From contig JAPJBO010000026.1 in assembly GCA_030068145.1 (NCBI GenBank), positions 310,001 to 374,000 on the forward strand: a stretch of DNA of 64,000 nt, read 5' to 3'. Made by a program: the position numbers and the translations under genes. Positions 1-64,000 of this stretch are shown in pieces. Under the pieces are notes generated by a model. That model searched no databases, had not been told where the DNA came from, and was given only the letters and a program-made list of their open reading frames with translations. Each line of letters begins with the position of its first letter. Within the stretch, counting starts at the first letter, position 1. The DNA comes from Diplonema papillatum. Its lineage: Eukaryota > Euglenozoa > Diplonemea > Diplonemida > Diplonemidae.

Positions 1-25
1 CTGCAAAGTGGGTCTTCTCTGTTGT
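1..25 (+). repeat. Fragment of dispersed element R2 at the window edge
   Basis: The first bases match the inner segment of the R2 element seen intact near 25543, 34013 and 52955 (tACAAAGTGGGTCTTcTct). The element is cut by the window start. Confidence 0.45.
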
Positions 26-61
26 GGCAGCCTTCTCATGTGAAAATTTAGTATGGCGCTT

Positions 62-165
62 TCTTTTGTTTGTGCGCACTAGCGGAACTCACCGGCTTTG
101 GTAAGTTTCATGTAGTGCGCTGCCAACTACTAATTTTTAGTACCAACAATGCATTGTTAACACAA
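62..165 (+). repeat. Repeat R9, copy 1
   Basis: About 100 bp that recur at 2222-2340 with roughly 80% identity by eye. The shared core contains TTTGTGCGCA, GCGGAACTCACC and GCTGCCAACTACT. A shorter, inverted core is found in the small intron at 6684-6737. The other two copies are intronic, so this one may lie in an intron of a gene beyond the window start, but I see no exon next to it. Confidence 0.6.
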
Positions 166-1118
166 AAAAGGGAAGACGCGGACAACCGCGCACACACCTG
201 TGAGATCCGCCCCGTTGAGAACCACCCCCTCGACGTCTCCAGAGCAGAGTTGCTTGTTTATGTTCTCGACGATGCTGTGGGCGGACTCGCTCGTTTTGCA
301 CGCTTCTTGCGCGGCCATTGCTGCGGTCGTCGGCATGGGTATCAAGGTGTGCAAAGGTTTTCTCCCTGTTTCCTGCGCGCGAGTTTGTTTGGCTGCGACT
401 CCTGCAATCTCAAGACCGCGAAGGGCCATCGCCACGGGTTAGACCGTCGATGCACCCAGAAAACGGCGCGCAGAGGGCATCTGCGATGTTAGGGCGCAGC
501 ATACAGCAACCGACTCACTTTAGAAGCCTGTTCCGCTGTCAGTATTATAAGTACTTCCTGACTCCAGGAGCTGCGCAACTCCGTGGCCTGGCAATGGTGA
601 ACACGCGTTGCGCACGCCAACCGTCTGCTGGGGTCAGAAGGGGCAACGTCAGCTACGAGGTTGGGAGGAGCTCAGTAGGAGAGGATTGCCTTTCTTTTCT
701 AGCATGACCCCGCTTTCGTTGTGGCTGGCACACGGAAGAAGAAGAGGGGCGCTGCCATCAACAAAAGCTATATCTTTTTTTTGTTTCTGGCGCCGAAAAC
801 TGGTACGCTGGTGGAAACCAGCGCACGACAACTCCCAACGAACGAAGCAAACGGGGGCTAAGAGTGGGGCACACACGCCGCTTTCAAACGGAACGTTTCG
901 TCGATCAGCGGCGCAGGGAATGCGGAAAACTGCGTCGCCCACAGACATTGTTTTTGGCGGTGCTGAGATCACCTTACCCGATTGATGCTCTGTTTGAAGC
1001 TAACAATCTCCAAGTCTCGTGAGACTCGCACGTCGTAAGGCATGCATTAATCTTGGGCAAATACAAGTGCTCTCGGCAAAGCATTTTTGCATCCGGCCCG
1101 AGGACTTTGCGGACACGG
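166..1118. other. No gene recognised
   Basis: Only short, mutually overlapping open frames without the GC-rich third positions of the clear genes. I read this as spacer, including the 3' flank of the 1119-3682 gene. Confidence 0.5.
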
Positions 1119-3682
1119 CTACCAATCTTCGTCGCTGCTGATCTCTGGCGAAGTAGAGCGCTCCGACGCCCGCCGCTGCCCGCTGGGCGCCGGGGCCGTC
1201 GCACTCCGGCCCGCGTTGCGCCTCCGCAGGACGGTTTCCCAGATCTCCTGCTTTTTGTTGCCGACGTCCTTCGGGAAGATTTGCATCTTCGACTTCTCGC
1301 GCATCGTCCGCTGCATGGTGGACCTCCACAGCGCGTCGTCCGCCGCTTCGTCGTCGCTGTCGGCACCCCAAAGCAGGCGGCGGGCGAGGAGGACGCGCTC
1401 CATTTGCTTCCGATGCCGGGAGCCGGACTCGCCGTCCGACGACGACGAAGACATGGCGTCGTCGTCATCGTCTTCGAGGAGGCTCGCGTCGAAGGGGGCC
1501 GCCTGGCTCGCGGCGTGGGGCGCGTGGCCCGGCGGCTTCGCGCCCTTCGCCGCCCGGAAGCTCACGGGCGGCGGGCCGCCGGCGCCGCCGCCGTCCGACA
1601 CGAAGTCCTTGCCGCTCGCCCCGTAGCCCCCCACCCGGTCCGCCGCCGCGGCAGCGTTCGCGTACCACCGCCGCGCGGACGCCGCCGCGGCGCGCTGCGG
1701 GGACCTTGCAGACGGCGACGGGGTTCGGCACCTCGCCCTCTTCCACCGCGTGAGGCCTGAAGGGGAAAAGGGGAAGAGTTGCTTCAATGGAAAGAGCGCG
1801 GGGTATCTTGTGAATAAATACTTGATTGGAGGGGCCGGGGTGTGTCCAGCTCTACTTTTTTTCCGGTGCCAGCGTCAGTACATCAGCTCGCTGAGGGAGT
1901 GTAGGAGGCGTTGCTCTTGTCAACCCTAGCCCTGTGGCGGCGGTCGTGGTAGAAATCTGTAGTTGCGGGGACACCACCTACCCGTACCATAATGGTGCCC
2001 CTCTCAGCTGGTAAACCCTGATGTGGTGTGCCAAAGGAGCCGGGACGCAGCACAAAAAATCGGCACCAGACCTTTATGGGTCCGAGCTTGCACACGGGTG
2101 CTAGCAGCAGATTGACCTGGTGTTGTCAGTGCCACGTAAACACCCTGTAAGACCGGAGCTCGCGCTCTAAGGTACCTTTAGCGGATTGGCCCAGCAGTAA
2201 GCCAGTCCCCGGCCGCTACCAGGTTTTCGATACAATTCTGTTTGTGCGCAGCGGAACTCACCTGCTTTGCTAAGTCACGTGTAGTACGCTGCCAACTACT
2301 GATTATTAGTGCCAACAATTGCATTGTTTTGTTTGTACGTGCCCGGGAGAATTTGCCTGTTCGTGAATGAGTGTGAGTGAATCTGATCGGGCTAATCTTC
2401 CCCCCAACACGCTGCCGGCGTTCTCTTTCGTCTTTGCAACGCATTTTGTTTCCACGAAAGAAAAATGGGCGCTACGGAACGGGGGCACACCAGCTTTGCT
2501 CTTCCCGCGCGTCCGCGTTGCCGGCTCGGCGGCCGTCGCCTCCGGGGCGCCCTGCTTGTTTTCGGCGGTCGACGACTTGAGCACCCGCCAAACGACCAGC
2601 TCCTTGGGCACGTCGACGGCGTCCTTGACTTCGGACAGCGGGTGCAGGAGGCGGTAGGACGCTTGCGGCGGCAGGCGGCCGGTGGTGATGTCGGTGGCCA
2701 TGTTCCTGACGCCGGCCTCGCCGTGGAAGAGGTCGACGACGAACTCGGTCAGCTTCTGGTGGATGACGGAGTCGAGGGACGCGCCCTCCTCCGCCTTGGC
2801 CGGCTCCGCCGAAGGCTCGTCGTGCGAGGCGAGCGACTCCGCGCCGCGGCTGCGCGCGTCGGCGGGCTCGTCCTCGCAGTCGCCGAAGGAAGACCCGCTT
2901 GCGAGGAACCGGAAGGCGACCGTCTGCAGCGGGGCGACGATCTCGCTGTGGCTCCGGTCCTCGAAGAACGCCGCCGCGCGCAGCCGCTCGGACTCCGCGC
3001 GGTCCACCAGGGACTGCGTCCGGTTAGACAGCAGCCCGCGGGCAGGCGCCTCCGCGCTGCCCTCCGTGGACGACCCCCCCGCGAACTCCGCCGAATCGGA
3101 CACCGGCGGCGCCGCGTCGCTTCTCGGCGACGATTTCGGCGGCGGCGGCGGGTCGTCGATCTGGCTGTATTTCAGGGCCAGCGTCTGGGTGTGGCCGTAG
3201 GAGTCAGTGGACGTGAGGGTCAGCGCGACGGCTGACGACGCCGAGAAGTCTGGGGGCGCTGACGCGGGCGCCGGGCGGAGCGGCGCGGCCGGTGAGGAAG
3301 GCGCGCCGCGCGTGCCGAGGCGGGAAATCGCGTTTTTCGGCCGAGCCGTGCTCGGCTTCGAAGCAACGATGCCGTGCCGCCGCAGGACTGTCTCTGGTGT
3401 GGGCCCGGAGAGCGCGGGGTGGGTGGACGCCGGCAGCCGCACGGCGCTGGGCGCCGGCGGCGAGAACCGCACGATGCGCCGCATGGCCTCCGCGAGCTGC
3501 AGGTCGCGGCTCTCGGCGCCGGGCGGCGCCTCCATGTGGCGGATGATGTTCGTGACCCGGCTGCTCGCCCGGATCTCCGGCAGCCCGCACTCCACCTCTC
3601 CGCCGTCATCGCCAGCCGGCGCGCCCCCGTCTTCATCCCGGAAGCGGCGGCGCTCGACCCTCACGACACGCGCTCGCTTCAT
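1119..3682 (-). CDS. Unknown disordered protein, two exons (1119-1756, 2491-3682)
   Basis: I do not recognise the family. Exon 1 runs from an ATG at 3682 (MKRARVVRVERRR) to a GTGTGC donor after 2491 in phase 1. Exon 2 starts after a pyrimidine-rich CTTCAG at 1757 and is open only in the matching phase, so the join adds exactly 610 codons (609 residues). The N-terminal region is basic. The middle is rich in Ser, Ala and Pro. A more folded-looking stretch around residues 285-385 includes SLDSVIHQKLTEFVVDLF and ELVVWRVLKS. Exon 2 has an acidic run (EDDDDDA), a serine run, a charged helical segment and the C-terminus SSDEDW. The intron holds an R9 repeat. Truncated copies of the 5' end lie at 3855-4870. 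Exon reality is well supported by codon bias; the function is unknown. Confidence 0.75.
2222..2340 (+). repeat. Repeat R9, copy 2 (inside intron 1757-2490)
   Basis: Matches 62-165 over about 100 bp (GCGGAACTCACC, GCTTTG, TAAGT, GCTGCCAACTACT). It lies within the inferred intron of the 1119-3682 gene. Confidence 0.6.
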
Positions 3683-3854
3683 CCGAACAACACCCCCTTC
3701 CTCCCTGCTACCGCATCTCGTACTATTTTATCCCAGCCCTCCCTTGCGAGTTTCTTCTTTCCTTATCTGGTTGGTGCTGTGTAATGTGGTTCTCCGGATT
3801 CCTGGCTCCCCGCGATTGCAACGAGAGCACGCATGTGCTCGCATGCTAACGGGT

Positions 3855-4130
3855 GTCACCGGAGAGCGCGGGCTGCTCGCCCGGATCTCCGGCAGCCCTC
3901 TCCGTCATCGCCAGCCGGCGTGCCCCGGTCTACCCTCACGACGCGCGCTCGCTGCATCCGTACAACCTCCTCCCCTCCCTGCTACCGCATCTCGCACCTT
4001 TTTCTTCCATGCCCTCCCTTGCGAGTTTCTTTCTTGATCTGGTTTATGCTGTGTAATGTGGTTTTCCTGATTCCGGGCTCCTTCCCACGATGCAACTAGA
4101 GCACGCATGTGCTCGCATGCTCATGGGTGT
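3855..4130 (-). pseudogene. Truncated copy of the 5' end of the 1119-3682 gene, with internal deletion
   Basis: The text around CACCGGAGAGCGCGGG and CTGCTCGCCCGGATCTCC recurs from the parental first exon (near 3405-3590), but about 140 bp between them is missing. It is followed by the start-codon region (CGCGCTCGCTGCATCCG, compare the parent at 3670) and by the parental upstream flank (CTCCCTGCTACCGCATCTCG ... GCTGTGTAATGTGG at 3975-4058, compare 3703-3785). It therefore copies 5' flank plus part of exon 1 and cannot encode the full protein. Confidence 0.7.
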
Positions 4131-4470
4131 CACCGGAGAGCGCGGGGTGGGTGGACGCCGGCAGCCGCACGGCGCTGGGCGCCGGCGGCGAGAACCGCAC
4201 GATGCGCCGCATGGCCTCCGCGAGCTGCAGGTCGCGGCTCTCGGCGCCGGACGGCGCCTCCATGTGGCGGATGATGTTCGTGACCCGGCTGCTCGCCCGG
4301 ATCTCCGGCAGCCCGTACTCCACCTCTCCGCCGGCGCCGTCATCGCCAGCCGGCGCGCCCTCATCCCGGAAGCGGCCTACCGCATCTCGCGCTCTTTTTT
4401 TTTTTTCCCAGCCTCGTTCGGGGGTAAGGTACCAGGGAAAGCCTGCTACACGGGAGCCAAGCTTCACGTG
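4131..4470 (-). pseudogene. Second truncated copy of exon 1 of the 1119-3682 gene
   Basis: Nearly identical to the parent from about 3411 to 3640. It keeps about 85 codons in frame, including GLPEIRASSRVTNIIRHMEA with only a few changes (for example P to S and C to Y). The parental start region is lost and replaced by unrelated sequence before a CCGCATCTCG flank. Downstream the frame runs into the neighbouring copy (GDTHEHASTCVL) and stops. It is a 5'-exon fragment, not a complete paralogue. Confidence 0.75.
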
Positions 4471-4699
4471 TTCGGCGGTACTGCAGAGCCACGGGCCTAC
4501 GGGTCAAGTGGCTACCGATTTCCCAACCTAAGCATCAAGGCGTGGCGCACCTTGGGGCTTGGCGCTCGCGCTGAACACAAGCTCGTCGAGACGGTCAGCC
4601 ACCGGGCAGAGCGGACGGGGTTGTGGCACTGTGCTGCCTCCGACTCAAGCTTTGCAAGCTGTGGTTGACCGTCACGTTCCTGGACCAGGAGCGGCCTTT

Positions 4700-4870
4700 T
4701 TCTTTTTCTTCTTCTCTTCTTCCCAGCCTCGTTCGCCCTCCCCCGCGGAAAATTGGCTGGCTTCCGAGTTTCTTTCCTTTTCCGCCTGTGTTTCGTAGCT
4801 GTATACGGTGGCCCTCCTGATTGCTGAATCCCCGCAACAACGATGCAACAAGAGCACATGCGCTACACAC
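4700..4870 (-). repeat. Further copy of the same gene's 5' flank
   Basis: CTTCCCAGCCTCGTTCG ... GAGTTTCTTTCC ... GAATCCCCGCAACAACGATGC ... AAGAGCACATGCG follows the order of the flank at 3730-3840 and 4020-4115 but is more diverged. No exon sequence follows. This suggests that at least three rounds of copying involved the upstream region. Confidence 0.5.
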
Positions 4871-5508
4871 GCGCTACAAAGCTGCTGCAGTTTGGTGAGG
4901 GCCCATTTGCTCGGCACGCCCGTTCGCGCTGGCGCGCCAGACAACCGGCACGGAAAGAACGAAAAGGACAACAAAAATGCGGAACTCCTGAACAGAATTG
5001 ATTGAAGATGCAACTTTTCGACTACACGCTACAACGGGGGGGTGGGCGGCGGCGAAGCTCGTTGGTCCCCCCGACATGCGCCGGGCGCAGCAGGCGGGCG
5101 ACAGGGGCGCAGGCGCAGGGGTTTTCGCACCAGACTGAAAAGGCTGGGTGCAGCGCCGATCCGGCAGAGCTTCGCGGCCTGGACGTTCAAGGGCGGGGGA
5201 AGCAGGCCGCCCGCCGAGCGCTAAAGCTGCGGCAGCGGTCGGAGTTCCCCATCGGCCGACCAACGAGGATGGGCTGTCGAGAATCGTTGGCTGCGCACGA
5301 CTTCGGCTTTTCACGTTTTTCCCACTGTCGCGCGGCAGGTGCCGACTCTACCGTGCACCGCCCGGCACGGCCTGCCTGAACCGCGTTCTGACTCACGACA
5401 GAACCTGACGCAAACGGTTGCGCATGCGGCCGAGACACTTTCCCCTGCGCAGGGAGGAGATGAATCTCTTAAACGCAAGATGTTCCCACGGCAGAAGGCA
5501 TGGGGCAG
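4871..5508. other. Spacer with an unexplained GC-rich island (about 5036-5275)
   Basis: The island has exon-like base composition and is open in several frames on both strands, but none has a convincing start, splice pair or recognisable protein. It could be an isolated exon of an unseen gene or an old gene fragment. Confidence 0.35.
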
Positions 5509-8500
5509 CTACGCAAGCTCTGCGCCGTTTGAAAGCTTCGAAAGGTGCTGCTGGATGAAGTTCTGGACCGCCGTGGCGTTGGACTGGTGGCTGTCCCTTC
5601 GGAGCATGATCGACACGCGGACCACGGCTTCCACAAACTCCTCGTACAACAGCTCCTGATCCACCGTCAGCGAGCAGTGTACTTTGAAGTCATTCTTGCC
5701 CCGCGTCAGCTTCTCGAGCTTCACCTTCCTTTGCTTTCGCCTGCTCTCCAGCGCTTCATTCAGGATGTCCCCCGGCGTCGGTCTGTCAAGCTGACTCGGT
5801 CGAGACTGCGTTGTGGATTGCAAATTTAAGACCGTGAAACAGCTGAGAGATCCCATCGGACAGGTTTTCCGACTGCCGCAATCGTGAGCAACACACACTC
5901 ACGAGGTCTGGTCGGGTGGCGGACGATTCGCAAGAACCCCCTGCTGTTTCACAAACAAAAACGGGACGGGCATACTTCGTCTCCTCGCATGGTTGACGTT
6001 GGAGAACGGCTTCTCAGAGATAGGTGGTCCACTGTGGTTTGGGGAGGTAGGTTCGGGTTCATGAAGCACCAAAGCCCATCTGGCACGAGGCGGTTGCTGG
6101 GACGAAAGCAGAACAGCGTGCACCGATCGTGCAACGTGCTTGCCACCAACTACGGGCTATTTCTTTTGCGATAACCAGTAACCACCTCCTTAGTGAGCAT
6201 ACTTGTTACAGCTAAAAAGGAGTTTAACGTGAACGCGCTCAGGTCAAATCGCACAAACAAAAAATTGGACACAGCACAACGGAATTGAAAACAGGATAGT
6301 ACGCGGTTGCTGTTGGATGGACAGGAAGAGAGAAAACAAAGTACCGTCATCTACATCGGCGCTCGACAGGAACACGCTCTCCGTCGCACTGTCGCGACCC
6401 GACGGACGTTGTTTCTGTAAGTGTTTGTTGAGCTTTTGGGGCTTTTGATGCCGCATGTCCAATGACGGGAAGACGGCAGCTGTTCCCCCTTGGTGCCGGG
6501 GTCTTCGGATCGTTTGCGCGCAGCTTTTCAAATTCTGAGCGTGAATCGATGCAACAAAAAAGCCAGAAGCAGCTAAGAAGATCAGCCAGTCGAACTCAAA
6601 ACCCGATCAGGAAGCATCTACCTTTCGTACGCGAAATTATCGCGAACGAAAGGGGAAAAGTGCCGAAAAACGGCCTCGGATGCCTGCAAGGCAAGTGAGT
6701 TCCGCGTGTGCGCACAAACAGAGGCAAGAGCACGTACCTTCGCAAACTTCGGCGGGAAAGGAGAGAGCTCTTGCCCCGCGTCGAGGTTCTCGATCGACGG
6801 CGTCACGTTGAGGATGAGCGGCGTGTCGAAGAGGGCGAGGACCGATTGGGTGGACAGAGCGCCAGCGCCGCGGCCCAGGAGGGCGAGGTCGCGGAGCATG
6901 GTGAGGAACTGGCGCACCGTTATCACGACGTCGTGGGCGGGGCGGGTTCTTTGGGTGGCGAGGCCTTTGAACGTCCGGGTCGAATACTGCTGGTACAAGG
7001 ACCACAGCAAGTCTTTCGACGCGCTCAGGACAGAGGAAAGCCGGCTAGACTCCTTGAGGAACGACGTCTCCTGCGACGAAGGCTTGAGGTCACTCTGCAG
7101 CACGACAGCAAGTTTGTCTGCGAGGGTCAGAGAAGGGAAGTTCGCGTATTTCAGCGCCGCAATCCGGACGATCGCTTCAGTGAAGTCACGGAAGTACATG
7201 TACGTCGTCGAGCTGTGGATGTCTCGGAGGACCATCGACTGCGAGGAATGGCGCGACAAACCGCCGCTGTGGCTGTGTCTGATCGACCCGCCGCCCCGCG
7301 ACTTGGGCGTCGTGTTGACGGACGCCTTCCTCTGCATCGACACGCGGCGCGAAGTGTTTGCCACGGAGCGCCCGTCGGAAGCTTTGCTCTTGCGGCGGTC
7401 GGAGTACCCGGCGTGGCTGCGGCCGCTGTGCGTCTTGGGCTCGGTCTCGGCGGGACCCCCGCCTCCCCCCGCCCCCGCGGCTCGGCTGCCGGCGATGCTG
7501 ATTACGTCGGCGCTTTTGTCGACGAAAGCTATCGACAGCCCGGCGGAACCCTCCCTCAACCGCGACGGAAGCGGGTCGAGCTTGACTGGAGGCTTGCTGT
7601 ACACGAGGCGCGACGCGCTGCCTGCAGGGCCTGGCTGCTGGAAGGTGAGGAAGATGCGGTCCACCGCCGCAAGGGAGAGATCGGAGTTGATGAGGTGCGT
7701 GTCCTTAACGAGCCGCCAGAACTGCAGCATGCTCAGCGCCGACAACGCGTCTCCGCTTCGCTGCTCGTGGTCGGTGTGGATCGACGTGTAATGCTGGTAC
7801 AGGCGCCGGAGGCTCCAGTAGTGCCGCGACAGGAGGCAGTGGACGCGATCGAGCACTCGGTCCTTGTCGGCCTCCCCGATCAGCAGGTCGTCCACCTGCA
7901 GCGGGACGAAGCGGGTCAGCGACGCCTTCGTCGGCAGCTGCATCTTGCCCGTCGGCTCGTCGCGCGAAAAGCTGCCGGTGTACACGGCGCCGGTCTCGTA
8001 CAGAAACGTCCCCTCCCCGTGCTTTTGGTTGTCCTCCCACCGGCCCTCGTACCGCGACCCGTCCCGGTAGCAGAACACCCCGCGGCCGTGTCGCTTGCCC
8101 TTTTTGAACCCGCCTGTGTGTGGGTTTTGGAGTTGCAGCTCGCTTGAGCATCCGGGGGTTTAGAGCCTCCGGGCGACCTTAGTCAGCCGGTGAGTTCTTT
8201 CGAATCGAAACGTGTTTCGTGTCCAATGATGGGAGCTGCAGCCTTGCTCTCGTGGGGGTTAGGGTCTTTGGATCTGCAGCGGATCCGCTTCCGCGGCATG
8301 CCGCGGCTCCCCCGCATACAGATGTGTCGAGCCTCACTCGTACACGTTTTCCAGGACACAAAAGAGGAACGTAGTTGCAGAACAAGTGGTCGCAACGGCT
8401 GGGTTTTGTATTTCCATCAATCCCGAAATGGGCGCACAGTCTTCAACCCTTGTTTTTGTGTTACCGTCGATCCCGAAGGACGATCAGATTTTTTTTCTTT

Positions 8501-9433
8501 TTTCTTGCGCGGCGTTCCAGCGATACGGAAGATTGCCTTGGCAGTTGTACTTGCCTGTAGGGCACCGGTTTCACAAAAAAAGCGAAAGCGCACACCCGTG
8601 TAGTGGTTCGCCCGCTGCTGCAGCGCGAGGCCGTACTGCTTCGGGTCGATGTCGGCCAGCGGCGGCATGGGCGGGTCCGTCGGAGTCGCCGCGCTCGCGT
8701 AGTACCAGTACGTCCCGCTGCCGTCGATCTGCCCATCCTTCCAGTCGCCGTCGTACTTCTGCACGGGCCGCTGCGTCGCCGGGTCAACCCACACCATCAC
8801 CCCCCGGCCGTCCTTCTTGTCGTCGAGCCACTCGCCGACGTATTTCGACCCCGACGGATACACCATGGTCCCAAACCCCGTCCTCGCGCCGTTGTCCCAA
8901 TCACCGTCGTAGTACGACGACGAGGAGTACTGCATCCTTCCCTTCCCGGAGAACACACTGTCGGTCCAGTCCCCTGTGTACGTCTCCTTCGTGGCTGCGC
9001 GTACGAACGAACCTTTCCCGTGCCGGATGCCAGCTTGCACTTCACCGTCGTAGGTGTCGCCGTTGGGGTATACGTAAAGGCCAGACCCGTCGATTCCGTG
9101 GTTTTCAACGTCGCCCGTGTACGTCATGCCGTCTTCCCACGCAAACCGACCCGATCCATTGGCCAGGCAGTTTTTGTACCAGCCGGAGTACGTGTACCCT
9201 ATGGTGTACGCGCCGGTGCCCGTCCCGTCGAACTGTTCGACGCCCTCGCCGGTGCCGTCCGCGGCGAGGCCGTCGGTCCTCGATATGGACCCGGAGTAGC
9301 TCGCCATCGCGAGCTTCATCATCTCGATGTCGACGGTGCTCGTCTGCCCCGGCGGCTCGAGCACGCTGTAAATGTTCGGCGGCGGCTGCGGCGGGCCCTG
9401 GGCCACGCTGCCCCAGTCGGGTTCGGGCAGCAT
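5509..9433 (-). CDS. RSPH10B-like radial spoke head protein with MORN repeats
   Basis: Exons: 8596-9433, 6738-8113, about 6622-6683 and about 5509-5794. The ATG at 9433 opens MLPEPDWGSV. MORN units (YxGxWxxxxxxGxGxxxY type) fill roughly residues 75-310. The first intron (8114-8595, donor GTGTGC, acceptor CACACAG) splits a MORN unit that rejoins as YTGGFKKGKRHGRGVF. A 54-bp second intron (6684-6737) is in frame and could be retained. After the MORN block come a low-complexity linker and the helical motif YFRDFTEAIVRIAALKY, echoed in the last exon by LYEEFVEAVVRVSIML. MORN repeats followed by such a region, and about 853 residues in total, fit the RSPH10B family (human about 870), an axonemal radial-spoke component. 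The last join is uncertain: donor GTAGAT to 5794, or GTTCGC to 5805. Confidence 0.82.
6684..6737 (-). repeat. 54-bp intron carrying an R9-like core
   Basis: On the minus strand it reads GTACGTGCTC ... CTTGCCTTGCAG and includes GTTTGTGCGCAC and GCGGAACTCAC, the R9 core in the opposite orientation to the copy in the 1757-2490 intron. The length is divisible by three and the sequence has no stop, so retention would add 18 residues. Confidence 0.55.
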
Positions 9434-10498
9434 TGTTTTTTTCTGTTTTGCCTGCCGCGCTCGGCCGCCGTAGCAGGGGGAGGGGTAGGTGCCCTGTGTA
9501 CCTGCTTCGCGGCGGACGTGCGCGACGCGGTTCAGGTCGCCGGGGAAGGTTCTTGACCTGTTTTTCTTGCCCTTCTCCTCCCCCCCCTTATTCTGTGCGT
9601 TTCCCCCCCCCCCCCCCCCTCCGCCCGCCTTTCGCAAGGCAAGGGGGACGAGAGGTTCCTTTTCTTTTTCCTGCGCGGTATGTGCGTATAAGTCGATCTT
9701 TGAGTGCGTAAGCCCCTCCGAAGAAAGGTCCATCTCACTAGTTCCAAGCTACTTGGCCCGGGTCTCTGGGTCGCGTCCCCCTCCTTCTCTTGGTCGCCTG
9801 GTCTTGCGTCTTGTTGGTCCGGCCGGGCTGGTCGCTTCGCGCTTCCCCTTCGTCTTGCATCACCTCGTCTCCACTCCCTGCCGCACGGGCTTCTCCGGTT
9901 CGTGCCACCTGCGACGCGGGCCGCTAAACTGCTCTTCTGCGCGACGACTGCTCTGTACTCGTTGCGCGGTATGTGCGTGTGCGGCCACTTTCGGATGCCA
10001 ATTTCCGACTCTTTTCCGGCGTAGATTTTCCAAGCCCAAATGCTGCGAAAACTACGATCTGCTGCACAGGTTGGCAGGCCGCTGACACGAACGCATTGAG
10101 CCTGAGCTAGGTTCGTCGCAAGCGCGCATTATTGTGCCAACTGCTCGTTTCTTTATCAACTGCAAGCCTACGTATGAGCAGTGTTTTTCGAGTTCGTTCG
10201 GACGATGAGATGGCCACGCTTTTGGAGCCACATATCACTGAAGCGGCAGGATGAGATGATCCCTCCCGTAGTTCCGACGTGGGCCGATAACAGAGCGCGA
10301 GGAAAGACAGAAAAGCATGGGTAGCACGAATAGGGCACCTTGAAGCAACAGGCGAAGACTAACTGAGGGGGAGTTGGTCCCCCTCGGATGCCCTCGCACC
10401 CCGGCAAACAGAATGAGAGCACGACGAGCAGCAGTGCGCGTGCGCGCTTTAGTTGTGGCATAACCGAAAAGCACAAGGGAGTGCGCCGGGAAGCCGGC
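9434..10498. other. Spacer between genes
   Basis: The RSPH10B-like 5' side includes a C-run at 9605-9620 and a pyrimidine-rich stretch; an acceptor-like AAACAG stands just before AAAAAAACAATG at the start codon. The rest (to 10498) has no convincing gene. Confidence 0.45.
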
Positions 10499-12056
10499 TC
10501 ACGTAGGCAGCGTAAGCGGGTTGCCGATGCGGCTCCTGACTGGCTGCGCGAAGGGCCACGGCCCGATGGTTGTTTCCTTGCAACCGTTGTACAGCGCGGC
10601 GGAGTATTTGTTCTCGTACACGGCCCAGTTACGGTACATACGGGCAGTCTCGTCCGGGATGGCGCGCCCCGAATCCGGATTTTGAGTCTGATGCCTGAAC
10701 TGGTAGGACGGGGGTCCGCTGCCACCAAAACCGGCGTTCCAACCGCGGGCACCGTACTGCTTGTGAGGGTGGCGGCCGAAGGAGTCGAGATGCTGGTCCA
10801 ACTTGTTCTCGGCCGCAGTGCCCCTCAGTTCCGGGTATATCGCCGGGTTCGCACGGTGGTCGCCGAAAGGCGACGGATGCCAGTTCCACTCGCTGTGGTC
10901 CCATCCGGTTTCGACTTTGTCGACAGGCTTCCTCGAGTGGGGGTAGTGGGGCAACTTCCAGCGCGGCGGTGACGGGTGCCCGCCTTGGAACCTGACGATG
11001 GGCAGGTCCGACAAGTCGAGCGACTTCCTCTGGTAGCTGCTGAGGTTTTCCTGGCAGATGTCTTGCAGCGCGTTGAAGACGTCGATGGCGTTGTTGTCCC
11101 AGGTGGACCGCATCAGCTTCGGGTGCCAGTGGTCTTGCCAGTTCCACGTCATCAGCGCTTGCATCGTGACGTACGCAGTGAAAGGTAGCCTGCTGTCCTC
11201 CTGGGCAGCCTGCACCCGAAACATGGTTGGTCGCTTCCAGCCATCGGCCGCGCACTGCTCAAACGATACTAGCTGCCCCATGGTGTCGAGATTGTTCGTG
11301 TAAGGATTCCGAACGACAGCTCGACCGGTTCGGTTGATCTGTCGGGCGTTTTTAGATTGTAAGTCCGCATGGTAATCCGGAATTTTAGAGCCTCCTAGCA
11401 CGGATTGGAAACGATGATTTTGGCCTGAAAAAAAAACGATCGTGACAAAAAAAACGATGAAAAACCGACGATACGTCACTTTGGAAAATAATCGTTTTAT
11501 TTAACTATCGTTTTTCATTCCGTGGGTCCTAGTTGGAATATTCCTCCCCCTCTAGCCTCCTTCGAAATAAGCACAGGGCAGTCCCTCGAGTATTTCTTGT
11601 CACTCGGCGCCGCGCAGGCGGCCGCCTTCCTTCACTCGTTTTTGCTTGTAGATTGCTCCGTTTTATCTGTACTTCCTGTACGCAGGGCAGGAACCGTCCG
11701 TGGTGACTTGCGTCAAATTGGTTCTTTTTGTGCGCATTTGTTGGCAGTCGCACCCACCGCTTTGATGAAATGAGTCAAGGAGAGCTACATACCAGCAGCC
11801 AGCCGAGGAGCTTGCCTTCGCCGCCGGCAGTATATTGCCCGGGGGACAGTTTCACGCCGCAGAGCCGGTCACGCAAGACGGCTTCGTCTTTGGGTACGTG
11901 GTACCACTCACCGATGGACGGCACAAACCACTTCGGGAACGTTTGCTGTTCGACTTCATCGTGCCCGTGGTAACCTTTGTCGGGACGGACGCCCTTCCGC
12001 CAGAGAGCTGCAGTCCTCTGCGCAACACCGGCGGATCGTTTGGTCAGCACCGACAT
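10499..12056 (-). CDS. Unknown protein with Arg/Ala-rich N-terminus, two exons
   Basis: Exon 1 is 11793-12056 (ATG, MSVLTKRSAGVAQRT) and ends at a GTATGT donor. Exon 2 starts after CCGACAG at 11339 and ends in TGA at 10499. Both boundaries are phase 0, giving 367 residues. The first 25 residues are rich in Arg, Lys and Ala and lack acidic residues, as in a mitochondrial presequence (inference). The body is rich in Trp, His, Pro and Asn (for example ALMTWNWQDHWHPKLM and GWDHSEWNWHPSPFGDH), with no transmembrane helix. I do not recognise the family; a lineage-specific mitochondrial subunit is one possibility. The intron contains an R2 fragment at 11530-11600. A GTGAGC just before the stop could be another donor, so the C-terminus may extend. 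Confidence 0.68.
11530..11600 (-). repeat. R2 element fragment inside an intron
   Basis: Reads in reverse AAATACTCGAGGGACTGCC ... TTCGAAGGAGGCTAGAGGGG, the left part of R2. It lies within the 11339-11792 intron. Confidence 0.7.
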
Positions 12057-13577
12057 GTTGCGTTAGCTCGGCACCCTGACCTCCCCCCTGAGTCCCCCCC
12101 TCCCAAGCCCACAACCCGATCCTGTACATAGAAAAGGCACGCTGCATCGACGCCACCGTGAAACGAATCCGACCAGCGTGCGCGAAGCGAAAAAGACGCC
12201 GCAAAGCCTGCATTCCACTGCGGTACAAAGGTCGCAATAGCCGTCGTTAGTACTCCTGGGCATAGTACCGAAAACGCTTCCAACGGTTGCCTTTTGATAA
12301 TAAACCATCTCACGACGCTGAGCGCTGTGCGTTGCTCAGGGTATTGATGATCACACTAATGCAACAAATTCGCGCAACGGGCGGGGTGCAGACCGGGATC
12401 GTCAACCAACCGCCCGACAGCGGCTGCAGCGGCAGCGACATCGACAGCGGCGACGTCGCTGCCGCTGCAGAGAACGCACGGGAGGACCCGCGGCACAGCA
12501 TCAGTCCATTCTCCACGCGGGGGGGATGGCCGTTGGAACCCTCCCCCGGGATGACGAAGGCCGGGGAGAGCCGGGGGCAGTGAAGCAACGAAGTCCGCGA
12601 ACGGTGGGTGGTGACCCGTCCGAACAGCCTCCCTGGCCCTGGCCCACGCCTGATGCCGCAACCCCTTAACCCGGGCGGCGGCACTTTGGCATGAGCCAGG
12701 AACCTCAAGGGGAGCAGCGCGAGAGGCATCATCCACGCTTCAAAGGCCCACACACTAATGCAACAAATTTACATCTCACGACGCTGAATGCGGATACACA
12801 CATGCAACCAGTGCTCACTGGAAATGGAAGGTGTGGCTGAGGAGCACCCGTCGTGACCCAAAAAGCACAGGAGAACAGCAAACTCAACGTACGACGCCGG
12901 ACAATGTGGGCAAATATTGCGGGAAAGACGAATGGGGGGCGCACGCTGCAGTCGGCATTGTTTTTGACTTGAATGCTTGCCCCTTTCTAAGAGGCGGAGA
13001 GAAAAAACCCGGTGCGCAACGCAAGCCTGCTAGCGTCCCGCCCCACGACACCAGGTGGAGGTCTGTCGTAGGTTGCGGCGGGTTCCAACTGAACAAATAA
13101 CTGAAGGTCGCTCCATGGCCGCTGGCCAGTGGGTGTTTGTACACCCAACCTTGTCCCGCCCTTTTTGATAGACTATCAGGGGCAAGCGCACCGGCGAGAT
13201 CCGAGATGGACCGGCGTGAGCTTGTGTCGCCACAGAGTACGCCGCGGGGTGTTGTCGAAATAATGTAGAAACGAAGAATTGCCCCACAAATCCCAGAGCA
13301 GAAGTTTCTTACCACTCACCTCATCCTCGAAAGGCCCTTTCTATCGGGCCTAGACACCAGCTTGGGGGGCATCTGCGGTCAACTATGCAGAGGAGCTGGT
13401 CTCCCCTTGCGGTCTGTTCAGAGTGTTGACCACAGGCAAAGAACTCCTTGGAGGAGTACCCGCGGCTGCTGACGTCTGGTGAGAATCGTCAAGATGGTTC
13501 TTCTCCGTGGACTCATTCCGGATCCGAGTTAGCATATGGCAACATTCTGTGATCCTGTGTGCGTGTGAAGTGACTTC
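12057..13577. other. Spacer with GC-rich patch and short direct repeats
   Basis: CACACTAATGCAACAAATT occurs at 12351 and 12751, and CATCTCACGACGCTGA at 12306 and 12773, so the two motifs recur in opposite order around a GC-rich block (12370-12720). That block is open in more than one frame, but I cannot support a gene. Confidence 0.4.
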
Positions 13578-14017
13578 CGCGACCTTGCAGCCGACGTGTT
13601 TGTCAAAGCCTCGCCTTGCGCCACACAAGCCGCTCCAGGATGCGAGGCAGCGGCGCGTGCTTGATGACGGGCACGGCCCGGAACCTGCCGGGAATGTAGA
13701 ACCGCCTCTTTTTGCGGGCGACCGCACCGAAGATCAGCGGGACCACATCGTCCACGTGCGCCTCCGCCGCCGATTCCCCTAGCATGCGGAGACGGCGCGC
13801 CCTGCCTGACGCCGTGCGCGCGGAGGTTGGTGCCCGAGACGGACACGCTGAAGATCTCGGTCACGACCTTCCGGTACGCGGCGGTCGTCTCCCACGCGGT
13901 ACCGTGCGCCGGGTGCCCGCCACCGCGGCGGCGATATACGCGACGTCCAGCACCTGCTTCGGTCCCAAACTCGCTGGCGAGGTGCAGGCAGTCCTGCAAG
14001 TCGGTGATGTCCGTCCG
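13578..14017 (-). pseudogene. Broken tandem copy of the short-chain dehydrogenase 3' half
   Basis: The last 45 or so codons (RKKRRFYIPGRFRAVPVIKH, parent RVVPVIKH) and the region around GTNLRAHG are copied. The segment matching roughly 14303-14510 of the intact gene, which holds the catalytic Tyr and Lys, is deleted. Upstream it resumes with the YRKV and HGTAW parts out of frame. A 9-bp stretch coding for KVD near the C-terminus is also missing. The junction at about 14017 returns straight into the intact gene's 3' end, so this is a head-to-tail duplication followed by decay. Confidence 0.85.
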
Positions 14018-14040
14018 CGACCTTGCAGCCGACGTGTTTG

Positions 14041-14841
14041 TCAAAGCCTCGCCTTGCGCCACACAAGCCGCTCCAGGATGCGGTCGACCTTCGGCAGCGG
14101 CGCGTGCTTGATGACGGGCACGACCCGGAACCTGCCGGGAATGTAGAACCGCCTCTTTTTGCGGGCGACCGCATCGAAGATCAGCGGGACCACATCGTCC
14201 ACATGCGCCTCCGCCGCTGATTCCCCAGCATGCGGAGACGGCGCGCCCTGCTTGACGCCGTGCGCGCGGAGGTTGGTGCCCGAGACGGACACGCTGAAGA
14301 TCTCGGTAAGGGTCACGGAGAAGGCGTCGTCGGCGATGAGGGCCTCGCACACGGAGTTCAGCGCAGCTTTCGAAGCGCAGTAGGCGGCGCGGCCCGGGAG
14401 GCCGACGAGGCCGGAGGCGGAGTTGATGACGGCGAGGTGCCCGCTGGACCGGTCGAGGATGGGCAGCAGCGCCCGGATGGCGTTGAGGCACCCGAAAAAG
14501 TTGGTCTCCATGACCTTCCGGTACGCGGCGGTCGTCTCGTCGGTCGCGGCCCACGCGGTGCCGTGCGCCTGGTGCCCGCCCACCGCGGCGGCGATGTACG
14601 CGACGTCCAGCACCCGCTCAGTCCCGAGCTCGCTGGCGAGGTGCAGGCAGTCCTGCATGTCGGTGATGTCCGTCCGCACCGTGAAGCACGCCGCCGCGCC
14701 CCGCGCCACGCACTCGCGCTTCGCCGCCTGCAGGTCGCGCTCCGTCCGAGCAGCGAGCACCACTTCGTCGCCCCGCTTCGCGTGCTCCAGCGCGAGCCCC
14801 TTCCCGATCCCGGAGCTGCCGCCGACGACGAGGATCCGCAT
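14041..14841 (-). CDS. Short-chain dehydrogenase/reductase (SDR)
   Basis: A 266-residue single-exon protein with an ATG at 14841, the usual length for a classical SDR. The N-terminal VVGGSSGIGKG is the glycine-rich cofactor loop. Asn114 (NFFG), Ser141 (INSASG), Tyr154 and Lys158 (YCASK) form the catalytic set. An Arg after the second strand (AARTERD) suggests NADP(H) preference (inference). The C-terminus is basic (RKKRRFYIPGR ... VKH), and its last third resembles SDRs of the ketosphinganine-reductase/11-beta type only loosely, so the substrate is open. No signal peptide or clear membrane helix is visible. A broken copy of its 3' half follows immediately downstream. Confidence 0.9.
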   Translation of the reverse strand: MRILVVGGSSGIGKGLALEHAKRGDEVVLAARTERDLQAAKRECVARGAAACFTVRTDITDMQDCLHLASELGTERVLDVAYIAAAVGGHQAHGTAWAATDETTAAYRKVMETNFFGCLNAIRALLPILDRSSGHLAVINSASGLVGLPGRAAYCASKAALNSVCEALIADDAFSVTLTEIFSVSVSGTNLRAHGVKQGAPSPHAGESAAEAHVDDVVPLIFDAVARKKRRFYIPGRFRVVPVIKHAPLPKVDRILERLVWRKARL

Positions 14842-15889
14842 GACGGCTCCTCTTTCCCCTCCCCTGCGCCCTTCAAAAAGAGACGGTGTGTGGGGTGTGT
14901 GGGAAACGTCTGAAGCGAGTAGAACAGTCGGTTACTTGTGTAGGGTGTCCCTTTCGAGGAAGCTCGATGCTGTGACCCAAGCGCATGCGACGTTGGGTTG
15001 CTTCAAGTGTGAAGGGGTCCACCAACACCGTGCAGAGACCACCGCAAGAATGAAGACATAGAGCTGAATGGAACGTGACTCACTGCGGTCTGGCTACACA
15101 GCATATGGATGTACGCGCTTCCTCCGTGGTGAGATGGGGGCTGGTTCTGTAGTGCCTGCAACCCCGTGAGCCAAGCATCGCCGCGAATGAGGTAAATCAT
15201 CCTCACCGTGCTACCTAGGACGGCTACTCGTCGCTGTAAGGGCTGGCCCCTTGTTGGATGCATCGGCGGGAAATTGAACGGGAGAAAGATGAGGCTTGCA
15301 AGAAACGCATCGGTCGAAGAAAGCGAGACAGAGGCGGCTTAGGTTTGCGGTCTTTTCGGCATCTTTGATCGCCTGCACTTGGCCCGCAAGTGCGGCCGAG
15401 GCGGTCTGTTTGCAGTGTCCTTTTTTGCACAGTCCGCGCCCATGGCGCAACATCGCAGGAAGGTTGCCCGCCCTGCAAAAAAAAACAAGACTGATAGCCG
15501 TTTGGCTGTCGCGGCTGCTGCCGGTGCTGCAGGGCAGCATTGCCAGAATATGGCACGCAATTCATCCTGGGATACTCGTACGGTTCGCTTTTTGTACAAC
15601 GAAGTGGCACGGCGCCTTTCAACTTGGCTAGCTTACTCAAACCCAACCCGACGCTATGGATCCAGGCGCGCGCTGAGAGATGCAAAAGCCAGCATGCTTG
15701 CCGGGTGTCGCACACGTAACACGAAGCATCCTAAAGTGGTGGGCCGCTCCTTTCAGACCTTCCAAAAGAGCGGGTGCAAAGCGCTGTTGCAGAGATCGAG
15801 TCGCGCCGGCGGCCAGACGCTCGTCAAAAGAGCTGGTGGCATGCCTTGCTGCACTGCGACGTGTCAAGCGGCAAGTATTTATTCCTTCG
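14842..15889. other. Spacer, nothing recognised
   Basis: Open frames overlap on both strands without coding bias or splice support. Confidence 0.45.
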
Positions 15890-16265
15890 CGGTACGATTC
15901 TCGAGGTCCAGCGCGGCGGACTGCTAGCCGGCCCAAGAGTACCAGCAGTGCTCACACGGCCGGCCCCGGCCACATGCCCGCGCTGCTAGTCGCCCCCCCT
16001 GAGGACCTTCGCGAAGAGATCAGCGTCGGTGTACCAGAAAGACGAGCCCTCGCCGTCCTCGAGCGCCGCTTCGAGGTCGTGGTACGGCAGCAGCCGCGCT
16101 GCGAGCCAGACGCCGGTCTCGGTGTCGAGGGCGGCCTCCCGGAAGTCGGGGAACGCCGGCGGTTTCACGCGCAACCCCGTCGGCGGCCCACGCGGACGAG
16201 CCGGCCGCAGGCAGCGCCGCCACGTCGGCGCGGGCCGCGGTCGCCAGCCAGTCGACCCACTCCTG
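15890..16265 (-). pseudogene. Broken copy P1 of the last exon of the 16669-19631 gene
   Basis: 15986-16255 copies the parental C-terminus almost exactly, down to LLPYHDLEAALEDGEGSS and LRGGD, including the stop. A 2-bp loss (TTTCACGCGC against TTTCGCACGCGC in the parent near 16849) breaks the frame between WAADGVAR and the rest. Beyond the stop (15890-15985) comes a shuffled fragment of an earlier part of the same exon (parent about 17113-17205). Confidence 0.85.
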
Positions 16266-16439
16266 GTTCATCCGTTTAACCCCAAAACTCCGCCGACATC
16301 GACTTTCTGCAAGCAAGCTTGCTTGAGGGTGACATAGAGACTCACACCAAAGTCAGCGAAGGGCTCCCGGATGTGCAAATCCAAGACACGACAACGAATT
16401 CCCCCGGATGCCCTTATACAGAAGTCGACCAAGACAAGA

Positions 16440-16665
16440 GACCATGGATCCCCCCCCCCCGTCGGGCGCCGCCGCCGGCGCCCCCCCTCTCCCGGCGCCA
16501 GGGCCGCGCACGCCCGCTGCGGGAGGGCGACCGTGTTCAGCTTCTCGCGCGGCGCGATCTGCGAAGCGCGAGCCTTCGGACCCTTCGAGGTCCGGTTTTC
16601 GAGGTCGAGCGTCTGCGAGCACCCGCGGGCTGCACCTCTTCCACGAGCACCAGCAGCGCTCACAG
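16440..16665 (-). pseudogene. Broken copy P2 of the last exon of the 16669-19631 gene
   Basis: Matches parental 16995-17210 (SKGPKARASQIAPREKLNTV and flanks), with the alanine-rich part shortened. It ends at CCACGAGCACCAGCAGCGCTC next to the parental stop codon. It lies between P1 and the parent, so the order is P1, filler, P2, parent. Confidence 0.8.
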
Positions 16666-16668
16666 CTG

Positions 16669-19631
16669 CTAGTCGCCCCCCCTGAGGACCTTCGCGAAGA
16701 GATCAGCGTCGGTGTACCAGAAAGACGAGCCCTCGCCGTCCTCGAGCGCCGCTTCGAGGTCGTGGTACGGCAGCAGCCGCGCTGCGAGCCAGACGCCGGT
16801 CTCGGTGTCGAGGGCGGCCTCCCGGAAGTCGGGGAACGCCGGCGGTTTCGCACGCGCAACCCCGTCGGCGGCCCACGCGGACGAGCCGGCCGCAGGCAGC
16901 GCCGCCACGTCGGCGCGGGCCGCGGCCGCCAGCCAGTCGACCCACTCCTCGGACGCCGCGGCCGGGGCCTGTTTTTTGGACGGCGCGTCGCCCACCGGGA
17001 ACCCGCCGTCCCCCGGCGCCAGGGCCGCGCGCGCCCGCTGCGGGAGGGCGACCGTGTTCAGCTTCTCGCGCGGCGCGATCTGCGAAGCGCGAGCCTTCGG
17101 ACCCTTCGAGGATCGGTTTTCGAGGTCGAGCGCGGCGGCCGCCGCGCCTTCGAGCACCCGCGGGCTGCACCCTGCCTTCTTCCACGAGTACCAGCAGTGC
17201 TCGCGCCAGAACTCGGAGCGCATGTTCTCGGCGAGTGGCTTCCCGTTCGTGAGCGTCCGCTCCATCGACCGGCCGACCTCCTTGACGCCGTTGAACATCA
17301 CGCGGGCGTTCTCCTCGAGCCTCGCGGCCTTCGCCTTCGCGGTGCCGTCTACGGCGGCCTCGTCCAAGCACTTGTACATGATGCTCCCGAGCACCGCGCT
17401 GAGCATCAAGTAGCACTGCAGCCGCCGCGTCTCGTTCTGCATGGCCACCGGCTCCCACTCGCCGGCCGTCGGGCGGAGCCGCCGGTACCCACTCGGCTCG
17501 ACCCCCGCCGCAGCCTCCTTCACCGACGGGCACTCCGACGACAGCGCGTCCAGGGCAGCCAGCAGGCGCTTCGTCTGCGGGTGGGGGGGGTTCTTTGGAA
17601 GGCGGGTTGCGCTTTTTTGTGTTTCCGACGATCCCGTGGGACGTACAGATTGGTGTCTTTCGACCTTTGTTTGTTTGTGAGGTTCAGCTTGGTGCGTGTG
17701 GTCGGTGGGCGGGGGGGTTGGTTAGGAAGCTCTACTGTATCGGGCTAGACTTTAATTCATGCTTGAGCCAGGATGCCCACTCCGCAGCCTTTCCGCTGGG
17801 CTCTTGGTAGCTGATCCGCTCGCATACACTTTTCATTACAGTGGCGTTGCGCGCTGCGAAGTCGTCCATGATTTGCCAGTACGTCACGTTGCATTGTCCA
17901 TAAATTCTCGCCAGGTCTGCTTCGGGTCCATAACTCCGCACGTGAAGCTCGTCGTTGGCCGTGAGCACGTGCTTAGCACTTCCTCGTTCAACGCATCCTA
18001 CGACGGCGCACGCCTCGCTCGTTCTAAACGGCATGATCGTCCTTCGGACCAGGGCCTGGAGCAAGTCCGTCGCGCCTTTTTTTTTTTTTTTTTGGAAGGC
18101 TCCGGTCGTCTTGGTATCTCTTCCCAGGCACTTCGCTCGCTAGTCACAAGGCAAACATGGACTCTATCTTTGCGTTTCCGATGATCCCCATGGATGATGG
18201 GTCAAGGACTTCCAACCTCTGCACCTAGCATGCGTGTGGCTGAGCCGTACATTCAAAAGAAACCTTGTGCGCGTAATTTTTGCCCTGTCTTTATAGGCTC
18301 CATCTCTCGATGCACTCCGTGTGTTGCGACAAGTTTCTCTTTCACTGAAAAGCCGAATGTTCCTGCCTTCTTTATTTCCCAAGCTTGATCGGCGGCATCT
18401 CATTGTTGCGAGCACAAGCGCACCGGACACGTAGTGCCCCGGCACGAGGGCGGACAAGAATACACACCAGGGTTTCCATCTCGACCGTGAAAACAGTCAA
18501 CGCGTCGGCATCCGTCAATGAGGCTAGCTTGTGTGCGAAGCCCTGTGATAGTATGTGTTCAACGTTCGCGACAAACGAACGCTGGCGGGCTCGGTGCAAC
18601 GTCAAGCCTCCTGTCACAATGATGATGAGATTCGACGTACGGACAGGTCCCGTCTAGCTTCCTCCTCTTCTTTTAGCGTTTATTGTGGTTCTTTTTGAGT
18701 GAATGCAAACCTGCAAGTCCTTAACGTCGGCTGCCAGCTGGTTCTCTTTCGGTACCGCGTTCTTGTAGTTCGTGCGTAGCGCTGTGGGGATGGTGAAAAT
18801 TGTACGTGTGGCGAAAACTGCAGAAAACAGCGCGCAGTTTCCAAAAGACGCAGACCAAACTCGCCACAATCGGGAATGCCGCGCACAAGTCATCACGAAG
18901 CGCTGTCAGGTGGCTCAGGTCTGTCGGGGGCTGGGCAAGGTACGGAAGGCGGTTAGCACATTGCGTGCTGTTGGTCACAGTTGCACAGAGTGCTAGCCGA
19001 GGAAAAGGTGGTTTGCGTTCTTTTGGTGAGGGGAAGAGGGCATACAATCGTAAAGCTGCGCAAGGGGCGGTGTCGCCACCGGGGGCACCGCCGCTATGCC
19101 ATCGAGGGTGTCGTTGGTGCGGATGAGGCCCTTGTTCAGCATCGTGACGTCGTGCCGCATGCACCCGAGCCGCGACTGCAGGAGCTGCGCCTCGCCGGAC
19201 ACTTCTGCGTTGCACAATTGCACGCGAGCCCCCAATGTTTTGGTCGCTGCCAAGATGCCCTCCAGGAACGGCAACGGTATACGACGGTCGTCGCGGCAAA
19301 GGGACGTTACCGGTGGAGAGTTCATGTACTCCACCAGCGAGCGAAGATCGCCGTCGGGCAGGATGTCAGTTAGCTCGCTGTACAGCGTGAACGGCAGATG
19401 CGGGAAGTCAGACTCGAGGCAGTCGGGGTCGTTGATGGCGGCGATGACGCTGTCGAGGATGCTCTTCACCGCGCCCCAGCCCGCGCTGACCGCGGGCACG
19501 ATTTCCTTCCTCCACCGGCTCAGCGCCTCCTGCTCGAGCTTCTTCTTCGGTCCCGCCTTCTTCTTCGCCGGCCCGCTGGCTCCCGGCGCCGTCATCTGGT
19601 CGGCGCTTCGCTTCCGGCTTTCGTCGCTCAT
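16669..19631 (-). CDS. Unknown protein with basic, possibly nuclear-targeting N-terminus, five exons
   Basis: Exons: 19046-19631, 18711-18781, 18468-18581, 17828-18055 and 16669-17574. Donors are GTATGC, GTTTGC, GTGTGT and GTATGC; all phases agree and total 635 codons (634 residues). The ATG at 19631 begins MSDESRKRSADQM, and residues 7-33 are basic (AKKKAGPKKK), like a nuclear localisation signal. Exon joins read naturally, for example LAQLYD-SLRTNYKNAV and VKDLQ-RSFVANVEHIL. The C-terminal exon is Ala-rich and ends VLRGGD. If the 17827 donor is ignored, exon 4 runs on to a stop at 17732, giving a 364-residue form ending ELKSSPIQ. I prefer the long form because the 16669-17574 exon has no start of its own. 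The family is not recognised. Two broken copies of the last exon lie downstream. Confidence 0.68.
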
Positions 19632-20399
19632 GATTCCGTTCGTCTACTTCTGTTCTTTGCCCGCAAGTGAGCTCCTTCTTCTCCCCCCCTCCACGGCAGG
19701 AGCTCTGGATGGGATGAGTGTGGCATGTTCACGGTATCCCGGATTAGATGGTTTGTTTATCTCGTGCCTCTCTCGCGCACGCTAGAATACTGGGGGTAAA
19801 ACGTTAGTTTAATGTGGGGAGGGGGCTAGCATTTGTAGTTTTGTAGTGTTAACCCCCGAAGCTGCCCTCCTCGTTGTAGAACCGTTTCTTGAAGTGCATT
19901 AACACCTTTCAAGAATGGAAGTCGGCTGAACCGGGAGCTAGCGGAGAAGGTGTTACATGGGCGGTACACCTTGTTCGATTGCGGGCTACTAAAACCTCGG
20001 GGATACAAGACTGTGTTGCTCCCGTCCAAGAAAATGTTTGCCTTTGCCTTCGTCCACTTTCGGATCACGAGGCAAGGGACGGTCGCCACAACACAGAAAA
20101 CTCCCGGGCGCGTGCGGGACCGACCTTCAAAGAATGGGAGCGCTGATGGGAACACGGCTTTGCCTCGGAGCTACAGTGAAGCGAATACAGCAAGCCAAAA
20201 GGGGGATGACTGGTCCAAACGAACCAAAATGCGCCGGCATGCGGAGAAAAGGGGGCTGCATGGGACGGAAGTGGGTCTTGCCGAAGGATTGATGTGCAAC
20301 GAATTGCAAAGGTCTCCCCCGCCGCTGTGGCACTGGCGGCTGGAAAGCAAGGCTGCCGTTCAGCTTCTCGGCTTTGTTCCTTTTTTGAATAAGCAGCTG
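19632..20399. other. Spacer, nothing recognised
   Basis: Contains the 5' flank of the previous gene. No coding bias is visible. Confidence 0.45.
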
Positions 20400-20597
20400 C
20401 GTCGTAGGAAATACTCGAGGAGGCCGCCGGTTGCATCTCATATGAGGAAATGCGCTGTAACCCACGCGAACACAGGTAAGTCTGGGTTGAGTGCCGGGCG
20501 TAAGCGTTAGACAAAGAAGCCAAACATTCTGCCCCTCTCTTGCCTCCGTCGAAATGTCGAAATAAGCACCGGGCGGCCCCCTTCGAGTATTTTCGGT
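20400..20597 (-). repeat. R2 inverted-repeat element, diverged copy
   Basis: Bounded by GTAGGAAATACTCGAGGAGG at the left and GGCCCCCTTCGAGTATTTT at the right, an imperfect terminal inverted repeat. Inside it has the R2 order in reverse: AACACAGGTAAGTCTGGGTT, GCGGGCGTAAGCGTT-like, and CTTGCCTCCGTCGAAAT. Confidence 0.75.
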
Positions 20598-20979
20598 GTC
20601 TGATTCGAGAGGGCCGTTCTATGATAGGCCCCCCCCAGGGTAGTTGGAGACTATTTTACAATTAAATGAGACACCGTGGGAAAGAGACAAGCATGGATTG
20701 CGAAGGGTTTCTGCGACCCCGATGGGCCGCAGCTGCTTCGAGGAGAGAGTCTGGGGAAGAGGGGCCTGTGATGGCTGACCACACTACCGTGTCGCAGAAG
20801 GCGGCTTGCGGTGACCAGAACCCACTCCTCACCGGAAGGCAGAGGTAGCTAACCGACCGAACTCGTGGCTAATTATTTCCACTCCGTCTCTGGGAAGAGT
20901 GCCAGCGCATTCTACGGTGCATGCGAGCGGGGCGAGCGTCCGCTACGCTAGGGCGAGCGCATGGCGGTATGGTCGTGAT
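20598..20979. other. Short spacer
   Basis: No gene seen between the R2 copy and the 3' end of the next gene. Confidence 0.4.
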
Positions 20980-23304
20980 TCATGACTTTCGCGCTGCGCG
21001 TGACGACAGGGTGGATGCGCCTGGGTGAGACCCGGCGCCGTATGCTGTCGATGGAGATTGGTGCACGGCGAGGCGCCGGGGGGTGTGCGGGTCGAGACCT
21101 GGCGTCTGGGGCTGGAAGGACAGCTTGAACGGCGCGCGGTCCGGCGGCGGCGTGAACGTGCGGAACTCGCCCATCATGTGGTGCACCGGCGTGTACCGTA
21201 CGGGCGACTCTTCGCGCTTGATCTTGACGGTGCTGTCCCACTCCGGCCGCGCGAACCGAGCCCTGCTCGGGGATTCCGCCTTCGGGTCCGGCGACAGCAG
21301 GCTGCTCCCGGCGCCCATGACCATGGGCGGTTTGTACGGCGGCCCGTAGTCAGCCGCCGGCAGCAGCACCCCTTCCGCCTCGAGGACCTGGCGGGGCGCG
21401 TAGAAGATGGCCGGGTAAAGCCGCTCGCTGGCGCCCTTCACCTTCCGCTTGGGCCCCGCGGCCTCCGGCTCCGCCTTCTCCGCCTTCGCCGGCCTCTCCG
21501 CCCCGCCGCTGCTCGCGCTCTTCTTCTTCGCGGGCTGCCGCCGCGGCGGCGTTTTCCGGGCGGCCGCCGGGGACGCGCTCCTCTTCGGGGCAGCGACGAG
21601 GGGCTTCCCGCTGCGCCGCCGGCGGTCTTCGATCTCGCGCAGCCGCTGCATTTGCTGGTACGCCCGCAGCGACGTGGCTTGGTACGTCGAGTCCGTCAGG
21701 CCGGGCACCGTTTTGGGGGGTGTCCCGGCGCGGTCGGCGTGCGAAAGCGCGGGGGGCCGCAGCTTCTGGAGCGCGGCGTGGAACACCATGATGGTCGCCA
21801 TCTCGTCGGGCGTCATGCAGTACTTGTACAGCATCGCCCGCATCGTCTCGGGGGCCAGGAGCAGCAGCTCGTGCTCGGCCAGGTCGCCGGCCGCGCGGGC
21901 CACGAACTTGTTCCACGTCGCGTGCGACGCGGCGCCGGCCCTCCACGCCGCCGGGCCGTCGCCGTTCTGACACACGCCGCGGGAGTCGACGGGCAGAGCA
22001 GGCGGGCTGGAACCGGTGCGGCCGTTCCTCTCCTCAACGTACGCTTCGTTCGACTTGCGGACTTCCCGCGTGGCGACCCGCAGCTTGAGCAGGCTGTCAT
22101 CGCGGACGGCGGCCCTCGGCAGCTCGCTGCCGCGCGGTTCGGGTTCGATGCCGCCGTCGGACAGCTCCTGGCTTTCGGGCAGTTCGCCCTCGTCGAAGCC
22201 GGACGTCGCTCTGGGCGGCAGAGGCGTCGGGGGCTCCGCCGGGTGCGGCGACCGCTGCGCCGTGTCCTGGCGGGGGATGCCCGCGCTGCGGTCGGTGCTG
22301 TCCGACGACCGAGAGTCGGCGCCTTCCAGAGGGGTGGACGGGTCGCTGGTGCTGCTTTCGGTGGTGGTGTCGCGCTTCGAAGAGGCCTGCTCCCGCTTTT
22401 CGTCGACTGCCGCGGGCTCCTCTTGCGGAACTTCGTCGCTTTCCTTCAGCGCGTCGGCAGTCGATGCAACCTCTGCCCCGCTCAAATTCGTATCGGCACC
22501 CACGACATCTGCTGCACCATCTGCCTCTTTCAAACCCGTATCAGCACCCCTGACATCTGCTGCATCAGCTGCCTCTTTCAAGCCCTTATCAGCACCTCCG
22601 ACATCTGCTGCATCATCTGCCTCTTTCAAACCCCTATCAGCACCCCTGACATCTGCTGCATCAGCTGCCTCTTTCAAGCCCTTATCAGCACCTCCAACAT
22701 CTGCTGCATCATCTGCCTCTTTCAAACCCCTATCAGCACCCCTGACATCTGCTGCATCAGCTGCCTCTTTCAAACCCGTATCAGCACCCCTGACATCTGC
22801 TGCATCAGCTGCCTCTTTCAAGCCCTTATCAGCACCTCCAACATCTGCTGCATCATCTGCCTCTTTCAAACCCCTATCAGCACCCCTGACATCTGCTGCA
22901 TCAGCTGCCTCTTTCAAACCCGTATCAGCACCCCTGACATCTGCTGCATCAGCTGCCTCTTTCAAGCCCTTATCAGCACCTCCAACATCTGCTGCATCAT
23001 CTGCCTCTTTCAAACCCCTATCAGCACCTCCGACATCTGCTGCATCATCTGCCTCTTTCAAACCCGTATCAGCAACTCCGATTTCTGCTGCGCCACCTGC
23101 CTTCCTGACACCTGTATCAGCGCCCGCGCCATCTACGGCAAACTCTGCCTGTCTCGAAGCCGTGTCAGCGTCGTCTCCATCTTCGACTGCAACCTCGGCA
23201 GGCTCTTCCGCCAGCAGCTTTTCCGCCTCTGGCTGGTCACTGCTGGCAGCTTCTTCGCGCACTGGTGGATCTCCCGAGGTCTGCGGCTCTATGTTTTCTT
23301 CCAT
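20980..23304 (-). CDS. Low-complexity acidic protein with 16-residue tandem repeats
   Basis: A 774-residue single-exon protein; the ATG at 23304 begins MEENIEPQTSG. The N-terminal third is very acidic. About 13 tandem units of 16 residues (type GLKEADDAADVGGADR) cover roughly residues 75-275. A Ser/Pro-rich linker follows, then a segment with folded character around residues 455-540 (NKFVARAAGDLAEHELLLLA, MRAMLYKYCMTPDEM). After that come a Lys/Ala/Pro-rich basic region (ARKTPPRRQPAKKKSASS) and an ordered-looking ERLYPAIFYAPRQV motif. No transmembrane segment or catalytic motif is visible, and I do not recognise the family. An acidic-repeat half plus a basic half suggests a structural or chromatin/cytoskeletal scaffold (inference only). 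Confidence 0.85.
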   Translation of the reverse strand: MEENIEPQTSGDPPVREEAASSDQPEAEKLLAEEPAEVAVEDGDDADTASRQAEFAVDGAGADTGVRKAGGAAEIGVADTGLKEADDAADVGGADRGLKEADDAADVGGADKGLKEAADAADVRGADTGLKEAADAADVRGADRGLKEADDAADVGGADKGLKEAADAADVRGADTGLKEAADAADVRGADRGLKEADDAADVGGADKGLKEAADAADVRGADRGLKEADDAADVGGADKGLKEAADAADVRGADTGLKEADGAADVVGADTNLSGAEVASTADALKESDEVPQEEPAAVDEKREQASSKRDTTTESSTSDPSTPLEGADSRSSDSTDRSAGIPRQDTAQRSPHPAEPPTPLPPRATSGFDEGELPESQELSDGGIEPEPRGSELPRAAVRDDSLLKLRVATREVRKSNEAYVEERNGRTGSSPPALPVDSRGVCQNGDGPAAWRAGAASHATWNKFVARAAGDLAEHELLLLAPETMRAMLYKYCMTPDEMATIMVFHAALQKLRPPALSHADRAGTPPKTVPGLTDSTYQATSLRAYQQMQRLREIEDRRRRSGKPLVAAPKRSASPAAARKTPPRRQPAKKKSASSGGAERPAKAEKAEPEAAGPKRKVKGASERLYPAIFYAPRQVLEAEGVLLPAADYGPPYKPPMVMGAGSSLLSPDPKAESPSRARFARPEWDSTVKIKREESPVRYTPVHHMMGEFRTFTPPPDRAPFKLSFQPQTPGLDPHTPRRLAVHQSPSTAYGAGSHPGASTLSSRAARKS
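22480..23105 (-). repeat. 48-bp coding minisatellite
   Basis: Units of 48 bp (GACATCTGCTGCATC ... CTCTTTCAA on the plus strand) encode 16 residues. The variants K-type, T-type and R-type recur in order, making a higher-order unit of three (144 bp). The flanking units are more diverged. The order and near-identity point to recent unequal exchange. Confidence 0.9.
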
Positions 23305-24974
23305 AAATTTCCTCCGTTATTTCGACCCTGTAGGCATTACTTGTGGTAGATTAATCCAGTCGAGAGGCCCGAAAGAACCAGCACGAAGACATATGAGTCG
23401 GACGAATAGTCAGGGCTGGACATCTGATTGGAGTGAGATTCTGGAGCACAAGGCGGGCTGCACTCTTCTGAGAATGACTGGTTGTGGTACTTGGCACAAG
23501 CGCTCCGTAGATCTCGGAGGAGCATGTACTGAGGTGGAGTGTCTACGGTGGTCGTTGGTGATACTTGGGACTGAACGAAAGATCGACTAGAACGACGAGA
23601 TCGTATTTGCAACAAGAAGCGCTGTTCACATACAAAGGAGATTGTGCCTGCTGACTTGCCGCCACTGTTTTGCGCTATTATGCTCCGATGTGGTGCCGTC
23701 CAGCGACTATGAACACACAGCGATCACCACCTTAAGTGTACGGCCATGATGCAGTAACATCAGACATAGCTACGTGAGACCAGCTCCAGACCTCCCACAC
23801 TCCTTCATTCAGCATCCCCGAGTAAGATATCGTCTCGTTTTCGAGCCGTGAACGCTTTCTGCAGCTTTCAAAGAGGGAAGCACTGAGCCCTGGAGACAGG
23901 GCAGCTATTATTTGGCACTTCTCTTCTAGCATGGGGGCAAAGCGGACCGGGTTGGTCACGCCTTGGGTTTCGGCTGCGGCCACATAAACGGTGCCGCAGC
24001 CTAGGCGCCTCAGTTTTCAGCGCTACGTAACGCATCGTCGGGGAGGATGAATAACGGAAGAAAACACTCGGGGAGGCGCTGCTCGTACTCATTTCGAAGG
24101 ATGCCAGAGGGTCGTTGTAATTCGCGGTTCAGGGGGACACGGGAAGAGGGGAATAGCCGAGTCGACAAGACCAAAGGGAAAAGGTGTTTTCATTCTTCGC
24201 TGCTTCTCACGAAAGGGGAGCCGGTCCTTTAGGTTGTGTTAGGTTCTCCCGACGCCCACAATCGTGATTATAGCACAAACTCAAGAGGTCTAGTCAACTA
24301 TTCCCTGCAGTATTAGCATACTTTCAATGAGAAAATTCGCGGTGACCCCCCTCAGTTAGGTAGCTCGTGCTACCCCTCCGTTCTTTGAGAGAGGGGAGAG
24401 GAGGGTCGTTGTAATTGGATCTGATTCTTAGAAAGCAAGGACTAAAAAGACAGGCGTTTGGGGTTGTTTGTGCGTGTCGGTTGATCGGTTTTTCCTTACC
24501 CTACTTCCGTTTTCAGGTACTCTAATCAACCACCATAACACGCTATCTGTGTCTTTTAACATTCGCAACGTAGGGCAACCCGCAAGATTGTTAGTACTGA
24601 AAAGATTACGGGAATCACCGTCGCACTACCTACGTTCTTCGAGAAGGAGGATCTTAGTTTAATGTTTAGGCACAAAAGGAGAAGATGCAAGAACGTGCTT
24701 GGAAGGGTACTCAACACCGTGTCTTCGCAACTGGCAGCCGCCCCGAGTATTTCCCAAAGGGGGGGGGGTCGAATAATAACACCTGAGTTATTATTCGATT
24801 TGTCGAACACTAAAAAAAGTTCCGGGTAGTTCCAAACCGTGGCAGGATCAAAGAGTGGTAGCTTTTGGACAACCAGACATGTGTCAAATAACTGTTATTA
24901 TTCGCCCCCCCCCCCCCAGTGCTGATGCTAAGGCCCCTAAACTCGGCATCGTTGTCAGCCGGACGGCAACGAGG
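23305..24974. other. Repeat-rich spacer
   Basis: Holds the R3 right part (about 24185-24325: AGGTTCTCCCGAC, ACTCAAGAGGTCTAGTCAAC, CTGCAGTATTAGCATACTTTC). It also has an ATCTTAGTTTAATGTTTAGGCACAA motif near 24650 that recurs near 36070 and, in variant form, near 37945 and 38080. An R1-like scrap lies at 24685. No gene was identified. Confidence 0.5.
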
Positions 24975-25265
24975 GGTGGGTGGGTACCCCCCCCCCCTAA
25001 ACACCCCCCCCCCCCCCCCTCCTGCAGGGCCTGTGTGCAGCAGGGTGGTGACCGCTCTAAGGTGGTTTCCTCAGCAGCGACCAAGAAAAAAAAAATTTTT
25101 TTTGGCCCAAATCCTCCCAAAAAAGCACTCGAAAAAAAAATTTTGACCCACTTTTTCCACCATTTCACCTTAGAGAATTTAGCTAAGGTGGGTCCCACAG
25201 TAGGTCCACAGTGGGTTGCACCAGGAGGGGGGGGGGGGGGGGGGGGTACCCACCCCCACCCAGGG
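24975..25265. repeat. R4 element with poly-C/poly-G terminal inverted repeats, copy 1
   Basis: The left end is GGGTGGGTACCCCCCCCCC and the right end GGGGGGGGTACCCACCCCCA, exact inverse counterparts. The core (25065-25180) is the reverse of 39243-39350 and 52685-52790, with A-run/T-run AAAAATTTTTTTTGGCCCAAAT and CCATTTCACCTTA. Further long C-runs lie at 24906 and 25309. Confidence 0.75.
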
Positions 25266-25539
25266 TTAGCAACTTCGTTTTGGGTCTCAGGCTTAGTATC
25301 AGCACTGCCCCCCCCCCTTTACAAAGCAGCAAAAAGAAAAACGAAACAATTGACCTGTGGGCAGAAGCTCCCGTGATTGTGTTGGAGCGAAAAGGAACAA
25401 CTGAAATGTGAAAACGGGAAACATTGATAGGGCGGGCCCCCCCCACCCCTCTCCAACATTCATTCTGAATCTTGGCAGGGCGACTGTCATAACCGCAGCC
25501 GATCATGGGCCGGGCGGGAGTCGCTCCGGGTTGCCCGAA

Positions 25540-25800
25540 AAATACTCGAAGGACTGCCTTGTGCTCATTTCGACCGAGGCTAGAGAGAAAACAACACAAC
25601 TAAACTGTGTTGAACGCCTACGCCCACTAAACCCAGATTCACCTGTGTTTCGTGTGGGCTGCAGCACATTTACCTCCTTTGAGATTGGAATATTGTTGCG
25701 ATAGCGGGGAGTCACCGGCATGCCGATGAGCACCACACTATCCTTTGAGATTTCGCAACTGGCAGTCTCCTCAAGTATTTCCTACAAAACAGGTGCTTAT
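25540..25800 (+). repeat. R2 element, near-complete copy
   Basis: The left end AAATACTCGAAGGACTGCC and right end GGCAGTCTCCTCAAGTATTTC are inverted repeats. The interior contains GAACGCCTACGCCC, CTGTGTTTCGTGTGGGCT, CATTTACCTCCTTTGA and CGGCATGCCG. It has no coding capacity, so it looks like a MITE (non-autonomous DNA transposon). Confidence 0.8.
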
Positions 25801-25804
25801 ACAA

Positions 25805-26640
25805 CAAAAACCCCGAGAAAATGAAGGCGGGCGCTTTTCCGGCCAGCGATGGACCTGGCGCTGGGAACGATGTCCGCGGTGAGGCCTCCCACGGAGGCTT
25901 TTCAATCGTTGTTTGCTCTAATTTGACTTTTCGTCCCTTCCCTCCCCCTGTCATTAGCATGGCCGGCGTCTGACTTCCTTTCCGGGGTCGTTGGCAGGTC
26001 AAAGGGAGAAAGTACTGCTGTAGGACCCAGAAGCACCCCGCTTGCCTAGGCCAAATGAGGAAGGATGGCGGGAGCTCGTGCGCGATGGATCGACGCTGGT
26101 CCCGCGGACGGAGGCTTTCACAGAGGTTGCGTTGTTTGTTGCATTAAATTTTCCTCGCTCCCTCCTTCCCCTCCCCCTCCGACAGTAGCATTGCAGGTGT
26201 CGGTGTCCTTCTCTTTTCGGGGGCCCATGGCAAGTCCGGGAAAAGGATTCCCTGACGGGACCCGAAGGACATCACGAACAGGACCCAAAAGAATCTCAGG
26301 ACCGAAAAGACATCACTAACAGGACCCAAAAGGATTCCAGGACCCTGAGGACATCACTAACAGGACCAAAAAACAATTTCAGGACACAAAAAGGACATCC
26401 CTAACAGGACCCATAAGGACCCCTTTTGCCTTCCCAAATGAGGAAGGAAGGCGGGCGCTTTTCTGGCCCGCGGTGGATTGGCGCGACATCCCGTGGCGAG
26501 GCTCTCCCACAAAGGCTGTTCACCGTCGTTGTTGTTTTGCTGCATCCAATTTCTTCCTCCCCATTCCTCTCCCCCGACGGTAGCATCGCATACGTCGGTA
26601 ATTTTTCTGTTCGGGGTCGTTGGCAGGTCCAAGGGGCGCC
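25805..26640 (+). repeat. Three diverged copies of a 200-bp repeat (R5)
   Basis: Copies at about 25815-26015, 26045-26245 and 26425-26635 share AATGAGGAAGG-type starts, GGCGGGCGCTTTTC, GAGGC(T/C)TCCCAC, CCCTCCCC(C/T), TAGCAT and GGGGTCGTTGGCAGGTC. Identity is moderate. Confidence 0.65.
26255..26425 (+). repeat. 41-44 bp minisatellite, about 3.5 units
   Basis: The unit is built around GACATCACTAACAGGACCC followed by AAAAGGATTCCAGGACC. It lies between the second and third R5 copies. Confidence 0.8.
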
Positions 26641-26644
26641 GCCC

Positions 26645-27740
26645 TACTTTTTTCCCCGACGGCCGAGTTTGATTGCAAGTGTTGGCGGCAAACAAAACAG
26701 TGTCAATACAAAAAGAAAAGCATTAAAAATCTATGAATATGGATGATGTTTCATCTCTCCTGGCGCTACCGCAGACAACCAAAAAAGGGGTCTGATTATT
26801 CTTCACCTTCGTCTTGCGCGGGCACGTTGCGTATGGACATCTACCAATGCCACCTGACAAGAAATCCGCAACTGGATCGGGGCAGCAAGACCTGACCGAA
26901 CGGGGATGAGTGCCTTGCGGCAGTATTCCGTCTGCTCAGAGCGGCGGTGGTGTCGACGGCCATCTGACGGTGAGCGCAGTCGGATCCCAGCTGGTGCTCA
27001 TGGTAAAAGCGGGCAGGCGGGCTGGTGTGAATGCCCCGCCCGGAGTCCAGGACGTTCCTCCGGAAGAAAGCGACGAGACGCGTAAAGAACGGCCCCCCGT
27101 TGAACTGAAACCGTCAAAGTTCAATTGGCTTTCAGAATGTACGAAGGCGTGGTTCGGAACGACGAATCCCGGGCGCTGGCCTGCGTGTTTGTTTTTGAGT
27201 CCTAAAGCAGGCCCATTTTTGAGCCGGTCCGTCCCTATCTCTTGAAACTGCATCGAAGTGCCTGCCGCTGTTTATCACAGTGAATCACGGTCCACCACGG
27301 TCTATCAGGTCCATCCCTAGTCCCTAGAGCTGCATCGAATTGCCCGGTGCTGTATTCTTCGGTCTATCACGGTCTATCAAGAGGGGGATGGACCGGCTCA
27401 ATTTTCTTCGGGGTACACGTGTCCCCCCCGCGCAGCCACGCAACGAAGGGGCACCGTTTTACTCTCACTGGAGATGTCGAGCGCTTGCACCCGGCGCGAA
27501 GCCCAGAGCATTGCCCTGTAGATCGCAACCGCACATGTCCTCGTTTGTGATTTCTGAGGGCTCTCGTCGTGTGTGCGGAGACATCGGCATGCTGATAAAC
27601 ACCCCACTATGCCAGCGCCTTTCGCCACGTGACCCTTGGAAGGGGCCACTCTTCGCGCTTGTGTGTGATTTGATACTGGCAGCCACAGTCGAGCATTTCC
27701 TACGAAGGAGCATAGTTGAGTCGCAGCTCTTGACAAGACA
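26645..27740. other. Spacer, no gene supported; R2/R3 scraps near 27690
   Basis: GGTCTATCACGGTCTATCA-type short repeats occur near 27290-27375. A 105-111 codon stretch near 26910-27250 is open on both strands, but neither version has clear coding bias. 27690-27735 carries TCGAGCATTTCCTAC (R2 right end) joined to an R3 start (AGTTGAGTCGCAGCTCTTGA). Confidence 0.4.
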
Positions 27741-27830
27741 AGATGGAAAATACTCGAGGGACTGCCTTGTGCTCATTTCGACGGAGGCTAGAAAACAATA
27801 CTACAAAGCAGGTGCTTATACAAAAAAAGG
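27741..27830 (+). repeat. R2 fragment abutting a gene's 3' end
   Basis: AAAATACTCGAGGGACTGCC ... TTCGACGGAGGCTAG ... GCAGGTGCTTATACAAAAA: the two R2 ends with the middle missing. On the minus strand the coding frame of the TPR gene reads straight into it. Confidence 0.75.
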
Positions 27831-27843
27831 ACGAAACCGATAC

Positions 27844-30800
27844 CTCACAGCCGGTGATGGTCTGGTGCAAAGTGGCATCTGCTCGCTTCAGTTCGAGAAG
27901 CATGTCGCCCCAGCGCTCGACTTCGTCGAACTCTTGTTGGGCTTCGCAGAGCGCTTGCATATTGGTCACGACCGAGATCAGCTTCTGCGTGTCGGCCCTT
28001 CCGGATTCCATGAGGGTGATGCACTGTTTGTAGTTCTCCTTTGCTTCCGCCAAGATCCCCTTCTTGAAGAGGAGGGTCCCGAGGTTGCTGAGGGTTTCGG
28101 CCACAAGCACGCTGTCTTCGCCGTTGACCGCTTTGCGGATCTCCAAGCACTGCTCGTACAGTTCGAGGGCTTGGTCGAAGCGGCCTTGGAGGGTGTACGA
28201 GGACGCGAGGTTGTTGAGTGAGATGGCGGTTTTGGGGTGCATTTTGCCGAGTTTCGACGTGGTGATCTCGAGGTCCTTCAGGTACAGCGGAATCGACTTC
28301 TCGTACGCGCCGCGCATGTCGTAGAGGGAAGCGAGGTTGTTCATCGAGGTGGCCACATCCTCGTGGTCGGGGCCCATGAGCCGTTCTGAGATTTGCAGGT
28401 CCAATTTGTACAGCGGTTCGGCATCGTCGTAGCGTTGCTGCTCGTACAGGTTGACGGCCAGGTTGTTCAGGGCGGTGGACACAGCGACGTGCATCTTGCC
28501 CAAGGCGCGAATGCGAGTCTGCAGCGCGAAGGCGCGGAGGGGTTCCGCGTTGTCCGACTGGCCCTGCTCTTCGTACAGAGCCGCGAGGACCGTGTAGCAC
28601 GGCACGAGCCGCAGGCTCTCTTCTCCGAACGCGATTTTGTGCGTCGTAAGCGCGCGGTTCAGCGTCTCGACAGCGTCCTCCACGCACGCCTGCTTCTTTT
28701 GCAGGCAGCCTCTGAAAAACTCAGCCTCGGCGGCCATTCTCGGGTTCGACTCCCGTATCTGAAGCACTTGGCACGTGACGTCCTCGGCGCGTCTGTACGC
28801 TTTGAACCGGTCGTAGAACCGCGCCAGGTCCATCATCTCCACCGACGGCTCCGGCACGCCCCTTCCGCAGAGGTTGGCCGCGTTCGCGTGGTTGACGGCG
28901 ACCCCGCGGCGGCGCAGCTCTTCCTCGCGGAACGCCACGCGCGCCTTGGCGAGGGCTTCGCCCTCCTTAACGCGCTCCCGCGGCGCGGGGCCGGCGCTCG
29001 CGGGCGGCGGCTGCAGGAGGCAGAGCACGAGGAGCTGCGCGGCGTGGGGGGCGCGGGCGTCGCGCGCGGCGGTCCACCTGTCGACGCGGCTGCGGAGCTG
29101 AGCCTCGACTGCGGCGCCGGAGCCGGGCCACTGGTCGGACGGCGGGCTGTCCCCGCCCGCCGCGGCGCGCGTGAACAGCGCGAGGCCGACCAGCGACGTC
29201 GTCTTCGGGCACGACTGGACCTCGGCGACGCGCAGCCCGCCCGACGCGAGCGACGGCGGCTCCGCCGCCGCGGTCGCCGGCGGCGAACTAAAGCTGCCGG
29301 ACCCGGCGACGATCGAGAAGCGGTGCCCGTGGGGCGACCGCAGGATACGCGGCGACTGCCCGACGACGACGATCCGCGCCTCGTCGAGCAGAAACCGCAC
29401 CAGCAGCGCCCGCGAACGCTCGTCGCGGGGAAACGGCTCGGCCGCCAGCCAGCCGGGCGGGCAGAAGCAGCGGGCGGCAACTTCCTCGCACACCCGCGCG
29501 AACGCCGCATCCGCGCCGGCCGACACGCCGTTGACGATTTCTTCGGCGCGGCTGCTGACGGCGTCCATCCCGCTCACGTCAAGCCGGCGCAGCTCTCTGA
29601 ACAGCACCCGCTTCGCCGCCTTCCCGTGGACGATGACGCTGACCGCGAGGCGGACGGGATGGCCCTGCGGCAGGAGGGAGTGCACGACCGGCAAGGCGGC
29701 CGCGTTGACGCCGTGGAGGTGCGCGTAGCTCAGGATCTCGGCGCAGCGGTCCTGGAAGAACAGCTCCGTCTCCTCGAGGGGCTGGGGGAAGCCCGTTGCG
29801 AGGAACTCGGCGAGGGCCGCGCACTGCGCCCGCAGCATCCCCGCCGCTGCCCGCCGGACGGCGGCGTTGTTCTCGGCGTGCTGGGGCAGCCCGGCCATCA
29901 AGAACGAGCACGGGGAAAGCGGCTCCGCGAAGTCAAAGACCAGCTCCGGGCGCAGGTGGAGGGTGGGCGCGTCGGCCGGCGGCGCGCCGGGGTTCGGGGG
30001 GAACGCGGGCATCAGGTCCGCGAGCCCGGAGACGACGAGGCGGCCGTCGCCGACGGCGGCGACTTCGATCTGCGGGGGCCCCGCCAGGTGCTCGCCCTTG
30101 TCGCGGCCGCCGCTCAAAGGGGTCGGCTTCAGGTTCAGGGCCTCGGTCGCGCGGAGCAGGAGCTGCTCGGCCTCCGGCTCCCGGCAGAGGACCCGCTTCT
30201 TCCCGACGCGGCTGCACGCGTACACCAAGCACGTCTTCGGCGTGCCGCCCGACAGTCCAGCCTCCGCAGCCACCTTGGCGGTGTATCCGTTGTGCACGAC
30301 GATCGCGCTCAGCTGCGGGGACAGCCCGCGCACGCCGCTGGCCATCAGCAGCAGGTTGTTCCTGTGCTCGCGCGCCGCTCGCTTCGCGTCGGCCTCGTTC
30401 TTGAACACGGTGATCGACACCACGCAGTGAACGGGCTTCCCCATGTCGATGGGCGGCAGCTGGCACGTCTCGGGCAGCCACAGCGTGTCCCTGAAGCCCA
30501 CCTGCTGCTTCTTCTTCGGCTTCGCCGACTTCCCGGCGGCATACGTCCGCTCGTTCTGCGGGAGGTGCATCTCCGAAACCGCGGTCTCCACGGCGGGGGT
30601 GAACTCCTCGGCGAAGCTTTTGATGAGGCTGTCCAACGTCGACAGGCGGTCGTACTCTTCGTTGATGGTCGTCACCGGCGCCTCGAGCTCCTCTTGGAAC
30701 TCGCGGTCCCACTGGCGGGAGGTGGTCAGGCTGCAGACGTCGCGGCTGGGCTCGGCGGGGGCCCGCTTTTCGGCGGCGCCCTTCTCCGCTGCGGAGCAGC

Positions 30801-31116
30801 ACGCTTCCTTCTCCCGCATCGCCCAGCAGACGTCCTCGGTCGACAGGACCCGCGGAAGCCGCTTCTGCCGCGGCGGCGGCTGCTGCAGGGCGGTGAGCGA
30901 GAGGAGTTGGTCGTTCGACGGACCCGTCGTGGCGTCGAGTCGGTAGACTTGGCGGCAGGAGCCGCCGTCAAGTTTGCCGCTCACCGGGCGCTTCATCGAG
31001 GCCAGCGACGCGGACGTGACGTCGTGGGAGCCGGCGAACTCTTCGCAGAGCACCTCCAGCGCACAGACCAGCTCCTCGCATTTGTTGGCCTGCGCGGCCG
31101 AAGCCGCGCTGCCCAT
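27844..31116 (-). CDS. Clu-like/kinesin-light-chain-type TPR protein
   Basis: About 1,091 codons from the ATG at 31116. MGSAASAAQ is a good N-myristoylation signal (Gly2, Ser6), so membrane attachment is likely (inference). The central part, roughly residues 340-440, contains DGRLVVSGLADLMP ... LHLRPELVFDFAEPLSPCSF, which resembles the CLU-type motif in which a short hydrophobic segment precedes RPELV and PLS. The C-terminal third holds at least five 42-residue TPRs of kinesin-light-chain type (ALNNLAVNLYEQQRYDDAEP, SMNNLASLYDMRGAYEKSIP, SLNNLASSYTLQGRFDQALE). Such proteins serve as protein-interaction scaffolds. The 3' end is uncertain: I stop at a GTATCG donor after GCE. The frame stays open another 48 codons into an R2 repeat (stop at 27700), which is either read-through of an intron or a captured end. 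Confidence 0.8.
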
Positions 31117-31748
31117 GCTTCGGAAGACACGACGTCTTGCCTCTCGACGGGACAGGCCACCCCTTCTCCCCGCCTGCTTCCTTCAAAAAGTAAGAGAGAT
31201 AGAGAGAGAGAACACATAACACAAGTCAAAGGGTGCGGGCCTCCACCGTCCGGTGGGCCAGGCTAGATCCGGGGTGGCTCATTGGGAGAGACAGGGGCGG
31301 GGTTGTCACGCCTTAGCAGTCCCAGGCCTCTCCCCGCCCACCTATATGTGTTCTCGTCGTCATAGCTGCCGCGCTGACCTTACGAGAGAGAGGCGAGTTA
31401 CAGTCCGGGTACCATCCCTCCGGGGAGTTTCCGGTCGCTGCTGAGGCCGTAAAAAGGATCGTTCCGGCTTGTTAAACGGAATGCAACCAAGCAGGATGCC
31501 TTTGGTGCCAGCTGGATGCCCGCTGGAGCGTCGTGCTTGATTGTTCGGCGGCAGCAAACGCAGCGTGCCAGCGCGTCGTTGCTATCGACCATCCTGCTAC
31601 GTTCTGGTCTGATGAGCTTTTCACGGGTATCTGTGCGCTCTCGCACGGACAAGTTGTCGAAGAATAAACGGCGTTTGGGCTAAGTATCAAACATCGAGGT
31701 ACGCGAAACTAATGGTTTCGTGAGGTGGAGCGACACGGGATCCAAAAT

Positions 31749-31793
<45 letters not shown>

Positions 31794-32008
31794 CGATAGA
31801 GAGAGAATGGGTAACGGTGGGGATCACCTCCTCGTGCGAGGTCAGCCCACTGCGAAATAATCTGAAGCTGTCGCCGAGGAGGACTTCTTCTTCTTTTCTC
31901 TTCTTCTTTTTTGTTGCCATGCTACTTGATGCCAGTCTATTGCCGCCAAGACCGGCTGAAAACGAAGTAGATCAACGTGTCCTTTTGTTTCTCCTGTTTT
32001 CTTTTAGG
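31117..32008. other. Spacer with (GA)n tract
   Basis: 5' flank of the TPR gene, then a GA microsatellite. No gene seen. Confidence 0.45.
31747..31806 (+). repeat. (GA)n microsatellite
   Basis: Alternating GA with a few interruptions (AAAG, CGAT). Confidence 0.9.
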
Positions 32009-32955
32009 GTTTATTCCCTTATAGCCACCACAATTTTTTTTTATTCCCTTATAGCCACGAAAAAAGAATTTTATTCCCTTATAGCCACGTCAATGTTTTT
32101 TATTCCCTTACAGCCACCACATGTTTTTTAATTCCCTTATAGCCACGGAAAAAGAATTTTATTCCCTTATAGCCACGAAAAAAGAATTTTATTCCCTTAC
32201 AGCCACGAAAAAAGAATTTTATTCCCTTATAGCCACGGGAAAAGAATTTTATTCCCTGACCAGCCTGGACAGCCTGAACCACCCAACCAGACAAGTCAAC
32301 CAGTCCTGGTTGCACCAGACACTAAGTCCTGGCTTTAAGGTATCAACGGCAAGGGTCCTCTGAGTCGTGGTTTCAAGGGGGGTTTTCCCCTGTGAAGGGG
32401 CCCCTCAACAGTTTTCATAACACGGCATCGTAGGTCAAGAAACGGATAAGTGTGTGTTCCTTCTATTTCAGTCTGAACTGCATTTTGCATCCCCTCCCTC
32501 TCCCTCGGATAAAATGCAAAGGACCAATTTTATGATCGGAGCAGCAAGCCTCACGATGTATGGGAACGACAGGGGTATCCTCCTCAGAACTCTCATGTGT
32601 GTCAGGTAGGAACATAGTTTTAGACTGATCTTGCGAGGGGTGGGCACCCTATGGAGAAGGTGGCTCTCCAGGAATAAAATTCTTTTTCCGTGGCTATAAG
32701 GGAATAAAATTCTTTATTCGTGGCTAAAAGGGAATAAAATTCTTTTTTCGTGGCTATAAGGGAATATAATTCTTTTTCGTGGCTATAGGGGAATAAAATT
32801 CTTTTTTCGTGGCTATAAGGGAATAAAATTCTTTCGTGGTGGCTATAAGGGAAAAAAAAACGGTTGTAGTCAGTTCGTGGCTATAAGGGAACAAAATTCT
32901 TTTTCCGTGGCTATAAGGGAATACTGAAAATACCGGGTGGCTATAAGATAATTTG
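32009..32955. repeat. Foldback-like element: two inverted 30-bp minisatellite arrays
   Basis: The left array (32009-32260) has eight units of TTATTCCCTTATAGCCACGA plus AAAAAGAATT. The right array (32670-32955) has about nine units of the exact reverse complement (GTGGCTATAAGGGAATAAAA). They flank about 410 bp of single-copy sequence without a gene. Both arms could pair over about 250 bp. Long inverted repeats made of tandem units are the hallmark of foldback transposons. No target duplication could be confirmed. Confidence 0.8.
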
Positions 32956-32959
32956 CCCT

Positions 32960-34012
32960 TTCTTTTACTTTGACTTGTAAGGTTCTGCTAAGAGGATCTC
33001 TCATCTCCTTCACAGTTTTTAAGCTGGTGGCGCAAAAAGGGGCATCTTGCAAACGGGGTTACCCAGTGCAAAGTACCGTCAAACCGAAGCGGCAGCAGGC
33101 GTGCAAGGGGGTTGGCATGGATGTGTAAACCCTGTTTTAAGTGATTTAGCACGCTGCCATCCGACACTTTTTGGTATAGACAAGCAAGCTTGTTACCATA
33201 AATAAACGCGACGACACGGTAAAGTGTGCACGGTAATGGGACCGCGTACAGTCTTCGGATGGGCGTCCGTGAGCCGGCCCACTTTCCGGTTGGGGGCGCA
33301 TCAAGTCTCAGATGTTTCGCTGGTGTGCACTTGCGCATCTGGCCTTTTCTGAATTACACTTTACACGGCATTTTGAAGGGTGTTTCTTCCTGCATCCACG
33401 TCACAACGACCTCGTCAGGCTCACGCTCCGAGAAAATAGGACTTTGCGCAGTCGTAAAAACAACTTCTCGAATCACACGACACGCGGCTTGATGCAACCT
33501 CGAAAGAAAGCTGGAAGGGAAGTGAGGGGAAACGTGCTTGGAATGGTATGTGCTCAACACCGTGCTTCTGCTCATAGCTCGGGTTCAGTCTGCGGGACGC
33601 ATTTGGCGGACAAGTGAGAGCCGGACACTCTATATCGGATCTTGTTTCTAGTGACGTCTGCAGTGGAACCCGGGATTGCCACACATAACTCTCTTTCGCA
33701 CGTCGCGGCTGCTGCGTCGAGTATTTTCTACAGGGCAGTTGTGTATTCAGGAGGGAAAAAGGGAAGAAAAGGCGAACAAAAAAAAGGATGATGATGATGA
33801 GGAAGGAGGGAGTTGCTGTTTCAGGCTGTTCATTCTTTCCCCCGTTCAGCGCGTTAGCCCTGTTGTCGTTGATTGGGCCCCCCGCGCGCGAAACAGGAGG
33901 GGCAAGTGAAGCAGTGGCTCGTTACTCTCCTACTTTTTCTTTCTCGCGACAATGATTCCGCCGCACCCCCCCAACACAGACACGCGCACAGGTGCTGCCA
34001 GCAACGGACAGA
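32960..34012. other. Spacer, nothing coding recognised
   Basis: Contains an R1 scrap (CGTGCTTGGAATGG ... GCTCAACACCGTGCT, 33534) and an R2-like end (TCGAGTATTTTCTAC, 33718). Confidence 0.4.
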
Positions 34013-34232
34013 CTCGAAAATACTCGAGGGACTGCCTTGTGCTCATTTCGAAGGAGGCTAGAGGGGGAGAAAACAATACAACTACAAAGTGGGTCTTTTT
34101 TTGCTGAACGCTTACGCCCGCCACTTAGCCCAGATTTACCTGTGTTTCGTGTGGGCTACAGCACATTTACCTCCTTTGATCTAACGCAACTGGCAGTCTC
34201 CTCGAGCATTTCCTACAAAGCGGGTGCTTATA
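34013..34232 (+). repeat. R2 element, full length but lacking the middle motif
   Basis: GAAAATACTCGAGGGACTGC at the left and GGCAGTCTCCTCGAGCATTT at the right. The interior follows the R2 order but lacks the CGGCATGCCG segment seen at 25543 and 52955. Confidence 0.85.
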
Positions 34233-34239
34233 CAAAAAA

Positions 34240-34385
34240 TATTTGCTGCGCCCGCCACAGAACCCAGATTACCTGTGTTTCGTGTGGGCTACAGCACATT
34301 TACCTCCTTTGATCTAACGCAACTGGCAGTCTCCTCAAGCATTTCCTACAAAGCGGATGCTTATACAAAAAATATTTGCCGAAAC
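34240..34385 (+). repeat. Tandem duplicate of the R2 right half
   Basis: The 125-bp block from CCCAGATT(T)ACCTGTGTTTCG to GCTTATACAAAAAATATTTG repeats directly after the previous copy with few changes. Confidence 0.85.
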
Positions 34386-37300
34386 CCCGAGTCAGCTATC
34401 TGCCAGAGGCACATGATTCATGATTGAAGCCCGCTGTGCCGTGGTACGGCTTGTCCATCGATTCTTCTACGTAAGCAAAAGAACGCCTGATGGGAAGAGT
34501 CGAAGTGTGTCTGTTCCCGACCGGTGCTTCGGGAGGGCTTGTTGCATAAGCGCTGGTTGAATCGAAGGGCCACTTTTTTTCACGTGGAGTGAGAGCGCTG
34601 CGATGTGCACGAGTGTGGGAGGGACGCAGTGTTGGAAAGCTTCGAGGGACGGGTGACGCTCCCCGGGCAACGTGCATCGGGGGCGTGCTACTTTGCCCGT
34701 GAAACGGACCGAAGGCCGTGACTGGCTATGCTTGTATGAAGCGACGGCGAGGGTCCAGCTGACCCAAATGGCATTTGTCAGACGGCTGACTGCCAGCGTC
34801 TGAGGCAAGTTCCCACCTACCTAACACGCCGTCTGTCAGGGACTCTGGCCAATTTTGGCGGCAACTGAAGATCGCCGCCGCCCCTGGTCCGGAAATACTA
34901 TCTGATTCCAACACAGAACGGGGTAGATGAAATCGACAGGGTGCCATGGAGAGTTGCCCAGGATCACACCATCCGAAACATGGACCGCCTCCGCCAGGCG
35001 CGTTCAACTACTGACGCTGGGCAACCCTTCTCGAGCTGAAGAAACGGGAAGCTGGGCGGAAGAAGGCAGAAAAAAGGAAGTGAAGGGGGGTGGGATCTCA
35101 GTTAGGGGGGGGGGAGGGAGACCCGCAGGGACTTGTCCGGGCCTCCGCAACATTTCAGCACCAAATAGAGGGGGACGCTGCAGCGGCTGAAACTGCAAGA
35201 CGCCCCCAGTAGTGTTATGCAGGTGAGCTTGTTAAGGGTAGCACTTTCTCCGGATGCCACATCAGCGGTGCCGCTGCTGACCGGGGGAATCGGAAGCACG
35301 TGCTGGTCGCATAATTCCACACCGTCTGCTGCGAGTGCACGGATCACCATGCACCAGCAGCGGCTGCCAAATTATGCCGTGAAAGCGTCTTTTGTGCGTT
35401 TGTGGCTTCTTGGCCAATCCGCTTCTAGAAGTTCTGGCGCACTGGTTTCGCTGGCGAGGGGGTCCATGCCGAACTGAGAAGGAAGAACGCGGGTATGGTC
35501 TGCTTCCCTTTCGCGGCATCTTCGCGCAGCGGGGCGTGAGGCAAATAGATTCCCTCCCATAAGATTCCGCCGCAATGGAGCTGCGGTTGGTACGGGCATA
35601 TCTGTTGCATTCATGGGCGTAAGAGGTGGAGAGGGGGGGCAGGGAGAGGGACATAAATGAGTTGCTTTGCGTCACTATTTCACAAGCTAACAGAACGAGA
35701 CATAACGAGAGTGTAGGAAAGGGGGGGGGGGGGGGGGGGAAGTAGGGGGGAGAATAGTCCGAGCAAGAACAAGGAGAAAGAGAGGGGTTGGCGTCGATCC
35801 GAATTTTGTTTAATTCGGTTTCGAGGTCAGAAACGCACGTGGGCCCTGGTTGGGTGGCTTGGCGAGTTTTCCTTCTTTCTGTAGGGTAGGAACTGACCGG
35901 TGGGCCATGCGTCGGTGTGCCTCTTGTGGCAGATACGTGGGTAACACGATGCTGTCAAGTATGCGGCACGCTCGGAGCTTTCTTCCTTTGCTTATGGACT
36001 GCTTCATGTTAAAAGGAGCCGGTGCAGTTTTTGTGTTTCTTTTTTGTTTTTTTTTACTTGGGGGGGAAATCTTAGTTTAACGTTTAGGCACAACATGCCT
36101 CTTGTGCATGTTGATCGGGAGACGGAGTCCTCGGTGGGGCTTCGCATTTTTGAAGTTGTTGAAGGCCAACACCCGACACGAACCCGAGAGTTGTGTTTGT
36201 GGAATATTTCTTTTGGCGACACGAACACGATGAATCCTGAGTTCGGTGCCGGGTAAGCGAGGAAAAGGAAAGCCCCGTGGGTGGTTGTGTTTCTCCCCCT
36301 CTCGCCTCCGCCGAAATCGGCATCGGTCTCATTTGTTTCCGTTCCTTCGAATTGTTTTTTGAAAACGAGTGAGTGCCAGTTTGAACTCCGGCGGTTTTAA
36401 AGTCCTCTTGAGTGACTTTTCGTTGGAATGTTTGTTCCTTCGCGCGCTAACGCATGTGTTGCATCCATTCTTCACTTCTTTGCTTCTTTCCTCTCAGAAA
36501 ACCGGGTCTCAGCGCCTGAAAAGGCGCAATCCATCCGCCACCGTACCCTACTGAGGGTGGCCTTCCGGCGTTTCTTTGAGTGTTTTCTCGTGTCGGTGCA
36601 CATGCTCAGGACCGTTCAGCGAGATGTGGGTCGTGTGGTGTTTCAAGGTTGACCTTTTTAGGGTGAAAGTTTTTTGGGGTTGGTATCAGAACTGTGTGTG
36701 GCAGAGTGAATTTCTTTTTCGTCTGCGTCGAATGCTTCAAACGCGGCAATGTAGTACAAAGACGAGAAACAGAAAAGAGGCAGGGGGAGGAAACGGGGGA
36801 AAGAAGGAGGGCAGTACGGATGCGGATTTAAGGAGGGTTAATTCTATAGAAGAAAGGGGGTGGGGGGAATGCCCGCGGCCGTCCAAGTCACACTAGCCGA
36901 GGCAGCAACTCGAAGCTTCTTGAAGCCAAACCGCCTACTGCTCAAGATGAGCCCTACTTTGGTGTGCTGGTCAGCCATCACCAAAAAAGTGAGAACCGGC
37001 AGTGTGTTGTGTGTTTCGTGTTGGGCTACAGCGCATTAACTCCATTGAGACTTTGCACACGACGGCCTCTTCGAGTATTTTCTACAAATCAGGTGCGTGT
37101 ACACGAAAAGAAAGCTAAATCGTCCCCGAAGTGTGCTTAGTCACACTTCAGCCCACAGCGGGTTTCCAGTGCCGTGTGGCTCTCACACAGTCAATTCGGG
37201 TTTTCCGATGCGTCGTCATACACAGTAAACTCCGGTCTCAGAAGCTGGAGCTGCTTTGCGGGCGAACGTACTTCCTTCTTGCCTGGTTTCTTCATCTAGG

Positions 37301-38914
37301 GTCGCCGCACACGCCGCTTTCCTCGAACTCTTCCTCACCGTCAGTGAAGTGCAGCCGGAGCTAAAGAGGATCCGAAACAGCGGGTGTGGAAAAGCTCCCA
37401 ACGCGCACACCTTCTTTCACGCCATCTTCTGTGGCTGGAGGTTTGCGGGTGTAGGTCTGCGCAGTCGGACAGCAATTTAGAAGTATACGTTTGTCGTCAA
37501 GCTTTCATCGGTTTGTGACTGGCCGTTTCGAGGCCAACAGGCGGCAGCACTTGAAGAGGGTACTCAACAGTCACTGTCGATTGCTGTCAAAAAGAAAGGG
37601 GGGGGGGGGGGGAGAGAGAGGGGTCAATAACATTTATTTTGGTCTGGTTTCCTTGATCCACTCCGGCAGGCATCCTTTTTTCAGGGTCGGCAACGCTACA
37701 CAACCTCTGTGTTTGCATGCCTGGCGGGGAGGAACACATTACATTTTCGTACAAGATCCAACTCCGGGAGAGCACAAGGAGTCAGCCTTGGACTAGTTTG
37801 TAGTTGTTGCGCACGGAGAAGCAAGTAGAAGCGCTCGTTTTCCAAACCGAAGAGTTGTTGTTTGGAAAGGAAAGGATCAACGGAGCGCAAGAACAACAAA
37901 AGTAGAAAGGACGATGCGGAGTTTTGCTGCGGTCGGGGGGGAAATGTTAATGTTTAGACAGAACAATGTTTGATGCTAGTATCAATTCTTCTTCGAAGAA
38001 GATTATACATAGAAAAGAAATGCAAAAGCGGGGAAAGGGCGTGTGGGACTCCATAAACAACCTTGAGGGGTTGAAAGATCTTAGTTTAATGTTTCGGCGC
38101 ATGTGTTTGATGTTAGCATCAGGTCTTATTTTTCTTCTTCGAAGAAGTACGTAGTTGTGTTTTGTTCTCAACGTATTCGTTGTAAGAAGAGGTTGCGGTT
38201 TACGAAGAAAAAAGAGAGCAAAAGAGCGGGGGGAGTGCAAGACTCCTTATGTAAGGAATGAAACCATGACTAGGAGTGCTCTGCTATCTTCTTTTCACGG
38301 GGGGTTTGGGGGGAAGCTTGTTGGGGGGTGGGGTGCATGAAAACCAAGGGGAGGGGTGGACGGATGGCTTTTCGAGCAGCCCGCCAGCCACCATCGCCCG
38401 GCTCCGTTCGTCGTCGCTGTGTACACACAGGGCAACTTCAGCCTCAGAAAGCCGGAATCACTTCTTTTTTGGCGAAAGACTACGCCCGCTTTTCAAAATG
38501 TGGCCAGGGGATGGGGATATGCGAGTTACGACCTGCTCCTTCTGTGGCTGCGGTGTTCACCTTGTGTACGTGCGAAGGGAGCCCGGTTGTAGGAGAAATA
38601 AGAGCTCGTCACTCGCACAACCGCGGCTGATACAAAACTAATGATGATGATGACGGGAAGAGAGAGTTGTTTTCGTTGAACGCAGTGCCTGATCGTTTTT
38701 TACGTAAAGCTGGATTCAGGACGCAAGTGAAAACGCCACGGTTTGCGGCGACGAGCTTCTCATTTCCTCCAACATTTCATGTTTGGTGAAAACTAATCAA
38801 TACATACGCCCTGTTCCACCACCAATCCATAAATTGCGCTTGCAAACAGGTTTATCATTTCGAGAGCGCAAGCCCAAGTTTGCCACACAGGTAAAGTGCG
38901 GAACGGGCCGGAGG
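34386..38914. other. Long spacer without recognisable genes
   Basis: Many short overlapping frames, none with coding bias. It holds a G-run at 35719-35741, an R2 scrap at 37005-37100 (GTGTTTCGTGTTGGGCTACA ... GAGTATTTTCTACAAATCAG) and a G-run at 37598-37613. Two copies of a TTAATGTTT ... GATGCTAGTATCA-like motif containing the palindrome CTTCTTCGAAGAAG lie near 37945-38005 and 38080-38150. Confidence 0.45.
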
Positions 38915-39775
38915 AATAGTTGATTCGCAGCTCTTGACAAAGATAGATGGAAAAAAAGAAGGTGTCTTTATTCTTCGTTTTTTTCTCACGACCGGGGGGG
39001 GGGGGGCAAGGGTACCTGTAAATCCAGGGTCTCCGGGGCCCGGGCCCCGGGCCCCGGGCCCCGGGTTAGCGATAGGGTCCAGGCCCACGGTAATCACGCC
39101 ATCCAAGGATGGAATCTTCAATATTGCAGCTTCCACAACAAGCGGAGAGCAAGACGAGAGAAAATCAAGAAATAAACTTGATAAAATTTGATAAAAAAAG
39201 CTCACAGTCGTGCATTTACCATAGGGGCTGAGCGGGCGGAGGCTCTAAGGTGAAATGGTCAAAATGCCCTGGGAAAAATGTGGGACAAAAACTTTCCGAA
39301 ATGCGGGTTTTTAGGGATTCCGGCCCAAAAAAAAATTTTTTTTTCAACGCCCACCTTGCCACCTGTGACCTTGGGTGGCTGAGCCGTGGTACCCTTTAGG
39401 CAGCCAGCTAGACCTGCCAGAACCTGAAAACCTCCTACAGGTTTCGTGGCTGTGTCGAAAAATACATTCCGAGGACGTTTTTGAACGCTTTTGAATCCGT
39501 TGAGCTCAAGGACAGTCTGGGGCCCTGAATGGAATTGTAAACGAATTGCATCTCGTACCAGAGAGTTTTTCCTTTGGTAATCGTTCAGGGCCAAAAACCC
39601 TGGATTTTTCCAGGGCCCGGCCCCGGATTACAGGTACCCCTGGGGGGGGGGGGGGGGGTCGGTCCTGCTTTTGGCTTTGTAGGTTCTTCCGACTCCCCAA
39701 TTCGTGGTTAGCACAAACTCAAGAGGTCTAGTCAACTATTCCCTGCAGTATTAGAATACTTTCAAAAACAAGAAT
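38915..39775. repeat. R3 inverted-repeat element with a nested R4 element
   Basis: The left end is GAATAGTTGATTCGCAGCTC near 38925; the right end near 39718-39770 is ACTCAAGAGGTCTAGTCAAC then TATTCCCTGCAG, an imperfect inverse of it. Inside, an R4 copy is bracketed by GGGTACCTGTAAATCC (39009) and GGATTACAGGTACCCC (39625), each next to a G-run. A GGGCCCC tandem palindrome is at 39037-39065. The same R3 ends recur at 61600-62100. Confidence 0.65.
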
Positions 39776-40137
39776 CAACACAGGTGCGAGAATCCAGTTT
39801 TTGCCACTTGCAGGTGAGATGCTTTCTCCACTTGTCAGCGCTGAAAAATCCAGGATACTCTTGTCATTCGCCGGAGCGAAAAGCCCAGGGTTTGTCGCTG
39901 GGCAAAGTGCAAGACGTCCAGGTTTGCCATTTGGCAGAAGAGTCGCCAGCCATGTAGCTTGCGCACGAGCAAGCAGAGCAACGCGACGCGACATATTTGT
40001 AGCAGGACGTCGTGCCAAGGCCCTCTCCAGCAAGTCTGCTCTTTTTTCGGTTTGAGGGCGGGATGTTCTAACATAAAACACTTTCCCATCGTACACTAAC
40101 GCTCTGGGTTCAGCAAACAGCTGGCCAGGTTGCAGTC
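39776..40137. other. Short spacer / 3' flank
   Basis: Nothing recognised between the R3 element and the protease stop codon. Confidence 0.4.
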
Positions 40138-42956
40138 CTAGACGGTGGGGTCGTCGGACGCGCTGTCTTCGAACGTGGATGACGAGGAGTTGAAGCTGGT
40201 GCAATCGAAATGCTCGACTTTACTCGCCGCCGCCAGCGGGACTGCCGGCTTGCCTCCTTCGCGGCGCTCGTAGAAGAGGAGGTACACAGGAAGTTGTGAG
40301 AGTGCGTCTTCATCGATTACCTCGACGGTTTCATCATCGTACAGCAGCCACTGGCCGCTTTCTCGGTGAAGAGCAACGGTGGTGTAGTGCCCCATGGTGG
40401 CAGAGCCCATGTGCAACACGGCGGCATACATGTCATACACCGTGTCTTGCGCTGTATCTCTAGTGACCTCATCGAGGTAAGGCCGCATGTCCAACCCACG
40501 AGTCGGGTATTCGACGTGTGCATCGACCTTGGTCCGCGTGCTGTATGGAGTTGTTGGGTTTGCTTCTTCCATATATAGTCTCGAAGTCACGCAAAGGTGA
40601 GAGGATTCTGTGTTCGCTGAAATCGGGCTCGTATTCGCTAGCAGCATCAACCAATACCTCCAGCCTACCTATTTCCACAACTGCCTGGGTACAAGGTTTC
40701 TCTCGTTTCGGGCGTGATATCTAAGTCCTGGAATTTCAGAGATGCGTAGTTTTGTTGAGAGAAGTTCTGAGAACGTCTGTTTTGTGGTTAAGCTTCTGGT
40801 GACAAAAGCTTTGCAAACCTGTGGAGCGAAAACGAAAATTTCTTGAGGTTGATGATGAGGTATTTAGGAAGGGACCACAACGACAGGGTCTTGTAGGCGC
40901 AGCGTGGCACCTTGCAGCGGGGGCACGTCCACGTGTTTTGCTGGTCCAGCTGCTCGCGATCGTTGTGCTGGTGGAGGCACTGCTCGAGCGTCAACTCGGA
41001 GGTTGAAAGTGACGGAGTCGTTGAGAACGACTCGTGGAGCAGGTCGGCCGCGGGCCGTTGGCGGGGGTGCTCGTTCCATATCGCGAGAAAGTGGACCGTC
41101 TTGTGCGAGATGATATCCCGTTCGGTGCGGGCGCGGGTCCAAGGGTCCGCCTGGTTTGTGCACACCATCTCGAAAATGATGTCGACGACGTCGTCCTCGT
41201 CGGCCTCGTCGACGTCCATGAGATGGTTGTCCATCACCACCTTCAGCCGCATCAACTCCAACCCCGGCCTTTCCGCCATCACCGCCTCGTACAATTCGCG
41301 GGTGCTGCTCTGCCGGTGGAGCCTAATAAAGCTCATCTCGCCCGTGCTCCGATGCCCCTCCACGTGATCGACGTGCCCGAGAATGTCCTCATTTTCCTCC
41401 GGTCTCTCTTTCAAGCCGGGCGGCACGCCCCGCCTCAACGGGGGGTGCTCGGCGGCGATCAGCGTGAAGCTGTCGAGTCGCGCGGGGACCAGCAGCTCGA
41501 CCGGGGTGTCCTCGTGGATACACTCGGCCCGGTCGCTGGGCGAGATCGTGAGGAGCTGCGTGGTGACGGCTTGGCCGGGGTACGGCTCGGTGGGGCGGGT
41601 CGCGGCGTGCAGCTCGCGGAGCGCCTGGGCGGCGGAGCCGGCGCGGCGGATCTTGAAGCTGTACCACGTCGCGGGCAGCACGGCGTCCAAGGGCACGTGC
41701 TGGACGCTCACGACGACGTGCGTCATCCGCTCGGAGTTGACCGAGACTTGGAGGTACATGTACGGGTCGAACGACACCGACTGCTGCCCGCAGGAATCGC
41801 ACTCGAGGTGCGACTTCAACAGCCCGTGGAAGAGATCTGTGACGATAGACTGGTTCCGACCGAGGTGGTACCCCCACGCCTCCGCCGCACCGCGGGTGAG
41901 CTCATCCCGGGTTGGGGGACCCTCCTTCAGCGGCGGGTCGGCGGCTTCGACGTATAGCTTGTCGACGACGCGGTTGACGTCCTCGTGGAGGAAGTCGATG
42001 AGCAGGCTGAGGAACTCCTGCGCGTCCTGCTGCTGGTTCGTTCCGAAGGTCGGACTCAGCTGCGCGATGCAGTCGCGGAAGTCCAGCGGCGCGAACGCCG
42101 CGTACCGGCCGCACCACATTTTCTTCAACAAGTGCGCGAAGACCCCCGCAACCTCGCCTCCGTGCCCGATGGGGTTGTCGGCGTTGATGTGGTGGACGTA
42201 GCGGTCGGTCACGAAGTAGTCGCGGAGGAGGGGCGTGTTGCTGAGCGCCTGCACGGCGGAGTTCAAAAAGCAGGTGTTCCCCGCATTCCGGAGGCCGACC
42301 TTGCCGAAGCCGACGTGCGGGTCGGTCGGGGCTGCGCACAAGGAGCGGGGGTCGGATGCGAAGATAGAGAATCGGTCGGAGGGGCGGACGCGGACGGTGC
42401 GCTGCTGGGCCGGGTCCCACGCGAAGTCCGGCGGCACCGCGCACCAGGGGCGGGTGCGCAGCGGGATGACGCGCCGCGGCCGCTGCGGCGGGTGCTGCGG
42501 TGAGTGATCGGCCGCGGCGGTGTGCCGCTTCTTGGTGGGCCGCGCGTCTTCGAGGTCGCCGCGCTCGGGCGGCGCGGGCGACGCGTCCGCAGGCTGGCGG
42601 CCGTCGGGACTCGGCGGCGGAGACGGCGCCGCCTGCTTTCCAGGGGAGTCCGTCTCTTCCGATTCCGCCAACGGGTACGCGGGCCGGTCGCTCGCGTCGC
42701 TGGAGCTGGACGACTGGGGGCTCGCCTTTGTGTCGGCGGGTTCCGAAGCGGGCGCCGTCAGCGCTTCTTCGGCGGCCCGCGGCTTCGCGCTTTCTCGGTC
42801 CGTTTCATACTCCTGGCTGCTGCAGTTCTCGCTGCACTCGCTGAGGCTCGTGTCGAACGAGCCGTAGCACCTGTTCAGCAACACTTCGGGCGCGAACCCT
42901 TTGCTTACCACACAGCCGACCGCCTTGGTTGCTTCTGGACGCCTGTCGAGAAGCAT
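40138..42956 (-). CDS. Ubiquitin-specific protease (USP/UBP, C19), two exons
   Basis: Exons 40819-42956 and 40138-40540 (donor GTTTGC, acceptor CATACAG, phase 2) give 846 residues. The join restores the USP motif KKFSFSLH-STRTKVDAHVEYP. The N-terminal 210 residues are disordered. The Cys box is GLRNAGNTCFLNSAVQALSN, with catalytic Cys about 229. QQQDAQEFLS follows, and CxxC pairs (CDSCG; CPRCK) form the zinc-binding fingers. The His box MGHYTTVAL is in exon 2. A long insert between the two halves of the catalytic domain, with a ubiquitin-like feel (LMRLKVVMDNHLMDV), recalls USP4/11/15 and yeast Ubp12. The role is removal of ubiquitin from substrates in cytosol or nucleus. The start is the ATG at 42956; an in-frame GTG lies two codons earlier. 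The acidic tail may be regulatory. Confidence 0.92.
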
Positions 42957-43339
42957 ATCCACTCAAATTCCGGGTGCGAGGAGAGAGTTTGTCTACACTT
43001 GTGTCCACGACGGTCTTGGCTTCTTCTAGTGTGAGAGTGTGAGTTTGTGTGTCTGTTGTTCTTTCTTTTTCAAAAAAAAAAAAAGATCGGGGGGGAAAAA
43101 AAAAACTGAAACCTAGTTTGCCCCTTTTCGGCCCCTGTGCGGAACCTGGGGTGCCCTGAAGAAGACGGGGGGAAGCTCGCGCGTTTTGCGATGAGAAAAA
43201 GACGCGCTGCGGGCAGACGAAAGCCTGTCCCCCCCTTTTCGGGTTTTCTATTTGTTTTCTGTTGGTTCTTTTGTTTTTTTTCGGTTTTCTTTTCAAGAGT
43301 TTTTCGTAGTGTGTTGTTGTTTTTTTTTTTTTTTTTGTA
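42957..43339. other. 5' flank of the protease gene
   Basis: A/T-runs (43067-43085, 43318-43336) and pyrimidine-rich sequence; no gene. Confidence 0.4.
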
Positions 43340-43470
43340 TAAGCACCTGCTTTGTAGGAAATGCTTGAGGAGACTGCCAGTTGCAATAGATCAAAGGAGG
43401 TAAATGTGCTGTACCCACACAAAACACAGGTAAATCTGGGTTTAGTGGCGGGCGTAAGCGTTCAACAACA
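43340..43470 (-). repeat. R2 right half, reverse orientation
   Basis: Reads in reverse as the 34110-34230 block: TATAAGCACCTGCTTTGTAG, GAAATGCTTGAGGAGACTGC, AAAGGAGGTAAATGTGCTGT, GGCGGGCGTAAGCGTTCAAC. Confidence 0.85.
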
Positions 43471-44559
43471 TGCGTGGTTTGACGTAGTCAAGGTGGTGGA
43501 AATCCTATTCGGTAGTTAGTTAGTTCAGCGGGTTTGATGAGATTCGAGGTCCAGTTTTTTCTTGTTCGTTTTACTAACACAGGTACACGTGCCCTCGACA
43601 CATTGCTCGGGCGCTCTGATCCCGGGGCGAAAGACCCATCAATCCTAAGGTTCTTTCCGTCAGACTTTTCCAGAGGGCAGCCAGAAGCAGACAGCGAAGG
43701 CCTGTGATTCCTACCACAGTGTGAGGTAAAACTAAACATTGAACACGTTGGATGCCCTCCTCCCTCTCCAGCATTCCTTTCGAAGGATTCCGGTCTGGCT
43801 TTCATCGCACTTGCGCAGCGCCAGTACCTTCTGGTACGTGCGAGCAAGGAGAATCACTAGGAGCGGTACCTGTCGCCGGTCTCCACGCTGCACCCTCGTG
43901 TTTTAAGAGGCCGGTATCTGCGAGGTTCCAGTTGCCCGCTGAGACTCCTAGCAGCTTCAGCCGTTCTCCACTGCGCCCGGTTGGCCTTCTTCTTTCTTCG
44001 GGGCAAAATATTGGTCACGAGCACACTGAACTCGGTTCCCTGACACTGCTGCGGATGAACACCCCCTAATTGACCAGTCAGGGCGTGCGGCGCGAGTCTT
44101 TGCCGAAGCTTGGATTCATCGCGAAAAGGCGGGTGCAAGGCAGCAGAAAATGGGAGCGGCGCGGCTTTGTGAACGCGACACGTTGGAAGACCGCTCGAGG
44201 CGGAGGGCTGGGGCAGCTGCGCCGGATTGCGGCGGCGACAAAGTGGCCGCCCCCTCGAAAATGTATTTTTGGTTGGGAGGCTGCTGAGCGGCGTGCGCAG
44301 GGGACGATCCAGACGCGCTCTGGGTTGATACGTTTACACCGCTCGCTCGGCATGTTGGCACACTCTCCCCGTTCTAATTATCTTGCGGTCTTGATCCAGG
44401 CCACGGCAGCTATTGGTCCCGGTACGTGTTATCCTTTGACTGACAGTGTGCCGGTGCCCGGTGGTGAACAGCGCGTGTCAAAAATATCAGACGGTCACGA
44501 CGAGAGTTCACACGGGTTTGTTTCTTCACCGCCGTACCGAGAACTCGCCTCTCCGCTTT
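43471..44559. other. Spacer, nothing recognised
   Basis: No coding bias in either strand. Confidence 0.4.
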
Positions 44560-44714
44560 GCTGCGGGGGGATTGCAAGAACGTGCTTGGAGTGGATATGT
44601 GCTCAACACGGCACTGCTCCCGTGTTTCGGTCCTTCAAGCCGCGACACATAAGGCGGGCCATCGTCAGCGCGGAAGAGTGTCTGCAGACAGCACAGCAGT
44701 ATGAGTCTGGCTTG
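44560..44714. repeat. R1 repeat, copy 1
   Basis: Contains GCAAGAACGTGCTTGGAGTG, GTGCTCAACACGGCACTG, GTGTTTCGGTCCTTCAAGCC and GAGTGTCTGCAGACAG. It recurs at 45010-45232, 46905-47085, 51385-51525 and 53880-54005. Confidence 0.75.
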
Positions 44715-44960
44715 CTATGAGGGGAGGAAATTACTTGGCTGCTGCTGCTGCTGCCTTGCCAGCTCAATAATCTTTTGCAGCTTCTGGCTGCCGACGTTGC
44801 CGCCGCAGACGACAATGACGCTCGTTTTGTTGCGGTACGTTTCGGGCTCGCGCAGGAGCGCCGCGACCGCGACCGCCGCCGAGCCCTCGATGAGCTTTCC
44901 TTCCTTGTCGAGGAGCAGGGCTGGCCTGCCGCTGGAGCGAGGCTTGCCTTTCGTCGCTCG
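44715..44960 (-). pseudogene. Truncated copy of the serine racemase/threonine dehydratase 3' end
   Basis: Encodes the final 65 or so residues of the neighbouring enzyme nearly unchanged (LLDKEGKLIEGSAAVAVAAL, VCGGNVGSQKLQKIIEL), then a new glutamine-rich tail (ARQQQQQPSN) and a stop. Nothing upstream of that point is present, so the PLP lysine and the active-site loops are missing. It was copied together with the flanking R1 repeat. Confidence 0.88.
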
Positions 44961-45009
44961 GCCGAAGTCGCCTTTCTTGCGTGCTTCCATCGAGTTTCCT
45001 ATCCGTTTT

Positions 45010-45232
45010 GCCGCGGGATTGCAACGTGCTCGGGGATGGACATGTGCTCAACACGGCACTGGTCCCGTCCGCGCCGTGTTTCGGTTGTAAATTTGTCGCA
45101 TTAGTGTGATTGTCAGGCCTTCGACTACCCTGAGCAACGCACTATATGTTTCGGTCCTTCAAGCCACAGACACACAAGGCGGGCCAGGAAGAGTGTCTGC
45201 AGCGGTACGAGACCGGCTTGCTACGAGAAGGG
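45010..45232. repeat. R1 repeat, copy 2 (interrupted)
   Basis: ATGTGCTCAACACGGCACTG then about 70 bp of other sequence, then TTTCGGTCCTTCAAGCCACA and AGTGTCTGCAGCGGTACGAG, directly 3' of the intact enzyme gene. Confidence 0.7.
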
Positions 45233-45234
45233 GA

Positions 45235-46263
45235 TTACTTGCGGAGTTCGATAATCTTTTGCAGCTTCTGGCTGCCGACGTTGCCGCCGCAGACGACGAC
45301 GACGCTCGTTTTGTTGCGGTACGTTTCGGGCTCGCGCAGGAGCGCCGCGACCGCGACCGCCGCCGATCCTTCGATGAGCTTTCCTTCCTTGTCGAGGACG
45401 AAGAGCAGGGCGTCCGCGATCTCTTCTTCGGACACGACCACCCAACGGTCCACGCACGCGGCGCAGTACGGAAGGGTCACGGAGCCGGCTTCGACGTTGC
45501 CGGCGGTGCCGTCGGACAGGGTCTCACGGCAGCCGATTTCGACGATCTTCCCCGCCTCCACGCAGCGCAGCATCGCCGCGTCGTTTGCGGGCTGGCAGCC
45601 CACGACGACGGTCGCCGGGCTCCTTTTTTTGAAGTAAGCCGCGACGCCGCTGATCATCCCGCCCCCGCCGACCGCGAGCAGAACGTAGTCCGGCTGCTTC
45701 GGGCAGTCCTCCAGAATCTCGACTGCGAGCGTGCTCTGCCCGATGATGACTTCGATGTCGTTGTAAGGGGAAATAAACGTAGCAGACTCGCCGCTGGACT
45801 CGGCCAGCCGGCGGGCGGCCAACTCTGCCTCCATGCAGTCTGTGCCGTGGAACTCGAGTGACACGGAGGGGGTGCATCTGTCCTTTATGTTCTGGACCTT
45901 CGCCGGGGAGGCGGTGGACGGCAGGCACAGAAGCCCGCGCATGCCCGGGTAGCAGCGGAGGGCGTGCACCATAGCCAGCGCGTGGTTGCCGGTCGACGCG
46001 GTCGTGACGAGCTGGGTGCCGCGCTCCTTGCACTTCCCCGCTTTGTAGACCGCGCCGCGCGCCTTGAAGCTGTTGGTGACCTGCTCGCTTTCGAGCTTCA
46101 GGTGCACGTACGTGTCGTCGTCGTCGGCCCCCCCCCGAACCCGCTTCTGCAGCGCGAACGACGGCATCAGCGGTGTTCGCCGGATGTGACGCTCGATCAG
46201 GCGCAACGCCGCCTCGCTGTGGTCGGCGATCGCGCCTATGTCGGCGGACTGTTTTTCAGGCAT
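45235..46263 (-). CDS. PLP-dependent serine racemase / threonine dehydratase family enzyme
   Basis: A 342-residue single exon from the ATG at 46263, the usual length of eukaryotic serine racemase or catabolic threonine dehydratase. TNSFKARGA carries the Schiff-base lysine (Lys67). ASTGNHALA is the substrate loop (S-T-G-N-H). SPYNDIEVIIGQ and the glycine cradle AVGGGGMISGVAAYF bind the PLP phosphate. It lacks the C-terminal ACT-like regulatory domain of biosynthetic IlvA, so a catabolic or racemase role is likely; sequence alone does not decide between serine and threonine. It has no targeting signal and is probably cytosolic. The context AAAACAATG suits translation initiation. The last 65 codons are duplicated downstream at 44715-44960. 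Confidence 0.9.
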   Translation of the reverse strand: MPEKQSADIGAIADHSEAALRLIERHIRRTPLMPSFALQKRVRGGADDDDTYVHLKLESEQVTNSFKARGAVYKAGKCKERGTQLVTTASTGNHALAMVHALRCYPGMRGLLCLPSTASPAKVQNIKDRCTPSVSLEFHGTDCMEAELAARRLAESSGESATFISPYNDIEVIIGQSTLAVEILEDCPKQPDYVLLAVGGGGMISGVAAYFKKRSPATVVVGCQPANDAAMLRCVEAGKIVEIGCRETLSDGTAGNVEAGSVTLPYCAACVDRWVVVSEEEIADALLFVLDKEGKLIEGSAAVAVAALLREPETYRNKTSVVVVCGGNVGSQKLQKIIELRK

Positions 46264-46399
46264 TGTTTTCCTTTTCTTTTTTGCAGGACCGTTTCTTGTC
46301 TGTATGTTGTATTGTGAAGCGGTCTGGATTTCGAAGTCTCCGTTCGTATGACTTGTGGGTCGTCGGGGGCAGCTAGATCAGAGCCTGGGTGAGTGGGCT

Positions 46400-46520
46400 T
46401 GTGTTTCCGACGATCCCGTGGGTTTTTAGACTGGTTCGAGTTTCAAGGATCCGTGTTTTGCGTGTACGGTCGACAGTCAAGGCCGGTTGGTGCTATGTGC
46501 TTGGGGGGGGTGGGTACGGC
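46400..46520. repeat. R7 repeat upstream of a gene
   Basis: TGTTTCCGACGATCCCGTGGG also occurs at 17618. CGTGTTTTGCG followed by TACGGTCGACAGTCAAG recurs at 60679-60705. Variants lie at 8395-8480 and 18170. A G-run follows. Confidence 0.6.
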
Positions 46521-46904
46521 GACGTTATCCACCTTTCTTCTTCTTCTTTGTGCGTCAGCTCATTCAAGACGGTTGATTCCTTGACCAAAACTGCGAGTGT
46601 TCCAAGCAGCAGCGCAGCCAGCCGCGTGCAGGTTTTGGGCAAGGCGTATCGTGAAATTGGCGCCGGTGATGAAAAGCCTTGAACGGGTGGGTTCTGGCAC
46701 TGTACAAACTCTTCAACGCAAACTCTGTCTGTTCTGTTAAACGCTGCGCGCATGCCCCCCCGTTTGGTGATGCTCGTCTAGAGCGGGCGACCAAGTGTAG
46801 ACAGTCGGTGTAACGAAAAGAAATTAGAAACGCAGCCTCGTTGTGGAAACTTGCGACAGAAACAAAGATATCAACATAGAGTTGCCAGCGAGAAGAGGGG
46901 TGGG
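46521..46904. other. Spacer
   Basis: Nothing recognised. Confidence 0.4.
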
Positions 46905-47085
46905 GGCTTGCAAGAACGCTTGGAATGGATATGCGCTCAACACCGCACTGGTCCCGTCTGCGTCGTGTTTCGGTCCTTTAAGCCACGGACACACAAGGCG
47001 GACCATCATCAGCGCGGAACCTGAGTGTCTGCAGACAGGACAGTGTGAGTTTGGTTTGTCAGAGGGCTGTTCGTAGCTCGGCACA
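46905..47085. repeat. R1 repeat, copy 3
   Basis: GCAAGAACGCTTGGAATGGA, CTCAACACCGCACTGGTCCC, CGGACACACAAGGCGGACCA, TGTCAGAGGGCTGTTCGTAG. Confidence 0.75.
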
Positions 47086-49240
47086 GCCAGGACCACCCGT
47101 CCGAGAAGGGGGGTGGGGGCGAGGCGAAGAGGGGATGCATCTGGAAAGAGGGGAACGCGAAAAACGGGGTACTTTGTGGTGGTTTTCTCACACGCGCTCG
47201 TGATGCCACCTTCACCTACATTCGGTTGACACCAGCTACTGTGGATGGTGAGTGTGATCATGGGTTGCGGTACGGACGAGTGCGTATACATCCAATACTA
47301 CCTGCCGATAGAGGATTGTTCCCGACCGTTCGTGACAAACGAACCCGATCTACTCAACCACTGTCAGAATATTTGCACACAGTTACACACACGCATGGTA
47401 CTGTTTTTCAACACCAGCCGTCGGCTAGAGTCGGCGCCTCTCTTTTTCGTGCCCCCCCGACCCGACCCATGAAGCATGAGATCAGTAAAGTGCAGGTGAA
47501 GGCGTGAAGGCGTGAAGGCAGTCAAGCGCTGTCCCATAGTGCACGGTGCGCAACATGCTTCTCTACCGAAAGCCTTGACACGCCCAAAGCAGTAGTATTG
47601 GGAGCGAAAACTAAATGCGCTTCCGGGCGAAGTGGATCCCGGCAAAAGAGGTTCGCCAACAAAGCGAGGAAAGGAGAGGGGCCGGTACGAGCGGGGGGCA
47701 ATGGGGGCTCGTCAGCTGTTTGTTTTCGTCCCGGCGACCCCGCTTTCCAATTGTCCGACCCTCAATGCGATGCCTAATGTAATAATAATGGGTGCCAACC
47801 GCCACGCGAATGGAAAACATCAGGTTTGGACGTCGAGACGCAGCTGCCCACCCAGTTGGCTGCCGGCTTCTCGGCTGGGGTTCTGTGTGCGATGGTGTGT
47901 TGTGTCTTTTCACAAATATGTCACGTTGCGTAGCAATGAACTCCCAGAGCAACTGGCTCATGTAGCTATTTAAGCGCGCGGGCCTTACCTCTCTTCCTCG
48001 GAGCAGCTTTCACTGCACCGAGCCCACGTGGCAGTAGGAGTAATGTATCCTCTACACATAGGTGTACGTGGCAGTGGCACGCAGCTGTTGCATGCACACA
48101 GCAGTGCCCGCCCCTTCGTGGCTGGTACGCAGCTTTCAGTGTGAAAAGCCGCTTCTTTCCTTTTCAAGACTTCTTAGAGTCTCCGGGCACTCGCAAGCGC
48201 CGCCGTGGCCTTTTTTCAGAAAGAAAGTCTTGGTCTAAAGATTTTTGGACTGCGCGTGGGGGGTTGATTGAAGAGCGGAGATGAGTGCCTTCGTAGCCGT
48301 TCGCTTGCGATTGTTCGACCATTGCCACGCGAACTCTATAAAGAAGAACGCCCTGTGGGTCTGCTATGTGGTGGGTTGCGCGGCGTGGGAGAGGAACAGA
48401 AAACTAAGGAAAAAATAAAGAAAATAGGGCTGGGGTGGAGAAAAAACCAAACTTGGGGGGACGCGGGGGTGACATCTAACCGAATCTAGAACTCTAGAGC
48501 GAACGAGAGAGGGGGGGAGGGTGGGTGGGAGAAGAAAAAAGGAGAAATGAGGCGCGGGAGGGTAATTCCACCCCCCCCCCTCAAAACACCACGGTCGAAG
48601 CATTGCGCCGGTGGGCCGGTCCAAGGTCGTTGCCCTTGGATACCCGGGCCAACGGGATACCCTCTCTTTCCCTCGCTCGTCAACCCGAAAGCCTGCGCTG
48701 TGGAACGCGAAAGTTTGTTGACACGTCATACACACACAACGGGTGGGGGTGGGGATGGGGGGAGAAAGGTTGGGTTTGCTGTGCCAACCCCTCAAACAAA
48801 AAGAAAGTACAGGGAGAGAGGATTCTGATGCTGAAGAAGGTTCGAGCCCTTTTTTGCCACCCGCGGTGAGGAAGCCGCTGGATGGATGACAGAGAACAAA
48901 TGAGGCTACCCGCACAGCAACGCCGGGTGGGCGGCGACATAATTGCACCGGTGCGCGTGCCTCTGTGTGACTGTCTTTGGAACGCAGAGTGATCGGATGA
49001 TTGAGAGAGAGACAGTTTGAGGGCAGGGCTCGTCCACTCACTTTCACTCCTCCCCGTACTACTACGGCGAACGTAAATCGTTTCGTCTGCTGCGAGAGCT
49101 GCGCAATATGGGTGGAATGCACGCGCAGCCGCGTTCTGGCAGGTGGATGTTTGTGACTGCCTTGGCTCGTTCAAGATTTCTGCCTACCTGGAAGGAAGCG
49201 AGAATGCCCTTCCTAACAAAAGAACAAAAAAACGAAAAAG
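47086..49240. other. Spacer without recognisable genes
   Basis: Open frames overlap on both strands. Purine-rich and C-rich tracts (48500-48590, 48735-48770) explain the longer ones. Confidence 0.45.
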
Positions 49241-49442
<202 letters not shown>

Positions 49443-49754
49443 GAGATAAACCCGAAGGAAAAACGAAAAAAACGGGCGGCGGGGCGAGTTAGGAATATAA
49501 GAAGGGGTTGCTTTGGTCGGCTGCGCGCGGGGCTTTGCGACAGGTCGACTCTACTGTCCAATCCTACAGCTCAATCACAGTTGCGATTACCCGATGGGCA
49601 ACATCCTCAACGCCATTGTCGTAGGGTCCTTTCTAGGCTGATCATGGTTTGACGGCGGATGGGCTCATGCGAGGCTCGCTGTACAGATAACACGCGGGGA
49701 AATCTTTCTTGCGAGTTTTCTTGCTTTTTCGTGGGGGGAGGGTTCTTCTTCTTT

Positions 49755-50393
49755 TTACTTGATGCCGTTCTGCTTGAGCTTCGTGACGAGAGACTGGATC
49801 TTGCTGTCCTTGAACGCGATCAGCTGCTCGAGCTTTTTGACCTTGAGTTCGAGGATGTCCATCATCTCCTTCATTTCGTTGATCATCGCGTCCTTCTCGG
49901 CGATGATTTGCGCGTGGATGGGCGCGGACTCCTGCCCGTGCGACTTGTTGTCGACCATCATGTTCTGGTCCGCGTACATGCTCCTGCCTCCGGGGCCGGA
50001 ATCGGAGCCCGTCGCGTCGCGGGGCTGGTGCTGCCGTTGGATCTTTTTCTGCTGGATCTGCTGGATCTTCGTCAGCAGCGCCCGGAGGAACCGTTCGATC
50101 GCGCCGGGTATGCACGTCACGATGCTGTTGACTTCTTCCTCGGAGATCTCGAAGTTCAGCTTTTTGAAGACTTTGTGCTGCAGCGTGTGCCAGTTGTACA
50201 GCTTTTGCGACGTCGAGTGCGCCGCGGGGTAGTTGTGCAGCTCGACCAGCTTCGGGAAAAAGTGCTTGATGACCTCGGCTACTAGCATCCCGTCCGCGAA
50301 GTCGCGCGCGATGTTCCTCTTCGGCCGGCTGAGGGGCACCGAGTCCACCCACTGGTACAGCACCTGCAGCTCCTCCTCGTCCATGATCGCCAT
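49755..50393 (-). CDS. SPEF1: SPEF1/CLAMP calponin-homology microtubule protein
   Basis: A 212-residue single exon; the ATG at 50393 gives MAIMDEEELQVLYQWVDSVP. The N-terminal 110 residues are the CLAMP-type calponin-homology domain (LSRPKRNIARDFADGMLVAE, HFFPKLVELHNYPAAHSTSQ), the family signature of sperm flagellar protein 1. The C-terminal 55 residues form a coiled coil (MMDILELKVKKLEQLIAFKD), also typical of SPEF1. Family members bind and bundle microtubules and sit in the ciliary central apparatus and cell cortex. Length matches vertebrate SPEF1 (about 230). Together with the RSPH10B-like gene this shows that the organism builds motile cilia. Upstream, AAGAAAAGAAACACCATGG is a good start context. 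Confidence 0.93.
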   Translation of the reverse strand: MAIMDEEELQVLYQWVDSVPLSRPKRNIARDFADGMLVAEVIKHFFPKLVELHNYPAAHSTSQKLYNWHTLQHKVFKKLNFEISEEEVNSIVTCIPGAIERFLRALLTKIQQIQQKKIQRQHQPRDATGSDSGPGGRSMYADQNMMVDNKSHGQESAPIHAQIIAEKDAMINEMKEMMDILELKVKKLEQLIAFKDSKIQSLVTKLKQNGIK

Positions 50394-51744
50394 GGTGTTT
50401 CTTTTCTTGTTCCCTCTGCTGTTCCCGCGTCTCCTCGGCCGGCCTTCTCGGACTTTTGCCCGACTTCTGCTTTATCCGAGGGCCCTGATCCCTCGCGGTG
50501 TGTCGGGATGCACCAAAGAGGGGCGCTGGTTCGCTCCCAGGGGGAAACTTGGCGGAATGCTAACTGTGTTGTCGGTGTTCCTTTTAAGCTTATTAGTTTT
50601 TTGGGTCCCTGTTGCTGTTGGGGTGTGGCTGGCAAAGAGAAATGATGTGCTTCCCTTGTATCCCACTAGGCTTTGCCGTGGCAGTGTCTTTCTGACTATC
50701 GTTCGGTTCGTGTCACGGGTTCAAACTGTCGAAATGCACCGCCGATGGCAGAGCGAAGCCAACCTCCTCCTTCTCAATGCAGCAAGACTGCAACGGGAGC
50801 TTGAGTCAAGTTCTGGGAGGTGCATCCTGTCTTGGGACGGTCTAATACCCTACTTGCAGGATGGGGAGGAAAGCTACCAGCTTCCAAATCGACATCTCGC
50901 AGTTAAAGGCGACAACAAAGGACAGCGCGGGGTCGCTTCTAATTCCTGGCGTCTATGGTTGTTCCGTCAGACAGCGCCGCCGTGCATCACCGGATGAGAA
51001 GAAATGCGAGAGGAACTGAAATGAAACAGCACAAAAATCCGGCACGGAAAAAAAAAATAAAAAACAAACGTCCGATGGTATTCCTCCGCCGGGCTCTATT
51101 GTTCTACGTGTTTCTTTGATGCCAGCGAGCGCTCCCCTCCTCCTGAGGAAACAAAAGCTCGTCGAAAGGGTAGCCTGCATGCGTCAGCGCGAATCGCTGA
51201 CAAACCTGCAGTTTCGTTAGACAGCAAGAGCAGCTGGTCTAAAAGGCTGTGGATAAGGACGTTGTCATGATTAAACCCGGAAGCAGCGACCGGCGCAGCG
51301 ACTTCGCCGTCATCCTCTATGGGAATGGTCGCCATCCAACAAGTCTGGATCACAGATTCAACAGGTGACCAACGTGATGTACGTGCACTCCGTATTTCGG
51401 TCCTCAAGCACGGACACATGAGCATCATCAGCGTGGAGCGGAGCGTGCAGATAGGACAGCGGTGGTATGTCATGCTGCTCGAAGCTCGTCACAGCCAGCA
51501 CCACCCACGCTACGAAAGCACAGGCAAATCCTTCTCGGGAAAGAAGGCCCCCCCCCCCTACAACCGTGTCGAGCGACCAGTTGAAAACAAGGCACCCGCC
51601 CTGCACTTGAGACTGCTCGGGGTCCCCCCTTCTAAATATACTATGAACAGATACGCTGTCCTGCATCAGAAAACTGATCAAGTCTCGGCTGCTCGAGCTT
51701 CGGGGGGTTCGACACCCTCCCACCTGTGCGAGCCCCCGCGCGCG
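50394..51744. other. Spacer with an R1 copy
   Basis: R1 copy 4 at about 51385-51525 (TATTTCGGTCCTCAAGCACG, ATCATCAGCGTGGAGCG, GTCACAGCCAGCACCACCCA). No gene is supported in the rest. Confidence 0.5.
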
Positions 51745-53419
51745 CTACTTCTTCCCCTTGCGCCGCCGGACCGGGCCGGCACTGCCGCCGCCGCCGCCAC
51801 CGCCGGCGAAGGCCGCCTCGTCGCGCTCCTTCTCCTGCTGGGCGAGTACGTAGCGGCGGGTGGCCGCGTCGAAGACGGCCTGCCACAACGAGGCGCACGC
51901 GAAGCAGAGGGCGGCGGCGGCGGCCGCCGCAGCCCACCGGTGCAGCCGCCGCGCCGCCGCCGCCGCGACCGGCGGCAGCTCCGCCCGCCGCAGCGCGGCT
52001 TCGACCAGCGGCGGGGCGCCGCCCGCCGCCGGGTCCTCCACGGCGGCGACGATGGCTGCCGGCATCGCGAGGAACAGGACGGCGTGCACTCCGTTGACGA
52101 CGGCCGCCGCGCCGGACTTGCGCTTGAGGGCCATGTCGCTCATGAGGACCGTTTTGAAGGGGAACACGGCCAGGGCGAGGCGCTGGGCACTCGCCGTCGG
52201 GGTCGCGGCGCCGGCTTCTTCCGGAAAGAAAACGGCGGCGGCCTCGCACAGCACGCAGACCCACAGCGCGTTGTGCAGCAGGAAGTCGTAAATGACCTCC
52301 GTCGGCGGCAGCTTCGGCACCGTGTACAGTACGGCGGCCGCGAGGGTCAGCAGGTTCGTCGGGTCAACCAGCGAGCGCTCCTTGCACCCGAACCACAGCA
52401 GCGCCCACCACGCGACGGTGAGCCACTCGTTCAGCGTCTCCCTCCACCCGGACTGCCGGTGCCAGAACCCAACGGTCATCTCCCTGTCGAAGCGGTTCGC
52501 GCGCCAAACGCGTCTGAGGAGAATGCTCACGAAGCAAAACTGTGTGCGAGGTATGCCGGGCTGGGGGGGGGGGGGGGGGGGGGGGGCAGTGCTGACACTA
52601 CCCTGAGAGCCCCCAACGACTTTGCAAGGGACCCCCCCCCCCCCTTCTACAGTGCAGTTGCCTTGGAGACTGGGTGGTCGAATTCTGTAAGGTGAAATGG
52701 TCAAAATTCCCTGGCAAAAGTGGGCCCACAAAAAATTTTCAAAGTGTGGTTTTTGGGGTATTTGGGCCAAAAAAAAATTTTTTTTTCTGACCACCCACCG
52801 TGGTGACCACCTAAGAGAGTGACAGGTAGCGTCCCCCCTCCACAGTGAAAATAGCCTGTATATAGGGGGGGGGGGGGGGGGTCAGGTCAGATTCTGCCAA
52901 CGACTCCGCAATCTGGCCGCTTAGGGCCACCCCTGGGGGGGGGGGGGGGTTCGTGAAAAAAACTCGAGGGACTGCCCTCGTGCTTTTTTTCGGAGGAGGC
53001 TAGAGGGGGAGAAAACGATACAACTACAAAGTGGGTCTCTTCTTTGTTGAACGCCTACGCCCGCCACTAGACGCAGATTACTGTGTTTCGTTCGTGGGCC
53101 ACAGCACATTTGCCTCCTTTGAGATTGGAATATTGTTGCGGTAGTGGGGAGTCATCGGCATGCCGATGAGTACCACACTATGCACCTTTGAGATTTCGCA
53201 ACTGTTCAGCCTCCAAGTATTTCCTACAAAGCAAGTGCTTTTGCCTTATGGTTCTTCCCTGATTCGCTGTATTCGAAAGAGTGAGGCTGAATCGAAACTC
53301 GGGAACGCGAGCTTGAGCAAGACCGGGTTTTAATGCAAAAAATGGTCGCATACCAGAATGGTGTCAACCCAGACGTTGCTGTGCCTCACGGCCGCATCCT
53401 TCGCATGTTCCCAATCCAT
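51745..53419 (-). CDS. Multi-pass membrane protein of unknown family, two exons
   Basis: Exon 2 (51745-52539) is clearly coding. Exon 1 is inferred as 53354-53419 (MDWEHAKDAAVRHSNVWVDT), with a GTATGC donor, a CACACAG acceptor and phase 0, giving 286 residues. The join creates one continuous hydrophobic helix across the boundary (VWVDTIL-FCFVSILLRRVW). Further hydrophobic segments are WLTVAWWALLWFGC, LLTLAAAVLYTV, FLLHNALWVCVLCEAAAVFF, GVHAVLFLAMPAAIVAAV and WAAAAAAAALCFACASLW, so about six passes. The C-terminus is basic (RRRKGKK). The frame upstream of the chosen ATG stays open to 53821, so a longer N-terminus is possible. The 800-bp intron is filled by R4 and R2 elements. No family is recognised. 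Confidence 0.62.
52555..52955. repeat. R4 element, copy 3, with four G/C runs (intronic)
   Basis: G-run at 52562-52586, C-run at 52630-52643, and G-runs at 52865-52883 and 52936-52950. The core TAAGGTGAAATGGTCAAAAT ... TTTGGGCCAAAAAAAAATTT at 52689-52785 matches 39245-39350 and, reversed, 25065-25180. Confidence 0.75.
52956..53240 (+). repeat. R2 element, near-complete (intronic)
   Basis: Same order as 25543-25800, including GAGATTGGAATATTGTTGCG and the CGGCATGCCGATGAG segment. The left end is AAAAACTCGAGGGACTGCC; the right end CCTCCAAGTATTTCCTAC is partly degraded. Confidence 0.85.
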
Positions 53420-54696
53420 GTGTCCGCCGGGACCTCTATTTTTAAGGTGCTGGTAGTGTGTTGGAGCATGATTGCGTGCGCGCAGCAGGGTCCCTCTCTC
53501 TAATCGAGGACAAAAGCGTGTGCTCGGGACCGCTGGAGCCGCTTGTTTGCTACTTGTAGACGGTGGCATCGGTGTGTTGCCACCTTCCGCAGAATTTGAA
53601 GCGTAAGATCCCACCAGGTCACCACCTACCGATTCCGCCACTGCGGGATGCATCCGGCGACGGAAGCACATGCCTTCGCCACGGTAAAAGTCAGTAGAGT
53701 GATAGTTCGCTTGAGCCAGGGAATTTGGTTTGCACAAAACAGGCAAGTTCCTGGCTAGTCTGTCCTTCGACCCCGCGGTGTTAAGGCCACGGGGTTGAAT
53801 CGAGGTGGATTCTTCGGACATGTACTAGCAATGGACCGCTTGTTCTACTTCTCAACTTTTCTGAAGGGAAAGGCGGCCTGCAAACAATCACCGCACCGGT
53901 CCTATCTCACCGTGTTTCGGTCCTCTAAGCTACGGCGGACACAGTAGGCAGACCATCAACAGCGCTGCGGTGTGAATCTGGTTTGTCAGGCGGCGGTTCG
54001 CGGCTCGTCAGTCGTCCCGGCACTGGGGCACGAGCAAATCCGGGGAAGGGATGTATCCAGCCGGTTGTACTGCCTCCCACCACAATCGGAAAGGAAACGG
54101 GTGCGAAAATGAACGATTCTGGGCGTGGTCTCTGCAGTGTCCTGTTGGCGGAAGCCATCAGACAACAACAGGTGGGGGGAAAGGGGAATGCGGCAGACGG
54201 GCAACACAGGAAAAGCAATGGCGCTGAACCGCATCAAATGCGAGCCGATAGACAGGGTTGCACTTCGCGCCGCCCGCCAAGGCGGGCCCAAAGGTGGAAG
54301 GGCACAGTGGGCACTGCCTTAGCTCCGGGCGAGCAGAATAAGCCACGGCGGCCGAGCTGATTTGTATAGGTCAAGCCCACCGTCACATTACAGAACACTT
54401 GCGGCAGCCCGCCTCTTGCCTGCATTTTTGGCAGCCAGAAGGCACACGAGTTGCGACACCCTGGAGCAACAGAAGACGCTCAAGCTCAAAGCTCCGACGA
54501 TGTTAATTTTCGCACTGTACAACTAAAGAAGGTTTTTGAGCCGCGAGTTTCGAGCGAGCTGGCGGGAGCCGTTGCGGGTCGCTGCGCAGCATTGAACTGA
54601 GAGACTCTCTCAATGATAATGCCGCGGACTTGGAACTCGAACGAGGCGTTCATCGGACAGGGGACCCCCCCCGCGCCGAACGCCCGGCGTGCCGGC
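53420..54696. other. Spacer with R1 copy 5
   Basis: R1 at about 53880-54005 (GTGTTTCGGTCCTCTAAGCT, TTTGTCAGGCGGCGGTTCG). 53420-53821 is open in frame with exon 1 of the membrane protein but lacks coding bias. The rest shows nothing. Confidence 0.45.
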
Positions 54697-57600
54697 TCAG
54701 CGGTTGGCGCGAGAGCGCGGGTCGGGTGTCGGCTGTGCCGTGGGCACGGTGGGCCCGCTGCCTCGCTTCGCCTGCCCCATGCCCCGCAGCAGCTCTTCCC
54801 GGCGGTGCCGCCCTTCGTCCGGCCGCCACGAGCTGGAGCCCGCTGGCTTCGCTGAGCCGTTGACGTGCGGGAGCCGGCTCTGGCGCGCGTCCTCGTACTC
54901 CTGTTGCCGTTTGTTTGCAATTCTTCCACAATCCCATACGTGCAGGCACACGGATCAGTGCCTCTCGGCCTTTCGCCTACGTGGCAGCACCCAAGGGTTC
55001 CGATACCGATAGCTATTCTGGTTACAGTATGAGCCAATTCAGTTACAACGCTCGACAACGTTCGAACAGGCAAAGTGATTTATCTTGTTGCAGATTGGTC
55101 ACTTATAAACAATTTGCAATCGGCACGAGTTGCACATTTAAGAGGGGGGATGGGGGGTAGTTGATGGCAAAAGTAATCCATCAACACTTGGCAGGAGGAG
55201 GAGCTAACGAGCAAAAGGATTGCACACGTTGCCCTGACGTCGCTGCGCGAGCAACGTTTCGAACTTCGCCGTCATCGCGTCGTACATCTCCTTCTCTTCG
55301 GCCGCGCTCCGAGCGGAAGAAGAGGAAGACCTGCGGCGGTCGGGTCTCTGCGCGTCTCCGTTGGGCCGCACGCCTTCCCCGCCGCGGTGCTGCTGCGGCT
55401 GCCACAGGCCGGGCGCGGGCTCTGCGCGCGGCAGCAGCTTCGGCAGGCCCTGCTGCTCCGAACTGCCGCTCGAGCGCTTCCTGTGCAGGTCTTTCACGAC
55501 TTCGGCCAACCGCTTGCTTTTGATCAACTCGCGCACCCAGTTGACCTCGTCCTCCTCAGCCCTCCCCTCCGGGCGCAGCGGCGCCTGCCGCAGGGCGGGG
55601 ACCGCCGGCGCGCGCCGTTTCGAGGGGTTCTGGGGGCAGTTGGCGGTGTGGTGGTGCTGGAGGTACGGCAGCAGCGCGCGCGACGTCGCGGGGAGCCGGT
55701 GGGAGGGGTGCCCGCAGTGGGCGGGCGGAAGGGCTTTGCGGGCCCGCGGCGGCGGCGGGTGCTGGCTGGCGCCGGTGATGGTGCTGGCGAGCGACCCGCC
55801 GCGGCTCGCTTCGTCGCGCCGGAGCCACTCGGCCTCGTGCCGCCACGCCCGCGCCTGCAGCTCCCACTTGTCGGCCTCCATCGCCCGGCCGTTGGCCCGC
55901 GCCGCCTCCTCGCGCAGCGAGCCCAGCTCCTCGGCGACCGCCTTCCGCCACGCCTGCAGCCCCGCGTCCGCGGCGCCGTCGCACTGGCACCCGGCGGACA
56001 CCGCCTCAGGCCGGCGCGCGGCCCCCGGCGCCGGCTCCGGTTCCCGCCGCAGCTCGGCCTGGTGCAAGCCCGCCCGCAGCGCGGTGGGTGGCCCATCGGG
56101 CAGTTGGCACTGGCAGCCCCGGGCTGCGGTTGCAACGGGTGCTCTAGGTGCGCCTTGTGAGATATCCACGCTACTTGACGGATGCAGCACGTCGCGCTCG
56201 TTGGGTGCGTTTGGTGGTAACGAGGGTTCCGTCTGTCCGGCTGCATCTTGCGTTGGTGCTGGCAGTTCCAACTCCGCGATTCGCTCGGCAAGAAGCTCCG
56301 CGCGCGCTGTGCGCAGCGCGAGTTCCGTTTCGAGCGACGTGATGGCGGCTTGCATGCGGACCGCACTCCCGGCGTCGTTCTCGGTGCCGCGGTCGTCTGG
56401 CGGACGGCGTGCCTCAGGCGCGGCGGGGCTGCTCGCCTCCTTTGCGCAGCGGTCCCGGCAACACGCGACTTCTTCTTGCGCCTTTTCCAACATGCCCTCC
56501 AGCTTCCGGTTCTCCTCAGCGAGCGCCGCGCTGTCATCCCCAACGCCCGGCCGCTGCAACCGCACCGCCACCTCCTGCAGATAGGCGTTCTGCTCCCGGA
56601 GCAAGCGCAGGTCTTCCCCACGCGAGAGGAGCGACTCTGCAAGCGCGGCTCGTTCTGCTTCGAGTCGAGCCGTGTGGCTGTCGTCTTTTCGACGAGCATG
56701 CGCCGCTTCAAATTCGGCGACCTGCAGCTCGAGGCTCCGGCAACGAGCTTCGAGACCGTCGCGGGAGCGCACGGCGGCGCCACTCGCCGCGTCTGACTTG
56801 CGCAGCTGAGGCTCCGATTCCCGCGTCTCCTCCTCTGCATCATGCTGAGGGCCCGCAGCAGCGGCGCTCGATTCAGCTGCGCGGTCGGTCGGCCGTTGGT
56901 GGGCTGGCGGCGGGGTGTTTCGCGGTGCCGTGCTTTGGAGCAGCGCCTGCAGGGATTCTTTGTCGCGCTGCAGCTCGACGATGCGCGTTTCTGCCACGTG
57001 CAGGTGCGACTCGAGCACGACGGCTTCGTTCGAATGGCAGGACATGCGGGCCATAGCGTCCTCGAGCCTTTTGTTAGACGCGGCTAGGCGTTCTCGGTCC
57101 GCCTGCATCCCCGCCAGTCGCTCTAACGCTGCTGCGAGGGCCTTGGCCGTAGCTTCCTCTTTCCGGCGCAGGTCATCCGTTTCCGTGCGTTCGCGCTCTT
57201 CCAGATGGTGCTTCGACGCTTCTTCTGCTGCGCCTTGCTCGTTGCTCGATGGCTCTTCGGCTTCGTTCGAATGGGAAGACATGCGGGCCATAGCGTCCTC
57301 GAGCCTTTTGTGAGACGCGGCTAGGCGTTCTCGGTCCGCCTGCATCCCCGCCAGTTGCTCTAACGCTGCTGCGAGTTCCTTGGCCGTAGCTTCCTCTTTC
57401 CGTTCGCGCTCTTCCGTATGGTGTTTCGGCGCTTCTTCTGCTACGCCTTGCCCGTTGCTCGAAGGCGGTTCGGCTTCGTTCGAATGGAAAGACATGCGGG
57501 CCATAGCGTCCTCGAGCCTTTTGTTAGACGCGGCTAGACGTTCTCGGTCCGCCTGCATCCCCGCCAGTTGCTCTAATGCTGCTGCGAGTTCCTTGGCCGT

Positions 57601-58818
57601 AGCTTCCTCTTTTCGGCGCAGGTCGTCGGTTTCCGCGTGTTCGCGCTCTTCCAGATGGTGTTTCGGCGCTTCTTCTGCTGCGCCTTGCCCGCTGCTCGAT
57701 GGCGGTTCGGCTTTGTTCGAATGGGAAGGCATGCGGGCCATAGCGTCCTCGAGCCTTTTGTTAGACGCTGCCAGGCGATCTCGGTCCGCCTGCATCCCCG
57801 CCAGTCGCTCTAACGCCGCTGCGAGATCCATGGCCGTAGCTTCTTCTTTCCGGCGCAGGTCGTCGGTTTCGCGGTCGCGCTCCTTCGCATGGTGCGTCGG
57901 CGCTTCTTCTGCCGCGCCTCGCCCGTTGCGCGCGGGCGGCTCCTGCAGCAGCGCGGCCCCTGTCTCTGCCGGCCGCGGCGTTCGGTCGCCGGCTTCGCCC
58001 CCCGCATCGTCCGTCTCCTCCGGTGCTTCGAAATGGCAGGCGGCGGCTGGCTGGCTGCCGTGCTGAAGCCCGCGATCGTACAGCGGCGAAGGGGAGTGAG
58101 GCGTGCCGGGCGCCTGCAGCGCGGGATGCTCACTGAAAGTGAGAGTCGGAGAGTTGACTTCGCCCGGAGCCGGAGAAGCCAGGGAAGCCGAGTACAGCGA
58201 CGTTTGGTCGCCGTCGCCGTACTTCGACGAAGCCGCATTGCTTTGCTTCCTGTGCAGCAGCTCTGCAAACAAGCACTTGATGAGCTCGTTGTCTGAGATA
58301 CGCGCGAGATCGAATGCGTTTTTCCCGAAGTCGTTTGTGGCGCCGGCGTCGGCGTGGTACCGAAGGAGGAGGATGACCAGGTCGACCCTGCCTTTCGACA
58401 GGGCGAAGTGCAAAGGCGTGTTGCCGTTGCACGCTTTCACGTTGGGGTTGGCCCTCTTCCTGAGCAGCAGCCGCGCAATCTCTGACCGGCCGTGCAGGCA
58501 TGACCAGTGCAGTAGCGTCGCGTTGTAGACGCCTTCCCTCACTGTCAGCACGCGCGCCAGGGAGCACTCCTTCAGCACCAGGCGGAAGGTGGCTTCGTCC
58601 CCCGCCGACACTGCGCTGAAGAGCAACGCGTTCTCCGCATCCGCCTTCGGCAGGCTACCATCCGGTAAATTCATGTTGGCATCCCCTCGCTGCTTCCCCC
58701 CACCCGACTTCACGAGCTGGAAGATGGTCTGATTCGTCAGAGATTTACGTAAAGTCCTTTTGGCGCACGATGTCGACCCAGCGAAGCTGGTCTGTAGCGG
58801 TCTACTCCTACGGAGCAT
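54697..58818 (-). CDS. Ankyrin-repeat protein with long coiled coil, two exons
   Basis: Exons 55228-58818 and 54697-54900 (donor GTGTGC, acceptor GCAACAG, phase 0; RRQGN-EYEDARQS). If translation starts at the ATG at 58674 (MNLPDGSLPKADAENALL), which I favour because coding bias begins there, the protein has 1,216 residues; the ATG at 58818 adds 48. Three or four ankyrin repeats occupy residues 15-135 (ATLLHWSCLHGRSEIARLLL, GNTPLHFALSKGRVDLVILL). After a Pro-rich linker come four long repeats (57030-57880) of predicted coiled coil, then further heptad-rich and Ala/Arg-rich helix. Alternating ankyrin and coiled coil suggests a cytoskeletal or basal-body/flagellar scaffold (inference). Without the splice, the frame would end at 55204 after CNPFAR. 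Confidence 0.8.
57030..57890 (-). repeat. Four coding repeats of about 71-82 codons in the coiled coil
   Basis: Each unit contains RKEEATAKELAAALEQLAGM, QADRERLAASNKRLEDAMAR and an acidic linker (EAEPPSSNGQG, AAEEAPKHH). Units differ by loss or gain of the ETDDLRRK block, giving spacings of about 245, 213 and 234 bp. The high DNA identity indicates recent tandem growth. Confidence 0.9.
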
Positions 58819-59631
58819 TGCGTACTGTTCCGTGATGCTGGACGAAGCACTTTGTTTTGCAGCAGGATCCTGGAGTGCGTATCATAGCGTTTCACGGTGT
58901 GTTTGCTCAATCGACAACCCTGTCTTCCAAGCCTGCGGAGAATGTCAGATACTAAGGTCGCGCTTTTCCCAGCACCAAGCCGACCTGAGGGAATGGAGGA
59001 GAGCGTCCCCCAGTGAGACCGAGCGGTAACCAGGAAATATTTCGATCCTCGGCCAACGTATGCTTCCAGACCGAAGCTCGGTGCGGAAGATCGCGTTTCC
59101 CCTCATATCACTGGTTTCGTTGTTGCGTTTGCCTACAGGGCAGAACACGCGCAGAAAGGAACGGTGAAAGCTCGGATATACCCAGAACAGGACGAGCTAG
59201 GAGAGCAGGAGCAGGCCTTGGCTAGGGGAGACCACCGTTCATGCGACGACCAGCTCGTGGGCGCATGGGAACAACAAAAACGGCTAGTGGTGCAGGATGC
59301 TGCGTACTACTTATTTCGTCTTCACGTCTGAAGCACCGGATTCGCCCCAGCACGTGGGTGGATCCGGTTGGGACGAATCCGGCAGATGAGCGACGCTAAC
59401 GTGTATCGAGGAACTGCACGGGCACCAAGCTTCACGCGCTCGACGGTGACGGTCAGTCTTTCTGGTGTGGTACGGGAAGCTACTTTACCGCGAAAGCCGC
59501 GCTCTAAGCTACGGCAGTGACGACTTCCAGCGGACGACTAACGATGCAATTGGACGTGCATCTATTCAACCCCGTCTCTGTGATCCTTGGGAACGCCAGC
59601 AGCTGGGCTGGTGTTCCGGCTGACAATAACG
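58819..59631. other. Spacer, nothing recognised
   Basis: Short frames only. Confidence 0.45.
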
Positions 59632-60597
59632 TCAAAGCTCGAAGGTTTTATAGGGCTCGTCGCCAGTGTACACAGGACGTGGTCGGTCGGGGTCTGTCAG
59701 GTCCACATAGCCAAGGTAGCCCCGGTTTGAGATAGCGGATGACATGGCAATGTCTGCCGCGATGAGCGCCCCTTGACAGAAGACTCCGATTTGCCCCCCG
59801 CGTTGAATGGTGTGCCCGACGACGATCCGACTGATCGGTCCTTCGCCAGCGTCATCGAACGCACGCAGAGCTCCCCACACGTCATCGCAGTCACCAGTTT
59901 CGGCGCCATACACCTGGTCACGGTACCAGGGCAATCCAGAAGGGCCAAGGACAACATCTCGCCACGACCCCGATTGCATGGCTTCGGACGCACGCTTGTT
60001 CAAACGATCGACTCCCATCGACGCCAACGGCCCGGGCAGCCCACCGTGCACAAAGAGAGTGTCACCCTTCTTCGCAACCAGCGGGAAACGGAGGAGTTTC
60101 TGCCCGTATTCACCGGCCGGTGCCCATGCCTGCGACCAGGCCGTCCTCCCGCCGAACGACTTCATTTCCTGCGGGTTGACATACCGCAGGTCCCCGCTGA
60201 GGTTCATCAGCTCGTGGTTGCCGAGGATGGTCACTACCTCGCCGCCTGCCGCCGCCGCCTCGGCTTGCAGCCTTAGAAACAGATCCACGCACCCCGCAGA
60301 ATCGGTGCCGCGGTCCGTCAAATCGCCCAGCTGCACCACCACGGTCCGCCCTCCGATCCACGATCCGGCGTCGTCGACCACCCGTGCGAGTTTCAACACC
60401 CGCATCGCTGCGTCCAGGTCCCCGTGAAGGTCGCCGATCGCGATCGTCCTTCGCACCTCGCTGCCCGCAGCCGCGCATGCGCAGGTGAGGCAAACGAGCC
60501 ACGCCGCCCAACGGCCCGGCATGCCCGGGGATGGCGACGTCTCCGGGTGCCCCTCGAATGGGTTCCTCTTAGTAGTACTGTCAATGGGGCGGCGCAT
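59632..60597 (-). CDS. Calcineurin-like metallophosphatase (Shewanella-like/PPP type), secretory
   Basis: 321 residues from the ATG at 60597. A better start may be the in-frame ATG at 60522, where MPGRWAAWLVCLTCACAAAG is a classic signal peptide; the 25 residues before it look like 5' leader. Motifs in order: IAIGDLHGDLDAA, VQLGDLTDRGTDS, TILGNHELMNL, FVHGGLPG and VGHTIQRGG. These are the GDxHG, GDxxDRG, GNHE, HGG and GHT metal-binding blocks of PPP-type phosphatases. The short size and the Thr in DLTDRG fit the Shewanella-like (SLP) group, not PP1/PP2A/PP2B. It is predicted to dephosphorylate proteins or small phosphate esters in the secretory lumen or outside the cell. No intron is evident. 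Confidence 0.88.
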   Translation of the reverse strand: MRRPIDSTTKRNPFEGHPETSPSPGMPGRWAAWLVCLTCACAAAGSEVRRTIAIGDLHGDLDAAMRVLKLARVVDDAGSWIGGRTVVVQLGDLTDRGTDSAGCVDLFLRLQAEAAAAGGEVVTILGNHELMNLSGDLRYVNPQEMKSFGGRTAWSQAWAPAGEYGQKLLRFPLVAKKGDTLFVHGGLPGPLASMGVDRLNKRASEAMQSGSWRDVVLGPSGLPWYRDQVYGAETGDCDDVWGALRAFDDAGEGPISRIVVGHTIQRGGQIGVFCQGALIAADIAMSSAISNRGYLGYVDLTDPDRPRPVYTGDEPYKTFEL

Positions 60598-60639
60598 GCG
60601 TATTTGTTATTCGAAGGGGGGTTTTGAAGTCTCCGGAGA

Positions 60640-60745
60640 CTTTTGTATACCGTTTCGAGTTTTTAGGTGTTTTAACGTGTTTTGCGGCTACGGTCGACAG
60701 TCAAGACGGGTTGGCGTTCTTTCCTTGGGTGTGGGTATAGCTGGC
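60640..60745. repeat. R7 repeat upstream of the phosphatase gene
   Basis: CGTTTCGAGTTTTTAGG and CGTGTTTTGCGGCTACGGTC, then GACAGTCAAGACGGGTTGG, shared with 46430-46490. Confidence 0.6.
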
Positions 60746-60931
60746 ACCTGCCAGTTCGTCTGTTGAGTGATGTTTGAAGCTGTGGTTTCTGTGTCTTTAC
60801 TCACGCTTTTGCACTGGGGGTGCAGCCCATTTCCTGTTCTGGCCAGTCTTTTTTGGTATCTCCGTCCTCGACCGCACACGTGGATCACGGACATGTCAAC
60901 TGACGCTAGTTCATTCGTTGCGCAGTTCCAG
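60746..60931. other. Short spacer
   Basis: Nothing recognised. Confidence 0.35.
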
Positions 60932-61160
60932 GGGGTTTCGGGTTTTCATAAAAATAGAAATAAGTTATAGAATTCGATTTCAAGTGGCCGCAGTACTGTA
61001 CCTGTACTGTACAGTACTGGCGCGTCACGGTGTGTCACTGCTATTCGAAGCTTGCCACTCACCATCTCCGTAGTTTGATAAACGTGCACGCCGCCACCGC
61101 AAGCCTATATCTCACCACCCCCTCCGTTCCCGCCCGCGCATTGTTTACGTGCGCGGGCGA
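60932..61160 (+). repeat. R8 direct repeat, copy 1
   Basis: About 230 bp repeated 305 bp downstream (61237-61472): ATTTCAAGTGGCC, CTGTACTGTACAGT, GGCGCGTCACGGTGTGTCAC, CCGTAGTTTGATA, TATATCTCACCACCCCC, TTTACGTGCGCGGG. It contains the inverted pair CAGTACTGTAC / GTACAGTACTG. Confidence 0.85.
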
Positions 61161-61167
61161 CAGTGCA

Positions 61168-61197
61168 AAAGTCCCCTGATTCAAACCAGGGGACTTT
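61168..61197. other. Perfect 11-bp hairpin between R8 copies
   Basis: AAAGTCCCCTG, an 8-base loop, CAGGGGACTTT. The first arm recurs alone near 61564 (TAAAGTCCCCTGG). There is no evidence that it is transcribed. Confidence 0.7.
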
Positions 61198-61236
61198 GGA
61201 AACCCGGTTTCCCGGTTTCAGGAACCGGGTTTTTCC

Positions 61237-61472
61237 GGTTTCGGTTTTTCAAAAAAAATAGGAATAATTTATAAATTATGATTTCAAGTGGCCCCTGTAC
61301 TGTACTGTACTGTACAGTGACTGCAGATACATGGCGCGTCACGGTGTGTCACTGCAATTCGAAGCTTTTCACTTACCACTCCGTAGTTTGATAGACGTGC
61401 ACACCACCACCACCGCAAGCTTATATCTCACCACCCCCCTCCGTCCCCTTGTTTACGTGCGCGGGGCGACGG
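61237..61472 (+). repeat. R8 direct repeat, copy 2
   Basis: See 60932-61160. It differs mainly by small indels in the CTGTACTGTA and CACCACCACC tracts. Confidence 0.85.
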
Positions 61473-61597
61473 TTCCAAGCACTCAGACACCCACAGGCAC
61501 CGCAGAGCCCCAAAACCGGGTTTTTGGCTGAAACCGGCTTTTTTGCTCGGTCAGACAAAGAGCTAAAGTCCCCTGGGCAGTTCTCATCTCAAAAAAA

Positions 61598-62100
61598 GAA
61601 TAGTTGAGTTGCAGCTCTTGACAAAGATAGAGAGAGAGAGAGAGAGAGAGACGAGTTAGAGTGCAGGGACCATCTCTCCGGGGAGTTTCCGGTCTCCTCA
61701 CTTCTCTTCGCACTGCTACGGCGGGCGTAAGTCGCTCCGGAGGCGCGCTGCAGGTTGCGGCTCTGCTACAGTGAGTGGCGGCACCGGAGTTGGTGCTGCA
61801 GCGGGCGCTCTGGCCGGCGGGTGAGCTCGTCTCGCGGGAGATCGCCGCCTTGTAACGCTGCGGGCCCTCTTCTTTCTCGCGACTGCGCGGCCTACGGCGG
61901 CGGCTAACACCTTGATGGGAAACTTCAGCTTCCATTGAGCGAAGGCTACGTCCAGATAGATTTATTCTTCGCTTTTTCTCACGAACGGGGGGGTCGGTCC
62001 TGCTTTTGGCTTTGTAGGTTCTCCCGACTCCCCTATTCGTGGTCAGCACAAACTCAAGAGGTCTAGTCAACTATTCCCTGCAGTATTGGCATACTTTCAA
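61598..62100. repeat. R3 inverted-repeat element, shorter copy
   Basis: Left end GAATAGTTGAGTTGCAGCTC with a (GA)n tract at 61630. The right part (61960-62095) matches 38960-39000 plus 39655-39770: TTCTTCGCTTTTTCTCACGA, GGTCGGTCCTGCTTTTGGCT, ACTCAAGAGGTCTAGTCAAC. The 600-bp core with R4 seen at 38990-39660 is absent. Confidence 0.8.
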
Positions 62101-63666
62101 GAAAAGAAAACGCAGAACGTGGACAGTTACGACACACGGCGAAAAAAGAATAGAAGGGGGAAGGGGCGTGGGTGGGCAACAAAAAAAAAAGGACACAAAA
62201 AAAGTAGAAAAGAAGACGAAAAAAAACAGAAATCCAGCAACGGCGGAAGGCCAAACAGGGGAAAGAAAGACAAAACTAAAAAAGAAGGGGGGAAAAGAAT
62301 AACGCCGAGGCGCGGCACAGTGGGGGGTTGTACCCGTTTTCTGGCGAGCACATGCATTCTTTTTCTTGAACACGCATCTGAGACGAGACTGGCTTCGAGA
62401 AAACCTTGAAACCGGTTGAAGGGATGTAAAGACCCGTTTTCGGCAACCTTTCCGCCTTGGCACGATCGCGAAGACTAAAGCTGCTGTATTACGCCGGTGT
62501 ACATGCTGAGATCCGATTCTATCCTTTGATACAGACGAATGCTTCCCGGAACTCCATTGACAAAAGCGTTAAGGCCACTTCGCCTGTGGTTGGTGATCCC
62601 TTACGAGCTACGATCGGGTTTTGCCTTGAAGTGCTGCGCCGTGTTGAAACACAGCACTAGACGCAGACGACCCAAAGAAAATTACGCACGATTCGACGCT
62701 ACCTTGTGCTGATGTTCAACAAGCACCTGTGGTCAAAAAAAAAAACGTTTATTCGGGCACGTGGCTCTTGGTTTCCGCACAGTCCCCAGGCTTTGTACCA
62801 AAAAAAGGAGAAAGTGGCTGGATACAACAGAGTTGGGTGGCTGTAATGGAAAGTGGACAAGAAGCAGTGTGCAGACGATCGCATCCTTTGATATTTAAAT
62901 ACACACACTTGGGCGGCATGAGCAAATAAAAAAGAAGGGAGAAAACAAGCTGCTTCCAGCGTGTACGACGTGGTTTCCCTACTGGCTTCCCCTCGGTATT
63001 GGGTTTTTAGAGTTGACTCTTTTCCTTCTTGTCTCGCTATCCGAGTGCTGCCCCTTAAATTTCAAAGATCATGTGGCCCGAGAGAACGTGGCCCAATGAA
63101 TGAAGAGTGGCGTTGTCCTCATGGCGCTACCGAGTGCAAACCGTCCTTCATGCCCTACTTGGCAACGATCGCTCGAACGACAGGCCGCTTTTGCGCGATG
63201 ATCCTAAATGCAAATGAATGGCATGACGCTCTAGCCATAACATCGGCAAACGGGAGGGAAAGTGGACATCAGGAGTGCAAAAGAAGTAGACTGAGAAGAG
63301 GCTCGCGCGTGGCGGGGGCGGGGGAGGGGGGAGCATACAAAGAACGGTGGCAAAACAAGTGGCGCAAATTTTCAGAGAAAAGGCCGGGAAGGCTGGAGCG
63401 AGTTCCTTGAGGTGGAAACGCACCAGAGCTCCCCCCATGCCTGGTCTCGGTGGGAGACGAATCGTGGGAATTCGTACAGCCGAGAGGTTGTTCGTTGCGT
63501 ATTCTTCTTATCAAAGAGGGGAGTGGGAGGGGAAGGATCGCGTGATCCCGGCGCCCAGACACAAGAGCCGTGGCCTGTAAAAGACGCGCAGCAACTGGTT
63601 TTGACTTTGCTTGAGCGCTGCGCTGGGGGCGAGTCGAAGAGGAGCGGGTGGCTGAGTCCAGGTGGT
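62101..63666. other. Spacer without recognisable genes
   Basis: Begins with a purine-rich stretch (62100-62300). No coding bias or splice-supported exons. Confidence 0.45.
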
Positions 63667-64000
63667 CTACTGCCAGACGCTGTAGCGCTGCTGCACCCGC
63701 TCCGGGTAGTTGCTGACGGTGGCGGTGACGTCTTTGAGCTGCCTCAAGGTGACGACCGAATCGGACCCGCAGTAGCTGACGACTTCAGCAACGAGGGCCT
63801 CGGAGACTCTACTGTCGACGGCAAAGACGGCCTCGTGGATGTCAGGCACAGTCAGCTCGCCGGTGCGCGATCGGTCATAGAGGTTGAATGCCAGTTCGAC
63901 CTCCTCGACGGAGTTTTGGAGGCAGGTGTTTGCCTTGATCAACGCTTCGAACTCTTCGAAATTGATGAGGCCGGACTTGTCTTCATCCACCTCCTTGAAC
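63667..64000 (-). CDS. EF-hand calcium-binding protein, 3' end only
   Basis: Partial: the frame enters from beyond the window (FKEVDEDKSGLINFEEFEAL) and ends in TAG at 63667. It encodes about 110 residues. DEDKSGLINFEE is a canonical 12-residue EF loop with Asp at 1, 3 and Glu at 12. The next loop, DRSRTGELTVPD, has Arg at position 2 and 4 and Asp instead of Glu at 12, so it probably binds calcium weakly or not at all. The remaining helices (ALVAEVVSYCGSDSVVTLRQ) fit a diverged third hand. It looks like a calmodulin/centrin-like or flagellar EF-hand protein; the class cannot be fixed without the upstream part. Confidence 0.85.
   Translation of the reverse strand, partial: FKEVDEDKSGLINFEEFEALIKANTCLQNSVEEVELAFNLYDRSRTGELTVPDIHEAVFAVDSRVSEALVAEVVSYCGSDSVVTLRQLKDVTATVSNYPERVQQRYSVWQ

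What the first reader, a model, noticed from the sequence alone, without database searches (positions are those of the whole stretch)
1119..46263. Four unrelated genes each carry truncated tandem copies of one end
The 1119-3682 gene (5' end, at least two copies), the SDR (3' half), the 16669-19631 gene (3' exon, two copies) and the serine racemase (3' end) all have adjacent, same-orientation, incomplete copies at different stages of decay. Four such loci in 64 kb suggests an active process, such as replication slippage, template switching or repair by re-copying, acting repeatedly on gene ends. It could be a source of gene-tail turnover or chimeric proteins in this genome.
Basis: seen in the sequence. 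Interest (0 to 1): 0.75.

Follow-up and report, generated by a model that had tools for sequence, protein, structure and literature searches.

The report
Tandem scraps of gene ends
Four genes here do sit beside broken, same-direction copies of one of their own ends, but small side-by-side DNA duplications of this kind turn up throughout the parts of this protist genome that were sampled and had already been noticed by its sequencers, so this is a known quirk that looks commoner than reported rather than a new system.

Summary
All four loci carry adjacent, same-strand, incomplete copies of one gene end. Each duplicated unit straddles that end: about 454 bp (5' end, first gene), 658 bp (SDR 3' end), about 540 bp (16669-19631 gene) and at least 400 bp (serine racemase). 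Copies decay by deletions, substitutions, frameshifts (3 of 5 copies) and, in two loci, dispersed-repeat insertions.

The 271-Mb genome is almost certainly Diplonema papillatum. [quoted passage not shown]

Local same-strand duplication is no denser here (9 clusters in 60 kb) than in 20 random stretches (36 in 197.5 kb). In 24 random stretches it outnumbers inverted pairs 41 to 6. Those stretches hold four more end-copied genes or gene-like frames, which would mean roughly 1,200-11,700 genome-wide.

Best explanation: recurrent DNA-level tandem duplication of 0.25-1 kb segments anywhere. Duplications that straddle a gene end survive, because they leave one intact gene plus a decaying truncated copy. 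Patchy divergence inside single copies suggests later re-copying or conversion. Targeting of gene ends and production of chimeric proteins are not shown, and not excluded.

The parts
2306..3682 (-). First gene, exon with the start codon (no Pfam match); start codon at 3680-3682
   Evidence: ORF and translation; coding score; no Pfam family
3405..3858 (-). Locus 1, duplicated unit in place: 278 bp of 5' coding sequence plus 176 bp upstream of the start codon
   Evidence: alignments
3859..4132 (-). Locus 1, copy 2: the unit with about 142 bp (3419-3560 equivalent) and smaller pieces missing; frameshifted
4133..4376 (-). Locus 1, copy 3: 2 substitutions in 238 aligned bases against the gene; start-codon region missing
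4426..4722 (.). Dispersed repeat inserted in copy 3, flanked by a 16-bp direct repeat (TTCCCAGCCTCGTTCG)
   Evidence: all 40 places scored of 434 candidates include 39 elsewhere in the genome; flanks
4761..4857 (-). Probable remainder of copy 3 beyond the insertion (70% to 3743-3830)
14041..14841 (-). Short-chain dehydrogenase gene
   Evidence: PF00106, E 2.4e-28
14014..14671 (-). Locus 2, duplicated unit in place: 3' coding part plus 27 nt beyond the stop
13576..14013 (-). Locus 2, truncated copy, lacks the equivalent of 14308-14508; frameshifted; 5-bp microhomology (TCCGC) at the junction
16669..17523 (-). 3' exon of the 16669-19631 gene (no Pfam match)
16665..17202 (-). Locus 3, duplicated unit in place; ends 4 nt beyond the stop codon
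15982..16664 (-). Locus 3, copy 2: one part 1 substitution in 279, other part 10 in 181; 2-bp frameshift
16295..16454 (.). Dispersed repeat within locus 3 copy 2, absent from the gene
   Evidence: 39 other places at 94%; 40 of 196 candidates scored
15884..15953 (-). Locus 3, short remnant of an older copy
45235..46263 (-). Serine racemase-like gene (PALP fold family)
   Evidence: PF00291, E 1.4e-63
44998..45398 (-). Locus 4, duplicated unit in place: 3' coding end plus 237 nt beyond the stop, with a dispersed repeat inside
44548..44914 (-). Locus 4, truncated copy; coding part keeps an open frame

Best explanation
Each locus is a head-to-tail tandem duplication, made at the DNA level, of a segment of about 0.4-0.7 kb that happens to straddle one end of a gene. 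This genome makes such duplications everywhere. A duplication that straddles a 3' end leaves an intact gene followed by a truncated copy of its tail; one that straddles a 5' end leaves a truncated copy of its head in front of an intact gene. Both are tolerated, whereas a duplication wholly inside coding sequence persists only if it keeps the frame. The truncated copy then decays by deletion, frameshift, substitution and repeat insertion, and is sometimes amplified or partly re-copied from the gene. Shown: head-to-tail units, inclusion of flanking non-coding DNA, same-strand bias, genome-wide density, decay of copies. Inferred: survival by selection, the initiating mechanism (slippage or microhomology-driven template switching, then unequal recombination within the repeat), and conversion.
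For: Head-to-tail units with flanking non-coding DNA in all four loci. A 5-bp microhomology at the locus 2 junction. Both junctions of locus 1 read the same, so the third copy arose in register with the first event. Unit borders lie at varied distances from the gene end: 4, 27 and 237 nt past the stop in loci 3, 2 and 4, and 176 nt before the start in locus 1 (with ORFs). Same density in window and random stretches: 1.5 against 1.82 clusters per 10 kb, 1.73 with 24 stretches. Same-strand 36 to inverted 3 in 20 stretches (p = 4e-8), 41 to 6 in 24; counting only clusters without a match in another stretch, 21 to 2 in the 20. Four further end-copied genes or gene-like frames in the random stretches: L025 (LMBR1, 3'), L029 (gene-like, 3'), L031 (Sel1, 5'), L036 (arabinofuranosidase, 5'). 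The three arrays I examined inside coding frames have periods divisible by three (48; 213/237; 69).
Against: Only one of the junctions shows clear microhomology; locus 3 has 3 unmatched bases at the junction instead, and loci 1 and 4 could not be judged because the outer border has decayed. Many random pairs are not clean tandem units but two copies with an unduplicated spacer, which needs later deletion or another route. 15 of the 36 same-strand clusters share sequence with other stretches, so some may be two independent insertions of one repeat family. End-copied genes are denser in the window than in the sample (p = 0.07). No genome-wide, annotation-based count could be made, so survival versus targeting is not settled. 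Inverted hits are undercounted by design: hairpin-like pairs closer than 100 bp are excluded, and L017 alone had 46 inverted hits before clustering.
Confidence: 0.72

Rival explanations
1. Gene ends are themselves hotspots: something tied to polycistronic transcription, trans-splicing or polyadenylation breaks the DNA there, and repair re-copies the end.
For: In the window, 4 of the 5 two-to-three-copy pairs with offsets above 300 bp lie on a gene end; the genome paper singles out gene ends; end-copied genes are somewhat denser here than in random stretches.
Against: Same-strand duplication is just as dense in random, mostly non-coding stretches. Unit borders fall at varied distances from start or stop, with no fixed site. 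The window was selected for this feature.
Confidence: 0.15
2. The copies came back from RNA: partial retrocopies of mRNA ends pasted beside the gene.
For: The genome holds about 2,500 retroelement gene models (paper, section 8), and truncated copies are typical of retrocopying.
Against: No A or T run of 8 or more within 60 bp of any of the seven border positions checked; no spliced-leader tail in the window with up to 3 mismatches; copies lie head-to-tail beside the source, 36 same strand to 3 inverted in the sample; the locus 1 unit runs 176 nt upstream of the start codon while the published 5'-UTR is about 70 nt.
Confidence: 0.03
3. Each is an old duplication of the whole gene that has since lost most of its sequence.
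For: Copies do carry internal deletions of up to about 200 bp, and whole-gene tandem arrays exist in this genome (paper, passages).
Against: In loci 1-3 the junction joins the middle of the gene directly to sequence at the gene's other border at 95-99% identity, with no trace of the rest.
Confidence: 0.05
4. Assembly artefact.
For: The assembly is repeat-rich and fragmented (2,910 contigs); I had no reads.
Against: Copies differ by substitutions, indels and copy-only insertions; the paper reports a near-haploid genome and long-read support at its own example.
Confidence: 0.03

Closest known systems
'Repeat-bounded gene structures' of Diplonema papillatum (Valach et al. 2023, PMC10161547; abstract, sections 7 and 8 and passages seen)
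   Same: Part of a gene's 5' region or of an exon's 3' end repeated in tandem next to the gene, degenerate copies (71-96% in the published example), gene itself intact; very probably the same species.
   Different: The text I saw gives 'dozens' of cases and no mechanism; my sample points to thousands. Its example is a 12-13 copy 5' array; loci here have one or two extra copies, mostly of 3' ends.
Ordinary small tandem duplications by slippage or microhomology-driven template switching (established knowledge, recalled)
   Same: Head-to-tail, same strand, sub-kilobase, random borders, microhomology possible, later expansion in register.
   Different: Density appears high, and divergence within a copy is patchy, suggesting repeated re-copying.
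Partial gene-copy reservoirs used for conversion (for example antigen-gene silent cassettes; recalled)
   Same: Truncated same-strand copies near an intact gene; possible conversion tracts.
   Different: Unrelated ordinary genes, copies mostly frameshifted, no evidence of programmed use.

Membership tests
Repeat-bounded gene structures of D. papillatum | Genome is D. papillatum | tested here: met
   A spliced-leader 36-mer recalled by me has 620 sites at up to 3 mismatches, 0 for the reversed control; 271 Mb against about 280 Mb published. The paper counts 110 SL genes at 90% identity or more; my looser scan counts more sites.
Repeat-bounded gene structures of D. papillatum | Part of one gene end repeated in tandem next to the gene | tested here: met
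   All 4 of 4 loci
Repeat-bounded gene structures of D. papillatum | Copies degenerate, gene intact | tested here: met
   Copies 78-99% identical; 3 of 5 frameshifted; gene frames open, Pfam matches for 2 of the 4 genes
Repeat-bounded gene structures of D. papillatum | Copies absent from mature mRNA; long reads confirm them | not testable with these tools
   No reads or RNA-Seq held; reported for the published example only
Retrocopies of mRNA | Poly(A) tract or spliced leader at the border | tested here: not met
Retrocopies of mRNA | Loss of introns in the copy | tested here: inconclusive
   The duplicated units contain no recognised intron, so nothing could be lost
Tandem duplication by microhomology or slippage | Head-to-tail same-strand unit | tested here: met
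Tandem duplication by microhomology or slippage | Microhomology at the junction | tested here: inconclusive
   5 bp at locus 2; none seen at locus 3; loci 1 and 4 not readable

The most novel reading that the evidence does not exclude
Gene ends in this polycistronically transcribed, trans-spliced genome are genuine duplication and re-copying hotspots: about one gene in seven carries truncated copies of an end, which exchange sequence with the gene by conversion and so turn over gene heads and tails.
Probability: 0.12. Interest if true: 0.75.

Novelty: already known. Interest (0 to 1): 0.35.

Why it matters
It shows that a curiosity mentioned in passing for this genome is probably a bulk property of it. 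If thousands of genes carry truncated copies of an end, automatic gene models, copy-number and expression estimates near gene ends will be wrong for many genes. It also offers an abundant natural record of small tandem duplications for testing how they arise and which survive.

Tried and rejected
Retrocopy, whole-gene duplication and assembly artefact were considered and disfavoured for the reasons given under rivals. A repeat-element origin was rejected for loci 1-3, whose end copies matched no other stretch I held; genome searches with loci 1-3 listed only the home locus plus embedded dispersed repeats, but only 40 candidates were scored each time. Locus 4 does contain a dispersed repeat in its 3' flank. 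Rfam: no match in the window at gathering thresholds. L037 was first flagged as an end-copied gene and dropped: it is an in-frame repeat inside one open frame. L036 was not flagged by the automatic overlap test and was assigned by hand from its open frame and Pfam domain. Paper searches answered; none of the listings showed another paper on end-copied genes in diplonemids.

A gene-centred sample from Pfam-family loci was planned and failed: the search was unanswered 12 times and, when answered, returned places but no loci. I used its places for nothing further.
Full report
WHAT IS THERE. Self-comparison of the window confirms all four loci. In locus 1 a unit of about 454 bp (3405-3858: 278 bp of 5' coding sequence and 176 bp upstream) is followed head-to-tail by a shortened copy (3859-4132) and a third copy (from 4133), the third interrupted at 4426-4722 by a dispersed repeat with a 16-bp flanking direct repeat. 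In locus 2 the last part of the short-chain dehydrogenase gene plus 27 nt beyond its stop (14014-14671) is duplicated as 13576-14013, with about 200 bp missing from the copy and a 5-bp microhomology at the junction. In locus 3 the unit 16665-17202, which ends 4 nt past the stop codon, is duplicated as 15982-16664, with a dispersed repeat at 16295-16454 in the copy only and a short older remnant beyond. In locus 4 the 3' end of a serine racemase-like gene plus 237 nt of flank (44998-45398) is duplicated as 44548-44914; a dispersed repeat lies within the unit.

DECAY. Of five copies, three are frameshifted and two keep an open frame: locus 1 copy 3, which lacks the start-codon region, and locus 4. 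Divergence within a copy is patchy: in locus 3, 1 substitution in 279 coding bases against 10 in 181 (p = 5e-4); in locus 2, 6 in 258 against 11 in 166 (p = 0.04); in locus 1, 2 in 238 coding bases against 20 in 88 non-coding (p = 1e-10); in locus 4, 7 in 164 coding against 17 in 157 non-coding (p = 0.03) (uncorrected). Constraint on the gene explains part of the coding versus non-coding difference; the within-coding differences in loci 2 and 3 suggest later re-copying or conversion. This is inference.

WHICH GENOME. The window is contig 26, 310001-374000, of a 271-Mb assembly in 2,910 contigs. A recalled spliced-leader sequence of Diplonema papillatum has 620 sites at up to 3 mismatches and none for the reversed control; size agrees with the published assembly. 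The paper counts 110 SL genes at 90% identity or more, so my sites must include fragments or looser copies. The genome paper (PMC10161547; abstract, sections 7 and 8 and passages seen; [quoted passage not shown] The kind of structure is therefore in print; I saw no mechanism and no genome-wide count there.

HOW COMMON. Twenty random 10-kb stretches, drawn from the first 200 kb of contigs 1-370, hold 36 clusters of same-strand local duplication (100 bp or longer, at least 75% identity, offset 100-1500) in 16 of 20 stretches and 3 inverted clusters; the first 60 kb of the window holds 9 and 1. Densities are 1.82 and 1.5 per 10 kb (p = 0.73). With four more stretches the count is 41 same-strand and 6 inverted, in 19 of 24 stretches for same-strand. 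Of the 36, 21 have no match in another stretch and 15 do, so some of the 15 may be independent insertions of one repeat. Against this, many pairs have an unduplicated spacer between copies, and close hairpin-like inverted pairs were excluded by the filter.

Four genes or gene-like frames in the 24 stretches carry truncated copies of an end: an LMBR1 gene (L025, 3'), a gene-like frame without Pfam match whose 3' part has three further near-full copies and shorter pieces (L029), a Sel1-repeat gene (L031, 5') and an arabinofuranosidase gene (L036, 5'). Scaled to the genome this gives about 4,570 loci, 95% range about 1,245-11,702, or 4 among about 28 genes expected in 237.5 kb at 32,000 genes. 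The window has 4 in 64 kb, richer than the sample at p = 0.07, but it was chosen for this feature and by my count holds about 13 genes where 7.5 would be average.

MECHANISM. Units are head-to-tail, include non-coding flank, and have borders at varied distances from start or stop, which speaks for DNA-level tandem duplication with no fixed site. RNA origin is disfavoured: no A or T runs of 8 or more near seven border positions and no spliced-leader tail in the window. Both junctions in locus 1 read alike, so the third copy arose in register with the first duplication, as slippage or unequal recombination inside an existing repeat would do. The link with gene ends needs no targeting: a duplication straddling an end always leaves an intact gene plus a truncated same-strand neighbour, while one inside coding sequence must keep the frame. 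The three arrays I examined within open frames have periods divisible by three (48, 213/237, 69). Whether ends are in addition favoured sites could not be tested without an annotation-based genome-wide count.

VERDICT.

Noticed in passing
window 32010-32257 and 32671-32923: Two arrays of a 30-bp unit (about 8 copies each) in opposite orientation about 0.4 kb apart, giving a large imperfect inverted repeat.
   Followed up: no
window 22482-23169 and 57021-57942: In-frame coding repeats: a 48-bp unit (about 14 copies) in the 20980-23304 frame and 213/237-bp units in the ankyrin gene 55204-58818.
   Followed up: partly
window 44566-44714, 44998-45085, 46902-47058: Copies of an abundant dispersed repeat of about 150 bp; the genome search had 2,407 first-look candidates for the whole locus-4 query, 40 of them scored.
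   Followed up: partly
window 60934-61164 and 61237-61473: A fifth local same-strand duplication (81%, offset 303) in non-coding DNA upstream of the metallophosphatase gene 59632-60597.
   Followed up: partly
window 49239-49446 and 31752-31806: Long AG dinucleotide runs, one about 208 bp.
   Followed up: no
L029:702-5701: A glutamine-rich gene-like frame whose 3' part is repeated downstream about every 950 bp at 0.5% substitution, so very recent.
   Followed up: partly
L031:6234-7380: A 172-bp tandem array begins 44 bp before the stop codon of the Sel1-repeat frame, so this gene may have repeated sequence at both ends.
   Followed up: no
L022:674-2245 and 3977-4946: Near-identical tandem arrays of about 100-bp units (over 99% identity).
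   Followed up: no
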